From positions 62,001-126,000 of the forward strand of contig JALVZQ010000005.1 in the NCBI GenBank assembly GCA_027037535.1: DNA of 64,000 nt, in the 5' to 3' direction. The notes under the pieces were generated by a model, which worked only from the letters and a program-made list of their open reading frames with translations, ran no database searches and was not told the DNA's origin. The stretch's first letter is position 1. Each line of letters begins with the position of its first letter. Made by a program: the position numbers and the translations under genes. Origin of the DNA: Acidilobaceae archaeon (GTDB taxonomy: Archaea; Thermoproteota; Thermoprotei_A; Sulfolobales; Acidilobaceae). This document shows, one piece after another, positions 1-64,000 of the stretch.

Positions 1-64
1 AGGGACTCGGCACAAAGACTATACTGCCAATATTATTTTCCTTCACCCACAAATAATTAGCCAT

Positions 65-1933
65 ATGGTGGATGGCAAGGTGCTCGGTTTAAAATGTAAA
101 ATCCTACACGTTGATCTTTCCAGCGAGAAAACCTGGACGGAGATCCTAGGAGAAGATATCTGTGACAAGTTTCTAGGAGGAAAAAGCCTAGGATATTACC
201 TCGTATATAATAGTATTTTGCCTGGAACGGACCCCTTTGACCCAGAGAACGTAATCGTTTTCTCATCAGGACTCCTCAACGCGGTAGCACCAGGCGCCAG
301 CAAGGTATCAGTAGTATCCAAGAGCCCACTCACAGGACTCATACACGACAGCCATGCCGGCGACTTCTTCGGTCCACTGCTTCGAAAAACAGGATACAAT
401 GCACTAGTGATAAAAGGCAAGGCGGAGAAACCAGTCTACCTATGGATAAACAATGACAAAGTAGAGATACGGAGAGCAGACCATCTCTGGGGCCTAAAAA
501 CATCAGAGACAACAGACAAAATAAGATCAGAGACCAGCCTCTCCGCAAGCGTCGCGGCAATAGGACCAGCTGGAGAACGCTTCGTAAGGTTCGCACACAT
601 AGCCTTCGACGTATACCGGGCTGCAGGCCGAGGAGGACTAGGAGCCGTAATGGGGAGCAAAAACCTCAAAGCAGTAGCCGTCTACGGGTCAAACCCAGTG
701 CTAGTCAAAGACCCAGACAGGTTAAAACTCCTAAGAGACTACTGGTTCAAGCACTTCTCCGAGAGCCACCGCTACAATGAGATACGCAACTATGGTACAA
801 CCAACGCTCTCCTATTCGCGGCACAAGCAAGCATGAGCCCCTCATATAACTTCAAGAAGCCATGGATACCGGTAGAACAAGCTGCACGCCTGAGCGGTGA
901 CGCCGTGAAAGAAAAGGAGATCGAGGCACCATGGTTCATACACGGGAAGAGTTGCCCGATCAAATGTGCGAGATATGTCAGAGCAAAATATAAGGGAATC
1001 GAATTCGAGGTCAAACCAGAATACGAGAATCTAGGAATGCTGGGAGCTGCAACAGGCACATTCGAGCTAGACGCAGTACTATACTTCAACCTAGTAGCAG
1101 ACGAGCTAGGAGTCGACACCATCAGCGCCGGGAACACTATAGGCTGGTTCCTCGAGCTCGTAGAAGAGGGCCTCGTGAACCCAGAAGACTACGGAGTGGA
1201 AGCAAAGGGATTCGGCGACGCTGAAGCAATACTAAGACTACTAGAAGACATAGCCTATAGAAGAGGCCTCGGAGCAATACTAGCAGAAGGAGTGAAGAGA
1301 GCAAGCAGAATCCTAGGCATAGGAAAAGAAAAAGCAGTACACGTGAAAGGACTAGAAGCACCTGCCTGGGACCCAAGAGGCCGGAGAACGTACGGACTAA
1401 GCTACGCTACTGCCGACGTGGGAGCAAGCCACCTCCGAGGATGGCCAAGACCACACCAGCCGCCAACTGAGGGACCCGCTAAAGAACTCGTACCAAGCCT
1501 CATAAAAAGCAGAGACAGAGACGCACTATTAGACACACTCGGAATATGCCGGTTCGTCTCCTATCCAATGGACGCAATACAAGACTTCATAGAAGCACTA
1601 ACCGGGACAAGACCAGACGAAGAATACCTACTAAACGCTCCACGGAGAGCAGAACTACTAGCCAGAATATACGCGGTCAAAGCAGGAATGATACCAGGCA
1701 GAGACGACACAATACCACCACGATGGATGGAGCCTATACCAGAAGGCCCACTAAAAGGAGTAAAAGCATTCCTCGACTGGAACGACTTCAAAGAAGCACT
1801 AAAAGAATACTACAAGTTGAGAAACTGGGATCCCGAAACAGGACTACCAACACCAAAAGCAGCAGAAGAACTAGACCTACCAGAACTCATATCCGATATA
1901 GAAATATTACAATCAATGCTATTAACTAAATAA
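65..1933 (+). CDS. Aldehyde ferredoxin oxidoreductase family protein (AOR1)
   Basis: A 622-residue protein of the tungstopterin aldehyde:ferredoxin oxidoreductase family, close to the usual 600-620 residues. Family members oxidise aldehydes to acids in the cytoplasm and pass electrons to ferredoxin. The N-terminal half has the family's typical Gly-rich stretches (FLGGKSLGYYL near residue 37, AAGRGGLGAVMGSKNLKA near 187). The iron-sulfur site usually reads CxxCxxxC plus a late Cys. Here Cys297, Cys301 and Cys495 are present, but the first position is Gly294. The second AOR in this window keeps all four, so this one may carry a 3Fe cluster or a differently ligated one. The ATG at 65 is used; only 64 bases precede it, so operon context is unseen. 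The 3' half is strongly A/C-rich on the coding strand. Family assignment is secure, substrate unknown. Confidence 0.9.
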   Translation: MVDGKVLGLKCKILHVDLSSEKTWTEILGEDICDKFLGGKSLGYYLVYNSILPGTDPFDPENVIVFSSGLLNAVAPGASKVSVVSKSPLTGLIHDSHAGDFFGPLLRKTGYNALVIKGKAEKPVYLWINNDKVEIRRADHLWGLKTSETTDKIRSETSLSASVAAIGPAGERFVRFAHIAFDVYRAAGRGGLGAVMGSKNLKAVAVYGSNPVLVKDPDRLKLLRDYWFKHFSESHRYNEIRNYGTTNALLFAAQASMSPSYNFKKPWIPVEQAARLSGDAVKEKEIEAPWFIHGKSCPIKCARYVRAKYKGIEFEVKPEYENLGMLGAATGTFELDAVLYFNLVADELGVDTISAGNTIGWFLELVEEGLVNPEDYGVEAKGFGDAEAILRLLEDIAYRRGLGAILAEGVKRASRILGIGKEKAVHVKGLEAPAWDPRGRRTYGLSYATADVGASHLRGWPRPHQPPTEGPAKELVPSLIKSRDRDALLDTLGICRFVSYPMDAIQDFIEALTGTRPDEEYLLNAPRRAELLARIYAVKAGMIPGRDDTIPPRWMEPIPEGPLKGVKAFLDWNDFKEALKEYYKLRNWDPETGLPTPKAAEELDLPELISDIEILQSMLLTK

Positions 1934-2351
1934 TCTAAAATTCTATTTTATTCCGTTTTTTATTTATTAATGATAAAATGCACTTATTTGACATTAGTCT
2001 TTGGAGGTAAGGTATCAGTAAGGTGGCCTGTTTCGACACATGAGAGTCAAGGAATCCTCTTTATATCATGTGTTATGCGTTCTTCTTGAATGCAAACATC
2101 TATGATATTAGTTACTAGTGACTAACATGACCAATGCTACAAAATAAATACACAAAGAACACTCCTCTTTTCCAAGATTATTAATTTTAATAATATTATG
2201 CAATATTGACTTAGGAGTATTTATCAACAGAGTCACAGATATGCTGTCTACCTTATTAATAGATTCGAGATGTATAGTATGATAATAGTAGGATGTATAT
2301 GTATGGTTAAGAAGGGGATAGCTAAGTGAACGCCTAAAATAGTAATGTGCA
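1934..2351. other. Intergenic stretch without a recognised gene
   Basis: About 420 A+T-rich bases between the AOR gene and the zinc-ribbon pair. Base composition flips from A/C-rich to T-rich right after the AOR stop. I see short T-runs just after the stop (around 1940-1970) that could end AOR transcription. I see no tRNA, box C/D guide or convincing open frame. Confidence 0.5.
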
Positions 2352-2669
2352 TTGGTGGAGGATTTGAAGCCGAGGTATAGTTATGAGCATCGGGATATTG
2401 GGTTGTGCCCGAAGTGTGGGGCTCCCGCGGACTATGTATATGTTATAGAGGGTCCCATCGACGAGGAGCGCGAGAATGTTCGTGTGAAGGTGAAGGTGTC
2501 TTGTACAGTCTGCGGGTATAGTGACAACAAGAAAATCATATTCCCCGTTAAAGGCCTTAATTTGATAAAGTACCTGTTGGTTCCCGATATTAGGCCTGTT
2601 ATCGAGAAGCTATACATATATTATAAGGTTAGACTAGCTGTCGATGAGCCCGGTGAATCAGGAGAATGA
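2352..2669 (+). CDS. Small zinc-ribbon protein
   Basis: A 105-residue protein with two CxxC knuckles (CPKC near residue 19 and CTVC near 51) separated by a charged beta-rich segment, which is a treble-clef or zinc-ribbon pattern. The C-terminal half is hydrophobic and basic and ends with an acidic tail. No specific family is recognised. The start is TTG at 2352, with a GTG one codon later as an alternative. Its stop overlaps the ATG of the next zinc-ribbon gene (ATGA), so the two are almost certainly co-translated. A role in transcription or RNA binding is only a guess from the fold. Confidence 0.7.
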   Translation: MVEDLKPRYSYEHRDIGLCPKCGAPADYVYVIEGPIDEERENVRVKVKVSCTVCGYSDNKKIIFPVKGLNLIKYLLVPDIRPVIEKLYIYYKVRLAVDEPGESGE

Positions 2670-2869
2670 CCCGATGGAAACTCAAGTGTACGGAGTGCGG
2701 GAAGGAGTGGATACTCCCGGTCAGCTATGACTTGAAATCGATGGGCAAGATCTACCATTATTGTCCGTACTGTAAGAAAAACACGTTCCATATAGTGCTA
2801 GAGAGGATCGAAGACGAGCCTAGCGGAGGATCCGGCCAAGAACGCCGTGATAACGGAGAATCCCAGTGA
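2666..2869 (+). CDS. Small zinc-ribbon protein, partner of the preceding gene
   Basis: A 67-residue protein with the pattern CTEC then CPYC about 25 residues apart, a classic single zinc ribbon, followed by a hydrophilic tail rich in Glu, Gly and Arg. It starts by ATGA overlap with the upstream zinc-ribbon gene. Its 3' end overlaps the 3' end of the convergent ThrRS editing gene by 50 bases. The function is unknown. Crenarchaea encode many single-ribbon proteins of this size that accompany transcription or translation machinery. Confidence 0.7.
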   Translation: MTRWKLKCTECGKEWILPVSYDLKSMGKIYHYCPYCKKNTFHIVLERIEDEPSGGSGQERRDNGESQ

Positions 2870-4166
2870 CCTCGTCTACTAGGCTGGTTACTGGGAGTAC
2901 TTCCTGCCTTCCTGTCTCCCATCTACGTCTGACCATGACTGTACCTGTCGCTGCCTCCCTCTCCCCTATTACAACGGTATAGGGGATCCATCTCTTGGCT
3001 GCATGGCGGATCCGTGTCCCTATGCTTTGTCCCGGTCCTAGTAGTTCGACGTTGACTCCTCGGCCTGCTAGTTCTTGGGCTAGTGTCCTAGTATAGTCCA
3101 TTACTTTGTCTGAGACTGGTATTAGGGCTAGGGTTATTGGGTGAAGCCATATCGGTAAGTATGGAGTTTTGCCTGCTTTTTCGGCTTGTATGGATTCTCT
3201 TGCTAGTATTGTCTCGAATATTGTTTTGAGCGGTCCTATCACTGTCTTATCATTTTTGGAGGCTGCGATTGGTATTGTGTAGTCGGAGATCTTTGCCCCG
3301 TATATCTTGAGGTCTCCGTACTCGTAGACTACTAGATTTTCCTGGCTGAATCCTTCATACATTGCTTCGAGGATCTCTTGAGTGTTGCTTGTATTGATAA
3401 CGTAGAATGTTTCTTCTAGCACACATTTCCCGGTGTAGACTCCTGGAGATGCCTCATCACCTGTGGTATAGTACAGGAGCCCTTCTACTCCTTTCACTCC
3501 GAGTACATTTTCTTTTATTTGAAGAATTGTATCTGTTAGAGACTCTATTTTCCTGTGTATTCTCCTCGTTATTTCTTGATGTTGCCAGCTAGTGCAGTGG
3601 TTTGTCTGGAATACTTCTAGTTTCTGTCTGAGAAGTTTACTTTCATTTAGATAGATCTTGGGAGTGTTTAGTATCCAGTCTGGAAGTACTTTTCCTTCTA
3701 CCGCTTCTTTAACTGACTTGTATGGTTTCTCTCCTATTACGAACAGTGTTGGTCTTGTCCTAATTGTTCTGCTAAGCTCTGATAGGGGATGTCCCTTGAC
3801 TGCTATCTCCAGTCTCTTGTACCATCCGAATGGAACCCTGTGGACATGTCCATTGTATAGTTTTTTGACTTCTGTCTCTAGGTCTATGAGGAGCTTATGT
3901 GCTTTTGGAGGTTTAGCGAGTTCACTACTTAGATGCGCGTAGGGATAGAGAACTATTGTTTTTTCCTTAACCTGGTTTACCGTATAGTCTACTATGTTTG
4001 ATGCTGCTTCCTCGACCGTCTCATTATTATCACTTGCCTCTATCGTGATAAAGGCCACGACGCATGGGCCGTATTCTCCCTCTCCAGGCGGGTCTGGAGG
4101 CTTTTTTAGGGCTTTTTTGAGGGTCTTATAGTAGAGTCTCTCGGCGTGAAATAGGAGTATTCTCAT
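2820..4166 (-). CDS. Free-standing threonyl-tRNA editing protein (ThrRS-ed)
   Basis: A 448-residue protein whose N-terminal ~140 residues match the archaeal ThrRS editing domain (start MRILLFHAER, with CVVAFITIE and LYPYAHLSS segments), which hydrolyses Ser mis-attached to tRNA-Thr. The middle is a remnant of a class II synthetase region without convincing catalytic motifs. The C-terminal ~110 residues resemble a class II anticodon-binding domain (WLHPITLALIPVSDK, LAGRGVNVELLGPGQSIGTRIRHA). This is the arrangement of the split crenarchaeal ThrRS, in which aminoacylation and editing are on separate proteins. The partner synthetase is not in this window. The gene is convergent with the zinc-ribbon pair and overlaps it by 50 bases. 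Confidence 0.85.
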   Translation of the reverse strand: MRILLFHAERLYYKTLKKALKKPPDPPGEGEYGPCVVAFITIEASDNNETVEEAASNIVDYTVNQVKEKTIVLYPYAHLSSELAKPPKAHKLLIDLETEVKKLYNGHVHRVPFGWYKRLEIAVKGHPLSELSRTIRTRPTLFVIGEKPYKSVKEAVEGKVLPDWILNTPKIYLNESKLLRQKLEVFQTNHCTSWQHQEITRRIHRKIESLTDTILQIKENVLGVKGVEGLLYYTTGDEASPGVYTGKCVLEETFYVINTSNTQEILEAMYEGFSQENLVVYEYGDLKIYGAKISDYTIPIAASKNDKTVIGPLKTIFETILARESIQAEKAGKTPYLPIWLHPITLALIPVSDKVMDYTRTLAQELAGRGVNVELLGPGQSIGTRIRHAAKRWIPYTVVIGEREAATGTVMVRRRWETGRQEVLPVTSLVDEVTGILRYHGVLGRILR

Positions 4167-4209
4167 TTCTGCCTTTCCCTCTCTAGTATTGTTTCTATCC
4201 TGTTATACA

Positions 4210-4821
4210 CTATAATTTAGCTAGTAGTATCTTATAGATAAGTGGAGCTGATCCTGCTATTGTCGCCCCGAGTAGGTTTACTCCTATTGTTTTTCGTAGT
4301 CCGTAGATAGTTAGCATGGTTCCGATTACTAGTAGGATAAGGCTGATCACGCTACTTGTTGCCGAGACTAGTGAGGCTAGTGATAAGTTTCCTTCCAATT
4401 CTAATACTACTATTCTTAGAGCATATGGGAGAAGACTGCTTGATCTTATAATGTAGACGTCCAATATGCCTCGTTTTCTCGGAAATGGTACGAGGAGGAG
4501 CGCGATTATTGTCGCGTCTAATACTACTGCTATTATGGGAAATGCGAAGCTATATAGGAATGCTTTTAGCGGTGATGTGAAGAACCCAGCTATATTTATC
4601 GACAGGAGTGATCTCACTAGTTCTATTAGTAGTAGGAGGAAGAATGTTATCATTGAGGCTCCTATCCATGAGCCAGTGTATATTATGGCCTTAGCGTAGA
4701 TGCCATAGGTATCCAATAGTTTTCCCAGACCCGAGAAGTAACGTCTTGGAGAGACCACGGCCTTTATCGGGGCAGTTAGACCCGTAATGAATGATAGTTT
4801 CTGTTTTGCCTCTTCCAGCAT
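4210..4821 (-). CDS. Multi-spanning membrane protein, Yip1-like
   Basis: A 203-residue protein with about five predicted membrane segments (near residues 50-72, 85-112, 125-140, 148-170 and 180-200). The N-terminal part (ITGLTAPIKAVVSPRRYF, then a Gly/Tyr-containing loop before the first span) resembles Yip1-domain proteins of archaea and bacteria. No catalytic residues are visible. It lies 43 bases beyond the start of the editing protein gene on the same strand and downstream of the antiporter gene, so the three may be co-transcribed. The Yip1 assignment is tentative; that it is an integral membrane protein is clear. Confidence 0.65.
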   Translation of the reverse strand: MLEEAKQKLSFITGLTAPIKAVVSPRRYFSGLGKLLDTYGIYAKAIIYTGSWIGASMITFFLLLLIELVRSLLSINIAGFFTSPLKAFLYSFAFPIIAVVLDATIIALLLVPFPRKRGILDVYIIRSSSLLPYALRIVVLELEGNLSLASLVSATSSVISLILLVIGTMLTIYGLRKTIGVNLLGATIAGSAPLIYKILLAKL

Positions 4822-4870
4822 CTTAATGCGCCTATATTGAATAGTATCTGGATACTGTTGGAGATATAGT

Positions 4871-6097
4871 TTATGGTTCTTCTATTACTGGGGACTTCGA
4901 TATAACGGCACTTAGCGTTGTAGCCAGTATAGCGGATAATATTATTGCACCTGCGAGTTCTGGGCTCAGTACTCCTATTTGCTTACCTGTATATGCTATA
5001 ACGGTTGATACTGTAAGTCTCGCTCCAAATACGCTTGAGATCTTTAGTCTCCTGAAGCCCGCCATTATATATAGGCTCGCATGTGTGAGTAGAACCTTTG
5101 CAGGGTAGCTGGCAGCTAAGAGTATGAATGCTAGTATTATGCTTCCCTTGATGTCTCCAGGCATAGCGGCTATTCCTGCGTTTAGGAAGAATATTGGTGC
5201 TAGGAAGCCGAATGTTAGGCCGAGGACTTTTTCTTCGACGTGTTTTCTCTTTGCTACGAATTTTCTTGTTGTTACCCCGAGAAGAAATGCGAAGAGTATC
5301 GCGTGCATTCCTGCTAGTTCTGAGACTAATGCCGCGGCTATGAGTACTGCGAGTATCGTTCTGAGCTCTGCTTCCGCGCTACTGTGCGGTAGATATAGTA
5401 TTAGTTTGCCGAATAATATCGGGAAGACAACTACGAGTATGAAGTAGAATAGCATCGTGAGGCTTTTCGCGCTTACTAGAAACGTGAATATTAGTACTAC
5501 GGCTACATCTGCTACCATGCTTGTCGCGAAGATGAGTTGTCCTATGCTTCTTCTGAGCAGGCCCTTCATCTTGATTATTGAATATACAATCGCCACGCCT
5601 GTAGTTGATACTGCGAGTGCTGCTAGGAAGCTTGTCTCGAGCGGATAGTCTAAGAGCAGGTGGAGTACTGATCCAGTCACGATCATTGGGGCTGTGAAGC
5701 TTATTGTTCCTGCGATAAGGCTTTTCTTAAGGTTTCTTCTTAGTACTGGTGGGTCTATTTCTAGGCCTGCTACATACATTATGAATACGCTTCCCGCTAG
5801 GGCTAAGAGTCCGATGGTGTCATTTGTCTTAATGCCGAAATATGCAGCTGTGAATCCGAAGAGGATCTCGAATATTGCTGGTGCTATGCCGAGAGCGTCC
5901 GAGAGGAAGCTTGAGGCCATTATTAATGATGCAATTACTGCCAGGAAGTAGAGTTCATGTACTTCATGTTCTAGTTGTTCCCCATAGTTTATTTCTACGA
6001 GGAATGTTGCTATTGCTATGCTTATTCCTAGAAATCCTAGTATCCATCTGCTCCTAAGCATCGATGTTATCCGTTTTAGTATTGGTCTTGGCGTCAT
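4871..6097 (-). CDS. Kef/CPA2-type monovalent cation:proton antiporter
   Basis: A 408-residue, highly hydrophobic protein with 11-13 predicted membrane segments. Segments match the CPA2 (Kef/NapA) fold: a long helix with VFIMYVAGLEIDPPVL (residues ~103-118), AALAVSTTGVAIVYSIIKMKGLL with the unwound-helix Thr-Gly, and FATSMVADVAVVLIF with the conserved acidic residue of the ion site. There is no C-terminal RCK/TrkA-N regulatory domain, so it is the membrane domain only. It exchanges Na+ or K+ for H+ across the cytoplasmic membrane; which ion cannot be read from the sequence. The start is ATG at 6097, with promoter-like A/T-rich sequence upstream. Confidence 0.88.
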   Translation of the reverse strand: MTPRPILKRITSMLRSRWILGFLGISIAIATFLVEINYGEQLEHEVHELYFLAVIASLIMASSFLSDALGIAPAIFEILFGFTAAYFGIKTNDTIGLLALAGSVFIMYVAGLEIDPPVLRRNLKKSLIAGTISFTAPMIVTGSVLHLLLDYPLETSFLAALAVSTTGVAIVYSIIKMKGLLRRSIGQLIFATSMVADVAVVLIFTFLVSAKSLTMLFYFILVVVFPILFGKLILYLPHSSAEAELRTILAVLIAAALVSELAGMHAILFAFLLGVTTRKFVAKRKHVEEKVLGLTFGFLAPIFFLNAGIAAMPGDIKGSIILAFILLAASYPAKVLLTHASLYIMAGFRRLKISSVFGARLTVSTVIAYTGKQIGVLSPELAGAIILSAILATTLSAVISKSPVIEEP

Positions 6098-6291
6098 TGT
6101 TGTTGTCCTCCTATTGCTGTTCTATTCCTGTTGTAGATGATGATAACAGGTACCCTTAATGTCCTGTCTGCATGCCTAGAAATAAATATGATCTATATAA
6201 TTCTTTTTTGTAACATTTTTCATATAATATTGAAGATAAAACCAATAAAAACAACAATACCCTGCTGGAGAAGAAGGAGAGGATAGACACA

Positions 6292-6717
6292 ATGGAACAT
6301 GACCTCGTAGAATGCACTAGGAAGTTACCCACTCTGAAGCTACCCTATGCATCACGGAACCCTAAGAACATGGCTAAACGCCTAAAGCCCACTAGGTGCG
6401 ACGGCTACTATGCCTTTGAGGTCTGCGAGGGATTCACATGCTACATGTGTGTTTTCCCTGAGGAACCACGTGTGTCTATCGAGCGTGTATATGTAAATGA
6501 TATCCTCAGCGGGCTTAGACACCGTCTACCTGAGGTGAAGCTAGAGTGCTGTAATATGATAATAGCTAAAAGTGTATGGCGGGGAGGACTCATGAGAATT
6601 GAAGAATTAACTTGCCCAGTCAAGGTAATCGGTGGTCGCTTACTGGTATGGAGAAAGGAGATTGAATGTGTGGATTTGCAGGAGTGCTTGTCTCTAGCAT
6701 ATTCGTCTAAGGAGTAG
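6292..6717 (+). CDS. Uncharacterised cysteine-containing protein
   Basis: A 141-residue soluble protein of unknown family. It contains eight or more Cys, including FTCYMCVFPEEP near residue 46 and ECCNMI near 85, and ends near a CVDLQEC motif. The Cys are irregularly spaced, so a single zinc ribbon is not obvious; disulfides or a small metal site are possible. The ATG at 6292 follows a purine-rich stretch (GGAGAAGAAGGAGAGGA) that could serve as ribosome-binding site. It ends 7 bases from the stop of the convergent radA gene. No homologue is recognised. Confidence 0.6.
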   Translation: MEHDLVECTRKLPTLKLPYASRNPKNMAKRLKPTRCDGYYAFEVCEGFTCYMCVFPEEPRVSIERVYVNDILSGLRHRLPEVKLECCNMIIAKSVWRGGLMRIEELTCPVKVIGGRLLVWRKEIECVDLQECLSLAYSSKE

Positions 6718-6724
6718 GCCTGTG

Positions 6725-7687
6725 CTACTCTGGGTCCCTTATACCCCACTCGGTAATGACGAATACGGTCTCTCCCTCTGGAAGGTGTGGCGCGTCGACT
6801 ATCCTGGCAATTCTCTTGTTGCCCCGGCTCTTCTTCAACTGTACTCTTACGCCTGGAGCATGGTAGAGTACGTGTCCTCCAACCGCCTGGGTCGGGTCAC
6901 CATAGAACACGTCTGGCCTAGCCATGACCTGGTTTGTAATCACTACCGCAACATTATAGATCTCGGATAACCTGGATAACTGGTGTAGATGCTTGTTTAA
7001 TAGCTGCTGCCTCATAGCCAGGTTCTCTCTGCCCGGGTACTCGGCCCTGAAATGCCCAGTCACGCTGTCCACCACGACAAGCTTGATATTCTCCCTCTTC
7101 AACATATCAAACAACTGATCCACGATGGCCATCTGGTGATGACTGTTTATCGCCCTTATCCAGTAAATGTTCTCCATAACCTCGTCCGGGTCAAGGCCTA
7201 CTCCGCGAGCCATCTGCTCAATACGCTCCCACCTAAAAGTTCCCTCGGTATCAATATAGACTGCCTTAGCCTGTAATCCACCTTTATCCTCTGGAAGCTG
7301 TACGTTAACCGCTAACTGGTGACACAGCTGAGTCTTTCCTGAGCCGAACTCTCCATAGAATTCTGTTATTGTTCTTGTTTCTACTCCTCCTCCGAGTAGT
7401 TGGTCTAGGTTCCTGCTTCCTGTTGTTATTTTCTTGACGTTTAGCCGTTCTCGTTTTAGGTCTAGCGCTGTTTTGAAGCGTATGTCGAGCGCGTCTCTTG
7501 CGGCTTGTATTATTTTCTGGGCGGTTGGTAGTGGTATTCCTGTTACTTGGCTTATTTCGTGTGGTGTTGCTACTGCTATTGCTTCTATGCTTGTGAAGCC
7601 TGCTTCTATTAGTTTGTGTGCTGTTGCGGGCCCTATTCCTGGGAGGTCCGTGATGTCTTTGGGTTTTTTGTCGTCTTTTTCGGGCAT
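6725..7687 (-). CDS. radA: DNA repair and recombination protein RadA
   Basis: The archaeal RecA/Rad51 recombinase: 320 residues from ATG at 7687 ([11 protein letters not shown]), preceded by a strong GGAGGGG ribosome-binding site. The frame extends further upstream, but the RBS and family length support this start. The N-terminal helix-hairpin-helix domain ([16 protein letters not shown]) is followed by the ATPase core with Walker A GEFGSGKT, Walker B LVVVDSVT and the L2 region. It forms filaments on single-stranded DNA and drives strand exchange. Base use differs between the two parts of the gene: the 5' third is A/C-rich on the coding strand, the rest is not. Confidence 0.97.
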
Positions 7688-7885
7688 GTCTTTCAATCCC
7701 CTCCGTTGATTAATCGTGTGATTAGGGCTAATATAGGAGTAGTAGATGTGTTGCCTCCATAGATAGTGGGGGTGTAGTGGATTTATTATGGTATAGGCCG
7801 GTGTTAACCGGGGAGTTAACACTCCACGAACCACAATAAAAAACAAAGACCACACAACACATCCAAATACAATAGGGCACACCAC
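7688..7885. promoter_or_regulatory. Divergent promoter region radA / 7886 operon with central palindrome
   Basis: About 200 bases separate radA from the plus-strand membrane-protein operon. The left half is G/T-rich and the right half A/C-rich on the plus strand, with the change at the palindrome at 7801-7822. The palindrome lies about 115 bases from the radA start and 65 bases from the next start, so it could be an operator for either gene. Confidence 0.4.
7801..7822. repeat. Perfect palindrome GTGTTAAC-CGGGGA-GTTAACAC
   Basis: Two 8-base arms form a perfect inverted repeat with a 6-base spacer. Related copies occur at 12051-12072 (one arm mismatch, spacer identical bar one base when read on the minus strand) and at 31131-31148 (identical 18-base core). 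Plus-strand composition flips from G/T-rich to A/C-rich exactly here. It could be a protein-binding site or a remnant of a mobile element. Function unknown. Confidence 0.6.
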
Positions 7886-8473
7886 ATGCAGAAAACCTGC
7901 AATACATCATCAAGACCACTGAAAATCCTCTACGCACTAACAATAACAATGATAGCAGCATTAACTATTGCATTACTATTAATATACAGCTCTCCAGCAA
8001 ACCCGCTCCTAAAAAACACCGCTACAGCTATCCTAATAGCGTTCACAACACTGGTCCTAGTGTATCACCAGAAAAAATACGGTAAACTGGTCAAGACCCT
8101 AAAAGACCTATGTAAAGTCTGCGGTGGAGACCCACGATATCTCTACAGAAGATACACATACTACTGTCAATTAGATGACATTATTCTAGCATACAACAGC
8201 GTCCTAAACAAACTATACGCTATAAGGATACATGAAGTCTTCAGTGAGAAAAAGTACAGTCCCGGAACACCACTAAACTACTATACAGTAAAACTATACG
8301 ATGGAAGAACAAGGAAACACGACTCCACGACACTGTTCAGGGGTGAAGCAGAAATAGTAGACCCATACACTAACAAAATAATAAGGGGCTCCATGACGAT
8401 CGCGTACTCCCCCGTAGAATCAGAGCTCGAAACACTAGCTAGGAGACTCCTTAGAATGGTGAACAAGAAATGA
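7886..8473 (+). CDS. Membrane protein of unknown function with two N-terminal spans
   Basis: A 195-residue protein. A hydrophilic start is followed by two adjacent membrane segments (residues ~13-34 and ~41-60), then a soluble, presumably cytoplasmic, domain of ~135 residues with a CKVCGG motif near residue 76. No family is recognised. The listed start is ATG at 7886; it directly follows an A/C-rich leader. Its stop overlaps the ATG of the exported protein gene at 8470 (ATGA), so the two are co-translated and probably work together at the membrane. Confidence 0.65.
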
Positions 8474-9801
8474 AACACTACATCGCAGGACTCCTAATCA
8501 TAGGCTACATCCTAGCATTCTCAATAACAGCCGCATACGCCTGGAACCCCCTCAAAGACCATTCCATCATAGTAAAGGACGAGGTAGAATTCCTAGTCGG
8601 AGTCTCAGGCGAAGACACACCCAGAATAGTCTACTCAAACTCGACAAACACAGTAATAATAGACCCCTTCAGGTCCCAGAAGAAAACAATCCGCGGATTC
8701 ATACCGCTCACAACCTGCTCTCTCGACAACAATATAACAATAGCAGGCTCATATTTGGGGAGAAAAGCCGTCCTAATAGACTATGGTGACAGACAGAAAA
8801 TACTACAATACAGCGTTTCCGCACAGCCCAGATCCTGCGACTACAATAATGAGACTAGACTCTTAGCAGTCCTCAATACGGATCCCGTAGCTACCAGAAT
8901 CCTACTCGTGGTAAACCTAGAGAATAACCAGGCCAAAGGATACATACTACCATACAACTTGTCAAATCCAAGATTCGTCAAGGTATCCCCTCAGGGAATA
9001 ATCATAGGCGGCGACAACAGCTGGCTCATCATGAACCCGGACAACGATACTTATAAACTAGTACGCTACCAGACACCGAACAACATATGGCTACACTTCT
9101 ACGGAGCAACATTAAACAAAGGCCACATCCTGTTATACGGAGCCCTCGAAAACCAGACAAGCCTCACCAAATCAAACTATACGGGATTCCTCCTCGACAC
9201 TCAAGATCATACCATGTACCTTATCAAATGGAAGAGCTCCCAGACCATAGTACACGCCCTCTACACATCCTACAACGGGAACCTCCTAAGAATGATACTC
9301 GAAGTAAAAGGAAAAAGCCTACAAATTGTAGACCTAGACCCAGACACGCTCAGTGTGAAAGGAGCAACACGACTATCAATACTAGCACCATACATATTCG
9401 ATAAGGCGGGAGCACTAGATGACAAAGGATGGCTCTCCATAAGAATGTATATTGCTGAGAACCTTACAAGAATGATATACATTGTAGAGTCAAGAAATAC
9501 AGGAGCTATAGGATACAATGACAGCGAAACATACGTCTTAACACTAATAGCAAAGCCTCCAACAATAGAAAAAACAATACCCTATACCAGTACACATACA
9601 CAGGAAGGCAGCCTAAAACTATCCCTCTCTGGACTAGAACTATCAAAATTCACAGGAAACAAAACAATCGAGACGTCAGACTCCTACATAGTACCAGCTT
9701 ACGTCGACAAAACCATAGTAGCATCCAGTTTATTCGCAGTACTCACAGCATACCTCCTACCCATATATTACGCTATTAAAAGATACATGAACAATACCTA
9801 G
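8470..9801 (+). CDS. Exported membrane-anchored protein, beta-propeller-like
   Basis: A 443-residue protein with an N-terminal signal peptide (hydrophobic residues 5-20, AYA-W junction near residue 24), a long extracytoplasmic region rich in beta-prone Ile/Val/Thr/Tyr and Asn-x-Ser/Thr sequons, and a single C-terminal span (about 415-435) followed by a short basic tail. Repeating units of roughly 45-50 residues suggest a divergent beta-propeller, but no WD or YVTN motif is preserved, so this is tentative. It is translationally coupled to the two-span protein before it. Coding-strand base use is very A/C-rich. The function is unknown; surface sensor or S-layer-associated roles are possible. 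Confidence 0.6.
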   Translation: MKHYIAGLLIIGYILAFSITAAYAWNPLKDHSIIVKDEVEFLVGVSGEDTPRIVYSNSTNTVIIDPFRSQKKTIRGFIPLTTCSLDNNITIAGSYLGRKAVLIDYGDRQKILQYSVSAQPRSCDYNNETRLLAVLNTDPVATRILLVVNLENNQAKGYILPYNLSNPRFVKVSPQGIIIGGDNSWLIMNPDNDTYKLVRYQTPNNIWLHFYGATLNKGHILLYGALENQTSLTKSNYTGFLLDTQDHTMYLIKWKSSQTIVHALYTSYNGNLLRMILEVKGKSLQIVDLDPDTLSVKGATRLSILAPYIFDKAGALDDKGWLSIRMYIAENLTRMIYIVESRNTGAIGYNDSETYVLTLIAKPPTIEKTIPYTSTHTQEGSLKLSLSGLELSKFTGNKTIETSDSYIVPAYVDKTIVASSLFAVLTAYLLPIYYAIKRYMNNT

Positions 9802-9908
9802 AAAACTAGTCCCAAACAAGAATACGGCTACCATGATAATCCAAAGAATCCACCATAGTGTTCTCCTAACAAAACACACCATAATATAGATCCGAATATT
9901 AAAGAGAT

Positions 9909-9969
9909 GGCCCGACGGAACCCCGTCTCATCCCTCCCCCGGTCCCGGGAGCGTCGACGGGGAGAGGCC
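9909..9969. ncRNA. Candidate structured RNA in a 318-base intergenic gap
   Basis: The gap between 9801 and 10120 is A/T-rich except for this GC-rich block, the usual mark of a stable RNA in a hyperthermophile. GGCC at 9909-9912 can pair with GGCC at 9966-9969. GACGG at 9914-9918 pairs with CCGTC at 9923-9927, or alternatively CCCCGTC at 9921-9927 pairs with GACGGGG at 9956-9962. A further hairpin joins CTCCC 9934-9938 to GGGAG 9947-9951. The strand is undecided. It is not a tRNA and has no box C/D motifs. The rest of the gap shows no gene. Confidence 0.4.
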
Positions 9970-10119
9970 CCCTTATCTATTATTATATTATCCATCAGGA
10001 TAAAATAAGCGTTAAAAACAACTCAGAGACCACCCAATTATTAATCTTACTATACATACATATAGTAAATCGAAAGAAATATCTTCTGGTAAATCATACA
10101 ATATTTAGGGTGATCCTAT

Positions 10120-11421
10120 TTGTTATCTATATATAATGTCTTTCGCTTTTCATTAATATTTTTACTAGTATCGGGTATGTTTGTTTTATTATTAACAATC
10201 TCTAGTACTATAAGCCTTAAATCCTACTTTGATAATCTGAACTATCACAATCCTGTATATACTAATACCGGTAGGTTACCTTCCGAGAAAATTATATGGA
10301 GAGATGATAACTGCGATGGTATTCTGTTAGAAGCTAACGTATATGGTGATCCGGGGCCAGAAAATTTAGCGTTAGTTATCGTAAAATCGTTTGTATTGAA
10401 TTCGTATCCTGATTTATGGCCGCTGATTGAATCTAATATTACCGTGGCTAGATATGATAGTTCTGTAATGGATCTATTCAGGCTAAATGTATATGAGGTA
10501 TCGTCTAGGCTGAGCTATGTTTATCCCGAGGAACCTAATATAACGATAATGGTTGATTTATCATTTTATGTTTACGTGCATGGAGGATCCGGGGATATTG
10601 TGTCTCTTAGTTTGGCTACAGGTAATTATTATAATTCGTCGGTACTAGACAGTCTGGTCGAGAAATATGGTAAGAACGTTAGCAATATACTCTCCGGTAC
10701 TAAACAGTGGGTTGCCGAGGAGAAGCTAAGCGGTATCAATAACTTGTATACTAGTGTTATGAAAGATATTAACACTTCACTATGGCTACTAGAGTCCCAT
10801 GGCCTAGACTATGAGAAGCACTTGTTTAGTGATCCTACTTCGGAAGTGGTTAATGTTGAATATGTCGCGTATAAGAATATTAGTGGTGTAAAATGGTATC
10901 TTTACGCTGGAAACCTTGATAGATTAAACCTCATAATATACCCGGTCAGAATATACCTCGTATATGATCCTAGCAACGTCGTACTTATCTATGATAACTA
11001 TATCAAGGCACTTGTAAAGAAGCATGCTGATCTCATACAACAATACGACTTCACTCCTTCTATCTCCCTAGATAAGGCCCAAGAAATAGTAGTTGATAAT
11101 ATAGATGACTCGAACCAAATCCGTTTAAACAAGCTTGTACCGATCCTCATAATACAAGAGGATAAAAGTGTAAGACCATACTATTATCTTGAATACATTA
11201 GCGCCTCGGATGCTATAGGTTACCGGGTATTTGTAGACGCGATAGATGGCTCCGTTGAGGTGTATAAGGGATCTTTGGCTGACTCTAATAGTTCCATATC
11301 TGATACTGATCTAAATAATCTCCTAGGTTATAGTATGCCTCTAGGCCTCATGGCTGGATTCGCGGCATTTATAGTTGTTTCAGTAGTGTTCATATTAGTA
11401 AAACGGTATCGTCTCCATTAA
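10120..11421 (+). CDS. Membrane-anchored extracytoplasmic protein with PepSY-like C-terminal region
   Basis: A 433-residue protein with a signal-anchor at residues ~8-30 and a second span near the C-terminus (~405-427) ending in a short basic tail; the ~370 residues between are probably outside the cell. The last ~80 residues before the C-terminal span (LDKAQEIVVDNI, then YYLEYISA, then YRVFVDAIDGSVEVYKG) resemble a PepSY/YpeB-type repeat, often linked to protease inhibition or binding. The remainder is not recognised. TTG at 10120 is taken as the start. The base use is T-rich and unlike the A/C-rich gene before it, so the two need not share a history. Confidence 0.6.
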   Translation: MLSIYNVFRFSLIFLLVSGMFVLLLTISSTISLKSYFDNLNYHNPVYTNTGRLPSEKIIWRDDNCDGILLEANVYGDPGPENLALVIVKSFVLNSYPDLWPLIESNITVARYDSSVMDLFRLNVYEVSSRLSYVYPEEPNITIMVDLSFYVYVHGGSGDIVSLSLATGNYYNSSVLDSLVEKYGKNVSNILSGTKQWVAEEKLSGINNLYTSVMKDINTSLWLLESHGLDYEKHLFSDPTSEVVNVEYVAYKNISGVKWYLYAGNLDRLNLIIYPVRIYLVYDPSNVVLIYDNYIKALVKKHADLIQQYDFTPSISLDKAQEIVVDNIDDSNQIRLNKLVPILIIQEDKSVRPYYYLEYISASDAIGYRVFVDAIDGSVEVYKGSLADSNSSISDTDLNNLLGYSMPLGLMAGFAAFIVVSVVFILVKRYRLH

Positions 11422-11449
11422 CATTGTTTTTCTGGATCTAGTCAGTGTT

Positions 11450-12613
11450 CTACGCTAGCATGATTGAATAAATTATTACTAGCCATGGTATTGTGGTCAT
11501 GTCTACTAGTGATGTTATTAGTGGTATTACTATGTTGTCTGGGTCTAGTCCTATTCTTTGTGAGGACCATATTAGGACTAGTACGATTAGTGAGAGTGCT
11601 AGTAGCATTGTTGTCCATAGGAGGAATGTTGTTTTGAGTATGAATGTGTATGTTGCTTGGAGCCCTGCTAGTCCCAGGGCTAGGTATCCTATGGTTGCGA
11701 GGGTTATCATAGCGGGGATACTCCCTAGGTATGTTTCTGCTATTATTCTTGGCGTCTTCTTGAGGCTTTCCTCGAATCCCTCTATGTGGAGTATTGTCGA
11801 TGCTCTCGACGCGTATATTGATATGCTTGCTCCTATGTCCTCCATTAGGCTTGGAACCATGTGGAGCACTCCTATCGCTGCTAGCAGGGTGCTGTAGCCG
11901 GCGAAGAACCCTCCTGTGACGCTCTCTATTAGTCCAACAAGGAGAAGAGCTAGTAGGCCCTCTACGATTACTCTTCTATGGTTCCGGTTGGTGTAGGCAA
12001 GTGCTATTGTGACTGTTAGGGTTGCGTAGACTAGGAGGAGTGCTAGGAAGGTGTCAACCCCCCGGTTAACACCGATAAAATAAGATACTATAACCAGCGC
12101 CGGAACAGTAGTTATATCGCCTAACACGGTGAGGAGAGGAGCCATATAGTTATCAGGGTTAAGCCCAAGCCTAAAACCCGCAACAGCCAGAAGACCGGTT
12201 ACCGGGAGGAGAACAAGTAATGCGAGAAGAGCTGAAAAACCAGCTGCCGACGCAGTCGTAAAAATCGAGTAGCCAGCAATTAATCCCACTATTATGCCTG
12301 CATAGATACTACTCGATAAGCCAAGCACCGTGGTACGCGCGGACTCCCGGTACAATATCTCCTTAACCCTGGGCCTGAGCTGGCCAAGGTATAGGCTTGT
12401 AGTGACACGGCTAGCCATACTAGTCGCTATACTCCCGCGGAGCGCCGCTAGGCTAGGTATCAGGGCGAGAAGATATGGCTTATCGAGGAGTAATGTCGCG
12501 AATACGCTCATGAAGAAAATGTTTAGGGCATCCCCCATATTTGCTCCTAGCAAGCCCCACGCTATCTCTGACACGTGCTTAGCAGACTTCTTCAGCTCCG
12601 GGACTATGTTCAA
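11450..12613 (-). CDS. MgtE/SLC41-like divalent cation transporter membrane protein
   Basis: A 387-residue protein made of two homologous halves of about five membrane segments each. Each half ends with a related motif (LNPDNYMAPLLTVLGDITTVP near residue 150 and LDPDNIVIPLITSLVDMTTIP near 355), the conserved Pro/Asp-containing segment of the MgtE pore domain. The N-terminal cytoplasmic N and CBS domains of bacterial MgtE are absent, as in SLC41-type archaeal proteins with two fused pore domains. It probably moves Mg2+ or a related divalent ion. The palindrome at 12051-12072 lies inside the gene. Base composition of the coding strand changes sharply there, so the two halves of the gene look as if they have different mutational histories. 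Confidence 0.82.
   Translation of the reverse strand: MNIVPELKKSAKHVSEIAWGLLGANMGDALNIFFMSVFATLLLDKPYLLALIPSLAALRGSIATSMASRVTTSLYLGQLRPRVKEILYRESARTTVLGLSSSIYAGIIVGLIAGYSIFTTASAAGFSALLALLVLLPVTGLLAVAGFRLGLNPDNYMAPLLTVLGDITTVPALVIVSYFIGVNRGVDTFLALLLVYATLTVTIALAYTNRNHRRVIVEGLLALLLVGLIESVTGGFFAGYSTLLAAIGVLHMVPSLMEDIGASISIYASRASTILHIEGFEESLKKTPRIIAETYLGSIPAMITLATIGYLALGLAGLQATYTFILKTTFLLWTTMLLALSLIVLVLIWSSQRIGLDPDNIVIPLITSLVDMTTIPWLVIIYSIMLA
12051..12072. repeat. Imperfect palindrome, copy 2 of the GTTAAC element
   Basis: GTGTCAAC, spacer CCCCCG, GTTAACAC: one arm mismatch relative to the perfect copy at 7801. Read on the minus strand it is GTGTTAAC-CGGGGG-GTTGACAC. It sits inside the MgtE-like gene. 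The plus strand is G/T-rich for ~600 bases on its left and A/C-rich for ~300 bases on its right. Confidence 0.5.
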
Positions 12614-12630
12614 TGCTGGTCTACACCACT

Positions 12631-14580
12631 CTACATCCTCTCCAGCACCGGTATACCTAGTAGGTCAAGGCCGGAACCTATCACGTTTCTGACGAGCTCT
12701 ACGAGGAGGGCCTTACATTCCCTTGCCCCGGGATCTGGCTCTCTTATAACCGTGTCTTTCTGATACCAGCTATTGAACATGTCGGCTAGCCTCAGTAGAT
12801 AGACTGCGAGCTGTTCGGGGGCCAAGTCGTCGGCAGCCTTCGCGGCTGTGAGTGGGAATCGGAGTGCTTCGATCAGGAGCCGTCTTCTGTCTGGATCGTT
12901 GCATGACCCAGGTCTTATAGCCTCGTAGTTTACTGGGCCGTGTTTTCTGAGTATGCTTGAGGCCCGTGCATACGTGTACTGGAGGTAGGGACCGCTGTTC
13001 TCTGAGAGGTCTAGGGCTTTCTCAACGCTGAATACTATGGGTTTCGGTGCGCTTGTCTGTATCATTTTAAATCTTATTGCACCGATCGCGATCTTTTCTG
13101 CTGTATCATTTATCCACTTGTCTGGCTTGTCAGGGTTTCGCTTCTTAACCTCTATCCAGGCTGTTGCCTTGAGCTCTTCTAGTATATTGTCTAGTGTTAT
13201 GATCCTGCCCCGTCTACTGCTGAGCTTCTTGCCGGGCAATGTTACAAGCTCATAATCATAATGTACTAGGTTAACCGCTTCCCTCACATAGCCTATAGCG
13301 GCAAGGGCTAGTCGGAGCTGTAGCTGGGCCAGCCTCTGGTCCGCTCCTATAACATTGTAGACCTTGTCGGCGCTCCATGCCTCGAACTTGTAGATCGTAT
13401 ATGCCATGTCCCTCGTGGTGTATAGCGTGGTTCCGTCACTCCTCCTCAGGATCAGGGGAGGTATCTCGAAGCCCCTAGGCAACTTGAAGTATTTCCTCAG
13501 ATCGGGGTCCCTCGATAAGACCTCCTTTACAAACCTAGGTATATCTATGGCCTCAGCTCCCTTATACCACGTGAAGTACTTTGACTTCTTAGCCTCCTCT
13601 ATGAGCCGTCCTACCCTGCTACTCCATACAAGATCACTTTCCCAATCCCAGGCATCGAACGATACATTCATCCTGTCGAGCGTTGCTTGTATTCCTACTA
13701 GCGCTGTCTCGGCAACACGTCTCACGAGGCCCTTCTCCGGCTCTTCTCCACGCTCATACCTCACCATTAGCTCTGAGATTTCTTTCTCTGGATCCTCTAC
13801 TCTCCCTATATGTTCTAGGAGCCTGTCAAAGTATTCGCGTGGACCTTTCTCCTCTAGATCCTTTAAGACCAGGAGGAGATCGTCTAGTTTATCTCTTAGA
13901 GACTTATCCCCGCTCTCCTCGATCTCCTTCTTCAGCATTTTCACGTCTACTAATGTGTGTGTTACTGCGTAGATCCATCCTATGAATTCATCCGGCTTTA
14001 TGCCCCTCTTCTCGGCCTCCTCTAGGGGGTCTATGCCGAGGATCCTTACACCGTAGGCGGCGACTGCTACTTGTTTTCCTACGTCGTCTACATAGAACCT
14101 TGTATTCACAAGGTGGCCTCTCGCCCTTAGGAGCCTGGAGAGGGTATCGCCTATCGTTGCGTTCCTTGCATGGCCCATGTGCATTGGATGTATTGGATTG
14201 GCACTGGTGTGCTCGACGACTAGTCTTTGGGGATTCTCTGTCTTAGGTAGTTCTAGCCTTTGATACTCTTTCAGCATGTTGGCTACGTGCTTGATTGCTC
14301 TCTCGGCAAGTATCTTTATGTTGATGTAGGCTCCTGCCCTGGATACTTCTGCATAGTCTATTCCTTCTTCCTCTAGCTTGTCGGTGATCGCCTGGATTAA
14401 CTCGTCGACTGTAGCTGCTCCCCGTTTCTCGTATCGAACGGCGGGGAAGCTGAGATCTCCTAGTTCTTCTCTGGGAGGCTTACCGATGAGGTAGAATATC
14501 TTCTGTTTGTCTTCTCCCACCTTCTCTGCTATCGCGCTTGTAACGGCCTCAACCAGTCTTGTATAAGGGTCCTTTGCCAT
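12631..14580 (-). CDS. argS: Arginyl-tRNA synthetase
   Basis: Class I synthetase of 649 residues from the ATG at 14580 (MAKDPYTRLVEAV), where the family's N-terminal tRNA D-arm recognition domain begins; the open frame runs 29 codons further upstream but that extension looks non-homologous. The HIGH motif is present as HPMHMGHARN and the KMSKS-equivalent as KLSSRRGRI. The C-terminal anticodon-binding helical domain follows (SGPYLQYTYARASSILR, then LRLADMFNSWYQ). It charges tRNA-Arg with arginine and requires the tRNA for activation in this family. It lies 17 bases downstream of the MgtE-like gene start on the same strand, so these two may be co-transcribed. Confidence 0.95.
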   Translation of the reverse strand: MAKDPYTRLVEAVTSAIAEKVGEDKQKIFYLIGKPPREELGDLSFPAVRYEKRGAATVDELIQAITDKLEEEGIDYAEVSRAGAYINIKILAERAIKHVANMLKEYQRLELPKTENPQRLVVEHTSANPIHPMHMGHARNATIGDTLSRLLRARGHLVNTRFYVDDVGKQVAVAAYGVRILGIDPLEEAEKRGIKPDEFIGWIYAVTHTLVDVKMLKKEIEESGDKSLRDKLDDLLLVLKDLEEKGPREYFDRLLEHIGRVEDPEKEISELMVRYERGEEPEKGLVRRVAETALVGIQATLDRMNVSFDAWDWESDLVWSSRVGRLIEEAKKSKYFTWYKGAEAIDIPRFVKEVLSRDPDLRKYFKLPRGFEIPPLILRRSDGTTLYTTRDMAYTIYKFEAWSADKVYNVIGADQRLAQLQLRLALAAIGYVREAVNLVHYDYELVTLPGKKLSSRRGRIITLDNILEELKATAWIEVKKRNPDKPDKWINDTAEKIAIGAIRFKMIQTSAPKPIVFSVEKALDLSENSGPYLQYTYARASSILRKHGPVNYEAIRPGSCNDPDRRRLLIEALRFPLTAAKAADDLAPEQLAVYLLRLADMFNSWYQKDTVIREPDPGARECKALLVELVRNVIGSGLDLLGIPVLERM

Positions 14581-14731
14581 CGCCAATTCAGTGTCACCGT
14601 TATACTGCTTGAACCCATCAAGCATGAATGCATCGTGATTAATATTATTGCTTACCCTCGGGGGCACCCTGTCTATGCACTATGTATAAATCTCCAACAA
14701 TGACTATTAGATAGAAAAGGGTGCAGGTATT

Positions 14732-17632
14732 ATGCCATCAATAGAGCTTAGAAGAGTAGACAAGTACATGTGGACCATACCTAAAGGAGCAAAACCATGC
14801 ATGAGGGTGCCAAGCATAATCTATGCAGATGACTTCCTCATAGAGAAAATGAAACAAGACATGACCCTAGTCCAAGCCGCGAACGTAGCATGCCTCCACG
14901 GTATCCAAAAATACAGCCTAGTCATGCCAGACGGGCACCAAGGATACGGGTTCCCCATAGGCGGCGTAGCAGCAATGGCCATAGACGAGAACGGAGTAAT
15001 AAGCCCAGGAGGAGTCGGCTACGACATCAACTGCCTATCACCAGACACAGAAATACACACAGAATATGGTTTTAAGATAAAGATAAAGGATCTAGCAAGA
15101 ATAGCCAAGACTACCAAGCTTAAGGTATTCGGCCAGGGAGGAGAAGACAATACAAGAATACAGTTCGTCGCCGTGAGAAATCTTGAGCCCCATGAGAAAG
15201 CAGTACGGTTAATCACCGAGACAGGCAAAGTAATAGAGGGAAGCAAGGATCACCCAGTCCTCGTAGAAGGCGGCGAGTATAAGAGAATGGACCAGGTCAA
15301 GCCCGGAGATAGGATAGTAGTTTATCCCTTCGAGGGCGTAGAATATGAAGAGAAACAAGGAATAATACTAGACAAAGACCATTTCGTGGACGTAGACAAA
15401 CAAATAATCAGCTTCTTAGAGGAAAAAGGCCTACTACCACTCACCTGGAATAATCAAAAAATAGGCATAATAGCTAGACTGCTAGGATACGCTTTTGGCG
15501 ACGGCCACCTGGGATCAATGTCGGGTAGATACACGTTATCCCTCTACGGTAGAAGAGAAGATCTAGAACTAGTAAAGAAGGATCTTGACAGTCTAGGAAT
15601 CAGCTCCCGTCTATACAGTAGGGCAAGAACCTATAGGATAAAGACCTCCGCCGGCGAATACAGGGGAGAATCAGCCTCGGGAGAGCTCAGAATTAGTAGC
15701 AGGAGCTTTGCAATACTCATGAAAAAACTAGGCATGCCCTATGGAAACAAGGCTGAAACAGACTACCATGTTCCAGAGTGGATAAAGAAGGCGCCATTAT
15801 GGATAAAGAGGAATTTCCTGGCAGGACTCTTCGGAGCAGACGGGAGTAAACCAATAATTAAAGGAAAAACTCCTCTACCAATAAATCTCACTCAGTCAAA
15901 GAGAACCGATAAACGAAGATCACTAGAAAGGTTCATGGAGGAAGTCTCCGATTTATTGAAGGAGTTCGGAGTCAAAAACATAGTAATATACGAGATAGAG
16001 TCTGCTAGGAAAGATACTGTTACACTCAGGCTATCAATTGTAGGAGAAGAAGATCTGAAAACATTCCTAGCAAAGATAGGATACGAGTATTCAAAAGAAA
16101 AGAAGCTTGAAGGCCTGAGAACTCTTGCATATCTACAGTTAAAGAGTGCAGTAAAAGCAATGAGGAAACAGGCAGCAGAGACGGCTAGAAGAGTCTATGC
16201 CGCTACAGGCAGCATAAAACAAGCTCACGGCTCCGTTGCACTACTGGTCAACAGGAGATTTGTTGAAAGAGCTGTCTACAACGGCATAGACGACGCTAGG
16301 CCTCCCAGGGACTTCCCAGATTATGAAGAGTTCATCGCTGAAAGAGCCGTGGGTACTACGGGATTCGTCTATGAGAAAGTAGTAAAAGTAGAAGAATACG
16401 AGCCAGAGTACAAAAAATTCTACGACATAGGCGTATACCATGAGAGCCACAACTTCATAGCTAATGGAATAGTCGTCCACAACTGCGGAGTAAGACTAAT
16501 ACGTACCGATCTCACGATAAACGAGGTCAAACCAATAATAAAACAACTAGTCGATGCATTATTCTACAATGTTCCAAGCGGCCTGGGAAGCACTGGAAAG
16601 GTAAGGCTTAGTGTAAATGAACTAGACAGGGTGCTTGAGGAAGGCGTACAATGGGCGGTGAGCAAGGGCTATGGATGGGCCGATGACCCAGAGTATCTAG
16701 AGGAGAGAGGTAGCTGGAGCCTCGCAGACGCATCAAAGGTAAGTCATAGAGCAAAAAGGCGTGGAAGCGCGCAGCTAGGCACTCTTGGCAGCGGAAACCA
16801 CTTCCTCGAGGTACAGGTAGTCGACAAAGTATTCGACGAGAAGCTAGCCAAGGCAATGGGCCTATTCGAGGGCCAGATAACAGTGATGATACACACTGGA
16901 AGCAGAGGCCTCGGCCACCAGGTCGCAAGCGACTATCTCCAGATAATGGAGCGAGCCATGAGGAAATACGGGACAATACCACCAGACAGAGAGCTCGCAA
17001 GCGTACCATTCAACACTCCCGAAGCCCAAGACTACATCAAGGCAATGGCAGCAGCAGCAAACTTCGCGTGGACAAACAGACAACTAATCACACACTGGAC
17101 AAGAGAAGCCTTCAAGAAAGTTCTAAAGAGAGACCCAGACCAGCTCGGTATGAGGATAGTATACGACGTAGCACACAACATAGCCAAGCTAGAAGAACAC
17201 GTTGTAGACGGAAAACGCCGGAAACTAATAGTACACAGGAAAGGAGCAACAAGAGCGTTCCCACCAGGACACCCCGAGATACCAGCCGCCTACCGCGAAA
17301 TAGGACAACCAGTACTAATCCCAGGAAGCATGGGAACAGCAAGCTACGTACTAGCAGGAACAACAGAGGGCTGGAAGAGCTGGTACACGGCGCCACACGG
17401 AGCAGGCAGATGGATGAGCAGAGCCGCCGCAAAAAGAACAAAACGCTACACCGATGTACTCCGAGAGCTACAAATAAAAGGCATCTACATCAGGGCAAGC
17501 AACAGAGCAACCGTAGTCGAAGAAATGCCAGAAGCATACAAAGACGTAGACAGAGTAGCCAAGGTCGCACACGAAGTAGGAATAGGAAAACTAGTAGCAA
17601 GACTCAGACCACTAGGCGTAACAAAAGGCTAA
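14732..17632 (+). CDS. rtcB: RNA-splicing ligase RtcB with intein
   Basis: A 966-residue precursor. Removing residues 101-584 (the intein) leaves 482 residues, the normal RtcB length. RtcB joins RNA 2',3'-cyclic phosphate and 5'-OH ends using GTP and Mn2+, and ligates tRNA exons and other RNAs. The first extein ends at GVGYDIN with Asp98, a metal ligand in RtcB, and the second begins CGVRL, whose Cys is the next metal ligand. The C-extein carries the GSGNHFLEVQ, HTGSRGLGHQV and GSMGTASYVL motifs and the HGAGR motif with the guanylylated His. RtcB cannot assemble its active site until the intein is removed. It is divergent from argS. Coding strand is markedly A/C-rich in the C-terminal third. 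Confidence 0.96.
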   Translation: MPSIELRRVDKYMWTIPKGAKPCMRVPSIIYADDFLIEKMKQDMTLVQAANVACLHGIQKYSLVMPDGHQGYGFPIGGVAAMAIDENGVISPGGVGYDINCLSPDTEIHTEYGFKIKIKDLARIAKTTKLKVFGQGGEDNTRIQFVAVRNLEPHEKAVRLITETGKVIEGSKDHPVLVEGGEYKRMDQVKPGDRIVVYPFEGVEYEEKQGIILDKDHFVDVDKQIISFLEEKGLLPLTWNNQKIGIIARLLGYAFGDGHLGSMSGRYTLSLYGRREDLELVKKDLDSLGISSRLYSRARTYRIKTSAGEYRGESASGELRISSRSFAILMKKLGMPYGNKAETDYHVPEWIKKAPLWIKRNFLAGLFGADGSKPIIKGKTPLPINLTQSKRTDKRRSLERFMEEVSDLLKEFGVKNIVIYEIESARKDTVTLRLSIVGEEDLKTFLAKIGYEYSKEKKLEGLRTLAYLQLKSAVKAMRKQAAETARRVYAATGSIKQAHGSVALLVNRRFVERAVYNGIDDARPPRDFPDYEEFIAERAVGTTGFVYEKVVKVEEYEPEYKKFYDIGVYHESHNFIANGIVVHNCGVRLIRTDLTINEVKPIIKQLVDALFYNVPSGLGSTGKVRLSVNELDRVLEEGVQWAVSKGYGWADDPEYLEERGSWSLADASKVSHRAKRRGSAQLGTLGSGNHFLEVQVVDKVFDEKLAKAMGLFEGQITVMIHTGSRGLGHQVASDYLQIMERAMRKYGTIPPDRELASVPFNTPEAQDYIKAMAAAANFAWTNRQLITHWTREAFKKVLKRDPDQLGMRIVYDVAHNIAKLEEHVVDGKRRKLIVHRKGATRAFPPGHPEIPAAYREIGQPVLIPGSMGTASYVLAGTTEGWKSWYTAPHGAGRWMSRAAAKRTKRYTDVLRELQIKGIYIRASNRATVVEEMPEAYKDVDRVAKVAHEVGIGKLVARLRPLGVTKG
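15032..16483 (+). mobile_element. RtcB intein with LAGLIDADG homing endonuclease
   Basis: A 484-residue in-frame element. It begins CLSPDTEI (block A, Cys1), has a GSKDHPVL block B, and ends with a YDIGVYHESHNF block F and terminal VVHN before extein Cys. The endonuclease domain has two LAGLIDADG motifs, LLGYAFGDGHLG with Asp257 and FLAGLFGADGS with Asp370 of the precursor, both acidic residues intact, so it may still be active. Base use is purine-rich and differs from the A/C-rich flanking extein, as expected for a transferred element. A RtcB intein at the same conserved site is known in Pyrococcus horikoshii. Confidence 0.95.
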
Positions 17633-17906
17633 ACCACATATAAAAAATACCTTACCGGAAACCTAATAATAATTAAAATCCTCGACCTAGAAATAAGAGG
17701 ATGATCAACAACACAAAGCTATGCTGGGCTCTTATATAGGGTGATAAAGAGTAGAAATATGGATGATTGACAGTATTGGATAAGGTATCGTATTGAACCT
17801 ATATTCTTCTCGTCATTATAATGTTGTTTCTGTGATATTGTTATTCGTGTTGTGTTGTAATGTTTTTTAGTGTGTGTTGTTTTTATTTTGTTTGGGTTGA
17901 TAGTGT
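17633..17906. other. Intergenic stretch with composition switch
   Basis: About 270 bases between rtcB and the WD-repeat gene. The first ~70 bases are A/C-rich like the rtcB end. From about 17740 the plus strand becomes extremely G/T-rich with long T runs, which may hold the rtcB terminator. No RNA gene is recognised. Confidence 0.4.
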
Positions 17907-19214
17907 TTGCTACATGGTTTTGTAGTTATCCGTAGGGCTACTGTCTCCCTAATACTATTACTAGTCCTACTAACAATACTAGGAACACAAACAATACACA
18001 CACAAGCCCTACTAACCACACAACCACCAAACACAACACTATGGGAGAGCGAGGACCTCGGCACCGGGGTATTGAGTGTTGCGTGGAGCCCAGACGGCGA
18101 CAAGATAGCAGCCGGCACCTTGGACGGCAAGGTCGTTGTTTTGGATGCCAGTAATGGTTCGATACTGTGGGAGAGCCAGGACCTCGGCGGCGATGTATAT
18201 AGTGTTGCGTGGAGCCCAGACGGCGACAAGATAGCAGCCGGCGGAGATTTCCGCAAAGTCATCGTGTTGGATGTCGGCACCGGCACAGTATTGTGGCAAA
18301 AGGACCTCGGCGGCGATGTAGAGAGTGTTGCGTGGAGCCCAGACGGCGACAAGATAGCAGCCGGCACCAGGTCTAATAGAGTCATCGTGTTTGATGTTTC
18401 TTTTGGTGTTTTTCGTATTTCAGGTTTGCCTGGTACTGTTATAGTGGTTCAGGGCACAGGAGGCACAGGCAACTACACAATACCAAGCCAACAAACCCTA
18501 ACCCTATACGCATCGCCAGGCAACTACACAATAACATACACACTACCAAAACCACAAAACTACATAGGAGATCCGGATTTCTTGAGGGGTTCATTTAGTA
18601 TTAGTATGGTGGTTGAACGTGTTTCTGTGATTGAGGTGCCTGGGTATAATGAGTTGCTGAGTGTTTTGTCTGTTAGTTCTTCTGGGTTAAACGTTAATGT
18701 TACTGTTTATTGGAGTGGTGGTAGGCTCAATTTTGTTTTAGGATCTGGTGAGAACAAGTCATTGTACTTGGCTCCTGGAGAATATGAGGTTGTTGCTTAT
18801 CGTGATTCAATGCTTGGATTGGATCTGTATAAGCCTGTTGTTTTGAATGTTTCTGCTGAGGCTGGAGGTGTTTATAGTGTTGTTCTGGATCCGGGTATGT
18901 TCCATTATTCCACTGCTTTTTATGGGCTTATGGGTGCTATCGGTATTATATTGTTGTTGGTTGGTTTTGGGGTGTTCCAGGTTGTGAAGGGTAGGCTTGT
19001 TGTTGAGAGTGTTGAGGGTGAGCTTGTTAGGGGTGTTGGTGGTAGTTTGAGGGTTAAGGTTAGGAATCCTGGCTTGTGGAGGTGGAAGGGTGATCTCGTT
19101 GTTATTGTCGATGGTAGAGAGGTATATGTTAAGGATGTTAGCCTTGGAAAAAGGGAGGCTGGGACTCTGGGTGTTTATGTTGGGTGGGAGGAGCTGTATG
19201 GTAAGGCAAAATAG
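17907..19214 (+). CDS. Membrane-anchored WD-repeat surface protein, putative receptor subunit
   Basis: A 435-residue protein. A signal peptide (hydrophobic residues ~11-28) leads into three near-identical WD-type blades (SVAWSPDGDKIAAG at about residues 58, 100 and 141), then beta-rich domains with 'PGNYTI' and 'PGEYEV' segments like PEGA repeats, a membrane span near 335-355, and a ~75-residue cytoplasmic domain resembling a CARDB/Ig-like fold. Three blades cannot close a standard seven-blade propeller alone, so the array may have shrunk or the protein may oligomerise. The neighbouring kinase starts 35 bases downstream with similar Ig-like domains, so the two probably form a split receptor kinase. 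The start is TTG at 17907. Codon style switches abruptly several times along the gene. Confidence 0.7.
   Translation: MLHGFVVIRRATVSLILLLVLLTILGTQTIHTQALLTTQPPNTTLWESEDLGTGVLSVAWSPDGDKIAAGTLDGKVVVLDASNGSILWESQDLGGDVYSVAWSPDGDKIAAGGDFRKVIVLDVGTGTVLWQKDLGGDVESVAWSPDGDKIAAGTRSNRVIVFDVSFGVFRISGLPGTVIVVQGTGGTGNYTIPSQQTLTLYASPGNYTITYTLPKPQNYIGDPDFLRGSFSISMVVERVSVIEVPGYNELLSVLSVSSSGLNVNVTVYWSGGRLNFVLGSGENKSLYLAPGEYEVVAYRDSMLGLDLYKPVVLNVSAEAGGVYSVVLDPGMFHYSTAFYGLMGAIGIILLLVGFGVFQVVKGRLVVESVEGELVRGVGGSLRVKVRNPGLWRWKGDLVVIVDGREVYVKDVSLGKREAGTLGVYVGWEELYGKAK
18075..18365 (+). repeat. Three identical 42-base copies in the WD blades
   Basis: The same 42 bases, beginning AGTGTTGCGTGG and ending GCAGCCGGC, occur at 18075-18116, 18201-18242 and 18324-18365, spaced 126 and 123 bases apart. 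Exact identity at the DNA level in a coding repeat points to recent duplication or gene conversion, so the number of blades may vary between strains. Confidence 0.9.
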
Positions 19215-19248
19215 TTGAGGTAATTATGGAGTATGATAAGGAGGGTGT

Positions 19249-21798
19249 ATGCGCGTGGCTAGATATATTGATGATGACGAGATAGGGTATGGGTTTAGAA
19301 CCTTTTTTATAGATAGGCCCCGTAAGTTGTCCGGGGGTCGGACCGATAATAATAGGAGTGGTATGGTGGAGGTAAAGGCTGGTGCTGGTAGGAAGCTTAA
19401 GAGTTTCTGGATCCCGGTCCGTGATCCTGTTGTGAAGTTGAGGGTTGTGCCTGGTTCTGGGACCGCGTTTCCTGGCGAGACGATCAGGGTGCCTCTCTGG
19501 ATTGTTTATGAGGAGGGTGATCCAGATAGGATACGTGTAGATGTGTTGATAGATGATGAGAAGATAGGTTCATATGATCTTGGGAGGAAAACAGAGTCGA
19601 AGCTAACGGTCCAGGTGGGACCGGGAGTGCACGAGGTCAGGGTTCATGAGCCTCTCTCCAGAACCGTAGTGCGTGGAGTTTTAAAGGTTGACCGGGCTAG
19701 ACCTAGTGTTCGTGTTGCTGGTGTTGAGGGTAGAATCGAGTATCCTAGGGGTGGGAGTGTCTTTCTTGTGTTGAGTGTTGAGCCTTCTTCTTCGAGGATT
19801 AGCGGGGTCGAAGTCGTCAACGTGTCTGGAGCTAGTGTCCGGGTTGAGCGAGTTGTTGATAATCGTGTTGGGCTGGTCGTGGTTGATCCTAGTCCTGTAT
19901 TTTCTGCCAGGTTTACGCTTAGGGTCTTCATTGATAGTGTGGATGGTGTTAGGGATGTTGTCGAGGTGGATACCGAGATCCCTGTGGTGTTGAGCGAGGA
20001 TCATGCTAGAGCATGGGAGAGGAAAATACTAGAGATGCTTGAGAGCATGAATTCTTCTGCTTTGACTGAATGGATCAACAGGGCTCGGAGTCTTCTTGAA
20101 AAATGTAAAAGTACTGTTGGTAGACTTGGTTTTGATTGTAGTAAATTGGAGGAAGCGCTGGATAAGGCCCGTAAAGAGTTAATGATGTTTGGGAAGAAAC
20201 TAGATAAGGCTATCGAGCTAGCAAGTAAAAATAATTATAGTGAGGCCGTGGAATTATTATTAGATATCCTTAAGAGCTGTGAGACAACAAGGTATCGTGG
20301 CTCAGAGACGTGCGAGCTTATAGGTGAGAAAATTCAAGAGGTTCTGAATAATGCTGCAGGCTTTATCGAGGAGCTGTATAAGGAGTCAAATTACGATGAT
20401 ATTCTTGCCGCTACCAATTATCTTCTAAGATTGTGTCAATTAGAAGTACCTGGAACAGGGAGAAGCTGTGGTATTATAGAGAGAACTAGAAGCTTGGTGG
20501 AGTCGATAGCTAAGTTATTGGGCGAGACTATTGAGCTTAAGGTTCCAGAACACCATGCTTCTAGAATTATCCGTGGCAAGATCCGAGTCTCTTACAGTGA
20601 GGGGAGTGAAGTCCTAGACGGTGTTAGAATAGATTTTACTCCTGCCAGTGGATATATACGTATTGATCCTAAGCCTGTTGTAGAATTACCTAGACTGATA
20701 CCAGGATCAGATTTCATTGTAGAGATCGTTATGGAGAGCCTTGTCAAGGGCCGAGTACCTATACCATACAAGGTTTGCCATAGTAACTATTGTGTGGAGA
20801 AAATAACTTATACCGCGGTAGGCATGCCGGTAGCTTCTGTAGGTGTCTTGTCTAAGAGTATAGAGGACTATGTTGGTAGAGCAGTGTATGGGTTACGCAG
20901 TCTTAAACCAGAACAGCTAAGACCAAGAAGAGTCTCTAAACCTTTCAAGCTAGGAGAATATACTTGTTCGGGTATTCTAGGAGAGGGAGGCTATGCTATC
21001 GCATTGCTTTGCAGTGACTCGGCGGGAATCAATGTTGTTGTAAAACTTCCCTTTGAGGCACTGCCATTACTTTATGGAAGCGAGTTCGACACCGTCAGAT
21101 ATTCTCTAATGAAAAGACACGTAGAGGCTTTTGATAGAGAGGCTAAAATACTATCACGTTTAAGCCATCCTAACATCATTAAGGTCCTCGATCATGGAGT
21201 CGAACCTATGCCCTACCTAGCATTCGAATTCTGCGAATACGGCGATCTAAAACGATTAATGTCTAAAGTAGGAAAACTTGATGTAAAAACAGCACTAGAA
21301 ATAATGATACCTATAGGTGCAGCCCTTGCATACGGTCATGAACAGAGAGTTCTCCACTTAGACGTGAAGCCGAGCAACATACTTATAACAAGGGAGCTGA
21401 TACCTAAACTATCAGACTATAATATTGCTAAGGCCATGGCAACTATCTCGGCAAGGTCAAGGTCTAAGCTGGAAGGAGGAGGATACACGCCTGGCTTCGG
21501 GGCTCCAGAGCAACTCAACCCAGCGCTGCCAAAACCGGGTCCCTACAGCGATATATTCAGTCATGCAGCAACACTATACTATCTCATAACAGGGACCTAT
21601 CCCTATCCACTCGAAGAGTGGAGAACAAGCCTCTTCAGAGACGACCATAAGCCTACACCGGTCTCAAAACACGTTACAGGCATACCAAGAGACCTAGACC
21701 TAGTATTGGGAGAAGCCCTAGCAATACACCCTAATGAAAGACCGCAATCAATGAGAGAATATATCCAACAACTAGTCGAAATACACGCCAGACTCTAA
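19249..21798 (+). CDS. Eukaryotic-like Ser/Thr protein kinase, multidomain
   Basis: An 849-residue protein without obvious membrane spans. Residues ~50-245 form two or more Ig/CARDB-like beta domains, ~255-420 a helical region with paired Cys, ~430-530 another beta domain, and ~565-845 the kinase. The kinase has a Gly-rich loop GEGGYA (from Gly578), lysine 599, catalytic HLDVKPSN with Asp705, the DFG equivalent DYN at 723-725, and a GAPEQ activation-loop end. Catalytic residues are kept, so it is likely active, although Gly of DFG is replaced. It follows the WD-repeat membrane protein by 35 bases, which probably recruits it to the membrane. The GTG/ATG choice around 19249 is not critical. Coding base use drifts from G/T-rich at the 5' end to A/C-rich at the 3' end. 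Confidence 0.85.
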   Translation: MRVARYIDDDEIGYGFRTFFIDRPRKLSGGRTDNNRSGMVEVKAGAGRKLKSFWIPVRDPVVKLRVVPGSGTAFPGETIRVPLWIVYEEGDPDRIRVDVLIDDEKIGSYDLGRKTESKLTVQVGPGVHEVRVHEPLSRTVVRGVLKVDRARPSVRVAGVEGRIEYPRGGSVFLVLSVEPSSSRISGVEVVNVSGASVRVERVVDNRVGLVVVDPSPVFSARFTLRVFIDSVDGVRDVVEVDTEIPVVLSEDHARAWERKILEMLESMNSSALTEWINRARSLLEKCKSTVGRLGFDCSKLEEALDKARKELMMFGKKLDKAIELASKNNYSEAVELLLDILKSCETTRYRGSETCELIGEKIQEVLNNAAGFIEELYKESNYDDILAATNYLLRLCQLEVPGTGRSCGIIERTRSLVESIAKLLGETIELKVPEHHASRIIRGKIRVSYSEGSEVLDGVRIDFTPASGYIRIDPKPVVELPRLIPGSDFIVEIVMESLVKGRVPIPYKVCHSNYCVEKITYTAVGMPVASVGVLSKSIEDYVGRAVYGLRSLKPEQLRPRRVSKPFKLGEYTCSGILGEGGYAIALLCSDSAGINVVVKLPFEALPLLYGSEFDTVRYSLMKRHVEAFDREAKILSRLSHPNIIKVLDHGVEPMPYLAFEFCEYGDLKRLMSKVGKLDVKTALEIMIPIGAALAYGHEQRVLHLDVKPSNILITRELIPKLSDYNIAKAMATISARSRSKLEGGGYTPGFGAPEQLNPALPKPGPYSDIFSHAATLYYLITGTYPYPLEEWRTSLFRDDHKPTPVSKHVTGIPRDLDLVLGEALAIHPNERPQSMREYIQQLVEIHARL

Positions 21799-21814
21799 AA
21801 TACATGCAAGACCA

Positions 21815-23536
21815 TTAACTGTATCTTGCGAGGAGGCCTCGGAGAAGCCTCGAAGCCTCTTCACTGCTAATCCTCTCAATAGGATCCACCCTCATCATAC
21901 TCTCCAAGACACTCCTCACATCATCCTCCTCAACAAGCCCCAAGGCTTCCTCTAGTAGATCATCGGCCTCTGATCCATCGACTACTTCTCCTGTTAATAG
22001 GTAGAGGAGGAGGTTGCCCAACTGGTACACGTCTATCCTGTTCTCTAACCCCTTACTCTTGGCCCTGTGCTTGAGCTCCCAGAATACCTGTTCTGGAGCC
22101 ATCCATCCAGGCGTGGCGTGGACCCAGGAGGACTTCTCGGTGGAGGCGGAGAGTAGCCTCACGATCCCGCTAAAGTCGCCTAGCTTAGGCGTATTCTCCT
22201 TCACAAACACGTTCCCAGGCTTAATATCTCCATGCACGAGGCCACGACTATGAATATACCGGAGAGCATCCCCTAATACGCTGCCAATCACTAGGACGTC
22301 TCTCAGACTTGGTTCCCAGCCATTGTCAAGCTGCCACCGTAATGAGCCCTGATCCGCGTACTCATAAACCATAACCGGTGCAATACGAGAAAATGCCAGA
22401 AGTCTAAGGATACCGGAATGCCCAGGCCTCATCAGGCCCCAGACAGCTTCGACCCTCCTCCAATAGCCTCGGAGAACCCTCTCACTAATGCTAGGAGGAA
22501 CACCTCCATGCTCAAGCCAGCCCCTATACTCCAAGGGAAGCTTGACTACGACCTGCTCGTTGCTCCTCGAGCACTTATATGCACAGCCCCAGCCCCCGCA
22601 GCCAAGGAGACAACAACTCCATAAGCCCTCAAAACCATGTAGATCCCTAACAAGAGTGTCCAGAGATACACTATATTCCTCCCCAATACTACACCCGTAT
22701 CCAGGCACCAATGTATCTGAGAGCCTTAAACCAACGATATCTTTTGACTCAGTGCCCGATACCGGTAGCGTCGTAGGATAGAATTGGACTTTATACTTGG
22801 ATTGCCAAGTATTGGCTGTGGAAGGCCTTGCGGCAATTACTACTGGGATCTCGAAAAACAATCCTCCATAGGCTTCTAATCTAGCATGTAACCTTACATT
22901 GAGCGGGACGTCTCCCGCATTCTTAGGCTTAACAGAGACCCTTAACTCTATACATTTATCGGGGTTGACGAACTTTCCCAGTCCTTCGACCACCCGGCAC
23001 TCTGCGAGATCACATTCGAATCCCTCTACACTGAAGGGTACAATCGAACCGTTGCAGATCCTCGCAGTACCAAGCCTATACAAGCCTTCGATAAAATCCC
23101 CCTGTATTTCTAAACTGGTGCTTTTCTCTAGATATTCTGCAATACTGCTATTATGGGATCTCCACTCGTTTAACGCTTTGGGAAGAACCGTTAAGAGATC
23201 CCATCCCGAATAGTACTTGAATAGTATTCTTAATAAGGCCAGTAGCTCCTTTGTTTTTTCTCCCCATAATCCATTTATCACATTGGATAAACCTTGTAGA
23301 AATCCAGTAACCATAATAACGCTTATGTTAATTATTTTAACAAAGATCCGCCTAAAGAAACACCATGGCCTCTTCGCCAACCGAGAAACACCACCAATGT
23401 ATTTAAAAGGATTTCTCCCGTGAGCTATTCTGTATCGGGCATCCCTTTTTTGATACATATTTTTCGGAATAGGCTGATTGTTGCGTCCTTTGTTTTTCCA
23501 TGTTGGACCCTTTCTCTTTATTTTCTTACGGTTCAC
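21815..23536 (-). CDS. Eukaryotic-like Ser/Thr protein kinase with Cys-rich glycine loop
   Basis: Up to 573 residues. The kinase domain (about 305-570) has an unusual Gly-rich loop, CCLLGCGGWGCAYKC at residues 308-322, with five Cys; then VVVKLP with the ATP-binding lysine, HGDIKPGN with Asp437, and DFS (Asp454-Ser456) instead of DFG. N-terminal to it is a beta domain with paired Cys and, before that, helices. The first ~74 residues are very basic with a possible membrane anchor and may not be translated; ATG at 23314 is an alternative start. It is convergent with the previous kinase (16 bases between stops) and lies 24 bases downstream of the FHA gene, probably in the same transcript. It shares the Cys loop, including 23 identical bases, with the receptor kinase at 29700. 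Confidence 0.82.
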   Translation of the reverse strand: MNRKKIKRKGPTWKNKGRNNQPIPKNMYQKRDARYRIAHGRNPFKYIGGVSRLAKRPWCFFRRIFVKIINISVIMVTGFLQGLSNVINGLWGEKTKELLALLRILFKYYSGWDLLTVLPKALNEWRSHNSSIAEYLEKSTSLEIQGDFIEGLYRLGTARICNGSIVPFSVEGFECDLAECRVVEGLGKFVNPDKCIELRVSVKPKNAGDVPLNVRLHARLEAYGGLFFEIPVVIAARPSTANTWQSKYKVQFYPTTLPVSGTESKDIVGLRLSDTLVPGYGCSIGEEYSVSLDTLVRDLHGFEGLWSCCLLGCGGWGCAYKCSRSNEQVVVKLPLEYRGWLEHGGVPPSISERVLRGYWRRVEAVWGLMRPGHSGILRLLAFSRIAPVMVYEYADQGSLRWQLDNGWEPSLRDVLVIGSVLGDALRYIHSRGLVHGDIKPGNVFVKENTPKLGDFSGIVRLLSASTEKSSWVHATPGWMAPEQVFWELKHRAKSKGLENRIDVYQLGNLLLYLLTGEVVDGSEADDLLEEALGLVEEDDVRSVLESMMRVDPIERISSEEASRLLRGLLARYS

Positions 23537-23560
23537 TCTGGATTAACCCTCTTTTTGATT

Positions 23561-24544
23561 TTATTGTGTTGCATGTTTTACTATTTCTAATAGTTGCAGT
23601 ATCTGTTTCTTTGTTTTTTCTTTATGGAGTGTTATTGGCTCGTTGATTAGTATTTTCAGGCTGTTATAGATTGACATGGCTTGTGGTCCTAGTTTTTCTA
23701 ATAGTTTCTTGTTTTCTTCTAGTTCTAGGCGTTTGAATTGTGCTCTTGCTTGTTCTGGGTCTCTGTCTAGGAGGACGTATAGGTTGTATAGTATTCTTTC
23801 TATTCTATGGTAGGATAGTTTTTCTTGTTGTTTTTCTTGTTGCTGGCTTAGTTGTTGGTATATTTTTTCTACTACTATTTTGAGCTCTGATATTACGCCT
23901 AGTTCTTCTCGTTTTAGTATTATTATGTCTTGGTTCTGTGCGGCTGCTAGTACTATTTCCTTGTCTTCTCCTAGGTCTACTGATTGTTTTACTAGGCCTT
24001 TCTCTTCTAGTGCGTCTGCTACTAGTTTGGGTAGCCTTACTATTGATCCTGGACGTATGGTTATTGTTGTTTCTTCTCTTTCCCTTATTGCTAGCGTGAA
24101 TGTTGGGCCTAGGCTGGTTAGTTCTATTGTGATGCTCCGTGGATTATCTAGGGGGACTACGACTTCTTCTCCTGGGCCGATTACGCGGCCGTCTATTATT
24201 GTTGGGTTCTTGGCGCCTGTTCCCATTGGGCCATGGTTTTTTATTATGAGCTTGTCTCGTAGTGGGCTTACCTGGATCATTGTGTCTAGTCTTGAGACTA
24301 CCAGGGCATCGTATCCTGTATAGTATGGCTTGGCCCCGGGATCGTCCGGTATAATGTATATTCCGTAGGGGGAGAGGTCTGGGTTTTCTAGTATATGTTT
24401 GTAGGTGGGTCTTCCAATATAGTATTTTATGCCTGGTTCTAGGGGGTACTCGTGGAGTCTCCCTTGTGCCTGCCATATTAATACTGCTTCCTTCACTGCC
24501 CTTATCCCCGCCCGTCCCATTGGGCCTAGTGGGTGGCCGCCCAC
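23561..24544 (-). CDS. FHA-domain protein
   Basis: About 327 residues. Residues ~35-150 fit a forkhead-associated phosphothreonine-binding domain: YYIGRP (first conserved Gly-Arg), LVVSRLD (Ser-Arg; the usual His is Asp), IIKNHGPMGTG (Asn-Gly and Gly-Thr) and IDGRVIGPGEEVVV. A middle segment (~175-210) is beta-rich, and the C-terminal ~120 residues are helical and charged with a Gln-rich linker. FHA domains read phosphothreonines made by Ser/Thr kinases, and three such kinases flank this gene. GTG at 24544 overlaps the AAA ATPase stop; ATG at 24520, 6 bases after that stop's last base, is an equally good start. Coding strand is A/C-rich. Confidence 0.75.
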   Translation of the reverse strand: MGGHPLGPMGRAGIRAVKEAVLIWQAQGRLHEYPLEPGIKYYIGRPTYKHILENPDLSPYGIYIIPDDPGAKPYYTGYDALVVSRLDTMIQVSPLRDKLIIKNHGPMGTGAKNPTIIDGRVIGPGEEVVVPLDNPRSITIELTSLGPTFTLAIREREETTITIRPGSIVRLPKLVADALEEKGLVKQSVDLGEDKEIVLAAAQNQDIIILKREELGVISELKIVVEKIYQQLSQQQEKQQEKLSYHRIERILYNLYVLLDRDPEQARAQFKRLELEENKKLLEKLGPQAMSIYNSLKILINEPITLHKEKTKKQILQLLEIVKHATQ

Positions 24545-25755
24545 TCCTGGTATCGGCGTATGTCTTCGGGGGTTATTGGGGGTTTTACTTTTTCTAGGGC
24601 AAGGAGTATTTCTTCTCTCTTTATAGGTGATATACGGTATCTAATGTTAGTGAGGCTGGATGGATCCTTTATTTCTGAGAGGCGCCTGTATATGTCTGGA
24701 TTAGAGCGGCGGAGCATCATCATTATTGCTTCACGACAAGCGTTCGATATGTCTCTCCCACTGTATCCCTCCGTCTTCTCCGCGAGCTCCTCGTATGTTA
24801 TGCCTTCCAGCTTGAAGCCTTTCATCTCGATGTTCAGCTTGAAGATGGCCTCCCTAGCCTCCTTATCGGGGAGAGGTACATAGATCCTCTTCTCGAACCT
24901 TGACAGTATTGCTTCGTCCAGTAGCCATGGCTTGTTCGTGGCTGCTATCACTATTACCGGCTTCTCCAGCTTCTTCGTCTTGAACCCGTCTAGCTCTGTG
25001 AGGAGTGTCTGTACTAGGCCGGAGGCTGCTTCTCTGCCAGAGTCTCTTTTCATCATGAGTGTCTCTACCTCGTCGAAGAAGACTATGCTGGGCGCTCTTT
25101 TCACGGCTAGCCTGAATATCGCGCTTATCATCCTCGGCGCGTCCCCCACGTAGCGGGAGAGCACACGGTCGACGCTCACGTTTATGAAGGTGGCCCCCAG
25201 CATGTTGCTGGCGGCCATGGCCAGCATTGTCTTACCGGTGCCTGGGGGCCCGTAGAGGAGGAATCGCCTAGGGGGGTCTACCTTGACCCCGGGATCCTCT
25301 GGTAGGGCCACGCTATAGAATATTGCTTCGACTAGGCTCTTCTTCACGTCCTCAAGGCCGGCTATGTCGTCCCATGTAACGTCTGCCCTAGTTATAAGGG
25401 TTTCTGCCTGCTTGTCGAACTCCGCGTCTAGCCCCTCGGATCCGCTTGTTTCTCTATGGGCTGCTCTCCTAGCCTGTGGGGGAGCTTGTTGTTTACCGGC
25501 TGGCACGGTCGGGATGGGCCTGATGGGTGGCTTGCCCTTGGAGAGCCTTTTTGCTAGGTCCTCGTATTCTCTGGCTAGGCTGAGGAGGTCTTTTTGGCCC
25601 CATTTACGGGCTTTTGCTAGTTCCCGGAGTAGTTCCGCTATTCTCCTTGCCTGTATGGATGCAGTATAGTAGTCTCCTTGTGAGAGTGATTTCTCCATGC
25701 GTTTCTTGGCTTTCCTAATCTCTTGGTTTAGGAATCCAGTATAGTCTATTGGTAT
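24526..25755 (-). CDS. Vps4/CdvC-type AAA ATPase with MIT-like N-terminus
   Basis: A meiotic-clade AAA ATPase of 390 residues from ATG 25698, or 409 if translation begins at an AUA codon at 25755. Walker A is GPPGTGKT, Walker B IVFFDEVE, and the arginine finger region is SRFEKRIY. The C-terminal helix (PITPEDIRRYQEW) is typical of Vps4 and katanin. The N-terminus (IRKAKKRMEKSLSQGDYYTA, then an ARRIAELLRELAKA helix) matches an MIT domain, which binds ESCRT-III tails, and its first helix starts upstream of the ATG. A strong AGGAGGTGAT sits just before the AUA and an in-frame stop lies before that. It is upstream of the FHA gene (overlap or near-overlap) and downstream of an ESCRT-III-like gene. 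Crenarchaeal CdvC is a relative; whether this is CdvC or a paralogue cannot be told here. Confidence 0.85.
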   Translation of the reverse strand: MPIDYTGFLNQEIRKAKKRMEKSLSQGDYYTASIQARRIAELLRELAKARKWGQKDLLSLAREYEDLAKRLSKGKPPIRPIPTVPAGKQQAPPQARRAAHRETSGSEGLDAEFDKQAETLITRADVTWDDIAGLEDVKKSLVEAIFYSVALPEDPGVKVDPPRRFLLYGPPGTGKTMLAMAASNMLGATFINVSVDRVLSRYVGDAPRMISAIFRLAVKRAPSIVFFDEVETLMMKRDSGREAASGLVQTLLTELDGFKTKKLEKPVIVIAATNKPWLLDEAILSRFEKRIYVPLPDKEAREAIFKLNIEMKGFKLEGITYEELAEKTEGYSGRDISNACREAIMMMLRRSNPDIYRRLSEIKDPSSLTNIRYRISPIKREEILLALEKVKPPITPEDIRRYQEWAATH

Positions 25756-25760
25756 GCTGG

Positions 25761-25770
25761 ATCACCTCCT
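25761..25770 (-). promoter_or_regulatory. Strong ribosome-binding site ahead of the AAA ATPase
   Basis: On the minus strand this reads AGGAGGTGAT, a near-perfect match to the 16S 3' end. The next in-frame codons downstream contain no ATG, GTG or TTG until 25698, 63 bases away; an AUA lies 5 bases downstream. This site decides the start question of the AAA gene. Confidence 0.6.
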
Positions 25771-25861
25771 ATATATTTATGGTTGGAACCGTTATCTGCA
25801 GGGAAACATGTTCTCCGGTAGATCGAGCTTGTTTCCTCGTAATGTTAGACTTTACCTTATG

Positions 25862-26476
25862 CTAGATTGTCTCTTTTTCTTTCTCCTCTTCTTCGGGCTC
25901 TATTTTTACTGAGAGCTCTTCCTCTACTACTTCGGGTGAGAGCTCGCTCTTCTCCACTTTCTCCCATAGCTCTAGTATCTCTTTTGTTCCCTCGTCTACT
26001 TCTACTTGCATCGCCTCCCTGCCCAGTATCTCGTTTATCTTATCAATGTTTGTCTCGAAGGCCTTGTCCTCGAACTGAACATTGGATAGTGCCTCCATGA
26101 GTTTTTCGGGCTCGATGCTCTTTATCTTCTCCCATATACCTGTCTCCTTTAGCCTGGCCTCCCATTTTTTGAGCCTTATAAGATTGGATAATGCTCTCCT
26201 TTGCTTCATCATCCTGTTGTATTCGCGTAGCTTCATTTTTATCTCGGCGTCGAGATCCTTGATCTTCTCTGCTAGTAGGAGTTTTTCTACGTCGCTCTTA
26301 CCTATTCCCTCCTGGAAGAGCTCCTTCTTTTTCTTCTCTAGCTTCTGTATTTCTTTGCCTATTAGGCTTATCTGGTTCTCGATCCTTATCAGTTCACGCT
26401 CGAGCTCCTCGACTTTGACGCTGTCTATCCAGTCCTTACGGCCAAAAACCCTCTTGAACCTTCCTCCTATACCCAT
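25862..26476 (-). CDS. ESCRT-III-like helical protein (tentative)
   Basis: A 204-residue, almost fully helical protein. A short basic, Gly-containing head (MGIGGRFKRVFGRK) could bind membrane. Residues ~17-115 form a basic coiled-coil hairpin (ELERELIRIENQISLI, then KKKKELFQEG, then KIKDLDAEIKMKLREY). Shorter helices follow (~120-180), and the tail is very acidic with a Pro (SVKIEPEEEE). Basic hairpin, acidic tail and a neighbouring MIT-type AAA ATPase together resemble an ESCRT-III/CdvB protein, with the tail as a candidate MIT-interacting motif. Sequence similarity to Snf7 is not obvious by eye, so an unrelated coiled coil remains possible. The start is ATG at 26476, with GGGTGA upstream. 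Confidence 0.6.
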   Translation of the reverse strand: MGIGGRFKRVFGRKDWIDSVKVEELERELIRIENQISLIGKEIQKLEKKKKELFQEGIGKSDVEKLLLAEKIKDLDAEIKMKLREYNRMMKQRRALSNLIRLKKWEARLKETGIWEKIKSIEPEKLMEALSNVQFEDKAFETNIDKINEILGREAMQVEVDEGTKEILELWEKVEKSELSPEVVEEELSVKIEPEEEEKEKETI

Positions 26477-26502
26477 ACATGTTCACCCATGCTCTCTATA
26501 TT

Positions 26503-26573
26503 GGGGTCTCTCCACTGTGGAGAGATCCCCTTCCGCCCCAGGGGATAACGGTCCCACCTGGGTGCGGGGGATC
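26503..26573 (-). ncRNA. Structured RNA element between two operon genes
   Basis: This 105-base gap inside a minus-strand gene run is GC-rich and strongly self-complementary. Hairpin 1 pairs 26503-26514 with 26518-26530 (12 pairs, one bulge, 3-base loop). Hairpin 2 pairs 26533-26542 with 26557-26567 (10 pairs, one bulge). An alternative 7-pair helix joins GATCCCC 26524-26530 with GGGGATC 26567-26573 and would break hairpin 1. Mutually exclusive helices just upstream of a start codon look like a regulatory leader; an independent small RNA is also possible. Confidence 0.5.
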
Positions 26574-26580
26574 CTCCCAG

Positions 26581-27144
26581 CTATCCGCCCTCTATTATTC
26601 TCTGAAAAGCTTCTTTCGTTAGTTCCCTCTTCCTCCACCGATCCTCGAGTATTCTTAGGACGTCGTAGAGTGATTCGTCGGCGTCTCCCCGGTATAGTTG
26701 GTCGAGTATTTTTCCTAGGTTCTTGAGGGCGCCTTCCTCTTTTAGAGCGATTAGTTTTTCGACAGCGTTTATCCTTAGGTCGAGGAGGTCGTATTCCTCG
26801 TATAGGTCTTCTAGTTCTTTTTCTACTAGGCTGATCTGTCTCTTGAGTCTTTTCTTCTCCCAGTCGCTGGATGTTTTCTCTACCGCCTTCTTCAGGCGTT
26901 GGTATCTATTTTCGAGGGTTCTTATCCTGGTCCTTAGCTGGACTAGCCTAGAGTAGTCGCTGTCAAGCTCTATCTGGGCCTTGTTCTCCTCGCTCATAGT
27001 CTTCCTAAGAGCCCATGTTGTAAAGACAACTATGCTGGCCGCGAATCCCGCCACGCTGCTGTGGAGGTATCCTAGTGCTGGCAGCATCCTCTCATAGGCT
27101 TTCTCGAGGAGCTCCCGGGAGTCTAGCTGGTTTACGCTGGCCAT
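26581..27144 (-). CDS. Membrane-anchored coiled-coil protein
   Basis: A 187-residue protein. After ~25 residues comes one membrane segment (GYLHSSVAGFAASIVVFTTW, about 25-45), then a long charged coiled coil (about 55-135, with ENRYQRLKKAVEK and KRQISLVEKELEDLYEEYD) and a short helical C-terminus. There is no enzyme motif. It could be the membrane anchor or scaffold for the soluble coiled-coil and ATPase proteins encoded downstream. The start at 27144 lies 15 bases after the stop of the 600-residue protein gene, so these are co-transcribed. Confidence 0.7.
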   Translation of the reverse strand: MASVNQLDSRELLEKAYERMLPALGYLHSSVAGFAASIVVFTTWALRKTMSEENKAQIELDSDYSRLVQLRTRIRTLENRYQRLKKAVEKTSSDWEKKRLKRQISLVEKELEDLYEEYDLLDLRINAVEKLIALKEEGALKNLGKILDQLYRGDADESLYDVLRILEDRWRKRELTKEAFQRIIEGG

Positions 27145-27159
27145 CGTCCTCTACCCCTA

Positions 27160-28962
27160 TTATAGTTTGTCTTTCTCGTAGAAGAACGCTTTTGAGCCCT
27201 TATCGGATAATAGTACTTTGCCCAGTCCCTCTTCTTCTGCCTTGGAGACAGCTCTGGAGACTATTTCTAGATCCTCTCCTGTCGCCTCCATTATCTCGTC
27301 TAGTAGTAGGAATGGTGCTGCTGGACTGTTGATTAATGCCCTATCCTTGGCCTCGTCGGACGAGAGGTACTCTATTACTTTCCTTATCTTTTCTTCTGGG
27401 AGCCGTGGATCCGCTATGTGCTTATTGGCTATTGCTGCCTCGTCCCTAGTATTATAGTATAGTACTCCCCTAACCGGGTCCACGAGGTAGAGGGTTAAGT
27501 ATCCTGATGCGAAGTTTATCGATGAATCACTGCTCTCAACTAGTGCCTTAGCTTTTTCCGTGAAGCCTGTGGGGCTACTAATCACTAGTACATGGTAGTA
27601 TTCCTCCTTGCCCGCCTCCTGTATCTTGTTCTCCAGTATCTCCATTACTTCGCCGAGAGTGGCTGGCTTGTTGTCCCAGCCCTTCTCCTCGTAGGCATCT
27701 CTGTGTACTAGGGTTACCGCGTCTACTACGATGTCCTTCTTCTTGAATATTACTCCTTTTAGCAGTTGTAGCTGTACTCCTTTGCCCTGGGGTCTTCCCT
27801 CGCCGTGGATGCTGTAGAATATCTTCTTCGACCATTTAACGTTCCTAGACCCTCCCCTCACCGGATCATATATAACGGTGCCTCCTCCCAGCTTCCTGAG
27901 AAGCCTCTCTACGAGGGCGTTCTCGAGGGCCCATGCCTCGTCCCTGCTGACTAGGTTGCCCTCCACTCTTCCCTCTAGGCCTGACCTGAGCTCCTCCAGC
28001 TTCTCCTCTAGGGCCTCCTTCTCAGCCTTCAATACTATTATTGTAGACTTGTACTCGTTCAAGAGATCTTCTAACTCCTTAACCCTGGCCCTGAGCGCCT
28101 CTATCTCGGCCTCTATTATCTCCCGGGCATTAGACGACTCTGAATACTTCCTCTTCAATGATTCTAGCTCTTGCTCCTTCTCCGCAAGCTTCTTCTTGGC
28201 CTCCTCGAGCTCCTTCACGAGGCCCTCTATCTTATCGAGCGCTTTCTCCCTGGCCTCTAATGCTTCCTCTAGCGACTCGCTCGACGCTAGGAAGGGCTCT
28301 ATCTGTTGTACCTGCTTGCTTGACTCTTCTAGGATCCTTGAGGCCTCTCTCCTAGCTTCGCCGGCCTCTAATGCTTTCTTGACGGCCTCCTCGATCTCCT
28401 GTATGAATACTGTGAGGGGCTTCTTCTTAATGTACTTGACCACGGCCTCCTCAATCTTCTGCCTCCTCTCCTTATACTTGTCTGCGAGGGCTAGGGCAAG
28501 GGCCCCCATAAGGTTGGTCCACTTCGTGTCTAGCATGTGGTAGCCTCTCTCATAGTATTTCTTCACCATCTCGTAGACTTTTCCCTCCCTCCTCTCTATG
28601 AATTCAACAAGGTCATCCACGCTGAGGAAGTCTATCTCCTTTAGGTCCTCGAGGTCGAAGAGCACCTGGTACTCCTCCTCGGAGAACCTCCCAGTAACCT
28701 CCGGTAGCTCCTCCCCGTTCACCTTGAAGCTGGCTGCAAGCATTAACTGGGCAAGCCTATACTTGCCACGTATCAGTCTATCTATCTCTCTATCAAACCT
28801 GTACGCGCACTCCCTGATGTACCTGGAATACTGTGCCTTGATCTCGTTCCAGAACTCGAGACGCTCCTCGAAACTGTATCCTCGGGAGAGACCAGCTAGG
28901 TCCTCCCTTAGCACCAGGTCTACTAGTCCAAGGATACTCTCACGATCACATGTCTCCTGCAT
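27160..28962 (-). CDS. Large coiled-coil protein with unassigned C-terminal alpha/beta domain
   Basis: A 600-residue protein in three parts. Residues 1-190 are helical and charged. About 190-345 is a continuous coiled coil (repeats such as EELEEAKKKLAEKEQELESL). About 345-530 is an alpha/beta domain with GTVIYDPVRGG, IVVDAVTLVH, YYHVLVISSPTGF and LYLVDPVRGVLYY strands, reminiscent of a nuclease-like or Rossmann-like core. The last ~65 residues look like a winged helix (LLDEIMEATGEDLEIVSRAVSKAEEEG). I do not recognise the family. It overlaps the 176-residue gene upstream by 17 bases. It could be a cytoplasmic adaptor of the AAA/FHA set. Confidence 0.7.
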   Translation of the reverse strand: MQETCDRESILGLVDLVLREDLAGLSRGYSFEERLEFWNEIKAQYSRYIRECAYRFDREIDRLIRGKYRLAQLMLAASFKVNGEELPEVTGRFSEEEYQVLFDLEDLKEIDFLSVDDLVEFIERREGKVYEMVKKYYERGYHMLDTKWTNLMGALALALADKYKERRQKIEEAVVKYIKKKPLTVFIQEIEEAVKKALEAGEARREASRILEESSKQVQQIEPFLASSESLEEALEAREKALDKIEGLVKELEEAKKKLAEKEQELESLKRKYSESSNAREIIEAEIEALRARVKELEDLLNEYKSTIIVLKAEKEALEEKLEELRSGLEGRVEGNLVSRDEAWALENALVERLLRKLGGGTVIYDPVRGGSRNVKWSKKIFYSIHGEGRPQGKGVQLQLLKGVIFKKKDIVVDAVTLVHRDAYEEKGWDNKPATLGEVMEILENKIQEAGKEEYYHVLVISSPTGFTEKAKALVESSDSSINFASGYLTLYLVDPVRGVLYYNTRDEAAIANKHIADPRLPEEKIRKVIEYLSSDEAKDRALINSPAAPFLLLDEIMEATGEDLEIVSRAVSKAEEEGLGKVLLSDKGSKAFFYEKDKL

Positions 28963-29476
28963 GCCTCACATCCCCCAGGAGCCCTAGCTCCTCGACAAGA
29001 CTGGAAACAACTCTCCCATGGGCGGGATCGAAGCCCTCGACAAAAACCCTAATAATACTGCCCCCTCCACGGGGATACACGCTGATCCTGACACGCGCGT
29101 ATCCTCCACGAGGCCTAACAACATACTCCCTAACACCCCGGGTCTCGCTCACCAAGCCTCCCCGGAGCCGGGCCATGATAAGCCCAATAGCCCCCCATAC
29201 CTCCCTCTCCGGGAGACTAGTATATGCCTCGATAGTACTCCTCTTCTCCTCGACCTCCACATCAGGCTCTGCCAGCCTATAGATAGAGATCTTCTCCCTT
29301 GGAAGACGAGAATAGAGCTCCTCCACCAAGCGACTAACCATCTCTCTATCGCCCTCAAGCAAAAGAACCGTGCCAGAGGGCCGTACAGCCTTAACCTTAT
29401 CCTTGTACCTGTCAACCACGTATTCCAGCCTTTTACGCTCCGCCTCATCAGTATACTTCACTATCAACAAGTACAA
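28946..29476 (-). CDS. Uncharacterised protein, first gene of the AAA/FHA run
   Basis: A 176-residue mixed alpha/beta protein (MYLLIVKYTDEAERKRLEYV start; later RVRISVYPRGGG and IIRVFVEGFDPAHG). No known domain or catalytic motif is recognised; the two halves each look like a small alpha/beta unit. The start is TTG at 29476 with a purine-rich GGAAGGGG immediately before it. The 3' end overlaps the following coiled-coil gene by 17 bases. As the first of six closely packed genes it marks the promoter end of the run; the 220 bases upstream are A-rich and could hold that promoter. Confidence 0.6.
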   Translation of the reverse strand: MYLLIVKYTDEAERKRLEYVVDRYKDKVKAVRPSGTVLLLEGDREMVSRLVEELYSRLPREKISIYRLAEPDVEVEEKRSTIEAYTSLPEREVWGAIGLIMARLRGGLVSETRGVREYVVRPRGGYARVRISVYPRGGGSIIRVFVEGFDPAHGRVVSSLVEELGLLGDVRHAGDM

Positions 29477-29699
29477 GCCCCTTCCAACCCCACTATTATC
29501 TAGTATCGGAGTATCCTAATAAATCTTCCGGAAACGGAGAAAAACAGAAACCCTCCAAAGAAGAGAATCAACAGAAAAATATGAAAAACGGAAAATCGTC
29601 TAAGAAACAATCCCATAACTCCACACATAACTATTCGTGAGGAAAAATAGGAAAACAACGAGGAACCAACTATAACTATCCAGATATTAATAGTTTTCA

Positions 29700-32600
29700 T
29701 TATAAAGATCCTGTGAGCCTAGAGTATATTTTTGCTAGCCTGTCTAGTACTATCTCTATTCCTGGCCTTTCGAGCGGGTCTTCTCTAAGCATAGATTCTA
29801 ATAGGCCGCGGAGATCCGCGTCCTCTACCTTGGATAGTCCCTCCCTAGCAACGGGGTCTCCTGCGTTTTCTCCGTCTATCGTGGAGCCTGTAAGTAGGTA
29901 GAGTAGGAGGTTTCCTAGCAGGTAGACGTCTATCCTGTTCTCGACCCCGTGTTGTTTTGCCCTTTCCCGTAGCTCCTTGTAGACTTGTTCTGGCGCCCTG
30001 AATCCTACGGTATAGCCTAGTCTGGAGAGTGGGTTATGGGTGGAGAGCAAGTGTACTATTCCGCTGAAATCTCCTAGCTTAGCAGTATTGTCGGATAAGA
30101 ATACGTTGTTTGGCTTAACGTCGCCGTGAACAATGCCCCGGCTGTGAATGTATCTCAGTGCCTCTCCTATCTGGAGCCCCACAAGCACTACGTCCCTAGG
30201 CGAGGGCTCCCAGCCATGCCATAGCTGCCATGCCAGTGTTCCCTGGTTAGCGTATTCATATACTAGTAGCGGTATCTTGGTAGAATATGCTAGCAGCCTT
30301 ACAATGCCGGGATGATTGAGTCTCTGGAGATCCTTAGCCCTAGAGATGATCTCTTCTAACAACTTGGAAGGTACAGTTGGAACATCGTCTCCTCCCTCGA
30401 TTACAGCTCGTAGATTAGAGGGGACCTTGAAAACGACATTCTCTCCATTACCGTTACTACACTTGTAGGCGCAGCCCCAGCCCCCGCAGCCAAGTAGACA
30501 GCAATTCCATGTTCTAGCATAGCCTGTCTCGGGAGCGAATAATACTTCTCCCCTCACCCGGTAGAACTCTTTACCTCGGCAACCATATCCTTCCCGAAGA
30601 CCAGTAATCTTCTCCTTGTAGGCCCAGCCCGCAACACCAGCTCCAATGTTAACGTCTAGAGTAGGGGGAAGAAGAACAGGCTGGCTACCCCCATCACTCT
30701 TATCTACCGCTACTTGTGGCGGGGCACTGCTCGGAGGCCTTAGACGCCTGGCCACCAGTACTATGCCTACACCGGCAACAGATGCCAAGGCAACAACCAT
30801 TAATACTGAAGAGATATTGCTCGTGTATCCCGTGTTTTCTCCCAGTAGCGTTGTAGATGTAGACTGTTCGCCTAAAGTACTCGTCCCCGTCTCCTGGGTC
30901 GCTGTCGTAGGCGATGGATACATTGGGGAAGTCGTCATAGAAGGCATGGGCATTGAGAGTATAACAGGGCTTCCCTGCTGCAGGGTCACAACGGTAGTGT
31001 TCACAAGAATATTGTCGGGTCCGTACACCCTAAGTATATATTCTCCAGGTACACCGTATATCGTTATACTGTCCCCTTCGGTAATGTTAAAGTTCTTGGA
31101 TCCTCCTGGCCATTCGACGACTAGGGAACCGTTAACCGGGGAGTTAACAACCAATACTCCCAGTCTAGACAAGAAATCACTCAAACCAACACTAACAAGA
31201 GAAGACTGCCCAGCAGACAAGGATACCTCTTGGCTAACCGGGTGATCCCGATAATAGCCCACTACATCTCCAACAACAGTCCCTGGAAGACTAACAGGAA
31301 TAGCATCCGCCACATAACTACCCGGCGCAGCCCATACGTCAATACTCGAGTTATCTACAACAACAGTATATTGGCCACTATCCCACGATAATGAAAACGC
31401 CACATAAACATTAGTAGCCTCGAGAATGAGTTGGCCGAGGAGCGTGGTTTGGTTTTCTACTAGATTTGTTAAATCAATTATTTCCATGTTCTCAGTATAT
31501 ATTGTTGTTGCATAGGTAGTGTTTAGTCCTATATCGGGCTGGATAGCTACTCTCACTAGGTATTCGCCGGGGTCAACATAAACATATCGAGGCTCTTCTC
31601 CAAGCACAAATGTAGCATTGTATCCTGTAACAGGATTATAAAGATTGACAGAACCCCTCAACCCCCCAATCATCCCCGTAGACGGAACAACAAAAATCGA
31701 AAAAGGACCAAGACCAAACACAAACACCCTTCCTATTTCCTGTGTACCATTAGTAATTGTTCCGCCATAAGCCAGGACTTTTCCTGACGGATTCCAAGAT
31801 GTTGTATAAGTAATGCTAGCAATTTTATCCATATAGATAATACTACCGTCCTGGACGTCAAACAAATATATATAACCTGTTCTTGTTGAGGCAGAAATCA
31901 TTGTTCCCTGGCTATTAAATTCGACGTCCATCACAGGGTTATTTAGATCTTGCGTACTCCAGATAACTGATCCTGTATTAGCATTCAATAAGTAGACTCC
32001 GTCGAACCAGCCGTAATAGGTGGAATCCACTCCAGCCACTATTAATTCTCCGTTCTTATTCCAATCAATACCATCTACCCATCCATTAAGATCCTCTGTC
32101 TCCCAAACAAGCTGGCCTGTATTAAAGTCAAACACATATACTTTACCCGGACTACTTGTACTAGCCGCTATCCTTTCGCCATCAGGGCTCCAAACGACAT
32201 CCCTAACCCAGTCACCAAGATTCTGACTCCTCCAGAGTAACTGCCAATTGCTTGTATCAAACACATCAATATAACCGAAGTCCCCGGTGACCGCTAACCT
32301 ACTACCATCAGGGCTCCAAGCAACGGAAAGAACATGCTGAGAGTAATCTCTGGTCCATATTATGCTTCCGTTTGAAGCGTTAAGAACAACTACCTGTTGC
32401 TCATAACTAACTGCCACCGCAATTCTACTACTATCAGGGCTCCAAGCTAGATAACCGATTCTTCCTAGGAGAGGACTCCTCCAAATAAGTGATCCATTTG
32501 CACCGTTAAATACATAGACATATCCTGAGCCAGTATCTGTTTGCCAGAAGCCGACTGCGATTCTACTTCCGTCAGGGCTCCAAGCTATTCTCCTAACTAA

Positions 32601-32744
32601 GACTCCTAGATCTTTGCTCCATACCGGTGTAAGCTGTACCTGTTGCTGAGCTATGGTTGGTATGGATACTACAAAACTGATAGAGGATATTAATGATAGG
32701 AGCATTAGTATGGCGCTAAGCTTATATCTGCTTGGACTATCCAC
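29700..32744 (-). CDS. Transmembrane receptor kinase: WD40 propeller - TM - Ser/Thr kinase
   Basis: About 1014 residues from GTG 32744, which follows AAAGGGG; a GTG 12 codons upstream is less likely. A signal peptide (residues ~8-30, ending IAQQQ) is followed by seven WD-type blades (AWSPDGSRIA and variants to about residue 325), which can close into one propeller outside the cell. Beta domains with PGEY repeats follow (~330-620), then a Ser/Thr-rich stalk, one membrane span (VLMVVALASVAGVGIVLVA, ~650-670) and a cytoplasmic kinase. The kinase has the Cys-rich loop CCLLGCGGWGCAYKC (748-762), Lys773, HGDVKPNN with Asp875, and DFS (892-894). This is a complete one-piece receptor kinase. The ligand is unknown; the FHA protein downstream is a plausible reader of its product. 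Confidence 0.88.
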   Translation of the reverse strand: MDSPSRYKLSAILMLLSLISSISFVVSIPTIAQQQVQLTPVWSKDLGVLVRRIAWSPDGSRIAVGFWQTDTGSGYVYVFNGANGSLIWRSPLLGRIGYLAWSPDSSRIAVAVSYEQQVVVLNASNGSIIWTRDYSQHVLSVAWSPDGSRLAVTGDFGYIDVFDTSNWQLLWRSQNLGDWVRDVVWSPDGERIAASTSSPGKVYVFDFNTGQLVWETEDLNGWVDGIDWNKNGELIVAGVDSTYYGWFDGVYLLNANTGSVIWSTQDLNNPVMDVEFNSQGTMISASTRTGYIYLFDVQDGSIIYMDKIASITYTTSWNPSGKVLAYGGTITNGTQEIGRVFVFGLGPFSIFVVPSTGMIGGLRGSVNLYNPVTGYNATFVLGEEPRYVYVDPGEYLVRVAIQPDIGLNTTYATTIYTENMEIIDLTNLVENQTTLLGQLILEATNVYVAFSLSWDSGQYTVVVDNSSIDVWAAPGSYVADAIPVSLPGTVVGDVVGYYRDHPVSQEVSLSAGQSSLVSVGLSDFLSRLGVLVVNSPVNGSLVVEWPGGSKNFNITEGDSITIYGVPGEYILRVYGPDNILVNTTVVTLQQGSPVILSMPMPSMTTSPMYPSPTTATQETGTSTLGEQSTSTTLLGENTGYTSNISSVLMVVALASVAGVGIVLVARRLRPPSSAPPQVAVDKSDGGSQPVLLPPTLDVNIGAGVAGWAYKEKITGLREGYGCRGKEFYRVRGEVLFAPETGYARTWNCCLLGCGGWGCAYKCSNGNGENVVFKVPSNLRAVIEGGDDVPTVPSKLLEEIISRAKDLQRLNHPGIVRLLAYSTKIPLLVYEYANQGTLAWQLWHGWEPSPRDVVLVGLQIGEALRYIHSRGIVHGDVKPNNVFLSDNTAKLGDFSGIVHLLSTHNPLSRLGYTVGFRAPEQVYKELRERAKQHGVENRIDVYLLGNLLLYLLTGSTIDGENAGDPVAREGLSKVEDADLRGLLESMLREDPLERPGIEIVLDRLAKIYSRLTGSL
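31131..31148. repeat. GTTAAC-CGGGGA-GTTAAC, copy 3 of the palindromic element
   Basis: The 18-base core is identical to the copy at 7803-7820, here inside the receptor kinase gene. The plus strand becomes A/C-rich to its right (to about 31430); its left side is not clearly G/T-rich. Confidence 0.5.
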
Positions 32745-32804
32745 TAGTATTACCCCTTTAACAAAAACTAGTATTATCACATAAATCTAGATCAACAAAT
32801 GAAC

Positions 32805-33344
32805 CTAATTAAAGATTTCCTTATTCGTTTTCTGTAGGAGTTCTGCATAGCTTTGTGTTATTGGTTGTCCTTTTATTTCTAGGATTTCTGCTGTTTCAAA
32901 GAGTGTTTCTGTGCTTGTTGCTTCTGGGTATAGTTCTAGTTCGATGTAGCATCCTAGTTGTTCTACTTGGTCGAGTGTTATTAGGGTTTCCTTGTACCTG
33001 TAGTATTCTCGTTGTTTCTTTACTGTTATTGCTATTTGGAATCCTAGCTTGTATAGTAGGTTTAGGATGTTCTCGTCGTGTACTTCTACGTTTATTTCTT
33101 CTCTTTCTTTTATTGTTTTCCCGGTTCTTGGCCCTTTGTATGTTAGTGATTCTATTTTTCCGTTTGTTATTCTTAGTCGTAGGGCTTCGTCTGTTTCTCG
33201 GAGGTCTCGGCATGGGTGTTGGAGGTAGTGGTCTGTTTCATGTTGGGTTTTTAGGTGTATTGCTCCTGCTTGTTCTAGTTTTTTCTTGATTGTTTCTATG
33301 TCTTTGCAGTCTATCTTGTATTTTATTTCTTTCTCGACTGGCAT
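32805..33344 (-). CDS. CYTH-domain protein (class IV adenylate cyclase / triphosphate tunnel family)
   Basis: A 179-residue single-domain CYTH protein, the usual size of archaeal CyaB-like proteins. The signature EKEIKYKI (ExExK-type) is at the N-terminus, followed by ETDHYLQHP, ALRLRI, LTYKGPR and KQREYY, and late in the protein YIELEL: the charged residues that line the triphosphate tunnel. Members act as adenylate cyclases, thiamine-triphosphatases or inorganic triphosphatases with Mg2+ or Mn2+; the substrate cannot be read from the sequence. It is on the same strand as the receptor kinase, 61 bases upstream of its start. Confidence 0.85.
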   Translation of the reverse strand: MPVEKEIKYKIDCKDIETIKKKLEQAGAIHLKTQHETDHYLQHPCRDLRETDEALRLRITNGKIESLTYKGPRTGKTIKEREEINVEVHDENILNLLYKLGFQIAITVKKQREYYRYKETLITLDQVEQLGCYIELELYPEATSTETLFETAEILEIKGQPITQSYAELLQKTNKEIFN

Positions 33345-33473
33345 GGTTAGTTGTCCCTTGGTATGAAGAGAATTCTCCGCCGTATATAGGATTGTGGGGA
33401 GTTTATTGTTGTTTTCTTGGGGAGGAAAAGAGGTATACGGTGTAAGGGTCTCTGGGTGTGGGGCTGGTCTTGG

Positions 33474-35957
<2,484 letters not shown>

Positions 35958-37904
35958 CTATAATATCTTAGGAGCTAACTCATCAATAATCCTCGTAGCC
36001 GATTTAACCCCATAGTTCATAATATCTTTGAATCTTATTCCACAATTTTTCTCTAGTATATTAATGAGTTCTTTATCAAGCTCATCTACATGTAGCTTGC
36101 CAGTTTTAAACTTATATACCCTTGTCTTGTCACTATTTAAAAATACATCAAGCTTCTCCTTCAAACTTCTACTGTTTAGAAACGGATTTAAAATAAGGAA
36201 CTTAGAGAACACTTTACCATCTATTTCGTCTAATATGAGTTTGGTTATTCCCGGTATAGATCTATCCTTCGACAATGTTTCTCCATATCCACACATGGAA
36301 CTAGGCTGTCGCCTATTATAAACATAAATAATGGAATCCTCTTTTCTACTATCATATGCCGAATACCTAGCTGCTTCAATTACTGTATAAGGATAAGTCT
36401 TAATAAGAGGCCCACTAAGCTTATACTCTAGTATTTTTTCCGAGATATCCGCGCTCATATTTAGAGGAGTTTGTGAGACTGTACTCCGGATTAATTTGTT
36501 AACATTGTATAGAAAAGACCGTTCAATAACTTGGTTCGCTTCTTTCCCCTCTAAGTACAGAAAAGGCCAGTGTCTCCTGTATTTTAACGCATATATGCCT
36601 AATAACAGCGTGGAGCATGTCCCTATCCACAACGATCTATTATCATTGTTTTCTCCATAGAAAATTTCTTTAAGCCTATTAATGACGCATCCATTGTCTC
36701 GACCGTATAAAATCTCTCCAAGAATTACGTCTGCATACTCATCTGTTAGTATGTTGAGGCATCTCCTTAAATCGTGGCCCGTCTTATCATCATACCCGTT
36801 ATCTTTTCTTATAGACTCGTGGATAGATAATATACTCCTGATACAGTCTAAGAACTCTCCTACAAGGCCTTTGCACCCAATGTTTTTAACTACAGACGAG
36901 ATTGTGAGAAGTGTCAAAACACGCTTCGCTATTCCACTATATGCTAAAGAAATATTATGTAAGTATACGTCCTTGTAGAGATAAACTCTATTTAATAACA
37001 TTAACTCCACAGAACCGACTCCTTTATCGACCACTCCAATAGACATATCTCCTATTCCGCGGCTTTTTCTCTCAGGAATCGAGACTATTACGATAGTTGA
37101 TAACAGTCTGTTAATATCAAATATTCCGTTTGATTTCCCTGCATAATAACTATCCCTACTCATATAATCTGTTCTATCCGCGTCAATGGCACCGCTTATA
37201 ATCTTGCTCGCTATCTTGTATACTGCCTTTTCAACGGGCTTATCACCAGATATGTGTTTTAATATGAACTCGTCCTTGCTATAAGTATATTCTAATAGAT
37301 TGCTAATAAGTGATGCATTTTCTCCTAGTTTGTCACGTAATAGTTTTCTAATAATTATAGTTCCTAGATGCTCGTGTAGAGCCATTTTCATTGTGAGTGT
37401 CCTTGCTATATTTGATAAAAACGTTTGATACTCATCGAATAGGTCTTGCTCCATTCTGGCTGGATTCAATAAGCCGAACGCTACATATTGTATGAGTTCT
37501 TGAGTTATTTGTTCGAATACATGAGAATACATAAGGTGTCCTATATCATGCAACAATCCGGCCATTATTATTATATCTCTTTTTTCTTTTAACTTTTCCA
37601 ATAATTCCGTTAGGAAAATTCTTTGAGTATCGTTCGCATTATTCTCACAAGCAGATGATTCAAGAATAAATCTTCGTGTATTATTAATTAAGTTATCTAT
37701 ATAGATTCCGGTCTGGTTTGCCACACCAAGAGAATGTTCGAATCGCGTATGTATAGCTCCAGGATAGACATAGTATGTGAAGCTAAGCTGCCTTATTTTT
37801 CTGAGTCTTTGGAAAACAGGATCATCAATTATATCGAATAACTCTGTTGAGATGTTAAGATTGCCATGTATAGGGTCTACTATTACCTTGTAGAGGCTGG
37901 TCAA
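35958..37904 (-). CDS. HD-domain phosphohydrolase (dNTPase/SAMHD1-like)
   Basis: A 648-residue protein of the HD superfamily. The signature is in the first ~260 residues: VIVDPIHGNL start, HTRFEHSLGVA (first His), GLLHDIGHLMYSHVFE (His-Asp pair) and DADRTDYMSRDSYYAG (last metal Asp). These match the SAMHD1/YwfO type that hydrolyses nucleotide triphosphates or similar phosphates. The C-terminal ~350 residues are helical and long for the family, with no recognised domain. The start is TTG at 37904, overlapping the stop of the small upstream gene (TTGA), so the pair is co-translated. Base use is A/T-rich compared with most of the window. Confidence 0.85.
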   Translation of the reverse strand: MTSLYKVIVDPIHGNLNISTELFDIIDDPVFQRLRKIRQLSFTYYVYPGAIHTRFEHSLGVANQTGIYIDNLINNTRRFILESSACENNANDTQRIFLTELLEKLKEKRDIIIMAGLLHDIGHLMYSHVFEQITQELIQYVAFGLLNPARMEQDLFDEYQTFLSNIARTLTMKMALHEHLGTIIIRKLLRDKLGENASLISNLLEYTYSKDEFILKHISGDKPVEKAVYKIASKIISGAIDADRTDYMSRDSYYAGKSNGIFDINRLLSTIVIVSIPERKSRGIGDMSIGVVDKGVGSVELMLLNRVYLYKDVYLHNISLAYSGIAKRVLTLLTISSVVKNIGCKGLVGEFLDCIRSILSIHESIRKDNGYDDKTGHDLRRCLNILTDEYADVILGEILYGRDNGCVINRLKEIFYGENNDNRSLWIGTCSTLLLGIYALKYRRHWPFLYLEGKEANQVIERSFLYNVNKLIRSTVSQTPLNMSADISEKILEYKLSGPLIKTYPYTVIEAARYSAYDSRKEDSIIYVYNRRQPSSMCGYGETLSKDRSIPGITKLILDEIDGKVFSKFLILNPFLNSRSLKEKLDVFLNSDKTRVYKFKTGKLHVDELDKELINILEKNCGIRFKDIMNYGVKSATRIIDELAPKIL

Positions 37905-38278
37905 AGTACTGCGTCACCGTTTAGTTCTTTTTCATCGAATAGTTTAGATATTTGTTCTAATAGTTTCTTGTATTCTCTTTGTGGCTTTATTACCAGTTTG
38001 AAGCTTCCGTCACCGTTTTTCAAGACTTTCATTGTTGATGCAAGAACTAGTACAGTTGCAACATCTTCTGGCTTATAACTTATTAAGTTTTTAGTTTTTA
38101 GTTTTTCAAGTTCGTAAATTATCTCTTCATATGTTGCTTTTCCTTTTCTGTATATGATCGCCATAATAGCATCGTAGAGTCGTATGTTCTCGATTTCGAT
38201 TATTTGATCTTTTCCGGTAATGTCTTCTGTAGTTTTAAGGGTTGATTTCCCCCTCAAGTACGTCCCCAGACTACCCAC
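37901..38278 (-). CDS. Small winged-helix-like partner of the HD protein
   Basis: A 125-residue protein. Residues ~28-95 look like a winged helix (RLYDAIMAIIYRKGKATYEEIIYELEKL, then PEDVATVLVLASTMKVLKN). The ends are charged. The start is GTG at 38278 and the stop overlaps the HD gene start. No family is recognised. Tight coupling suggests it regulates, or forms a complex with, the HD phosphohydrolase. Confidence 0.6.
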   Translation of the reverse strand: MGSLGTYLRGKSTLKTTEDITGKDQIIEIENIRLYDAIMAIIYRKGKATYEEIIYELEKLKTKNLISYKPEDVATVLVLASTMKVLKNGDGSFKLVIKPQREYKKLLEQISKLFDEKELNGDAVL

Positions 38279-38447
38279 TTCGAAGGGGAATGATATAAAT
38301 AGATATCACCAGTGATTAATTATAATTAAATAAAAGTATTACTGAGATAACAGCTATACAATAATACCCGTTTTTATATAATAATTATATTATATTAGTT
38401 AATTAATGCAAAAATAATTTTTCGACTACACACTCCACATTACAACG

Positions 38448-38918
38448 ATGGGTGTGACTCTAATGGGCAAAAATGTTAAACTGGGAATAGTGGTCTCAGA
38501 GTTCAACTATGATGTCACTAAGATAATGTTGGAGAAAGCTGTTAGTCATGCACACTTCCTCGACGCTGACCCTGTTATTATCTATAAGGTTCCTGGGACC
38601 TATGATTCGCCCTTTGCTGTGAAAAAGATCCTTGATAAGGGAGGCATTGATGCTGTTGTCGTTCTCGGCGCTGTGATAAAGGGCGAAACTGATCATGATC
38701 AAGTTGTTGCTAACCAGGCAGCGAGGAAGATAATTGATCTGAGCCTAGAGTATGGTGTCCCAGTCTCGCTGGGCATTATTGGTCCTAACGCTAGCAGAGA
38801 CGAGGCCATTGAGAGAGCCGAAGAGTATGCGGCTAGAGCTGTAGAGACTGCTGTCAAAATGGCTAGGCGGTCCAAACTGTTCGAGTCGTCGAGCGGTGAA
38901 AATATAGTCATTGAGTAA
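38448..38918 (+). CDS. ribH: 6,7-dimethyl-8-ribityllumazine synthase
   Basis: A 156-residue lumazine synthase. It condenses 5-amino-6-ribitylamino-uracil with 3,4-dihydroxy-2-butanone 4-phosphate, the penultimate step to riboflavin, and usually forms 60-mers or pentamers. Typical segments are [43 protein letters not shown] and SLGIIGP. ATG at 38448 is used; ATG at 38463 is an alternative nearer the usual N-terminus. An A/T-rich promoter region lies upstream (38290-38440). The GTP cyclohydrolase gene follows on the same strand and ribB/ribC lie 2 kb away, so most of riboflavin synthesis is local. Confidence 0.95.
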
Positions 38919-39003
38919 TAAAGAGTGGAGTGTGCCACCGTAAAACGATGCTTACTAGCAGTAACTAGGCGACCACGGTATAGGATGGAGGGCACGGTGA
39001 CTA

Positions 39004-39711
39004 ATGGTTAGACTCACGCTACTAGAGAAAATAGGATACAGGGAGTGGACAGAGACCCTGGGCGAGGATAGGGAATGGATAATACAGATCTCCCAGGCCC
39101 GCTTCTATGCATCCATGCAAGAATACGTGTCCAAGCTCCATGCCTACGCTGTCCCTCTAAGGTATGACTACCAGTTGCTGATAACCACAGGTATAGATAA
39201 AGAAAGGCACCTCGGCATACTCGATCATGCAAGAGCATCCACGACTCTTCCCTTGAGACTGGTAAGCGTGGCCGACGACATGCCTAAGAGAGCCCTAGAC
39301 AACGCATACCATGCGCTACACAACACTAGTCCAGGCGAGCTCTCATTTATGGAGGGGCATGATGGCTTAACTGCTATTGCCCACGTAGACATTAACGGTA
39401 TATCAGCCACTACCCAGAAGATGGGCCTAACAGAGAGCCTCTCACTCATCAACGAGCTAGTCTACGAGGTATCGAGAGTAAGCCTCAAGCACGGGGGCAT
39501 AGCCCAGTATCTGGGAGGCGACAATATACTTGTTATCCTCCCAGACCACGGATACGAGGCGCTAGTGGAAGAAATAGCAAGCAATACTAGTCTCAAGGTA
39601 GGAGTAGGAATAAGCTTTAGGCCTAGAACAGCCGTCATGCTCGCCACAAAGGCACTTGACCAGATTAGATCAGGCTATGTTGAGAGCAACATTAATGTTT
39701 TAACAGGGTAA
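39004..39711 (+). CDS. arfA: GTP cyclohydrolase III
   Basis: A 235-residue protein of the archaeal GTP cyclohydrolase III (ArfA) family, which opens GTP to 2-amino-5-formylamino-6-ribosylaminopyrimidinone 5'-phosphate, the first step to riboflavin and F420. The fold is related to nucleotide cyclases, seen here in AIAHVDINGISATTQKMG and later in YLGGDNILVILPD, which supply the metal-binding acids. The N-terminal domain begins MVRLTLLEKIGYREWT, as in the family. ATG at 39004 is 85 bases after the ribH stop. Confidence 0.88.
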   Translation: MVRLTLLEKIGYREWTETLGEDREWIIQISQARFYASMQEYVSKLHAYAVPLRYDYQLLITTGIDKERHLGILDHARASTTLPLRLVSVADDMPKRALDNAYHALHNTSPGELSFMEGHDGLTAIAHVDINGISATTQKMGLTESLSLINELVYEVSRVSLKHGGIAQYLGGDNILVILPDHGYEALVEEIASNTSLKVGVGISFRPRTAVMLATKALDQIRSGYVESNINVLTG

Positions 39712-39882
39712 TACACTGCTTGGATTTTCCCATGTTTCACACATCCCTGCCCAGGCCCATTCCTAATATTAGGGTCACATTATACATCTTCAATATAGAT
39801 AGTGGCCATGACACGCCCCTAAGACCCTTTGACATCACACTCTTGACCAATGAGCCTCTCCGGTCTAGTATAGGTGTTCCAG

Positions 39883-40665
39883 ATGGAGAACAAGGATCCT
39901 AGGAGGAAAACGGCCCGTGACCAGGTAAATATAAAGATAACCCTCACCAGGGACGAGTACGAGAGATTAAAAGCACTGGCTGAAGCCCAAGGATACGAGC
40001 TCGTCACACACTACATCTATAGTATGATAAAGAAAACCCTTCACGGCGGTATGGAGCAGCCAGTTCATGGACCAGGCGGTTCTATTGACTTAGATCAGGT
40101 TGTTAGGAGGATCCAGCGGACAATCCAAGACCTCTTGAATCCATATACCGGGAAACTAGACGAGATTTCGAGAAAAATAGCAGACTTGTATGAGCTAGTT
40201 GAGAATATCTCTACAAAGAAGGGAGGAGAAGAGCCCTCCGAAAAGAAGTACAGGGAAACCCAAGAATACCAGCGGTATCCCAGGCAACGATATACGTATA
40301 GAGAACGTGAATACAGGGAACAGAGACCATATACTAGAGTAACTGCTTTCCAGAGACTCAAAGAGGAAAAGATCGTATACGAGTCGGCGTCTTGGATCCG
40401 GAAACCAGATAAATTATTCCAAAGCCTAGAGCGTGAAGGCGCAGTCATACTACATTTTCAAGATGGTAGGGCCGCGGTAGATCCAGAGTTCTGGGATGAG
40501 TTCAAGCGTAGGCTCTCTGAGATCGCCGTTAGGACTGTTGAAGAGGTAGAGTTCCTTTTGAGCAGTAGTATGGGAGATAAGGCCGGGGAGTTGTTCCGTA
40601 AACTGGTGAAGGAGGGATTAGCGTATTATGATGAGGATCGTGGAGGCTGGATAGTAGCTATATAA
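39883..40665 (+). CDS. Ribbon-helix-helix DNA-binding protein with coiled linker and winged-helix C-terminus
   Basis: About 260 residues from ATG 39883, which has AGGTG six bases upstream; GTG 39874 is an alternative. Residues ~10-50 (VNIKITLTRDEYERLKALAE, then an Ala/Gly turn and a second helix) fit a ribbon-helix-helix DNA-binding domain. A helical linker (~65-110) and a low-complexity, Arg/Tyr/Glu-rich stretch (~115-155) follow, and the last ~100 residues look like one or two winged helices (EFWDEFKRRLSEIAV; ELFRKLVKEGLAYYDED). It could be a transcription regulator or nucleoid protein. Position between riboflavin genes does not prove that it regulates them. Confidence 0.65.
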   Translation: MENKDPRRKTARDQVNIKITLTRDEYERLKALAEAQGYELVTHYIYSMIKKTLHGGMEQPVHGPGGSIDLDQVVRRIQRTIQDLLNPYTGKLDEISRKIADLYELVENISTKKGGEEPSEKKYRETQEYQRYPRQRYTYREREYREQRPYTRVTAFQRLKEEKIVYESASWIRKPDKLFQSLEREGAVILHFQDGRAAVDPEFWDEFKRRLSEIAVRTVEEVEFLLSSSMGDKAGELFRKLVKEGLAYYDEDRGGWIVAI

Positions 40666-40678
40666 CTATTCGTGGAGA

Positions 40679-41149
40679 TTATTTTAGTTCTCCCGCATGC
40701 TCGTATCCTTGTCTTAGACCCTTGCCAGCATATTTCACGAGTGCTTCCGGCCCTTCACGTAGTAATAGGGCGAGGTTCTCTGCATGTTTCTCCACTCTAT
40801 CGACTGCTATCTCTTTGAGCTTCTTTGGATCTCCAGGTGCCTCGTCTTCGTGAACTGTGACGTCGAGAATTAGTTTCCCCGTGAATATCTCTACCATTAT
40901 TAGGCCTACGCTCATCGCAATATAGCTTAGCTTGTCTGCTTCTCTCATACCGACCCATCCCAACGTTATAGCGGCTTCACATCCCTGATCAAGCATTCTT
41001 TTAGCTGCCCCTGGAAGATCCTTTATGCCGGGAACAGTAATTCTCCTAATAGAATAGCCTGGAAGCCTCCGTTTCAGGACTTTTACCGCTATGTCGCCCA
41101 TGTCGACTCTCGCGAATGTTGTATCGATGACTGCCACGCATTTCTTCAT
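40679..41149 (-). CDS. ribC: Archaeal riboflavin synthase
   Basis: A 156-residue riboflavin synthase of the archaeal type, homologous to lumazine synthase rather than bacterial RibE. It dismutates two lumazines to riboflavin. The start MKKCVAVIDTTFARVDMGDIAV and the segments ITVPGIKDLPGAA, AAITLGWVG and LDVTVHEDEA match the family. ATG at 41149 overlaps the ribB stop as ATGA; a GTG three codons upstream is the alternative. The overlap ensures translation together with ribB. Confidence 0.93.
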   Translation of the reverse strand: MKKCVAVIDTTFARVDMGDIAVKVLKRRLPGYSIRRITVPGIKDLPGAAKRMLDQGCEAAITLGWVGMREADKLSYIAMSVGLIMVEIFTGKLILDVTVHEDEAPGDPKKLKEIAVDRVEKHAENLALLLREGPEALVKYAGKGLRQGYEHAGELK

Positions 41150-41817
41150 ATTCTGCACGCCTCAATAATCTCTTCTCCTGTGACTAAGGGTATACCATGT
41201 TTCTTTGATAACTCCCGAGCTTTTTTAAGGCTGAGAGAGTCTCCTTTATCAAGCATTTCTGCGAAGACTACGCTGGGCCTTAGCCCAGCTAGCATTGTTA
41301 GGCAGATGCTGAGCTCTGTGTGACCACGTCGCTCCTCTAGTTTTCTCGCCGCAAGGATGGGTACATGGCCTGGGGCCTGGAATTCTTCGAGGAATTTTTT
41401 CCTGGCCTCATCAGGGCCCTGTTCTAGGTATAGCTTTACTACTTTGTCTAGTTCCCTAATTGTCTTACTTCTCTCCTTATCTGGTATCCCCGTCTTCGTT
41501 GATGTATGATTAACCCATATTGTGAACGCTGGCCTGTCTCCATAGGAGGTCTTCTTCTGTGTTAGGGGTTTCAGTGGCTCATGCAAGGAGATGAGTTCGT
41601 CTCCCCAGATGAGCCCGAGGTTCCTTGCTATCTCCCAGGTTGTAGCGTAGCAGATGAGTCCTCCTGCCTGGGTTCTTAGATTGTAGATCGCGTCTATGTC
41701 TGCTTTCTCGGCATAGTATACTAGGTCTACTTCGCCTTCTCTTTCTTCGCCGTCGAATATCATTATCGGCTTTCCGCTTCGTAGTGCGTCAATTGCTTGT
41801 TTTAGGGCTTCTTGCAT
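41146..41817 (-). CDS. ribB: 3,4-dihydroxy-2-butanone 4-phosphate synthase
   Basis: A 223-residue enzyme that converts ribulose 5-phosphate to formate and the four-carbon unit of lumazine. Signature segments are IMIFDGEEREGEVDLV (acidic metal loop), the Arg/Thr loop NLRTQAGGLICY, the PGHVPILAA loop and the RRGHTELSICL segment. It is a stand-alone RibB without a GTP cyclohydrolase II fusion, as in archaea, where ArfA does the first step. It overlaps the upstream anchored-protein gene by 29 bases and the ribC start by four. Confidence 0.95.
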   Translation of the reverse strand: MQEALKQAIDALRSGKPIMIFDGEEREGEVDLVYYAEKADIDAIYNLRTQAGGLICYATTWEIARNLGLIWGDELISLHEPLKPLTQKKTSYGDRPAFTIWVNHTSTKTGIPDKERSKTIRELDKVVKLYLEQGPDEARKKFLEEFQAPGHVPILAARKLEERRGHTELSICLTMLAGLRPSVVFAEMLDKGDSLSLKKARELSKKHGIPLVTGEEIIEACRI

Positions 41818-42463
41818 ACTCTACCACCATGCTTGCAATTGTCAGCGCCACTAGCAAGATTATCAATGGTAGTGTTAATACGTTTTTAAGAATCCCTTTG
41901 TCGCCGGCTAGTGTTTCTGGTGGAGGTAGAGTCTTATTCTCTTCTTTCGTTATTGTGTAATCTTCCGTGTGTTCCTGTGTGATGGTCCGGGATACATTAG
42001 TCGAAGTATTGGTTTCACTAGCAGGTGTTGCAGTGCATGGTGGTTCTCCATTGTATACGTAGATTTCTGCTAGGATTGTGGTGTTCGCGGCTATGAGAAT
42101 ATCGTGGTACCTGTTTGGCTCTAGTGAGCCTAGGATAGTCTTCGGTTCTATCGTTACGTTTACTAGAGTCGTCGACCCGTTGTCTTCTATCTTTTTGGTT
42201 ATGGTGAATTGGTCTGTTATGTCTGTCTCTCCGTCTAAGAGTATAGAGACTTGTATTTCCGAGAGGTTAATTTCCTCCATATTATCGAGGCATATCAGTA
42301 TCTTGAGAGAGTAGCCGAACTTTGCGTTTTCTAATTGTACAGTTGCATCTCCGTTGATAACGCAGTAATTATACGTTTGGTCCTGCCCGTATGCGGGAAC
42401 AATGCCGGGTAGAAGCATGAAGGTTAGTAGTAGACCTGGTATTATGATTGGAAGACTCTGCAT
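41789..42463 (-). CDS. Exported, C-terminally anchored protein of unknown function
   Basis: A 224-residue protein: signal peptide (hydrophobic residues 5-22, AYG-Q junction), an extracytoplasmic beta-type domain (~30-140) with many Asn-x-Ser/Thr sequons, a Thr/Glu-rich stalk (~140-185), one membrane span (~193-213) and a short basic tail. No family is recognised. It overlaps the gene upstream by 22 bases and ribB by 29 bases, so it is translated in a chain with an IF2B-like protein and riboflavin enzymes although its topology suggests no direct role in riboflavin synthesis. Confidence 0.65.
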   Translation of the reverse strand: MQSLPIIIPGLLLTFMLLPGIVPAYGQDQTYNYCVINGDATVQLENAKFGYSLKILICLDNMEEINLSEIQVSILLDGETDITDQFTITKKIEDNGSTTLVNVTIEPKTILGSLEPNRYHDILIAANTTILAEIYVYNGEPPCTATPASETNTSTNVSRTITQEHTEDYTITKEENKTLPPPETLAGDKGILKNVLTLPLIILLVALTIASMVVEYARSPKTSN

Positions 42464-43419
42464 CTTGCATCTACCAGTTCTAGTATTCTCCGGTGTGCGT
42501 TGCTGAGTCTTCTCCTATACTCTGTTGTTCTGATTCTAGCCTGGCCTTGTTCGTCGAGGAGGGTTAGTTTGTCGGCTAGTTCTTTAATGTAGACTATTTC
42601 GAATAGGGGGATCTGTTCTATTTCTTTCCATTCGAGTTCGTATGGCATCTTCATTATATTAGTGTAGTTTATGAGGCCTTTTCCACGAGTTGTTATATAG
42701 GCTAGTGAAAGGGTAAGAGGGATTATCCTTGCGTCTGTCCTTGTCTTTGCTATATAGTTAGCTGTCAACTGTACTCCTGGCCGTGAGAGCATTCTTTCTA
42801 CAGACACTGTCTCGGCCTGGAAAATGTATGTGTCTACGAGGTGTGAGGCCTGATAGCTATAGTATACGGGTACTATTACTAGTTTTCTGGGATTGTATCC
42901 TGCTTGAACCAGTTTTCTCGCTAGATTCTTAGGATTAGTTCCTGTAATGAAGATCATGGGATTCTTTTCTCTCAGTCCTAGGAGACACGAGTACGTTAAG
43001 TTACCATAGTTATGTACCAGGAGCTTGTCTGTGTCTAGATTCATACATGTTCTTTTTACGTGTGCCAGACTTCTATTCGTATATGCGTACAATGCGTCCA
43101 CTAGACAGCTCCAGATATGGAGTAACGTTTTCCCATATAGTATTGAGTCCTTATCTGCTGCTAATGAGGCTATGTCTCTTAGTATTCTGCTCACGTTGTT
43201 GAAGGGTCCGTAATATGGGGCAGTCTTTGACAAGTTCATTGAAAGTATTGTGGCAGTGCTCTCAAGCTCTTTCAATGTAATAGATCCGTCTATCCCCTCT
43301 GGGCGGAGCGTTTCCACTAGTTTGTGGAGAATCGTTGTTATATCATTATTCACTAGTAGCTCCGATATAACGGTTGTAGGACTTCTTCCCCTCTCCACAG
43401 TATCACGCCTCTCGGCCAT
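42442..43419 (-). CDS. IF2B-like (ISOCOT-fold) protein, divergent
   Basis: A 325-residue protein. The first ~100 residues are helical. Residues ~110-225 show the eIF2B-alpha/ribose-1,5-bisphosphate isomerase pattern: LLVHNYGNLTYSCLLGL (usual ThrHis-Gly-Ser/Thr loop, here Asn-Tyr-Gly), MIFITGTNPKNLARKLVQAGY, then LVIVPVYYSYQASHLVDTYIFQAE. The Cys and Asp of the isomerase active site are not evident, so it may be a regulatory homologue rather than an enzyme. It follows the SpoIIM-like gene by three bases. The fold assignment is moderately secure, the function unknown. Confidence 0.5.
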   Translation of the reverse strand: MAERRDTVERGRSPTTVISELLVNNDITTILHKLVETLRPEGIDGSITLKELESTATILSMNLSKTAPYYGPFNNVSRILRDIASLAADKDSILYGKTLLHIWSCLVDALYAYTNRSLAHVKRTCMNLDTDKLLVHNYGNLTYSCLLGLREKNPMIFITGTNPKNLARKLVQAGYNPRKLVIVPVYYSYQASHLVDTYIFQAETVSVERMLSRPGVQLTANYIAKTRTDARIIPLTLSLAYITTRGKGLINYTNIMKMPYELEWKEIEQIPLFEIVYIKELADKLTLLDEQGQARIRTTEYRRRLSNAHRRILELVDARCRVFQS

Positions 43420-43422
43420 TAT

Positions 43423-44091
43423 CTAGGATATGAGTAGGATTACTGTTAGGGCAAGTACAAATGTAACAGTGCTTTCAATTATTGCTGCGGCCATCAGATT
43501 GGCAGACGCAATGTATAATGCACTAGGTATTTTCCTGCCGAGGGTTCGTATACCTTTTGCAAGATAGGCCATAACTGCTGCAGCTAGTACTATTGTTGGT
43601 ATTTCAACTACGCCATGTGGTACAAGTGAAGCATATATGAATAAAGCGTATTTTCCGGGCTCGTCTACGAGATATGGACTTATCTCGGCTATTTGAGAAG
43701 GGAGAGCTGATATGACTAGGGCTACTATTATACCGTTTATGATTATGATTAGGAAGGGTATAATTATGGTCACCGCGGTTACTGCGAGGATTACGGATAC
43801 TGATAGGTTGCGCAGGTATATGACTACTGGCAATAGGTATAACGGGTAGTTTAGTGTCTCTTGTATTCCCTGGCTTTCTTCCTGGGCTATTGAGCCTATT
43901 TGCGACTGAAGAATATTAGAGTAGATTAATGGTAGTGACATAGAGATGGTGAATACCAGTACCAGTAGTATCACGGCCTTGAAAGTTGTCTTATTCATAA
44001 TGTAATTGTAGGCCTCGTCGGCGAGCGATCTCTTCATCGCTTCGTTACACCACGTCGACACTATTATTCTCGGCATAAGATTCTGCTTCAC
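43423..44091 (-). CDS. SpoIIM (DUF95) family membrane protein
   Basis: A 222-residue protein with five or six predicted membrane segments. The family motif PHGVVEIPTIVLAAA is near residue 160, with NGIIVALVI before it. SpoIIM in bacteria works in peptidoglycan remodelling during sporulation, but archaeal members have another, unknown role, often in exporters. The start is GTG at 44091; ATG at 44076 is an alternative. It is the first gene of the tightly packed set that continues into ribB and ribC. Confidence 0.8.
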   Translation of the reverse strand: MKQNLMPRIIVSTWCNEAMKRSLADEAYNYIMNKTTFKAVILLVLVFTISMSLPLIYSNILQSQIGSIAQEESQGIQETLNYPLYLLPVVIYLRNLSVSVILAVTAVTIIIPFLIIIINGIIVALVISALPSQIAEISPYLVDEPGKYALFIYASLVPHGVVEIPTIVLAAAVMAYLAKGIRTLGRKIPSALYIASANLMAAAIIESTVTFVLALTVILLIS

Positions 44092-44335
44092 TGTTATCTA
44101 TTTGGAGGCATCCTCATATTAATTCTCTTAGTAAACAGGCGGGGCTAGCTATAGACTGATTATTACATGTACCGAGTGAGTCGCTGAGGGCTTTACTGTT
44201 GAATTTTTAATTGTGGAGGAGATCGGGTAATTCTTGGGAAAAGCACTACCAGAATATAGCAACTGGATAGCAGTACCGAGATCGAGAATAATCCCCTAGT
44301 GGTAAAGAGGTCTGTGCATAGGGTGAGATAACAGA

Positions 44336-45082
44336 ATGGTTTCAAGAGCAAAAGACGTGCAGAGACGGCTCAATCTACTGTTCGACCTGTGGAACACAAT
44401 TATAAATATCTGGGAACAGGATCGATCAATAGACCGTGCTAAGGTTATCGAAATACTGAAACAGGAATACAAGAAGGAGCGCTTGAGCCCTCTACGAGGA
44501 GCTTCGCTGCCTGAAGACATATTCGATAAGGAAATGGCGAGTCTATATATTGTAGGTAAGTATGGGATGGGTTTGGACGATCAGTATCCGGAGCTCTTTG
44601 ACGCTATATTTTATCCAGAGATAAAGTATGACAAGATCATAGAGATAGTTATGTCGAGTACGCCTGACGAGGCTAGAGAGAAAATAATGGCGTTGCTCGG
44701 AAGTACACCTGATGATAATACCATAGCCCGGATATTGAGGCTAAGATTCACACAGGTATACTATGGATTCGCTGACGAGGATAGCCTAAGGAATCTTGCA
44801 AAAGCTCTTGCAAAAGTATTCCCTGAGAAAGAAAAGATTATTTCGAAATATGTAAGATTCTATATCGCCTTTAAGGTGGCAAGCGCAATATATCGAGGAG
44901 AGGTAAGAGACAGGCTCACCAAGGAGGCAATGAAGCAGGGTACAGCCCTAATCTTCAGCGACTTCCATGGAAGCATACCTGACGATAAATATATCCGGAA
45001 GATTGCTTCAGAGGTATTCCGAGTCAATAAGCGGGTCCTGGACCACGTGCTAGCACCTAAAGAGAAAAGGAAGAAAACATAA
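44336..45082 (+). CDS. Uncharacterised archaeal helical protein (DUF2192-like)
   Basis: A 248-residue, largely helical soluble protein. The opening (KDVQRRLNLLFDLWNTII) and the mid-protein (LYIVGKYGMGLDDQYPELFDAIF) resemble a family of crenarchaeal proteins of unknown function with this length; I think it is DUF2192 but cannot confirm that by eye. ATG at 44336 has a GGGTGAG ribosome-binding site. It stands alone between the divergent SpoIIM operon and the downstream wHTH-CBS gene, with ~200 bases of A/T-rich sequence on each side. Confidence 0.6.
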   Translation: MVSRAKDVQRRLNLLFDLWNTIINIWEQDRSIDRAKVIEILKQEYKKERLSPLRGASLPEDIFDKEMASLYIVGKYGMGLDDQYPELFDAIFYPEIKYDKIIEIVMSSTPDEAREKIMALLGSTPDDNTIARILRLRFTQVYYGFADEDSLRNLAKALAKVFPEKEKIISKYVRFYIAFKVASAIYRGEVRDRLTKEAMKQGTALIFSDFHGSIPDDKYIRKIASEVFRVNKRVLDHVLAPKEKRKKT

Positions 45083-45288
45083 TGATAGTTCTAGAACTCT
45101 GTAATCTCTAAGTTGTTTTTATTTATTTTATTGTGGTTTTATTATGTTCGTATTAGTATATTTAAATTGTTTCAATTATCTGCCTTAGATTAGTCGCCCA
45201 TAATATAATTATCAAATAAATTTATATATGACAATTTTGTATTAGGAATACAGATGACAAGTATACTAAAACATTAAGGTGAATAGAA

Positions 45289-46197
45289 ATGAGTCGACAA
45301 CTCACCGCAACACAACTCGAAATTCTAAAGACACTGATAGAACTCTACGAAAAAAAGAAACGAATGATAAAGAGTAGAGAAGTAGCAGAATACCTCAACA
45401 AAGACGAAGGAACAGTTAGAAACATCATTATGTGGCTCCGAGGCATGGGTCTTGTGGATAGCCGTACCGGACCTAGCGGAGGCTATGTACCTACGATCAA
45501 GGCATACCAGTTGCTTTCAGGAGAACTTCCTGTATTCGCAGCCGGATACGGTGAAGCCTTCGTAGACACCGTTGAAGGAACAGTCAAACTAGTTGTTCAA
45601 AGACTAGAGATAATGAACCTCTTATCCGGGCATAATGTAAAAGCCCTATTACAAGTAGGAGGATCTATTACAAAAATACAGAAAGGAAACATAATAAAAG
45701 TCGTTGGATATCCCCGCGGAAGAATATTCATATCCGGCAAAGTAAACCAGGTTAATCCTGTCGCCGGAGAACTCCTCGTGGATGTGCAAAAGATGGTTGT
45801 TATACCCGATGAGATAGTGGGAAAGATTGCCAGTAGGAGACTGATAAAGATAAAGGAAAACATGACGATACGGCATGTCGCCAAGACCCTGTACAAGTAT
45901 GGTATTAGAGGTGCACCCGTAGTCGATAATAAGAACAAGGTCGTCGGCTTTATAACAATGACCGATATAGCTAGGGTAATAGGCGAGGGAGGGGGGCTAG
46001 AGGAGCCTGTTAGTAAATATATGAAGCGTCACGTGTTCACAATCAGAGAGAACGAGAGTATAGTGGAGGCCATGAGACTAATGGACTATCATAGCGTGGG
46101 AAGACTACTTGTCGTAGATAATAAAGGCGACCCTGTGGGCATAATTACGAGAACTGATATTCTAAGATTCATTGTGGGTCTGGGGGAGGGTCTCTAG
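45289..46197 (+). CDS. Winged-helix CBS-domain transcription regulator
   Basis: A 302-residue protein. The N-terminal winged helix (~5-65, with KSREVAEYLNKDEGTVRNIIMWLRG) is followed by a beta-rich middle domain (~75-180) and two CBS domains (MTIRHVAKTLYKYGIRGAPVVD and ESIVEAMRLMDYHSVGRLLVVD), which bind adenosyl nucleotides or related ligands. This is a common archaeal type of ligand-sensing regulator. It has a clear AAGGTGA ribosome-binding site and a TATA-like AAATTTATATATG around 45220-45233. The end overlaps the convergent helicase gene by 29 bases. Confidence 0.85.
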   Translation: MSRQLTATQLEILKTLIELYEKKKRMIKSREVAEYLNKDEGTVRNIIMWLRGMGLVDSRTGPSGGYVPTIKAYQLLSGELPVFAAGYGEAFVDTVEGTVKLVVQRLEIMNLLSGHNVKALLQVGGSITKIQKGNIIKVVGYPRGRIFISGKVNQVNPVAGELLVDVQKMVVIPDEIVGKIASRRLIKIKENMTIRHVAKTLYKYGIRGAPVVDNKNKVVGFITMTDIARVIGEGGGLEEPVSKYMKRHVFTIRENESIVEAMRLMDYHSVGRLLVVDNKGDPVGIITRTDILRFIVGLGEGL

Positions 46198-48832
46198 TTC
46201 TAGTCTTTGCCTCAAGTATTTTCATTATTTTCATGTGTAGTAGGCTCAGAATCCTCTTTCTATCCTCCATTAGAACCACATCACTATATCCTTTTACGAC
46301 AATGCCGTGTGCGAAGGGAGATGGTACAGGTAGCGGTCCTCGGATCTCTATCTTTATATCTCCTCTCTTTATCTTCTCGACGACCTCTTCTAGGTGGATT
46401 ATATCCATATAGTCCTCCAGTATCTCTCGGTAGGTCTCGTTGACAGGCGGTATCCTCTGGTTCCTCTCCAATAGAATTTCTAATAGTTTCTGTGCACTGA
46501 GCTGTAGCCTCTCCGGACTCCTCTCGTATCCCTTGTATCTCCTTAATATCATGAAGCTTCGTTGTGCCACGTGTCTAAATCTTCTTTTCATTAGTTCAGT
46601 GCGTGATAACGCGTTCTCTAATAGACTTCTTAGATTCGAGTTTATTGTTTCATTGAATATTGCCTTAATCTCATTGATCGTGAGTTCTTTTTCTATTGTG
46701 TGCATGAATCCGTTATCGGTTACTGTAACTCTTACTGGTACTCCGAGCTTGTTGCTCATAATGTACGCTACTGCCCTGCTGAATGCGTCGTTTACCCTTC
46801 TGCCGTAGAGTGTGTGGTATACTATGTTGTGGCCGTATTCGTCTTTGAAATGTTCTATGAGTATGAGGTCGTCTCCGGGAACTACTCCTATATAGTCGAG
46901 TTGTTCCCGGATATACTCGATTATTGTTTTGGCGGCGTGTGGCTCGAGCATGTATTCTTCGACTAGTCTCTGATAGGCTTCGTCTTCTTGGCCGTTCTCG
47001 ATTATTCCTGCTATCCATCTCCTGAAACGACCCACTCTTAGGGCACTATCGTAGCTGAGTGGAAGCATTTCACTGAACCAGCTAGGGACTGTTGGTCGTT
47101 CTCCTTCGGCTTGCTCAACGATTATTCTTATGCCTTCGCTTTTGATGAAGCGATATGTTCTTCCTCCTAGTACGAAGACATCTCCTTTATCGAGTATTTC
47201 TGCGAATTCTTCTTCGACGTTTCCAACGAATTTTCCGTCTTTTGTCACTACGTATATCTTGGCTTCGTCCGGTATGGTACCACTGTTTAAGAAGTATATC
47301 ATTCGTGCACTCCGTTTTCTACCAAACACTCCCTCTTCTTCATCGTACCAGAGTTTGCTGTATACTTTCTCGTTTTCTAGGTCATGTTTCCCGGCAAGAT
47401 ATTCTAGTACTTCCATGAATTCCTCTAGTGTCAGGTCCCGGTACGGGTATGCTCTCTTAACGACTCTGTATGCTTCCTCGACTCTCCACTTCTTCTCAAT
47501 ACTCATACCTACTATGTGTTGGGCTAGGACGTCTAGTGGTTTTCTCGGGATCCTAACCCTGTCTATGTGTCTATCCATAGCGGATTTTGCGAGAACAGTG
47601 CATTCTACTAGATCGTCTCTGTCAACTACGATGACTCTTCCCTTGCTGACTTGTTGTATGTGGTGGCCTGCTCTTCCGATCCGTTGGAGTAGTCTACTCA
47701 CGCTTTTTGGACTGCTTAGGAGTACTACGAGCTCGATGTAGCCTATGTCTATTCCTAGCTCGAGACTTGTACTTGACACTACTACTTTTAGTTCTCCCCG
47801 TTTAAGCTTGTTTTCAACCTCGAGCCTAGTGGACCTGCTAAGGCTGCTGTGGTGTGCCTCTATCATGTCTGCGTCTACGATGCCCAGTTCCTCGGAGAGG
47901 AGTTTTTTGAGCTTGAAAACGACTCTTTCCGTCGCGCTCCTCGTATTAGTGAATATTAGTGTTGTCTTGTGTTTTTGTATGAGCTCGGCTAGTTTCCTGT
48001 AGATAGCCTCGTTCACTTTATCTGCTGGATCGTGTATTAGGTCCACTTCCGGGGCCAGTACTCGTATATCTATTGGTTTTGAGAACCGCGCGTCTACTAT
48101 CTTTACTGGGCGTGGTGTTCCATTGTCCGTGTATCCTGCTAGGAATAATGCCACTTCTTCTAGGGGAGCTATTGTTGCACTCATTCCGATTCTTTGTAGC
48201 TGGCCTCCTTGTTCTTCTACGAGATAGTTTAGCCTCTCAACGCTTAAGGATAGATGTGTTCCTCTCTTACTTGAAGCCATTTCATGTATTTCGTCAATGA
48301 TTATCCATTTTGCTGTGGCTAGCTTTTGCGAGAATTTTGGCGCTACTAGTGATATCGCGAGGCTTTCTGGGGTTGTTATAAGAATATGTGGGGGTTTTCT
48401 TAGCATTTTCTGTTTTACGTGGCTTGGTGTATCGCTTGTTCTAACCATTATCCTGACGTTTCCTACCTCGTATCCCATTTCGTTGGCTTTTGTGGTTATT
48501 TCTTGGAGTGGCCTGATGAGGTTTTTCTCCATGTCATTGTTTAATGCGCGTAGAGGGCTAACATACACTGCGTATATTTTGTCTTCGAGTTCTCCTCTCT
48601 CGTCGAGCAATAGTAGCTCGTTTAGTATCCATAGGAAGGCGGCTAGTGTTTTTCCTGTTCCTGTCGGACTGGAGATAAGTACGTTCCATCCCTGCTTGAT
48701 TAGTGGTATGGCTTGGCGTTGTGGTTCTGTGAATGACCCGTATTTTTCCTTGAACCATTCTGAGATGTAGGGTCTGAGCATTGATAGTATCTCGGTATCC
48801 GTGTTCTTTCGTTGTTGTCTGCTTGCCAGCAT
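46169..48832 (-). CDS. Lhr-family DEAD/H-box ATP-dependent helicase
   Basis: An 887-residue superfamily 2 helicase. Motif I is SPTGTGKTLAAF, motif II DEIHEMA, motif III MSATIAP, motif VI QRIGRAGHH. After the RecA domains come a winged helix and the long Lhr-type C-terminal region, shorter than bacterial Lhr (about 1500 residues) but normal for archaeal Lhr, which translocates 3' to 5' on DNA or RNA:DNA. The C-terminus overlaps the convergent CBS gene. The start is ATG at 48832. It probably acts in DNA repair or replication restart. Confidence 0.92.
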   Translation of the reverse strand: MLASRQQRKNTDTEILSMLRPYISEWFKEKYGSFTEPQRQAIPLIKQGWNVLISSPTGTGKTLAAFLWILNELLLLDERGELEDKIYAVYVSPLRALNNDMEKNLIRPLQEITTKANEMGYEVGNVRIMVRTSDTPSHVKQKMLRKPPHILITTPESLAISLVAPKFSQKLATAKWIIIDEIHEMASSKRGTHLSLSVERLNYLVEEQGGQLQRIGMSATIAPLEEVALFLAGYTDNGTPRPVKIVDARFSKPIDIRVLAPEVDLIHDPADKVNEAIYRKLAELIQKHKTTLIFTNTRSATERVVFKLKKLLSEELGIVDADMIEAHHSSLSRSTRLEVENKLKRGELKVVVSSTSLELGIDIGYIELVVLLSSPKSVSRLLQRIGRAGHHIQQVSKGRVIVVDRDDLVECTVLAKSAMDRHIDRVRIPRKPLDVLAQHIVGMSIEKKWRVEEAYRVVKRAYPYRDLTLEEFMEVLEYLAGKHDLENEKVYSKLWYDEEEGVFGRKRSARMIYFLNSGTIPDEAKIYVVTKDGKFVGNVEEEFAEILDKGDVFVLGGRTYRFIKSEGIRIIVEQAEGERPTVPSWFSEMLPLSYDSALRVGRFRRWIAGIIENGQEDEAYQRLVEEYMLEPHAAKTIIEYIREQLDYIGVVPGDDLILIEHFKDEYGHNIVYHTLYGRRVNDAFSRAVAYIMSNKLGVPVRVTVTDNGFMHTIEKELTINEIKAIFNETINSNLRSLLENALSRTELMKRRFRHVAQRSFMILRRYKGYERSPERLQLSAQKLLEILLERNQRIPPVNETYREILEDYMDIIHLEEVVEKIKRGDIKIEIRGPLPVPSPFAHGIVVKGYSDVVLMEDRKRILSLLHMKIMKILEAKTRTRDPPPDPQ

Positions 48833-49027
48833 TGTTGTTTGACCTCCTTGATCCGTGTATTCTAGTGTTTTGCCTGGTTGCTTCTTCCAGGTCAGAGTTT
48901 ATAGATGGTATTACTATATTCTATTATCATGATTTATGTTACTTTCATTGTTCTATCCAAACATTTATCGCTATGTTATTACCTAATAATTATATGTGGA
49001 GAGGAAAACAAGGAGGTGTACTACACC

Positions 49028-49780
49028 ATGGTGGATAGGGTGAGAACAGGCATACCCGGGCTAGACGAGATACTCTATGGCGGAATCCCACGCCGTAACG
49101 TTGTACTCCTCAGCGGCGGCCCAGGCACTGGAAAATCGATATTCAGCTACCAGTATCTCTGGAATGGGCTGAAAAACGGAGAACCAGGAGTATTCGTTGC
49201 CCTAGAGGAGCACCCGGTACAAGTAAGGCTGAACATGAGCCAGTTCGGATGGGACGTTAGACCCTATGAGAACAGAGGATTATTCGCCATAGTAGATGCG
49301 TTTACAGGAGGAATCGGAGAAGCCGCAAAGAGAGAGCGATACGTGGTCAGAGACCCCGAGGACGTCGGCTTACTGGTGGACGTGCTCAAACAGGCCATTA
49401 GAGACATCAATGCTCAAAGAGTAGTAATAGACTCGGTATCCACACTATATCTAGCAAAACCGGCACTAGCTAGGAGAACAGTGATGCTGCTTAAGAGAGT
49501 CTTAAGCGGGCTTGGAACAACCAGTATCCTTGTTAGCCAAGTCAGTGTCACGGAGAGAGGTTTTGGAGGCCCCGGCGTTGAACACGCCGCCGACGGCATT
49601 ATCAGACTAGACCTAGACGAGATAAACGGTGAGCTCGTACGAAGCATAATTATATGGAAGATGAGGGGGACGAGGCATAGCATGAGACGCCACCTGTTCG
49701 AGATAACTGATAAGGGCATAATCGTGTATCCAGACAAAATAGTCAGAGTAGGTAGAACCTTCGCCATAGAAAGAATCTAA
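49028..49780 (+). CDS. KaiC-like RecA-fold ATPase
   Basis: A 250-residue single-domain KaiC/GvpD-type ATPase from ATG 49028, which has GGAGGTG nine bases upstream; the open frame extends 41 codons further but that part is T-rich leader. The start [23 protein letters not shown], Walker [10 protein letters not shown] and Walker B RVVIDSVS are canonical. The C-terminal part has the usual Arg/Lys-rich [11 protein letters not shown]. Archaeal single KaiC domains have been linked to signalling, but the role here is unknown. It is divergent from the Lhr helicase; IMPDH-like gene follows 62 bases later. Confidence 0.88.
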
Positions 49781-49842
49781 CATTAGAACAAAATATCACG
49801 TTATAATACCCTACCATCTTCTTTCCCAATCGGTGCAATATA

Positions 49843-51105
49843 GTGAGAATCATAGAATACATTACTTTCGACGACGTCGTCATAGTTCCGAGAAAAGCAC
49901 CTGTCGATCCCCAATACGTTGTTCTCGAATCTAATATCACGCGCAATCACAGGATTAGCGTCCCGATTCTATCTAGCCCGATGGATACTGTTACCGAGCA
50001 GGATCTAGCTATAGAGATGTCTAGACTAGGCGGGGTCGGAGTAGTCCATAGGAACATGAGTAAAAGTGAACAAGCCGATATGATACGAAGTGTGAAGAAC
50101 GCATCTCCAGACTTCAAATATTTATTTAATACTATTAACATAAACGAGCTGGATAAATCGAATCTCCGATCCGACAAACCCCTGATTATAACAAGCGACG
50201 ATACTCCTACCGGAGTCTATGTTCCAACAAACATCCTTTCACCTGCATTGATTGAGAAAATAGATCTTGTACTACGATTACTCCGAACCGGACTGGTCAA
50301 GCCCAGCTTAGATAATAACGGGAAATTACTAGTAGGAGCAGCTATAAGTCCTTTCGACTCCAAGAGAGCAGAGGCCCTAGAAAAAGCTGGTGCAGATTTT
50401 CTCGTAACCGATATCGCACACCTCCATAATATTGAGGCGCTTAGCGCCTTAGGGAAACTAGCTAAGAAAGTATCTATAGACATTGTTGCAGGCAATGTCG
50501 GGACTAGGGAGGCCGCTCTAGATATTTTGACCACTGTGGAGAATGTCTCTGGGTTAAGAATCGGTATATCAAGCGGGAGTATATGCTCAACAGGTGTCGT
50601 AGCTGGGGCAAGCGTTCCTACCCTGACGGCTGTCATGAATGCTAGGGAAGCGTTAGAGGAGCTAGGCCTATTCGGGAGGATACCTATTATAGCGGATGGA
50701 GGAATACGTGGACCAGGTGAAGCCGCTAAGGCTATTGTAGCCGGGGCAAGCGCTGTAATGAGTGGAAGACTCTTCGCCGGAACAGATGAGGCATCGTCCC
50801 TTCTAGTGAGGGTCGGCGGCAAACTCTATAAGACCTATAGGGGGATGGCCAGTGCCGGGGCTATGAAGAGGAGGCATGCGGCAGACCGATATAGCAGGCC
50901 TAGCAAACAGTTAGAAGAAGGAGTCGAGGGACTGGTCCCGTATGAAGGGCCATTAGTAAAGGTTATGAGCCGCATGTTCTTTGGTCTACAAGCATCCCTG
51001 GGATACGCAGGCGCATCACGTATAGAGGAGGCATGGAACGGGATACTAGCACGGGTATCACCGCTTGGTGCTAAGGAGATTAATCCCCACGACCTAGTAA
51101 AATGA
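49843..51105 (+). CDS. IMP dehydrogenase/GMP reductase family protein without CBS domains
   Basis: A 420-residue TIM-barrel protein. The N-terminus (TFDDVVIVPRKAPVDP), the VVHRNMSKSEQA segment, the Cys loop SSGSICSTGVV with Cys248, and the IIADGGIRGPGEAAKAIVAGA and YRGMASAGAM motifs identify the IMPDH/GMPR family. Two things differ. The CBS pair found in most IMPDHs is missing and replaced by ~60 residues with no CBS motif. And the loop reads SICSTGV, not SICTTR. The catalytic Cys and the flap (RHAADRY) are kept. GTG at 49843 is the start. It could be GMP reductase, a CBS-less IMPDH, or a related enzyme. Confidence 0.8.
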   Translation: MRIIEYITFDDVVIVPRKAPVDPQYVVLESNITRNHRISVPILSSPMDTVTEQDLAIEMSRLGGVGVVHRNMSKSEQADMIRSVKNASPDFKYLFNTININELDKSNLRSDKPLIITSDDTPTGVYVPTNILSPALIEKIDLVLRLLRTGLVKPSLDNNGKLLVGAAISPFDSKRAEALEKAGADFLVTDIAHLHNIEALSALGKLAKKVSIDIVAGNVGTREAALDILTTVENVSGLRIGISSGSICSTGVVAGASVPTLTAVMNAREALEELGLFGRIPIIADGGIRGPGEAAKAIVAGASAVMSGRLFAGTDEASSLLVRVGGKLYKTYRGMASAGAMKRRHAADRYSRPSKQLEEGVEGLVPYEGPLVKVMSRMFFGLQASLGYAGASRIEEAWNGILARVSPLGAKEINPHDLVK

Positions 51106-51120
51106 TAGTGGGGTCGTAAA

Positions 51121-51561
51121 ATGTATGAGATGTTCCCAGCACAGCTAGGACGAGTGTTTTTCGTGAAGATCAAGGAAGGCACTAGTCCCCACCAAGCAAT
51201 AGAGAGTTTCCTAGCAGATAATGGAATATCATTTGCTTACATTGCCGGTATAGGAGCCTTTCACTGGGCCAGGATCGCAGTGTTCAGCCCAGAGGAAAAC
51301 AAGTATTATCCGGTTGACGTCGAGGCAGAGCCTGGCAGAGTTCTCGAGGCACTATCAGTTAAGGGAAACAGTATCCTTGGGCCTGACGGTGTATATTATA
51401 CTCACCTACACGTAACACTGGCAAAGAAGCCGGATCAAGTTGTAGGAGGCCACTTAATTGACGGACGAGTTAGACCATTCCTCGAACTAGCAATATTCGA
51501 GCTGGGAGGAAATATTGATGACGCAAGACGCCTCTTCAAGCACAGGTGGGGCGAACAATAA
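51121..51561 (+). CDS. PPC-domain (DUF296) protein
   Basis: A 146-residue protein of the plant and prokaryote conserved (PPC/DUF296) domain, which forms trimers and in plants is found in AT-hook DNA-binding proteins. Recognisable segments are KEGTSPHQAIESFLAD, AYIAGIGAFHWARIAVF, the HLHVTLA strand with metal-binding His, and GGHLIDGRV. The ATG at 51121 follows the IMPDH-like gene by 15 bases. The 3' end overlaps the next gene by 47 bases. Archaeal function is unknown. Confidence 0.85.
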   Translation: MYEMFPAQLGRVFFVKIKEGTSPHQAIESFLADNGISFAYIAGIGAFHWARIAVFSPEENKYYPVDVEAEPGRVLEALSVKGNSILGPDGVYYTHLHVTLAKKPDQVVGGHLIDGRVRPFLELAIFELGGNIDDARRLFKHRWGEQ

Positions 51562-52132
51562 CCGTGATTCCACCTGGGGAAACTCTAGAGCCTCAGCACT
51601 AAACCGTTTCAAGAGCCACCTAGAAAAAGGACTAGTTGACAGTGACATAATCGAATTACTTAAACAATTAAATGAGAAGGAATGTCTGTTCACCACGAGC
51701 AGTTGTAGCGGCCGCGTTGTACTGATAAAGGGCGACGATCTACTCGACAAGAAAGGTGCAAGTCTCCTGCATGTATGGCATGATCCTTCAATATGCAGAT
51801 CTGAGATATGCTCGGCTCTAGATTCCGTTAATGAAAATGGGATCTCATGGCTCAGTCTACAGCCACCTATTCTCCATATCGTTACTAGATCACGTGGCCT
51901 AGCAGAGCAAATAGTAAAGTGTGGAAAGTCCGCCGGGTTTAAGCGATCCTGTTATAGAGAACATAGGAGCGGCGGGTTCTTGGTGGAGGTCGCAGCATAC
52001 GATAAAACCCACGTGTTTGCCCGTGATTGTAGAATCATTTTAAAGCTATGCGATATTCTCGAAGAATACAAAAGGAGACTTGATGTTTTCGGGAAGTGTG
52101 TGCTGGAAAAAGTAGATTGCCGATACACATAG
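51515..52132 (+). CDS. taw3: tRNA wybutosine-type methyltransferase Taw3
   Basis: A 205-residue Tyw3/Taw3 protein, the methyltransferase of wyosine synthesis at G37 of tRNA-Phe. The family signature FTTSSCSGRVVLI and the middle segment LLHVWHDPS, together with HIVTRSRGLAEQIVK and SGFKRSCYREHRSGGFLVEV, are present. The first ~25 residues are low-complexity Ser/Asn-rich and overlap the preceding gene, so a later start cannot be excluded. Other wyosine enzymes are not in the window. Confidence 0.88.
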   Translation: MMTQDASSSTGGANNNRDSTWGNSRASALNRFKSHLEKGLVDSDIIELLKQLNEKECLFTTSSCSGRVVLIKGDDLLDKKGASLLHVWHDPSICRSEICSALDSVNENGISWLSLQPPILHIVTRSRGLAEQIVKCGKSAGFKRSCYREHRSGGFLVEVAAYDKTHVFARDCRIILKLCDILEEYKRRLDVFGKCVLEKVDCRYT

Positions 52133-52151
52133 TATCCCGGGAAGCGTCAGT

Positions 52152-53249
52152 CTATATTGATATGACTGGTGTCTCACCAAACTTATCGAGCCATACCTTG
52201 TCACCGGGCTCAACATCCTCGACGGGCACTATTCTTACTCCGAGAGGCCTATTCTTGACCCTGCTACATACTGCTGTGTCAAGTATTAGGCCTGCTACTC
52301 CATTTACACTGGCTGGTACGACTGCGAGATCTAATCCTGCTAGGCATACACATGAGAACCGTGCCAGGTCTCTTGCCGTGGTTTCTAGCTCGGAGACTCG
52401 TGCCTTGAGCTTTAGATCTTCTGCTACCGGCAACTGTACCTCGTTATATCCTATTGTCTTTTTCGCTGATGCGACTTTTTGAAGAATACTGTTTACCTTA
52501 TGTATCCCTGTTAGGAATCCTGGCTCTGGCATTCTGACGCCGGCTACGAGCTCTACTAGGCCGAGGCTTGTCTCCTGCATCCACGGTGCAACACTTAGGT
52601 CGACACCGAGGAATTCTGCTTCCAGCTGTGATGAGGCTATTCTGCCTGCTCTCTCGGCGACACTATAGGCTTCTATAACGCAGTTTTCTAGGCCTTCTAG
52701 ACCATTCCTTCTATAGCAGGATGAGAGGTAGTTAGGATAGGTTAGTGCTACTGCAATACCCTTCTCGTTGGCCCCGGGAGATGCGAGGGGATAGTATGGT
52801 GTTGCTAGTGGCTCTCCATATACGTTTATGCCTAATCTCGTCGCGAGACTTGGATCTCTGTCCGTTAGCTTATGAATAATCTCAGATGCTTTTATCGCAT
52901 ACTCACGGGAGAGATCTTTTGGCATTATAATGCTTGAGAAGATATCATTCTCAACTATAAGAGTATATTTTTCGAATTTAGAGTATGCTTCCTCGAGTCT
53001 GATAGCCCCCATTGACACGAGTATGTGATAGTTGTCTACTAGTTCGGAAACCCGTAGCGCCTTCTCAGCCCATTCTTCTATCCCTAGTCCTTCAATCACT
53101 ATGCGCGTCGTTTCCACCGGATACCCTGTTTCCTCAGAGGCTTTATCCGATGCTTCCAAGGCTTTTGCCGCATATTGTTCTATGACTGTGAGAGGGTCTT
53201 CAAGTGTTTTTAATAGGAGGGTCACCGCCCTGATCTTGTACTCTGCCAT
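52152..53249 (-). CDS. DUF711/UPF0210-type protein
   Basis: About 365 residues from ATG 53249, with GGAGATG upstream; a start ten codons earlier is possible. The protein (YKIRAVTLLLKTLEDPLTVI start; SLGLVELVAGVRMPEPGF; FSCVCLAGLDLAVVP; GVRIVPVEDVEPGDKVWLD) resembles the conserved DUF711 family, a pyruvate-formate-lyase-like fold found in many prokaryotes, with unknown function. It is convergent with taw3, 19 bases between stops. Confidence 0.75.
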   Translation of the reverse strand: MAEYKIRAVTLLLKTLEDPLTVIEQYAAKALEASDKASEETGYPVETTRIVIEGLGIEEWAEKALRVSELVDNYHILVSMGAIRLEEAYSKFEKYTLIVENDIFSSIIMPKDLSREYAIKASEIIHKLTDRDPSLATRLGINVYGEPLATPYYPLASPGANEKGIAVALTYPNYLSSCYRRNGLEGLENCVIEAYSVAERAGRIASSQLEAEFLGVDLSVAPWMQETSLGLVELVAGVRMPEPGFLTGIHKVNSILQKVASAKKTIGYNEVQLPVAEDLKLKARVSELETTARDLARFSCVCLAGLDLAVVPASVNGVAGLILDTAVCSRVKNRPLGVRIVPVEDVEPGDKVWLDKFGETPVISI

Positions 53250-53394
53250 TATTTCATCTCCGAAACATTGTCTAGCCACATATTCCCATATTTAATTAAA
53301 TCCCTAGATTATACCGGTAGTAGTTACTTACAGGCTCCCGGAGAAGCTAGAGAATTCTCCAGGATTACTAATATTATATACTATTTGGCCGGGA

Positions 53395-53439
53395 GAGGCC
53401 CGTTCACAGCTACCCTCACAGAGAGTAGTCGAGGGCCTC
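53395..53439. ncRNA. Candidate structured RNA upstream of the radical SAM gene
   Basis: A GC-rich block in the 250-base gap between divergent genes. GAGGCCC 53395-53401 pairs perfectly with GGGCCTC 53433-53439. Inside, GCTAC around 53409 can pair with GTAGT around 53425, leaving asymmetric internal loops, as in pseudouridine-guide hairpins; no ACA box is visible after it. A second inverted repeat, GGAGAA/TTCTCC, lies at about 53338-53360. Strand uncertain. Confidence 0.35.
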
Positions 53440-53529
53440 GCGGGCCTACCCCATAGATTGTTATTTATGCTTCAGGAGTCTATATCTTGATATGCATTAT
53501 AGTAAGCGTGGAGGAGTGGTCAGCCCGAT

Positions 53530-55098
53530 ATGAGATATAGAAGAGTAGCAATAATCGACGGCTATACAGATGAGCCTGGGGGCCTGGGTGTCCCCCCATA
53601 CTTAGACGTGTATGCAAGATATATTGCCGGGGGCATATGGCTAGTCGATAAGACTCTACCCGTCCATTACTATACGATAGATATGATTAGACGAGACCTT
53701 AAATCCTACACAAGACGGTTAAACACCTATGATTTAGTCATTATCATTGCCGGTGTCGTAGTACCAGGTAGATATCTGGGAGGTAAACCCCTTGAACCTA
53801 ACGAGCTCGTGTTCCTTCTAAGAACTCTGCGTAGACCATTCAAAGTACTTGTGGGCCCCGCCGCTAAATGGGGCTTGGGCTGGGCGGGTGGTAGACCTGC
53901 TTATCCGCCTCGAAGCTTTCTACGTGCCGGTGCAGATGTTCTAGTTACTGGCGATCCCGAAGAATACGTCTATAACCTGCTCATTCATGGCGAGGAACGA
54001 GCGGAGCCCTGGCGTATTAGAGAAAACTATGATTTTGTCAATAAGGTGTCTGTTAGAGGAGCGCCTATCATAAGGCAGCATCCTAACTATGGCCGGAACC
54101 TTGTTATAGAGCTTGAAACATATAGGGGGTGTGCCCGGTGGATCACTGGTGGATGCAGTTTCTGTGTTGAACCTCTCCGTGGCCGCCCATTATCTAGGGA
54201 TAGTTCCGGTATCGTGTCGGAAGTTGAAGCTCTATATAACATGGGAGCTAGGAATTTCCGACTCGGTAGACAGGCAGATATCCTTGTATATGGAAGTGAG
54301 GAGCTCGGCTCTAGCGAATGGCCTAGACCAAATCCCAGAGAGTTGGAAAAACTCTTCTACGGCATTAGAAAGGTAGCTCCTAGACTCGAAACCCTACACA
54401 TCGATAATGTAAATCCTGGAACGATTGTTCGACATGTCGAGGCGTCTATCGAGGCGTTAAAAATCATAGTAAGGTATCATACTCCGGGAGATGTGGCTGC
54501 TTTTGGGCTCGAGTCTGCTGATCCACGTGTTGCTAGTCTAAACAATTTGAATGTTGATGGGGACACTGTTATTGAGGCTGTCAGGATAGTTAACCGGGTT
54601 GGTAGAGTACGGGGAGATAATGGATTGCCTCATCTCCTTCCGGGTCTTAACTTCATACTGGGTCTCCCTGGTGAGACTCGGAAAACTTATGAATTGAATA
54701 GACGTGTATTAGAGCGTATTCTTGAGGAAAAACTGCTTGTTAGGAGAGTTAATGTTAGGAGGCTTCTTCCTCTTCCATCTACACGAGTATTTAGGATGAG
54801 GCATGGTGTTAGGAGTAGGCTTGAGAAACATGCTCGTTCCTTCGTTTATTTTGTTAGGAATGTTTTTGAAAGAGAGATGCTTAAACTAGTGGTTCCTAGT
54901 GGATCTATTCTTAGGGGTCTTTGGGTCGAGTCTTGTTCTGATGGTTATTGTTATGCGAGGCAGCCGGGCTCGTATCCTTTAACTGTTGTTGTGAGAGGTA
55001 GTTATCCTATATTGTCGTATATCCCGGAGGTCAGGATTGCTCGTGTTCATAGCTCTAGGAGTCTGTTCGGTGAGGTTCTTGATGTGAGGCTAATATAG
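53530..55098 (+). CDS. Radical SAM protein (COG1031-like)
   Basis: A 522-residue archaeal radical SAM protein. The first ~190 residues look like a Rossmann-type, B12-binding-like domain (VAIIDGYTDEPGGLG start, LVIIIAGVVVPGRY). The iron-sulfur motif is Cys201, Cys209, Cys212: spacing Cx7CxxC instead of the standard Cx3CxxC. The rest of the barrel (FRLGRQADILVY, FGLESADPRV, NFILGLPGETRKTY) is normal for the MiaB/ELP3-like group. The C-terminus is a TRAM-like strand set (VRIARVHSSRSLFGEVLDVRL). The substrate is unknown; a tRNA methylthiotransferase-like role is possible. Confidence 0.8.
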   Translation: MRYRRVAIIDGYTDEPGGLGVPPYLDVYARYIAGGIWLVDKTLPVHYYTIDMIRRDLKSYTRRLNTYDLVIIIAGVVVPGRYLGGKPLEPNELVFLLRTLRRPFKVLVGPAAKWGLGWAGGRPAYPPRSFLRAGADVLVTGDPEEYVYNLLIHGEERAEPWRIRENYDFVNKVSVRGAPIIRQHPNYGRNLVIELETYRGCARWITGGCSFCVEPLRGRPLSRDSSGIVSEVEALYNMGARNFRLGRQADILVYGSEELGSSEWPRPNPRELEKLFYGIRKVAPRLETLHIDNVNPGTIVRHVEASIEALKIIVRYHTPGDVAAFGLESADPRVASLNNLNVDGDTVIEAVRIVNRVGRVRGDNGLPHLLPGLNFILGLPGETRKTYELNRRVLERILEEKLLVRRVNVRRLLPLPSTRVFRMRHGVRSRLEKHARSFVYFVRNVFEREMLKLVVPSGSILRGLWVESCSDGYCYARQPGSYPLTVVVRGSYPILSYIPEVRIARVHSSRSLFGEVLDVRLI

Positions 55099-55170
55099 TT
55101 TATAGTCCTTATTGTTGCGATTGCTTTGACCTAGGTAAAGTTCGTTATCTATAATAACTTTTAACAACAA

Positions 55171-55181
55171 TATATATAAAT
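55171..55181 (+). promoter_or_regulatory. TATA-box-like element of the winged-helix gene
   Basis: TATATATAAAT, about 20 bases before ATG 55197, which places transcription start close to the initiation codon. The message is therefore probably leaderless or nearly so, although AGGTG is present at 55184. Confidence 0.5.
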
Positions 55182-55196
55182 TTAGGTGTATTGCTA

Positions 55197-56228
55197 ATGA
55201 CATGTAAAAAACTAGAAATAACATACACAATAGCGAATCTCCTAGAGCAGCTAACAAGATATTCGACAGAAACGCCTAAACCACCTAACGCTTTCAGAGC
55301 ATATGCAAGGAGAATTAAGGTCAATGAGAGAAGCGTATACAAGTTACTGAACAGAACCTACAAGCTTGGGTTTGCACTCGGCATAAGCATAAACTATGCT
55401 AGACTGGGAGCCGCTAGATTCCTCCTCAAGTTCGATGAAGAACCGGAAAAAGAGCCAAGGTTCTATGCTAAGTACCTGACACTTGAGGGATCAGTCATAT
55501 ATGATCTATATCTGCCTGTTCGATGCCAGATGATCCTAGAAGAAGAGTATCCAGACGCGGAGATCTATAGAGTAGACGCCGAGTGGGGGGCTAGACATGC
55601 CCTAGCATCTCTAGGAATACTAGACCTTAACCTAGACGAGCCCCTGCCAAGTGAGCTTCGCGAAAGAATGGAGAAACTCTACATAGACCAGCTCGCTAGA
55701 GGAGTACCACGCCACTTCTTTGGAAGGCACTATCCGTTCGACCCAGAAATCATGGCTTTACTGGTATACGCGAAAGGACACATGGGTATAGAGAGCATAT
55801 CTGGCCTTGCCCGAAAACTAGGTTTCAATGTGCCGAAGATGCAGAGAAAATTCTATATGATGTGGGAGCGACGCAGCATAATGGGATACACTATAGAGAA
55901 AGCACCCTATTATACGACAACCAATATCATATTATCTGTTAGCGGCGGGGATACGCGGAGGACCGTATATGCGGCGCCAGTCCTCCTAGGCGTCTACTCA
56001 GGAATGCTAGCAACACACAAGAACAGGAACATAGGACTTATCTGGCTAAAAATAGATGGAATCATCGCGGCTGAACTAATATCAATAATAAAAGAATACT
56101 CGCCAAATATTAGAATAGAAGGATACTTCTACTTAAAAGAAGCGAATACCGATTACCTACGCAACCTCCCTCAAATATACAAGGAATGTTACCAGAAGAT
56201 ATTGGAACGTATTAGGCCCCGCCACTAA
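55197..56228 (+). CDS. Winged-helix protein, probable transcription regulator
   Basis: About 343 residues from ATG 55197; TTG 55191 is an alternative. Two helix-turn-helix-like stretches, near residues 40-65 (RRIKVNERSVYKLLNRTYKLGFAL) and ~190-225 (GIESISGLARKLGFNVPKMQRKFYMMWERR), suggest tandem winged helices, with beta-rich regions after each, as in Lrp-related archaeal proteins. No ligand-binding motif is recognised. It stands beside the MoaD-like gene and upstream of the second AOR, and its 3' end overlaps the convergent MoaD gene by 17 bases. It could regulate these tungsten-related genes. Confidence 0.65.
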   Translation: MTCKKLEITYTIANLLEQLTRYSTETPKPPNAFRAYARRIKVNERSVYKLLNRTYKLGFALGISINYARLGAARFLLKFDEEPEKEPRFYAKYLTLEGSVIYDLYLPVRCQMILEEEYPDAEIYRVDAEWGARHALASLGILDLNLDEPLPSELRERMEKLYIDQLARGVPRHFFGRHYPFDPEIMALLVYAKGHMGIESISGLARKLGFNVPKMQRKFYMMWERRSIMGYTIEKAPYYTTTNIILSVSGGDTRRTVYAAPVLLGVYSGMLATHKNRNIGLIWLKIDGIIAAELISIIKEYSPNIRIEGYFYLKEANTDYLRNLPQIYKECYQKILERIRPRH

Positions 56229-56460
56229 TATGAGGCATCACAGTAATAGTATCTCCTGGCTTTACCCTAGTCTCCGGCCCCTTTGCAACACCATTCACCA
56301 ATATGACTAGATCGTTAAGGCTTGTACCAATCCTTTCTTCGTCGATAAGATTCCGTAATTCTACCTCACCGCAGACTTCTTTTTCTATCCTAGATCCTAT
56401 TACCTCCGATAGATATCCTAGGAACTTTACGGTTACACGGCCACACTGTTCGTTTCCCAT
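56212..56460 (-). CDS. MoaD/ThiS-type ubiquitin-like sulfur carrier
   Basis: An 82-residue beta-grasp protein. Segments VTVKFLGYLSEVIG, LVILVNGVAKGPETRVKPGDTITVMPHISGG are typical of MoaD, which donates sulfur to molybdopterin/tungstopterin. The protein ends SGGA: one extra Ala follows the Gly-Gly that must be exposed for adenylation. It is divergent from the AOR gene at 56612, which needs tungstopterin, so a role in that cofactor is likely. Start at 56460 is ATG. Confidence 0.85.
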   Translation of the reverse strand: MGNEQCGRVTVKFLGYLSEVIGSRIEKEVCGEVELRNLIDEERIGTSLNDLVILVNGVAKGPETRVKPGDTITVMPHISGGA

Positions 56461-56611
56461 GACACACCTACCATTTTGTTAAGGATTATCCCAACGTTAA
56501 TACCATTAAATATATTGATTCTCAAATAAATCGTTTTATTTCCCCGCATCCACATAGATTATCCGGCGACAAATTATTTACAAAAATGAAATAAATTAAA
56601 GGTGAAGGATC
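56461..56611. promoter_or_regulatory. Divergent promoter region MoaD-like / AOR2
   Basis: 150 A/T-rich bases between divergent genes. TATA-like stretches lie at about 56505-56517 (TTAAATATATTGA) and 56569-56580 (ACAAATTATTTA). AGGTGAAGG precedes the TTG start of AOR2. Shared regulation of the cofactor carrier and the tungsten enzyme is plausible. Confidence 0.4.
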
Positions 56612-58438
56612 TTGAAGGGATGGAACGGCAAGATTCTCTGGATAGACTTATCTAGAAAAGAAACCAAGGTAGTAAAGTACCCTCAAGGATGGGCAAAAGA
56701 ATACCTAGGAGGAAGAGGACTCGCAGTAAGACTCCTATGGGAATACATGCCTCCGGGAGCAGACCCGCTGGGACCAGACAACCTCCTAATATTCGCTGTA
56801 GGACCACTCACAGGCCTAACCGTGCCTAGTAGCGGTAAGCTCGTGGTGGCTGCGAAAAGCCCATTAACAGGAGGATACGGAGACGGAAACATTGGATCCT
56901 GGGCCAGCTACCATATACGTAAGGCGGGATACGATGCAGTAGTATTCCAGGGCGCATCCGATAAGCCCGTCGTAGTATATGTCGAGAATGACAAGGTAGA
57001 GTTCAGGGATGCAGACGATCTATGGGGACTAGACACCTGGGAGACCGAGAAAAAACTCAAAGAAGAATACGGCAAGAACCTAGGCATACTGGAGATAGGT
57101 CCTGCAGGCGAGAACCAAGTCCTCTACGCTACAGTAATGAGCCAGGAAGGCAGAAGCGGAGGACGACCGGGAATCGGAGCAGTAATGGGATCCAAGAAAC
57201 TAAAAGCATTCGTCGTTAAAGGAACAAAAGAGATACTGGTACACGATCCCAAACAGCTTAGGAGAGAAGGCTCAAAGGCATATGTCGAAATAGTCAAGTC
57301 AAAAATGTACTCGTTCTGGATGCGTCAAGGAACAATGATGACTATTGACTGGGCACAGGAAGCCAGCGTTCTCCCAACATATAACTTCAGCGAAGGAGTA
57401 TTCGACGGGTATAAAGGAATAAACGGATACCGCCTCGAAGAAATGAAGATCGACCAGAGAGGATGCCCATTCTGTAACATGCCATGTGGAAACGTAGTTA
57501 AGGACGCTGAAGGAATGCCTAGCGAACTAGACTACGAAAACGTTGCTATGCTAGGTAGCAACATAGGCCTAGACGACCTGGCAAAAGTAAGCGTATTAAA
57601 TAGGCTAGCCGATAAATACGGAGTAGACACGATCAGCCTTGGGAACACAATCGGCTGGGCAGTCGAGGCAAGCCAGAAAGGAGTGCTAAGCGAGAAGCTA
57701 GAATGGGGCGACTATGAGAGGTTCAAGGAACTAATAGACGAGATAGTATTCAAGAAATCAGACCTAGGCAAACTACTCGCCAAAGGAACGAAGAGAGCAT
57801 GCGAGGAAGCAGGAGGAGGATGCGAGTACACCATGCAGGTAAAGGGCCTTGAAATATCAGCATACGACTGCCACGCCGCGCCCGGAATGGCCCTAGCATT
57901 CAGCACAAGTAGCATAGGCGCACACCATAAAGAAGCCTGGGTAATAAGCTGGGAGGTCGCGACCGACAGGTTCGGATACGGAAGAGAGAAGGCTGCCAAA
58001 GTCATAGAGCTTCAGAGACTTAGGGGAGGACTCTTCGAGAGCTTCGTCGCGTGCAGACTTCCATGGGTAGAGGTTGGTCTAAACCTAGAATACTATCCGA
58101 GACTTCTAAAGTACGCCACAGGCGTAACCTTCACGTGGGAAGAGCTCTACGATATAGCTGATAGAATCTATGCACTTGTTAGAGCGTTCTGGATAAGAGA
58201 GCTAGGAGACTGGAGCAGAGAAATGGACAAGCCACCGGTCAAATGGTTCAAGCAGCCGCTAACCAAGGGACCATACGCCGGTGCCAAGCTAGACAAGGAC
58301 AAGTTCGAAGAGCTACTAGACCACTATTATGATCTGAGAGGCTGGGATAGAAGAGGCGTACCCAAGAAAGAGACTCTTGAAAAACTACACTTAGACTTCG
58401 TAATACCAGTACTGGAGAGCAAGGTCGCGCTAAGGTAA
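56612..58438 (+). CDS. Aldehyde ferredoxin oxidoreductase (AOR2)
   Basis: A 608-residue tungsten oxidoreductase with all four cluster cysteines (Cys285, Cys288, Cys292 as CPFCNMPC, and Cys481). The start MKGWNGKILWIDLSRKETK and the LGGRGLAVRLL loop match Pyrococcus AOR. TTG at 56612 follows AGGTGAAGG. It oxidises aldehydes made during amino acid or sugar fermentation, with ferredoxin as acceptor. The AOR1 gene at the start of the window is a paralogue that lacks the first cluster Cys. Stop is followed by ~200 A/T-rich bases without a gene. Confidence 0.95.
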   Translation: MKGWNGKILWIDLSRKETKVVKYPQGWAKEYLGGRGLAVRLLWEYMPPGADPLGPDNLLIFAVGPLTGLTVPSSGKLVVAAKSPLTGGYGDGNIGSWASYHIRKAGYDAVVFQGASDKPVVVYVENDKVEFRDADDLWGLDTWETEKKLKEEYGKNLGILEIGPAGENQVLYATVMSQEGRSGGRPGIGAVMGSKKLKAFVVKGTKEILVHDPKQLRREGSKAYVEIVKSKMYSFWMRQGTMMTIDWAQEASVLPTYNFSEGVFDGYKGINGYRLEEMKIDQRGCPFCNMPCGNVVKDAEGMPSELDYENVAMLGSNIGLDDLAKVSVLNRLADKYGVDTISLGNTIGWAVEASQKGVLSEKLEWGDYERFKELIDEIVFKKSDLGKLLAKGTKRACEEAGGGCEYTMQVKGLEISAYDCHAAPGMALAFSTSSIGAHHKEAWVISWEVATDRFGYGREKAAKVIELQRLRGGLFESFVACRLPWVEVGLNLEYYPRLLKYATGVTFTWEELYDIADRIYALVRAFWIRELGDWSREMDKPPVKWFKQPLTKGPYAGAKLDKDKFEELLDHYYDLRGWDRRGVPKKETLEKLHLDFVIPVLESKVALR

Positions 58439-58640
58439 CATCAGCTAGAAGTACTAAACGCTACAATACCATTATTTCCCCATCCTTGCACTAGTATAAG
58501 ATCTATTCCTCCCTTTACCTTAGCAGGACTGGGGAAAACTAGAATAAAATCATCTCGGAGTCCAAATTACATAATAAAAAAGGATTATAATAATCGAATA
58601 ATGAACTTATCCTATTTCGGGTAGCTTGCATAAATCTTGG

Positions 58641-59564
58641 TTAGTCCTCGATTCGTCCTAGTCCGAGAACCTTGTCTATTTCCTTGTATCTATTTCTTAC
58701 AGTTACTTCTGTTACGCCGGCAACCTGTGCTACTTCTTTCTGGGTTTTTCTTAGTCCGTGTTTGAGGGCTGCTAGGTATACTGCGGCTGCTGCTAGTCCA
58801 CTTGGATCTTTTCCTGCGGTCAATCCTTTCTTTCTAGCCATGTTGACTATTTTGATTGCTTCTACTACTACGTAGTCTGGGAGATCTAGGGCGCTCGCTA
58901 TCCTGTATACGAATCTTTCTGGCTCAATGACAGGGATCTCTATTCCTAGGTTTCTTACTAGGAGCCTATAGTTACGGGCTACTTCTCGTTTAGCTGGTGC
59001 GTCTCTCATCTTTAGGAACTTGGCTATTTCATCGAGTGTACATGGATACTTGTGTTTTCTGCATGCCGCGTATAGTGTTGCTGCTACCATGCTTTCTATA
59101 CTTCTCCCTCTCGTTAGTCCTTTGCTTGCAGCTTCTCTATATAGTCTGGCCGCTTCTTCTTTTACGGCGAAGGGGAGTTCTAGTTTTGCCGATATGTCGT
59201 CTATTAGTCTTAGGGCTTGGTTTATGTTTTTCTCTAGACTGCTCAGGGCTCTACCCATCCTGAAGCTTCTTTGTAGCCTGATGTTCTCGATGCGTTTAGA
59301 TAGTCCTCTGACTTTTCTGCTTCCTTCCTGGTATCCTCCCATGTATACGTCGATACCCATGTTTGGTTTAGAGAACGAGATTGGGCTTCCCACACGCGTT
59401 CTACGCGATTTTTCATCAGGTGTATATGCTCTCCACTCTGCTTCGTCTCCTATGATCTGGTCCTCTAGTACCTCTCCTGTCTCTAGGCACACTCTTACTC
59501 CTAGTTGTGGATCATACACGATCTTGTCTGGAGGACATTTCTGGTTTCCTTGATTTTCATCCAT
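58641..59564 (-). CDS. tfb: Transcription initiation factor B (TFB)
   Basis: A 307-residue archaeal TFIIB. The N-terminus has CPPDKIVYDP and VCLETGEVLED, with only one Cys from each zinc-knuckle pair; this pattern is found in Sulfolobus TFB also, so it is typical of crenarchaea. A B-reader region (EWRAYTPDEKSRRTRVG) and two cyclin repeats (to ~residue 305), the second with KTQKEVAQVAGVTEVTVRNRYKE, follow. It recruits RNA polymerase to the TATA/TBP complex. ATG at 59564 has GAGGTGA six bases upstream, and a TATA-like sequence occurs ~20 bases further up. Confidence 0.96.
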   Translation of the reverse strand: MDENQGNQKCPPDKIVYDPQLGVRVCLETGEVLEDQIIGDEAEWRAYTPDEKSRRTRVGSPISFSKPNMGIDVYMGGYQEGSRKVRGLSKRIENIRLQRSFRMGRALSSLEKNINQALRLIDDISAKLELPFAVKEEAARLYREAASKGLTRGRSIESMVAATLYAACRKHKYPCTLDEIAKFLKMRDAPAKREVARNYRLLVRNLGIEIPVIEPERFVYRIASALDLPDYVVVEAIKIVNMARKKGLTAGKDPSGLAAAAVYLAALKHGLRKTQKEVAQVAGVTEVTVRNRYKEIDKVLGLGRIED

Positions 59565-59699
59565 AAGAATTCACCTCGGATATATAAGGGGTTAACCTCG
59601 TGTTATCAACCGTTATCTTTAAATCCCCTAGCCTCTCATGGAGAAACAAGAGCTTATAAATATTTCGAAAAGTTTAAGCCCAGGACAACAAGGATAACA

Positions 59700-60674
59700 C
59701 TACTCCTCTACACGAACCCCAGGCTCGCCCAACGACACTTCAAACACATCCAAAGCACCCTCATCAACTAAGACATTCTTGATAACACTAGACAATGTTT
59801 CTTCTACTAGGACAATTATACTGCCTCCCCAACCTGCACCCGTCAGCTTAGCCCCTAACGCACCGTTCTTTCGTGCAGCCCACAAAAGCCTCTCTATAAC
59901 ACCGCTCGATGCACCCATAGAATACAATAATCCCTGGTTCACGTCCATTAATTCCCCTAATAACTCCATGTCCCCAGACTTAAACGCTCTTAGTGCTAGG
60001 TCAATTAATCTATCCGCCGCTTCATAAAGTAAGCTAGATACTTTGACCATTTTGTCAGCTCTACCTAGCACGAATTCGACAACCTCCCTTGTGGAACGCT
60101 CAACGCCTGTATTGGCTACAATAAGCGAGTATCCTTCGGGCAGAGAAAGAGAGATCTTTAACGGGTTTTCCCCCCTCTTATATATTATTGTCCCGCCCTC
60201 TATAGCCATCGCAGTATCTATCCCGCTTGGTTTTCCATGCGCTCTTGTTTCTCCAACTATACTTATTTTCCGGACCAACTCGAGCGAATCCTCTTCGCCG
60301 ATAAATGCCAGGAAAGCTCTTGCAAAAGCAGCTGAGAATGCTGCACTACTCCCCAGGCCGGCTCCAATAGGAAGCTCACTCTTCACCCTTATGGTAACGG
60401 GAATAATCCTGTATCCTAGAGTATCCCTAATGTACTCGAGCATTGATGCTAATGGGGCGAGCATTGGATCCCCGGGCTTTAGAGTCTCAGGATCTATTAC
60501 TGAGTCGAGGCCTGCCTCAGGACTTATAATCCGTATATACCTCGAGTCTGTTTCCGTTATCGATACATAGACTCTTCTAGATATTGCGGATGCGATGCTT
60601 CTCGTTCCTTTCACCACGAAGTGCTCTCCGAAAAGAATAATCTTGCCCGGTGCACTGGCAGTAACCTGTTTCAT
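59700..60674 (-). CDS. mvk: Mevalonate kinase
   Basis: A 324-residue GHMP kinase. The N-terminus ASAPGKIILFGEHFVV, the ATP loop PIGAGLGSSAAFSAAFARA and the C-terminal KLTGAGWGGSIIVLVEE are the family's three motifs. It makes 5-phosphomevalonate for isoprenoid ether lipids. The start is ATG at 60674, 7 bases after the stop of the DHPS-like gene on the same strand; mvk, this gene and deoC form a compact three-gene run. Confidence 0.93.
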   Translation of the reverse strand: MKQVTASAPGKIILFGEHFVVKGTRSIASAISRRVYVSITETDSRYIRIISPEAGLDSVIDPETLKPGDPMLAPLASMLEYIRDTLGYRIIPVTIRVKSELPIGAGLGSSAAFSAAFARAFLAFIGEEDSLELVRKISIVGETRAHGKPSGIDTAMAIEGGTIIYKRGENPLKISLSLPEGYSLIVANTGVERSTREVVEFVLGRADKMVKVSSLLYEAADRLIDLALRAFKSGDMELLGELMDVNQGLLYSMGASSGVIERLLWAARKNGALGAKLTGAGWGGSIIVLVEETLSSVIKNVLVDEGALDVFEVSLGEPGVRVEE

Positions 60675-60681
60675 ATTATTA

Positions 60682-62175
60682 TTACACCCTCCATGGATAA
60701 TTGAATAAAGGCTTGTCCTGGATATAGCTTCTACCCGTCTCGAGGGCTAGCTGGGCTTTTGCCAATTCATAGCCTAGATACGCGGCATGCTCCCTGGAGA
60801 TCTCTAGGCTCCTAGTTATTGTTCTAAATAATCCTCTGGCCCCTCTGCTACGCCACACAATAGTTTTAGATCCTTCCCTATAAGTCACGATTATTTGTCC
60901 GGCTACGTGATCAACATGTATGACGAAATACCCTCTGTCCATTTCGGGCTCTAGATACTCGGGCACATCAATAACCTTTCCCTCGGATGGCTCTACTAAG
61001 CTAATTTTCGGCGGATAATTTTCCTGTTTTATGACTAGGAGCCTGGTGAAGGGATCTCGTGGAGTCGTCTTCTTTAGGAACGCCTTGGTTACCAGTCTAG
61101 ACGCCTCTTTTGCCTCCGCTACCGTATGTATACTTTTGTACGTCGACTCAACTACGAGATACACAGATGCTCCTAGTTCAGCTGCTATTGTCATGAGGAG
61201 GCCCTGAACCGCATAAGTGTCTGCGCTTAGCTCTTCAAGGACATTAGCAGCCGAGAACAGCAGGGGATAGCCAAGCGATGATGCTCTCCTGTACCTGTAA
61301 AAGGTCTCTGTAAAATCTATCATCGGTAGACCTACCACGGGGTCAACTATATTCTTCTTTACTCCATGTTCTTCAAGTATCCTGATCGCTTGGATAAGCT
61401 TGGAGACGTCTCTGTCACCTACTATAATTACTTTATCGGTTAATTCACTTAGATCACTATTTCCTCCGCCAAGTATCTGATCGCTAGAAAGAGAGAATCC
61501 CTCGCAGCCCTTATCTAGACCTATACGGAAAGCTCTGCGAGACGCTACTTCACATAGAACTGGAATCCCCGTGTCCAGGGCAATATCTATCCTTTTAGAG
61601 AATAGCCCAAGGCTCTCGAAGTTACTAGATCCAACTATGATGATATCTGCTCCTTCCTCCATGTATCTCTCTGCGAGCCTTAGCGATTGATGTTCATCTA
61701 GTAGTGGAGGGATCTCCGCGGCTATAAGTAGGGGAGGGCCTCTTTGCGGTATATCTAGCTGCCCCAATTTGAATGCTGTGCGTGTTGGCTGTTGGATTGA
61801 GTGTAGATTACTATAATGGTCCTCGATCGGGTATTCCTTACTTAGTCTATCTCCTCTATGTATTATTCGTAGTACTTCTGGTAGGAGCCCGGGATCCCTA
61901 CTTGCCTTATATGCTACAATACCGGTGGCTTCCTCTATTACGTGGGTTGAGCCTCTGCAGAGTCCTGGTATCAGTAGGATATCTATGTCTCTTAGTTTGT
62001 CTTTCTGCAATACTAGTAGTCTTGCTAGTGTCGATGTGTCGAGATGACTTATCGCCGGTATTGGCAGTGTTATTATTTCGATGTCTATCTTATCGGCTAT
62101 TTCTGGGTCTAGGTACTCTAATACGCTTTTTATTAGTGGCTCCGCGTTCTTACTGGTTACTATCCCTATCCTCAC
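60682..62175 (-). CDS. Dihydropteroate synthase-like protein
   Basis: A 497-residue archaeal protein of the dihydropteroate-synthase-related (MJ0107) family. The N-terminal ~130 residues are an extra domain (VTSKNAEPLIKSVLEYL); the TIM-barrel core (~140-370) has PLLIAAEIPPLLDE, DIIIVGSSNFES and PVLCEVASRRAF; the C-terminal region (~380-497) is family-specific. The role in archaeal tetrahydropterin synthesis is not settled, and classic DHPS pABA-binding residues are not evident. The start is GTG at 62175 with AGGAG upstream; the end of deoC is 10 bases away. Confidence 0.85.
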   Translation of the reverse strand: MRIGIVTSKNAEPLIKSVLEYLDPEIADKIDIEIITLPIPAISHLDTSTLARLLVLQKDKLRDIDILLIPGLCRGSTHVIEEATGIVAYKASRDPGLLPEVLRIIHRGDRLSKEYPIEDHYSNLHSIQQPTRTAFKLGQLDIPQRGPPLLIAAEIPPLLDEHQSLRLAERYMEEGADIIIVGSSNFESLGLFSKRIDIALDTGIPVLCEVASRRAFRIGLDKGCEGFSLSSDQILGGGNSDLSELTDKVIIVGDRDVSKLIQAIRILEEHGVKKNIVDPVVGLPMIDFTETFYRYRRASSLGYPLLFSAANVLEELSADTYAVQGLLMTIAAELGASVYLVVESTYKSIHTVAEAKEASRLVTKAFLKKTTPRDPFTRLLVIKQENYPPKISLVEPSEGKVIDVPEYLEPEMDRGYFVIHVDHVAGQIIVTYREGSKTIVWRSRGARGLFRTITRSLEISREHAAYLGYELAKAQLALETGRSYIQDKPLFNYPWRV

Positions 62176-62185
62176 GTCTGTTCTC

Positions 62186-62920
62186 CTATGCTAACTGTTC
62201 ATATAATCTCTTGTAGTCCCCGAGTATCCTAACCCCTGTACTGGTCCCTATCCTATGGGCTCCACTTGCTAAGGCTAGTATCATGTCAATTGCTGTTCTG
62301 ATCCCTCCCGCGGCCTTTACTTTTAGACCATATTTCTCGGCGAGCTCTGATAATCGGAGAACCGTTCTTGGGTCTCCTCCCTTAGAATATACACCCGTAC
62401 TGGTCTTGACATAGTCTGCACCAGCCTTGGCAGAAGCCTCTACAAGCATTGATAAAACTTTGTCCGATACTAGTGGCGCCATGACTATTATCTTGACAAT
62501 CCCTATACCGTGTTCTTTCGCTGTTTCAACTAGTTCTCTCAACTCTTCCACTAGGTAATCGAGGTTACCTGATTCCGCCGCCCATATGGGGGCGACAATG
62601 TCTATTTCTTCAACATAGCTAGAAACTGTTAGGATTTCTGCTCGTTTTGACTCGGCAGCCACCGCTCCAAGGGGAAAGCCTATAACCGTGCATAGCCGGG
62701 CTCCTGAGCTCTTGGCTGCGTCATATACCCTATACACTAATGCTGAGGGGATCATTGCACAGTTGAGCCCGTATCCTGCTGTTTCTTCTATTAGTCTGAG
62801 CGCATCTGGTATAGTTGTTCTAGGAGAGAGGAGAGTGTTATCAATGAGTCCTGCAGCCTCTTCTGGCGTTAGCTTTGATAGCGTTTTCTCGATAATGTCT
62901 CTGAGTAAGGGGTCCTGCAT
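62186..62920 (-). CDS. deoC: Deoxyribose-phosphate aldolase
   Basis: A 244-residue class I aldolase from ATG 62920, which has AGGTGG upstream; ATG 62950 is an in-frame alternative ten codons earlier. It cleaves 2-deoxyribose 5-phosphate to glyceraldehyde 3-phosphate and acetaldehyde; acetaldehyde could feed the AORs. Motifs: IDNTLLSP, LCTVIGFPLGA, VKIIVMAPLVSD with the Schiff-base region DYVKTSTGVYSKGG (Lys) and KAAGGIRT. It heads the run deoC - DHPS-like - mvk. Confidence 0.93.
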   Translation of the reverse strand: MQDPLLRDIIEKTLSKLTPEEAAGLIDNTLLSPRTTIPDALRLIEETAGYGLNCAMIPSALVYRVYDAAKSSGARLCTVIGFPLGAVAAESKRAEILTVSSYVEEIDIVAPIWAAESGNLDYLVEELRELVETAKEHGIGIVKIIVMAPLVSDKVLSMLVEASAKAGADYVKTSTGVYSKGGDPRTVLRLSELAEKYGLKVKAAGGIRTAIDMILALASGAHRIGTSTGVRILGDYKRLYEQLA

Positions 62921-63029
62921 ACCGTATCCACCTATCATCCGAGTTTTCATATTGTAGGCGTCTATTATTTTACATTATTAATCTATAACATTTGATTAGC
63001 CGGTTACCTGGTCCGCAGCGTCAAGAAAG

Positions 63030-63203
63030 ATGTCTTTTGACGAGGAGGCTATAAGATTAGAATTAGGATATGTAGGTAGCTCCGTTGTAGGTCTCGGTAT
63101 ACGTATTTTCTCGCTGGAGCAGGGGGCTGATCTCCGGAAAAATCCTAGTATTTACTGTCGTGTTTATATTGTGTTAGAGGGTGTTAGGCTGCTTCCTTCT
63201 TGA
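63030..63203 (+). CDS. Possible small protein, 57 residues
   Basis: An open frame starting ATG 63030 (MSFDEEAIRLELGYVGSS) and ending at 63203, between the divergent deoC and the convergent alba, whose stop it overlaps by 20 bases. Composition is protein-like and it is preceded by an inverted repeat, CGTCAA/TTGACG, at about 63019-63042, which overlaps the start codon. No family is recognised and it could be chance; low confidence. Confidence 0.3.
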   Translation: MSFDEEAIRLELGYVGSSVVGLGIRIFSLEQGADLRKNPSIYCRVYIVLEGVRLLPS

Positions 63204-63495
63204 GGCAGATCTCGATGCTGCTTACTCTCCTTGTCCTGGTCTGGCCTGTCTGTGGGTCTGTTATCGGTATTTCTTGGCTGCCGATCTCACAGCTTTCTAC
63301 TACTATGTTTACGCCCTTGGCGAATCTGTTTCTTACTATTTCTACTGCGTCGACTGCCTTGTTGATGTTGCGGCCTCTTGCTTTTACTACGACCTGGTTT
63401 GCGCCCTGGTCCACTAGATTCATTAGTATTGCGAGGACATAGCTCTGGATCGACTTCTTACCTATTCTTACCTCAGGTGCTCCTTCACATGCCAT
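63184..63495 (-). CDS. alba: DNA/RNA-binding protein Alba
   Basis: A 103-residue Alba chromatin protein. The segment RIGKKSIQSYVLAILMNLVDQGAN holds the lysines of the nucleic-acid face (the KK pair next to the Gly), followed by KARGRNINKAVDAVEIVRNRF and the beta hairpin GSQEIPITDPQTGQTRTRRVSSIEI. Alba coats DNA and RNA as dimers and its affinity is tuned by acetylation of the conserved lysine. Start ATG at 63495 with an AGGTG ribosome-binding site. Expected to be highly expressed. Confidence 0.95.
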   Translation of the reverse strand: MACEGAPEVRIGKKSIQSYVLAILMNLVDQGANQVVVKARGRNINKAVDAVEIVRNRFAKGVNIVVESCEIGSQEIPITDPQTGQTRTRRVSSIEICLKKEAA

Positions 63496-63603
63496 CTCTG
63501 TACACCTCTTTCCTGTTCTTAGCTGTTGGTTCGTTATTCATAGGGAGCTCCTTGGTGGTATTTAAGGATTTCCGGCCATATCCCAGTTGGTTGGGATAGG
63601 GAT

Positions 63604-64000
63604 ATGGGAATACTCTTAAATGTGCCGGGCACAAGTAAGGTCTTCGAGAGCCCAATAATCGTTATAGAGCACTTAGAATCTAAGCCTACACGTTGGCTCA
63701 TCGCCGAGTACATCGAATCCTATGAGGTGGCAAGAGAAAATGGACTCGAACTAGTGATATCACGAGTCCATGACCCAGTTCTGGCCTCTCTGCTCGATAA
63801 GAATGATATTCCTTACACGTATGTCTCTGCTAGAGAAATCGGTTGTTCTTCACCCTCAATAGTCATGGATCTCCGCGCGCCTAAACCACTTGAACCCTGG
63901 GAAGCTCATACGGCGGTATGTATAGTTATTGGAGGAATAATGGGGGATTATCCTCCCAGGGCTAGAGGACTATTGTTGCTCCATGATCTACCTGGTTTCT
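63604..64000 (+). CDS. SPOUT methyltransferase (DUF431/Sfm1-like), truncated by the window end
   Basis: 132 residues are visible from ATG 63604; the window ends inside the gene. The segment IIVIEHLESKPTRWLIAEY, together with the IVMDLRAP and VCIVIGGIMGD strands, matches the SPOUT-fold DUF431 family, whose yeast member Sfm1 methylates an arginine of ribosomal protein Rps3; archaeal members are called SAM-dependent RNA methyltransferases. The C-terminal knot that would settle the assignment is outside the window. It is divergent from alba. Confidence 0.75.
   Translation, partial: MGILLNVPGTSKVFESPIIVIEHLESKPTRWLIAEYIESYEVARENGLELVISRVHDPVLASLLDKNDIPYTYVSAREIGCSSPSIVMDLRAPKPLEPWEAHTAVCIVIGGIMGDYPPRARGLLLLHDLPGF

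What the first reader, a model, noticed from the sequence alone, without database searches (positions are those of the whole stretch)
17907..32744. Receptor kinases, FHA reader, Vps4-type ATPase and ESCRT-III-like protein in one island
Three eukaryotic-like Ser/Thr kinases flank a minus-strand run of six tightly packed genes (176 aa, 600 aa coiled coil, membrane-anchored coiled coil, ESCRT-III-like, MIT-AAA, FHA) and a fourth kinase-type gene order is not seen elsewhere in the window. Established: FHA domains read phosphothreonine; MIT-AAA ATPases remodel ESCRT-III polymers. Inference: external signals on WD40 propellers drive kinases whose output, read by the FHA protein, controls a membrane-remodelling ATPase. 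I know of no described archaeal system with this exact composition.
Basis: partly seen in the sequence, partly recalled or inferred. Interest (0 to 1): 0.85.

Follow-up and report, generated by a model that had tools for sequence, protein, structure and literature searches.

The report
Kinase-linked second ESCRT system in crenarchaea
A heat-loving archaeon that already has the usual ESCRT cell-division machine carries a second, separate membrane-cutting ESCRT gene set packed together with three signalling kinases and a phospho-reading protein, which suggests that membrane remodelling there is switched by phosphorylation; the kind was known from other archaea but not recognised in this branch.

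Summary
Eight co-directional minus-strand genes encode a WD40 receptor kinase, a 176-aa protein, a 600-aa scaffold, a membrane-hairpin protein, an ESCRT-III-like protein, a Vps4-type ATPase, an FHA protein and a second kinase; a WD40 membrane protein plus a third kinase converge on them. The "undescribed system" claim is wrong in kind: the 176-aa, 600-aa, ESCRT-III and Vps4 genes are homologous and collinear with the euryarchaeal "Main" ESCRT systems (Makarova et al. 2024). In a Vps4 tree the crenarchaeal proteins form their own clade (100/99), sister to the sampled euryarchaeal ones and separated from CdvC (AU p=0.0016). The genome also carries CdvA, CdvB and CdvC, so this is a second ESCRT. 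The run recurs in 11 Sulfolobales/Desulfurococcales genomes. All four Hanks kinases and both FHA proteins found in this genome lie in two such loci. The second locus lacks Vps4, and its ESCRT-III lacks the tail conserved in Vps4-bearing loci, which makes that tail a candidate MIT-docking motif. Best reading: a receptor-kinase-gated, membrane-anchored ESCRT used for something other than division. Identity is well supported; the phospho-control step is inferred.

The parts
17907..19214 (+). WD40 membrane protein (435 aa): signal peptide (6-24), WD40 blades, TM helix (342-360), Ig/CARDB-like cytosolic part; likely sensor half of a split receptor
   Evidence: WD40 E 2e-15; hydropathy; a 912-aa WD40 protein lies upstream of the relative of the next gene in L130
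19249..21798 (+). Ser/Thr kinase 1 (849 aa, no TM; beta-rich and helical N-terminal part, kinase at about 560-845; VVVKLP, HLDVKPSN, SDYN motifs)
21815..23536 (-). Ser/Thr kinase 2 (573 aa; catalytic Lys, HGDIKPGN, GDFS present; weak TM candidate 64-82), last gene of the minus-strand run
   Evidence: 24 bp after the FHA gene
23561..24544 (-). FHA protein (327 aa): FHA domain (DNA about 24110-24439), second beta domain, C-terminal helical bundle
   Evidence: R45, S84 and N113 kept, canonical His replaced by Asp
24526..25755 (-). Vps4-type AAA ATPase, 409 aa from a probable ATA start; MIT domain about 25531-25755, AAA+ and Vps4-type lid
25862..26476 (-). ESCRT-III-like protein (204 aa): basic N-terminus, alpha1-alpha2 hairpin, short helices, acidic tail
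25907..25993 (-). Conserved C-terminal tail of the ESCRT-III-like protein (TKEILELWEKVEKSELSPEVVEEEL), candidate MIT-interacting motif; absent from Vps4-less loci
26581..27144 (-). Membrane-hairpin coiled-coil protein (187 aa): hydrophobic N-terminal segment then a two-helix hairpin; possible TM-anchored divergent ESCRT-III
   Evidence: profile probability 60-80% with pooled profiles, controls up to 6.5%; 2-4% with single-subfamily profiles; TM segment below the hydropathy threshold
27160..28962 (-). 600-aa scaffold: N-terminal helical domain, coiled coil, globular domain with YYHVLxxxSPTGFT motif, C-terminal winged-helix-like segment; counterpart of arCOG09748 of Main ESCRT loci
   Evidence: (E 2e-69 to the Thermococcus plasmid protein)
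28946..29476 (-). 176-aa protein, predicted ferredoxin-like plus TBP/helix-grip-like halves; counterpart of arCOG08177
   Evidence: (E 1e-38 to the Thermococcus plasmid protein)
29700..32780 (-). WD40 receptor Ser/Thr kinase (1026 aa): signal peptide, WD40 propeller, TM 659-677, kinase 763-1012 (VVFKVP, HGDVKPNN, GDFS)
   Evidence: a homologous WD40 kinase is directly upstream of the run in G099 (L031)

Best explanation
The island is a complete ESCRT system of the Main-like archaeal type, in a crenarchaeal branch of its own, coexisting with the Cdv division ESCRT. Shown by sequence: Vps4 with MIT, an ESCRT-III-like protein, and the two diagnostic Main-locus families (600 aa and 176 aa), conserved as a block with a membrane-hairpin protein, an FHA protein and Hanks kinases. 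Inferred: the 600-aa, 176-aa and hairpin proteins form a membrane-bound platform that nucleates the ESCRT-III polymer; Vps4 docks by its MIT domain on the conserved C-terminal tail of ESCRT-III and disassembles it; WD40-receptor kinases at the membrane phosphorylate Thr on themselves or on platform/ESCRT-III components; and the FHA protein bridges the phospho-mark to the ESCRT machine. Envelope signals would thus start or stop membrane budding, scission or repair. Phosphate removal would come from a PPP-type phosphatase rather than the PP2C of euryarchaeal loci.
For: Conserved block in 11 genomes. Homology and order shared with Thermococcus, Archaeoglobi, Methanosarcina and Methanomicrobiales loci. 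Vps4 tree places it with those and not with CdvC. CdvA, CdvB and CdvC are present elsewhere in the genome. ESCRT-III-like fold with S. islandicus CdvB as top PDB match. FHA fold. MIT by profile. All four Hanks kinases and both FHA proteins of the genome lie in two ESCRT loci. The ESCRT-III tail and Vps4 are lost together in type-2 loci. A PPP phosphatase, WD40 protein, kinase and FHA protein form one cluster in L130.
Against: No experimental data; phosphorylation targets are unknown. The window FHA domain is divergent (no Pfam hit, His to Asp), so pThr binding could be lost. The kinases are not adjacent to the run in every genome (none on the G087 contig; FHA 12 kb away in G195). ESCRT-III identity has no detectable sequence link to CdvB (profile probability 2%) and rests on a weak-E fold match (0.11) plus homology with published ESCRT loci. 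Sulfolobales and Euryarchaeota differ in accessory genes (hairpin protein and FHA against a second ESCRT-III and PP2C).
Confidence: 0.6

Rival explanations
1. Phospho-cargo sorting: the kinases mark membrane proteins, the FHA protein is an ESCRT-0-like cargo receptor, and the ESCRT buds the cargo out in vesicles. Phosphorylation selects what is sorted rather than whether the machine runs.
For: Proposed by Makarova et al. for Main and Halo_FHA systems (PMC10936438). The FHA protein has a separate C-terminal helical bundle suited to bridging.
Against: The kinases sit in the same operon or next to it and carry their own sensor domains, which fits regulation at least as well. No cargo genes are evident. 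The CdvA-like tail of the haloarchaeal FHA proteins is not detected here.
Confidence: 0.25
2. A conflict or stress-response island: sensor kinases trigger membrane remodelling on virus attack or envelope damage (release, sealing or suicide).
For: Patchy distribution (about 10% of the order; 2 further genomes of 300 sampled from the phylum). Relatives on plasmids. WD40, kinase, FHA and ATPase combinations recur in prokaryotic conflict systems (own knowledge).
Against: No nuclease, toxin or known defence domain in the run (Pfam and NCBIfam; PADLOC not run). The block is conserved in sequence and order across several families.
Confidence: 0.12
3. An auxiliary division system that backs up or replaces part of the Cdv machine.
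For: Same protein classes as CdvB/CdvC.
Against: The genome and all 15 genomes tested have CdvA; Vps4 is not CdvC-like; most Cdv-bearing relatives lack the island.
Confidence: 0.05
4. Unrelated neighbours: the kinases and the AAA/FHA run are adjacent by chance.
For: Kinases are absent from some short contigs that hold the run (G087, G138).
Against: 12 of 22 kinases within 10 kb of a p600 locus in five well-assembled genomes, 0.29 expected; kinase directly joined to the type-2 run in its complete loci. The tail probability ignores tandem kinase duplication.
Confidence: 0.02

Closest known systems
'Main' clade archaeal ESCRT systems (Makarova et al. 2024, PMC10936438), e.g. Thermococcales, Methanosarcina
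   Same: Vps4 with MIT, ESCRT-III, 600-aa and 176-aa families in the same order, linked membrane Ser/Thr kinases
   Different: Crenarchaeal Vps4s form a separate sister clade; one soluble ESCRT-III plus a TM-hairpin protein instead of two ESCRT-IIIs; FHA protein added; WD40 receptor kinases; no PP2C; coexists with CdvABC
Halo_FHA archaeal ESCRT systems (same paper)
   Same: FHA protein linked to Vps4, ESCRT-III and kinases
   Different: No CdvA-like C-terminal domain found in the FHA protein; Vps4 not grouped with the haloarchaeal plasmid Vps4s sampled, whose own class was not verified
Cdv (CdvABC) division ESCRT of Thermoproteota
   Same: ESCRT-III plus MIT-Vps4 logic
   Different: No CdvA in the island; Vps4 only 36% identical to the genome's own CdvC over 292 aa and outside its clade
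Arn phospho-regulatory network of Sulfolobus (ArnA FHA protein and kinases)
   Same: Archaeal Hanks kinases with an FHA reader
   Different: Arn regulates archaella and the DNA damage response (PMC10470591 and own knowledge); no ESCRT genes

Membership tests
Main-clade archaeal ESCRT | Vps4 ATPase with N-terminal MIT | tested here: met
   N-terminal domain homologous to euryarchaeal Main-locus Vps4 N-termini (98.4%); pooled profile to CdvC MIT 87%, E 4e-6, controls up to 3.4%; no direct Pfam MIT hit
Main-clade archaeal ESCRT | ESCRT-III gene | tested here: met
   99.8% profile match to euryarchaeal Main-locus ESCRT-III; PDB fold top hit S. islandicus CdvB, probability 0.95 but E 0.11
Main-clade archaeal ESCRT | arCOG09748 (helical, coiled coil, globular, wH) | tested here: met
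   Homologue at the same place in Thermococcus, Archaeoglobi and Methanosarcina loci; the arCOG number itself could not be looked up
Main-clade archaeal ESCRT | arCOG08177 (Cas2-like + TBP-like) | tested here: met
   E 1e-38 to the Thermococcus locus protein; folds not tested, arCOG number not looked up
Main-clade archaeal ESCRT | Vps4 inside the published Main clade | tested here: inconclusive
   Separate clade sister to the sampled euryarchaeal, haloarchaeal and Chlorohelix Vps4s; published tree members and File S1 not available
Main-clade archaeal ESCRT | Linked STK (frequent, not obligatory) | tested here: met
   Three kinases adjacent
Main-clade archaeal ESCRT | Linked PP2C phosphatase (frequent, not obligatory) | tested here: not met
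   No PP2C in the genome
Halo_FHA ESCRT | FHA protein with CdvA-like C-terminal domain | tested here: not met
   FHA present; C-terminal part against CdvA profile 0.6% (only 4 CdvA rows, one of them a short fragment)
Cdv division ESCRT | Vps4 of CdvC clade | tested here: not met
   AU p 0.0016 against grouping with CdvC
Cdv division ESCRT | CdvA in the same locus | tested here: not met
   CdvA is on another contig, C7:313836-314174
FHA domain | FHA fold and phosphothreonine contacts | tested here: met
   6 of 8 homologues match PF00498; model matches aprataxin, MDC1 and APLF FHA; Arg, Ser and Asn contacts kept; binding untested
Hanks Ser/Thr kinase | Kinase domain with catalytic Lys, HxD..N and metal-binding Asp | tested here: met
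   activity untested
ESCRT-III superfamily | Membrane-binding polymer disassembled by Vps4 | not testable with these tools
   needs biochemistry

The most novel reading that the evidence does not exclude
Thermoproteota hold a previously unrecognised ESCRT lineage that is gated by receptor kinases: nearly all Hanks/FHA phospho-signalling of the cell is devoted to it, one ESCRT-III is fixed in the membrane by a TM helix (the hairpin protein), and a derived type-2 version works without Vps4, having lost both the ATPase and the ESCRT-III docking tail.
Probability: 0.35. Interest if true: 0.78.

Novelty: new variant of a known kind. Interest (0 to 1): 0.62.

Why it matters
Current accounts say that ESCRT in the TACK archaea was reduced to the minimal Cdv division machine and lost its sorting partners (PMC10936438). 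Here a thermophilic crenarchaeon keeps an elaborate second ESCRT with sensor kinases and a phospho-reader next to Cdv. That makes three questions testable: whether archaeal membrane remodelling is controlled by external signals through phosphorylation, what archaeal WD40 receptor kinases are for, and whether complex ESCRT predates the split of the major archaeal groups. The natural Vps4-less, tail-less version gives a built-in test of the MIT-docking motif.

Tried and rejected
Pfam and NCBIfam on single window proteins gave nothing useful for the 176-, 204- and 600-aa proteins. PDB sequence search with the ESCRT-III-like and 176-aa profiles gave only coiled-coil or designed proteins. Direct MIT search in Pfam and PDB failed and was replaced by profile comparison. 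The 17-row scaffold alignment was too diverse for a collection scan, so the ESCRT-III alignment was used. Single-subfamily comparison of the hairpin protein with ESCRT-III failed (2-4%); pooled profiles gave 60-80%, so I treat this as suggestive only. Sequence comparison of the ESCRT-III-like protein with CdvB failed. CdvA-like tail of the FHA protein: not found. The AU test of a Sulfolobales+EuryMain clade (p 0.003) is uninformative because it left out the G084 row that sits with the Sulfolobales clade. The 'Oscillospiraceae' hit L068 was set aside as a misbinned methanogen contig.
Full report
WHAT IS THERE. The window is G000:C5:62001-126000 of a 1.65-Mb, 99.9% complete genome. A same-genus assembly (G138) has the same contig as a public 'Acidilobaceae archaeon' record (L033 and L062), and G087 of the same family matches an Aeropyrum sp. 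record (L034 and L063), so the source is a Desulfurococcales-type crenarchaeon (GTDB Sulfolobales). On the minus strand, in transcription order: WD40 kinase (1026 aa), 223 bp, 176 aa, overlap 17 bp, 600 aa, 15 bp, 187 aa, 104 bp, 204 aa, 106 bp, AAA, overlap 19 bp, FHA, 24 bp, kinase 573 aa. On the plus strand a WD40 membrane protein (435 aa) and a kinase (849 aa) converge on this run. The AAA gene most likely starts at ATA 25755 behind GGAGGTGAT; the orthologues L034, L036 and L037 start at the same place with ATG, GTG or TTG. The longer reading supplies the first helix of the MIT domain.

DOMAINS. Kinases: Pkinase E 9e-29, 1e-21 and 1e-26 with Lys, HxD and metal-binding Asp in place. Only the 1026-aa protein joins signal peptide, WD40, TM and kinase in one chain. 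The FHA protein has no Pfam hit itself, but 6 of 8 homologues match PF00498, best 1.9e-12. Its AlphaFold model (pLDDT 84) has FHA structures (aprataxin, MDC1, APLF; probability 0.99-1.00) among its best PDB matches. Arg45, Ser84 and Asn113, the usual phosphopeptide contacts, are kept; the structural His is Asp. The AAA protein is Vps4/Cdc48-like. Its N-terminal 80 residues match the same region of euryarchaeal Vps4s (98.4%); a pooled profile matches CdvC MIT domains at 87%, E 4e-6, over 70 columns, while coiled-coil controls give 0.1-3.4%. The 204-aa protein has a long alpha1-alpha2 hairpin and short C-terminal helices; in the PDB its best fold matches are S. islandicus CdvB, CdvB2 and CHMP2A-CHMP3 among other helical proteins, top probability 0.95 but E only 0.11. 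Its sequence is 99.8% probable kin of euryarchaeal ESCRT-III with no detectable sequence link to CdvB.

CONSERVATION. The block 176-600-hairpin-ESCRT-III-AAA(-FHA) recurs, wholly or up to a contig end, in G000, G099, G194, G138, G087, G005, G121, G195, G262, G129 and the genome of L064. The FHA gene follows the AAA gene in five of these; elsewhere it is divergent or upstream, and in G195 it is 12 kb away. The 600-aa family occurs in 21 of 214 genomes of the order. Outside the order, island-type Vps4 appeared in 2 of 300 genomes sampled from the phylum. It is therefore a patchy accessory system.

WHAT KIND IT IS. tblastn of the ATPase found a Thermococcus peptonophilus plasmid whose locus runs 172 aa, 607 aa, 198 aa, 201 aa, Ser/Thr kinase, AAA, PP2C. 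Profiles from the crenarchaeal genes hit these with E 1e-38, 2e-69, 1e-38 and 9e-29 (both ESCRT-IIIs) and 6e-110. Thermococcus, Archaeoglobi, Geoglobus, Methanosarcina and Methanomicrobiales loci show the same plan. This is the Main ESCRT clade of Makarova et al. 2024 (PMC10936438): Vps4, ESCRT-III, arCOG09748 (helical, coiled coil, globular, winged helix), arCOG08177 (Cas2-like plus TBP-like), often with membrane kinases and phosphatases; a Halo_FHA clade adds an FHA protein. My assignment to these arCOGs rests on homology, order and architecture; arCOG numbers could not be looked up, and the paper's supplementary tree was not available.

TREE. In a 57-row Vps4 tree the eight crenarchaeal island Vps4s form one clade (100/99). 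With the Sulfolobaceae-type genome G084 they are sister to euryarchaeal, haloarchaeal and Chlorohelix Vps4s (100/99 for the whole set). The 25 CdvC rows are a separate clade (100/100), and forcing island plus CdvC together is rejected (AU p 0.0016). The same genome has CdvA (C7:313836), CdvB (C7:314678) and CdvC (C5:151837), so the island is a second, distinct ESCRT. The paper describes most TACK archaea as having a minimal CdvA/B/C system that underwent reduction; its main text names none of Aeropyrum, Staphylothermus, Pyrodictium, Acidilobus or Ignicoccus.

LINK TO PHOSPHO-SIGNALLING. In G000 four kinases exceed the Pkinase cut-off: three in this island and one at C7:363300. The only PF00498 hit of the genome is at C7:361291. 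That second locus (L038) reads 600-aa homologue, hairpin, ESCRT-III, FHA, kinase: a 'type 2' system. In five well-assembled genomes 12 of 22 kinases lie within 10 kb of a 600-aa-family gene (0.29 expected), and all 6 such loci have at least one; tandem duplication of kinases makes the printed tail probability too small, but not the 6 of 6. No PP2C exists in G000. A PPP-type phosphatase sits between a WD40 protein and a kinase-FHA pair in L130, and G000 has one distant homologue at C8:92996.

VPS4 AND TAIL GO TOGETHER. Type-2 loci (G000 C7, G157, G257, G250, G195 C37, G182) lack the 176-aa and Vps4 genes in the sequence available. G157 (99% complete) has no island-type Vps4 anywhere. Their ESCRT-III proteins end before the segment EILELWEKVEKxELxPExVEE, which is present in all eight Vps4-type crenarchaeal loci checked and, in related form, in the first ESCRT-III of euryarchaeal loci. 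Six against eight loci is suggestive, not independent evidence for each, because three type-2 rows are from one genus. I infer that this tail is the MIT-docking motif. The hairpin protein may be a TM-anchored divergent ESCRT-III: pooled profiles give 60-80% over the hairpin (controls up to 6.5%), single-subfamily profiles do not, and it takes the place of one of the two ESCRT-III genes of euryarchaeal loci.

HOW IT MOST LIKELY WORKS. Shown: composition, conservation, ancestry, catalytic and phospho-contact residues. Inferred: platform (600, 176, hairpin) at the membrane, ESCRT-III polymer on it, Vps4 recycling through MIT and tail, kinases with extracytoplasmic WD40 sensors writing pThr marks, FHA protein reading them and switching the machine. 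The main rival uses the same parts for sorting phosphorylated cargo. Neither can be decided without phosphoproteomics and gene removal.

VERDICT. The claim of an undescribed kind of system is not right, but the crenarchaeal branch, its coexistence with Cdv, its WD40 receptor kinases and FHA protein, and the Vps4-less derivative were not found described in the text that could be searched. New variant of a known kind.

Noticed in passing
L052 and L057 (NZ_CP128401.1, Candidatus Chlorohelix allophototropha plasmid, Chloroflexota): A bacterial plasmid carries an ESCRT-III-like protein (210 aa, profile E 2e-15), a MIT-type Vps4 that falls in the archaeal Main/Halo set on a long branch, at least seven Ser/Thr kinases, PP2C and an FHA protein within about 35 kb: an archaeal-type ESCRT island in a bacterium.
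   Followed up: partly
L038 (G000:C7:357833-363541): Second, Vps4-less 'type 2' locus in the same genome: 600-aa homologue, hairpin, short ESCRT-III, canonical FHA protein, membrane kinase (cut by the contig end), next to a K+ channel-like gene.
   Followed up: yes
L044 (G137) and L048 (G002): Third variant: 600-aa homologue with a long TM-hairpin protein, a P-loop GTPase-like protein and a partner, plus FHA or WD40 proteins and very large kinases; no ESCRT-III and no island Vps4 detected. The 600-aa family may be a general signalling platform, not an ESCRT-only part.
   Followed up: partly
25753-25755: Probable ATA start codon of the Vps4 gene behind a strong Shine-Dalgarno sequence; orthologues have ATG, GTG or TTG there.
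   Followed up: partly
14732-17632: RtcB-like ORF of 966 aa with an apparent intein insertion (from reading the translation).
   Followed up: no
32805-33344: CYTH-domain protein (PF01928, 1e-31) next to the WD40 kinase, followed by Cdc48 at 33474-35648.
   Followed up: no
L068 (JAHDPQ010000008.1, 'Oscillospiraceae bacterium'): Contig carries Main ESCRT genes with the same profile scores and lengths as the Methanomicrobiales contig L069; almost certainly misbinned.
   Followed up: partly
L130 (G194:C190): WD40 protein (912 aa), PPP phosphatase (323 aa), kinase (842 aa frame) and FHA protein (354 aa) in one cluster: writer, eraser and reader together.
   Followed up: partly
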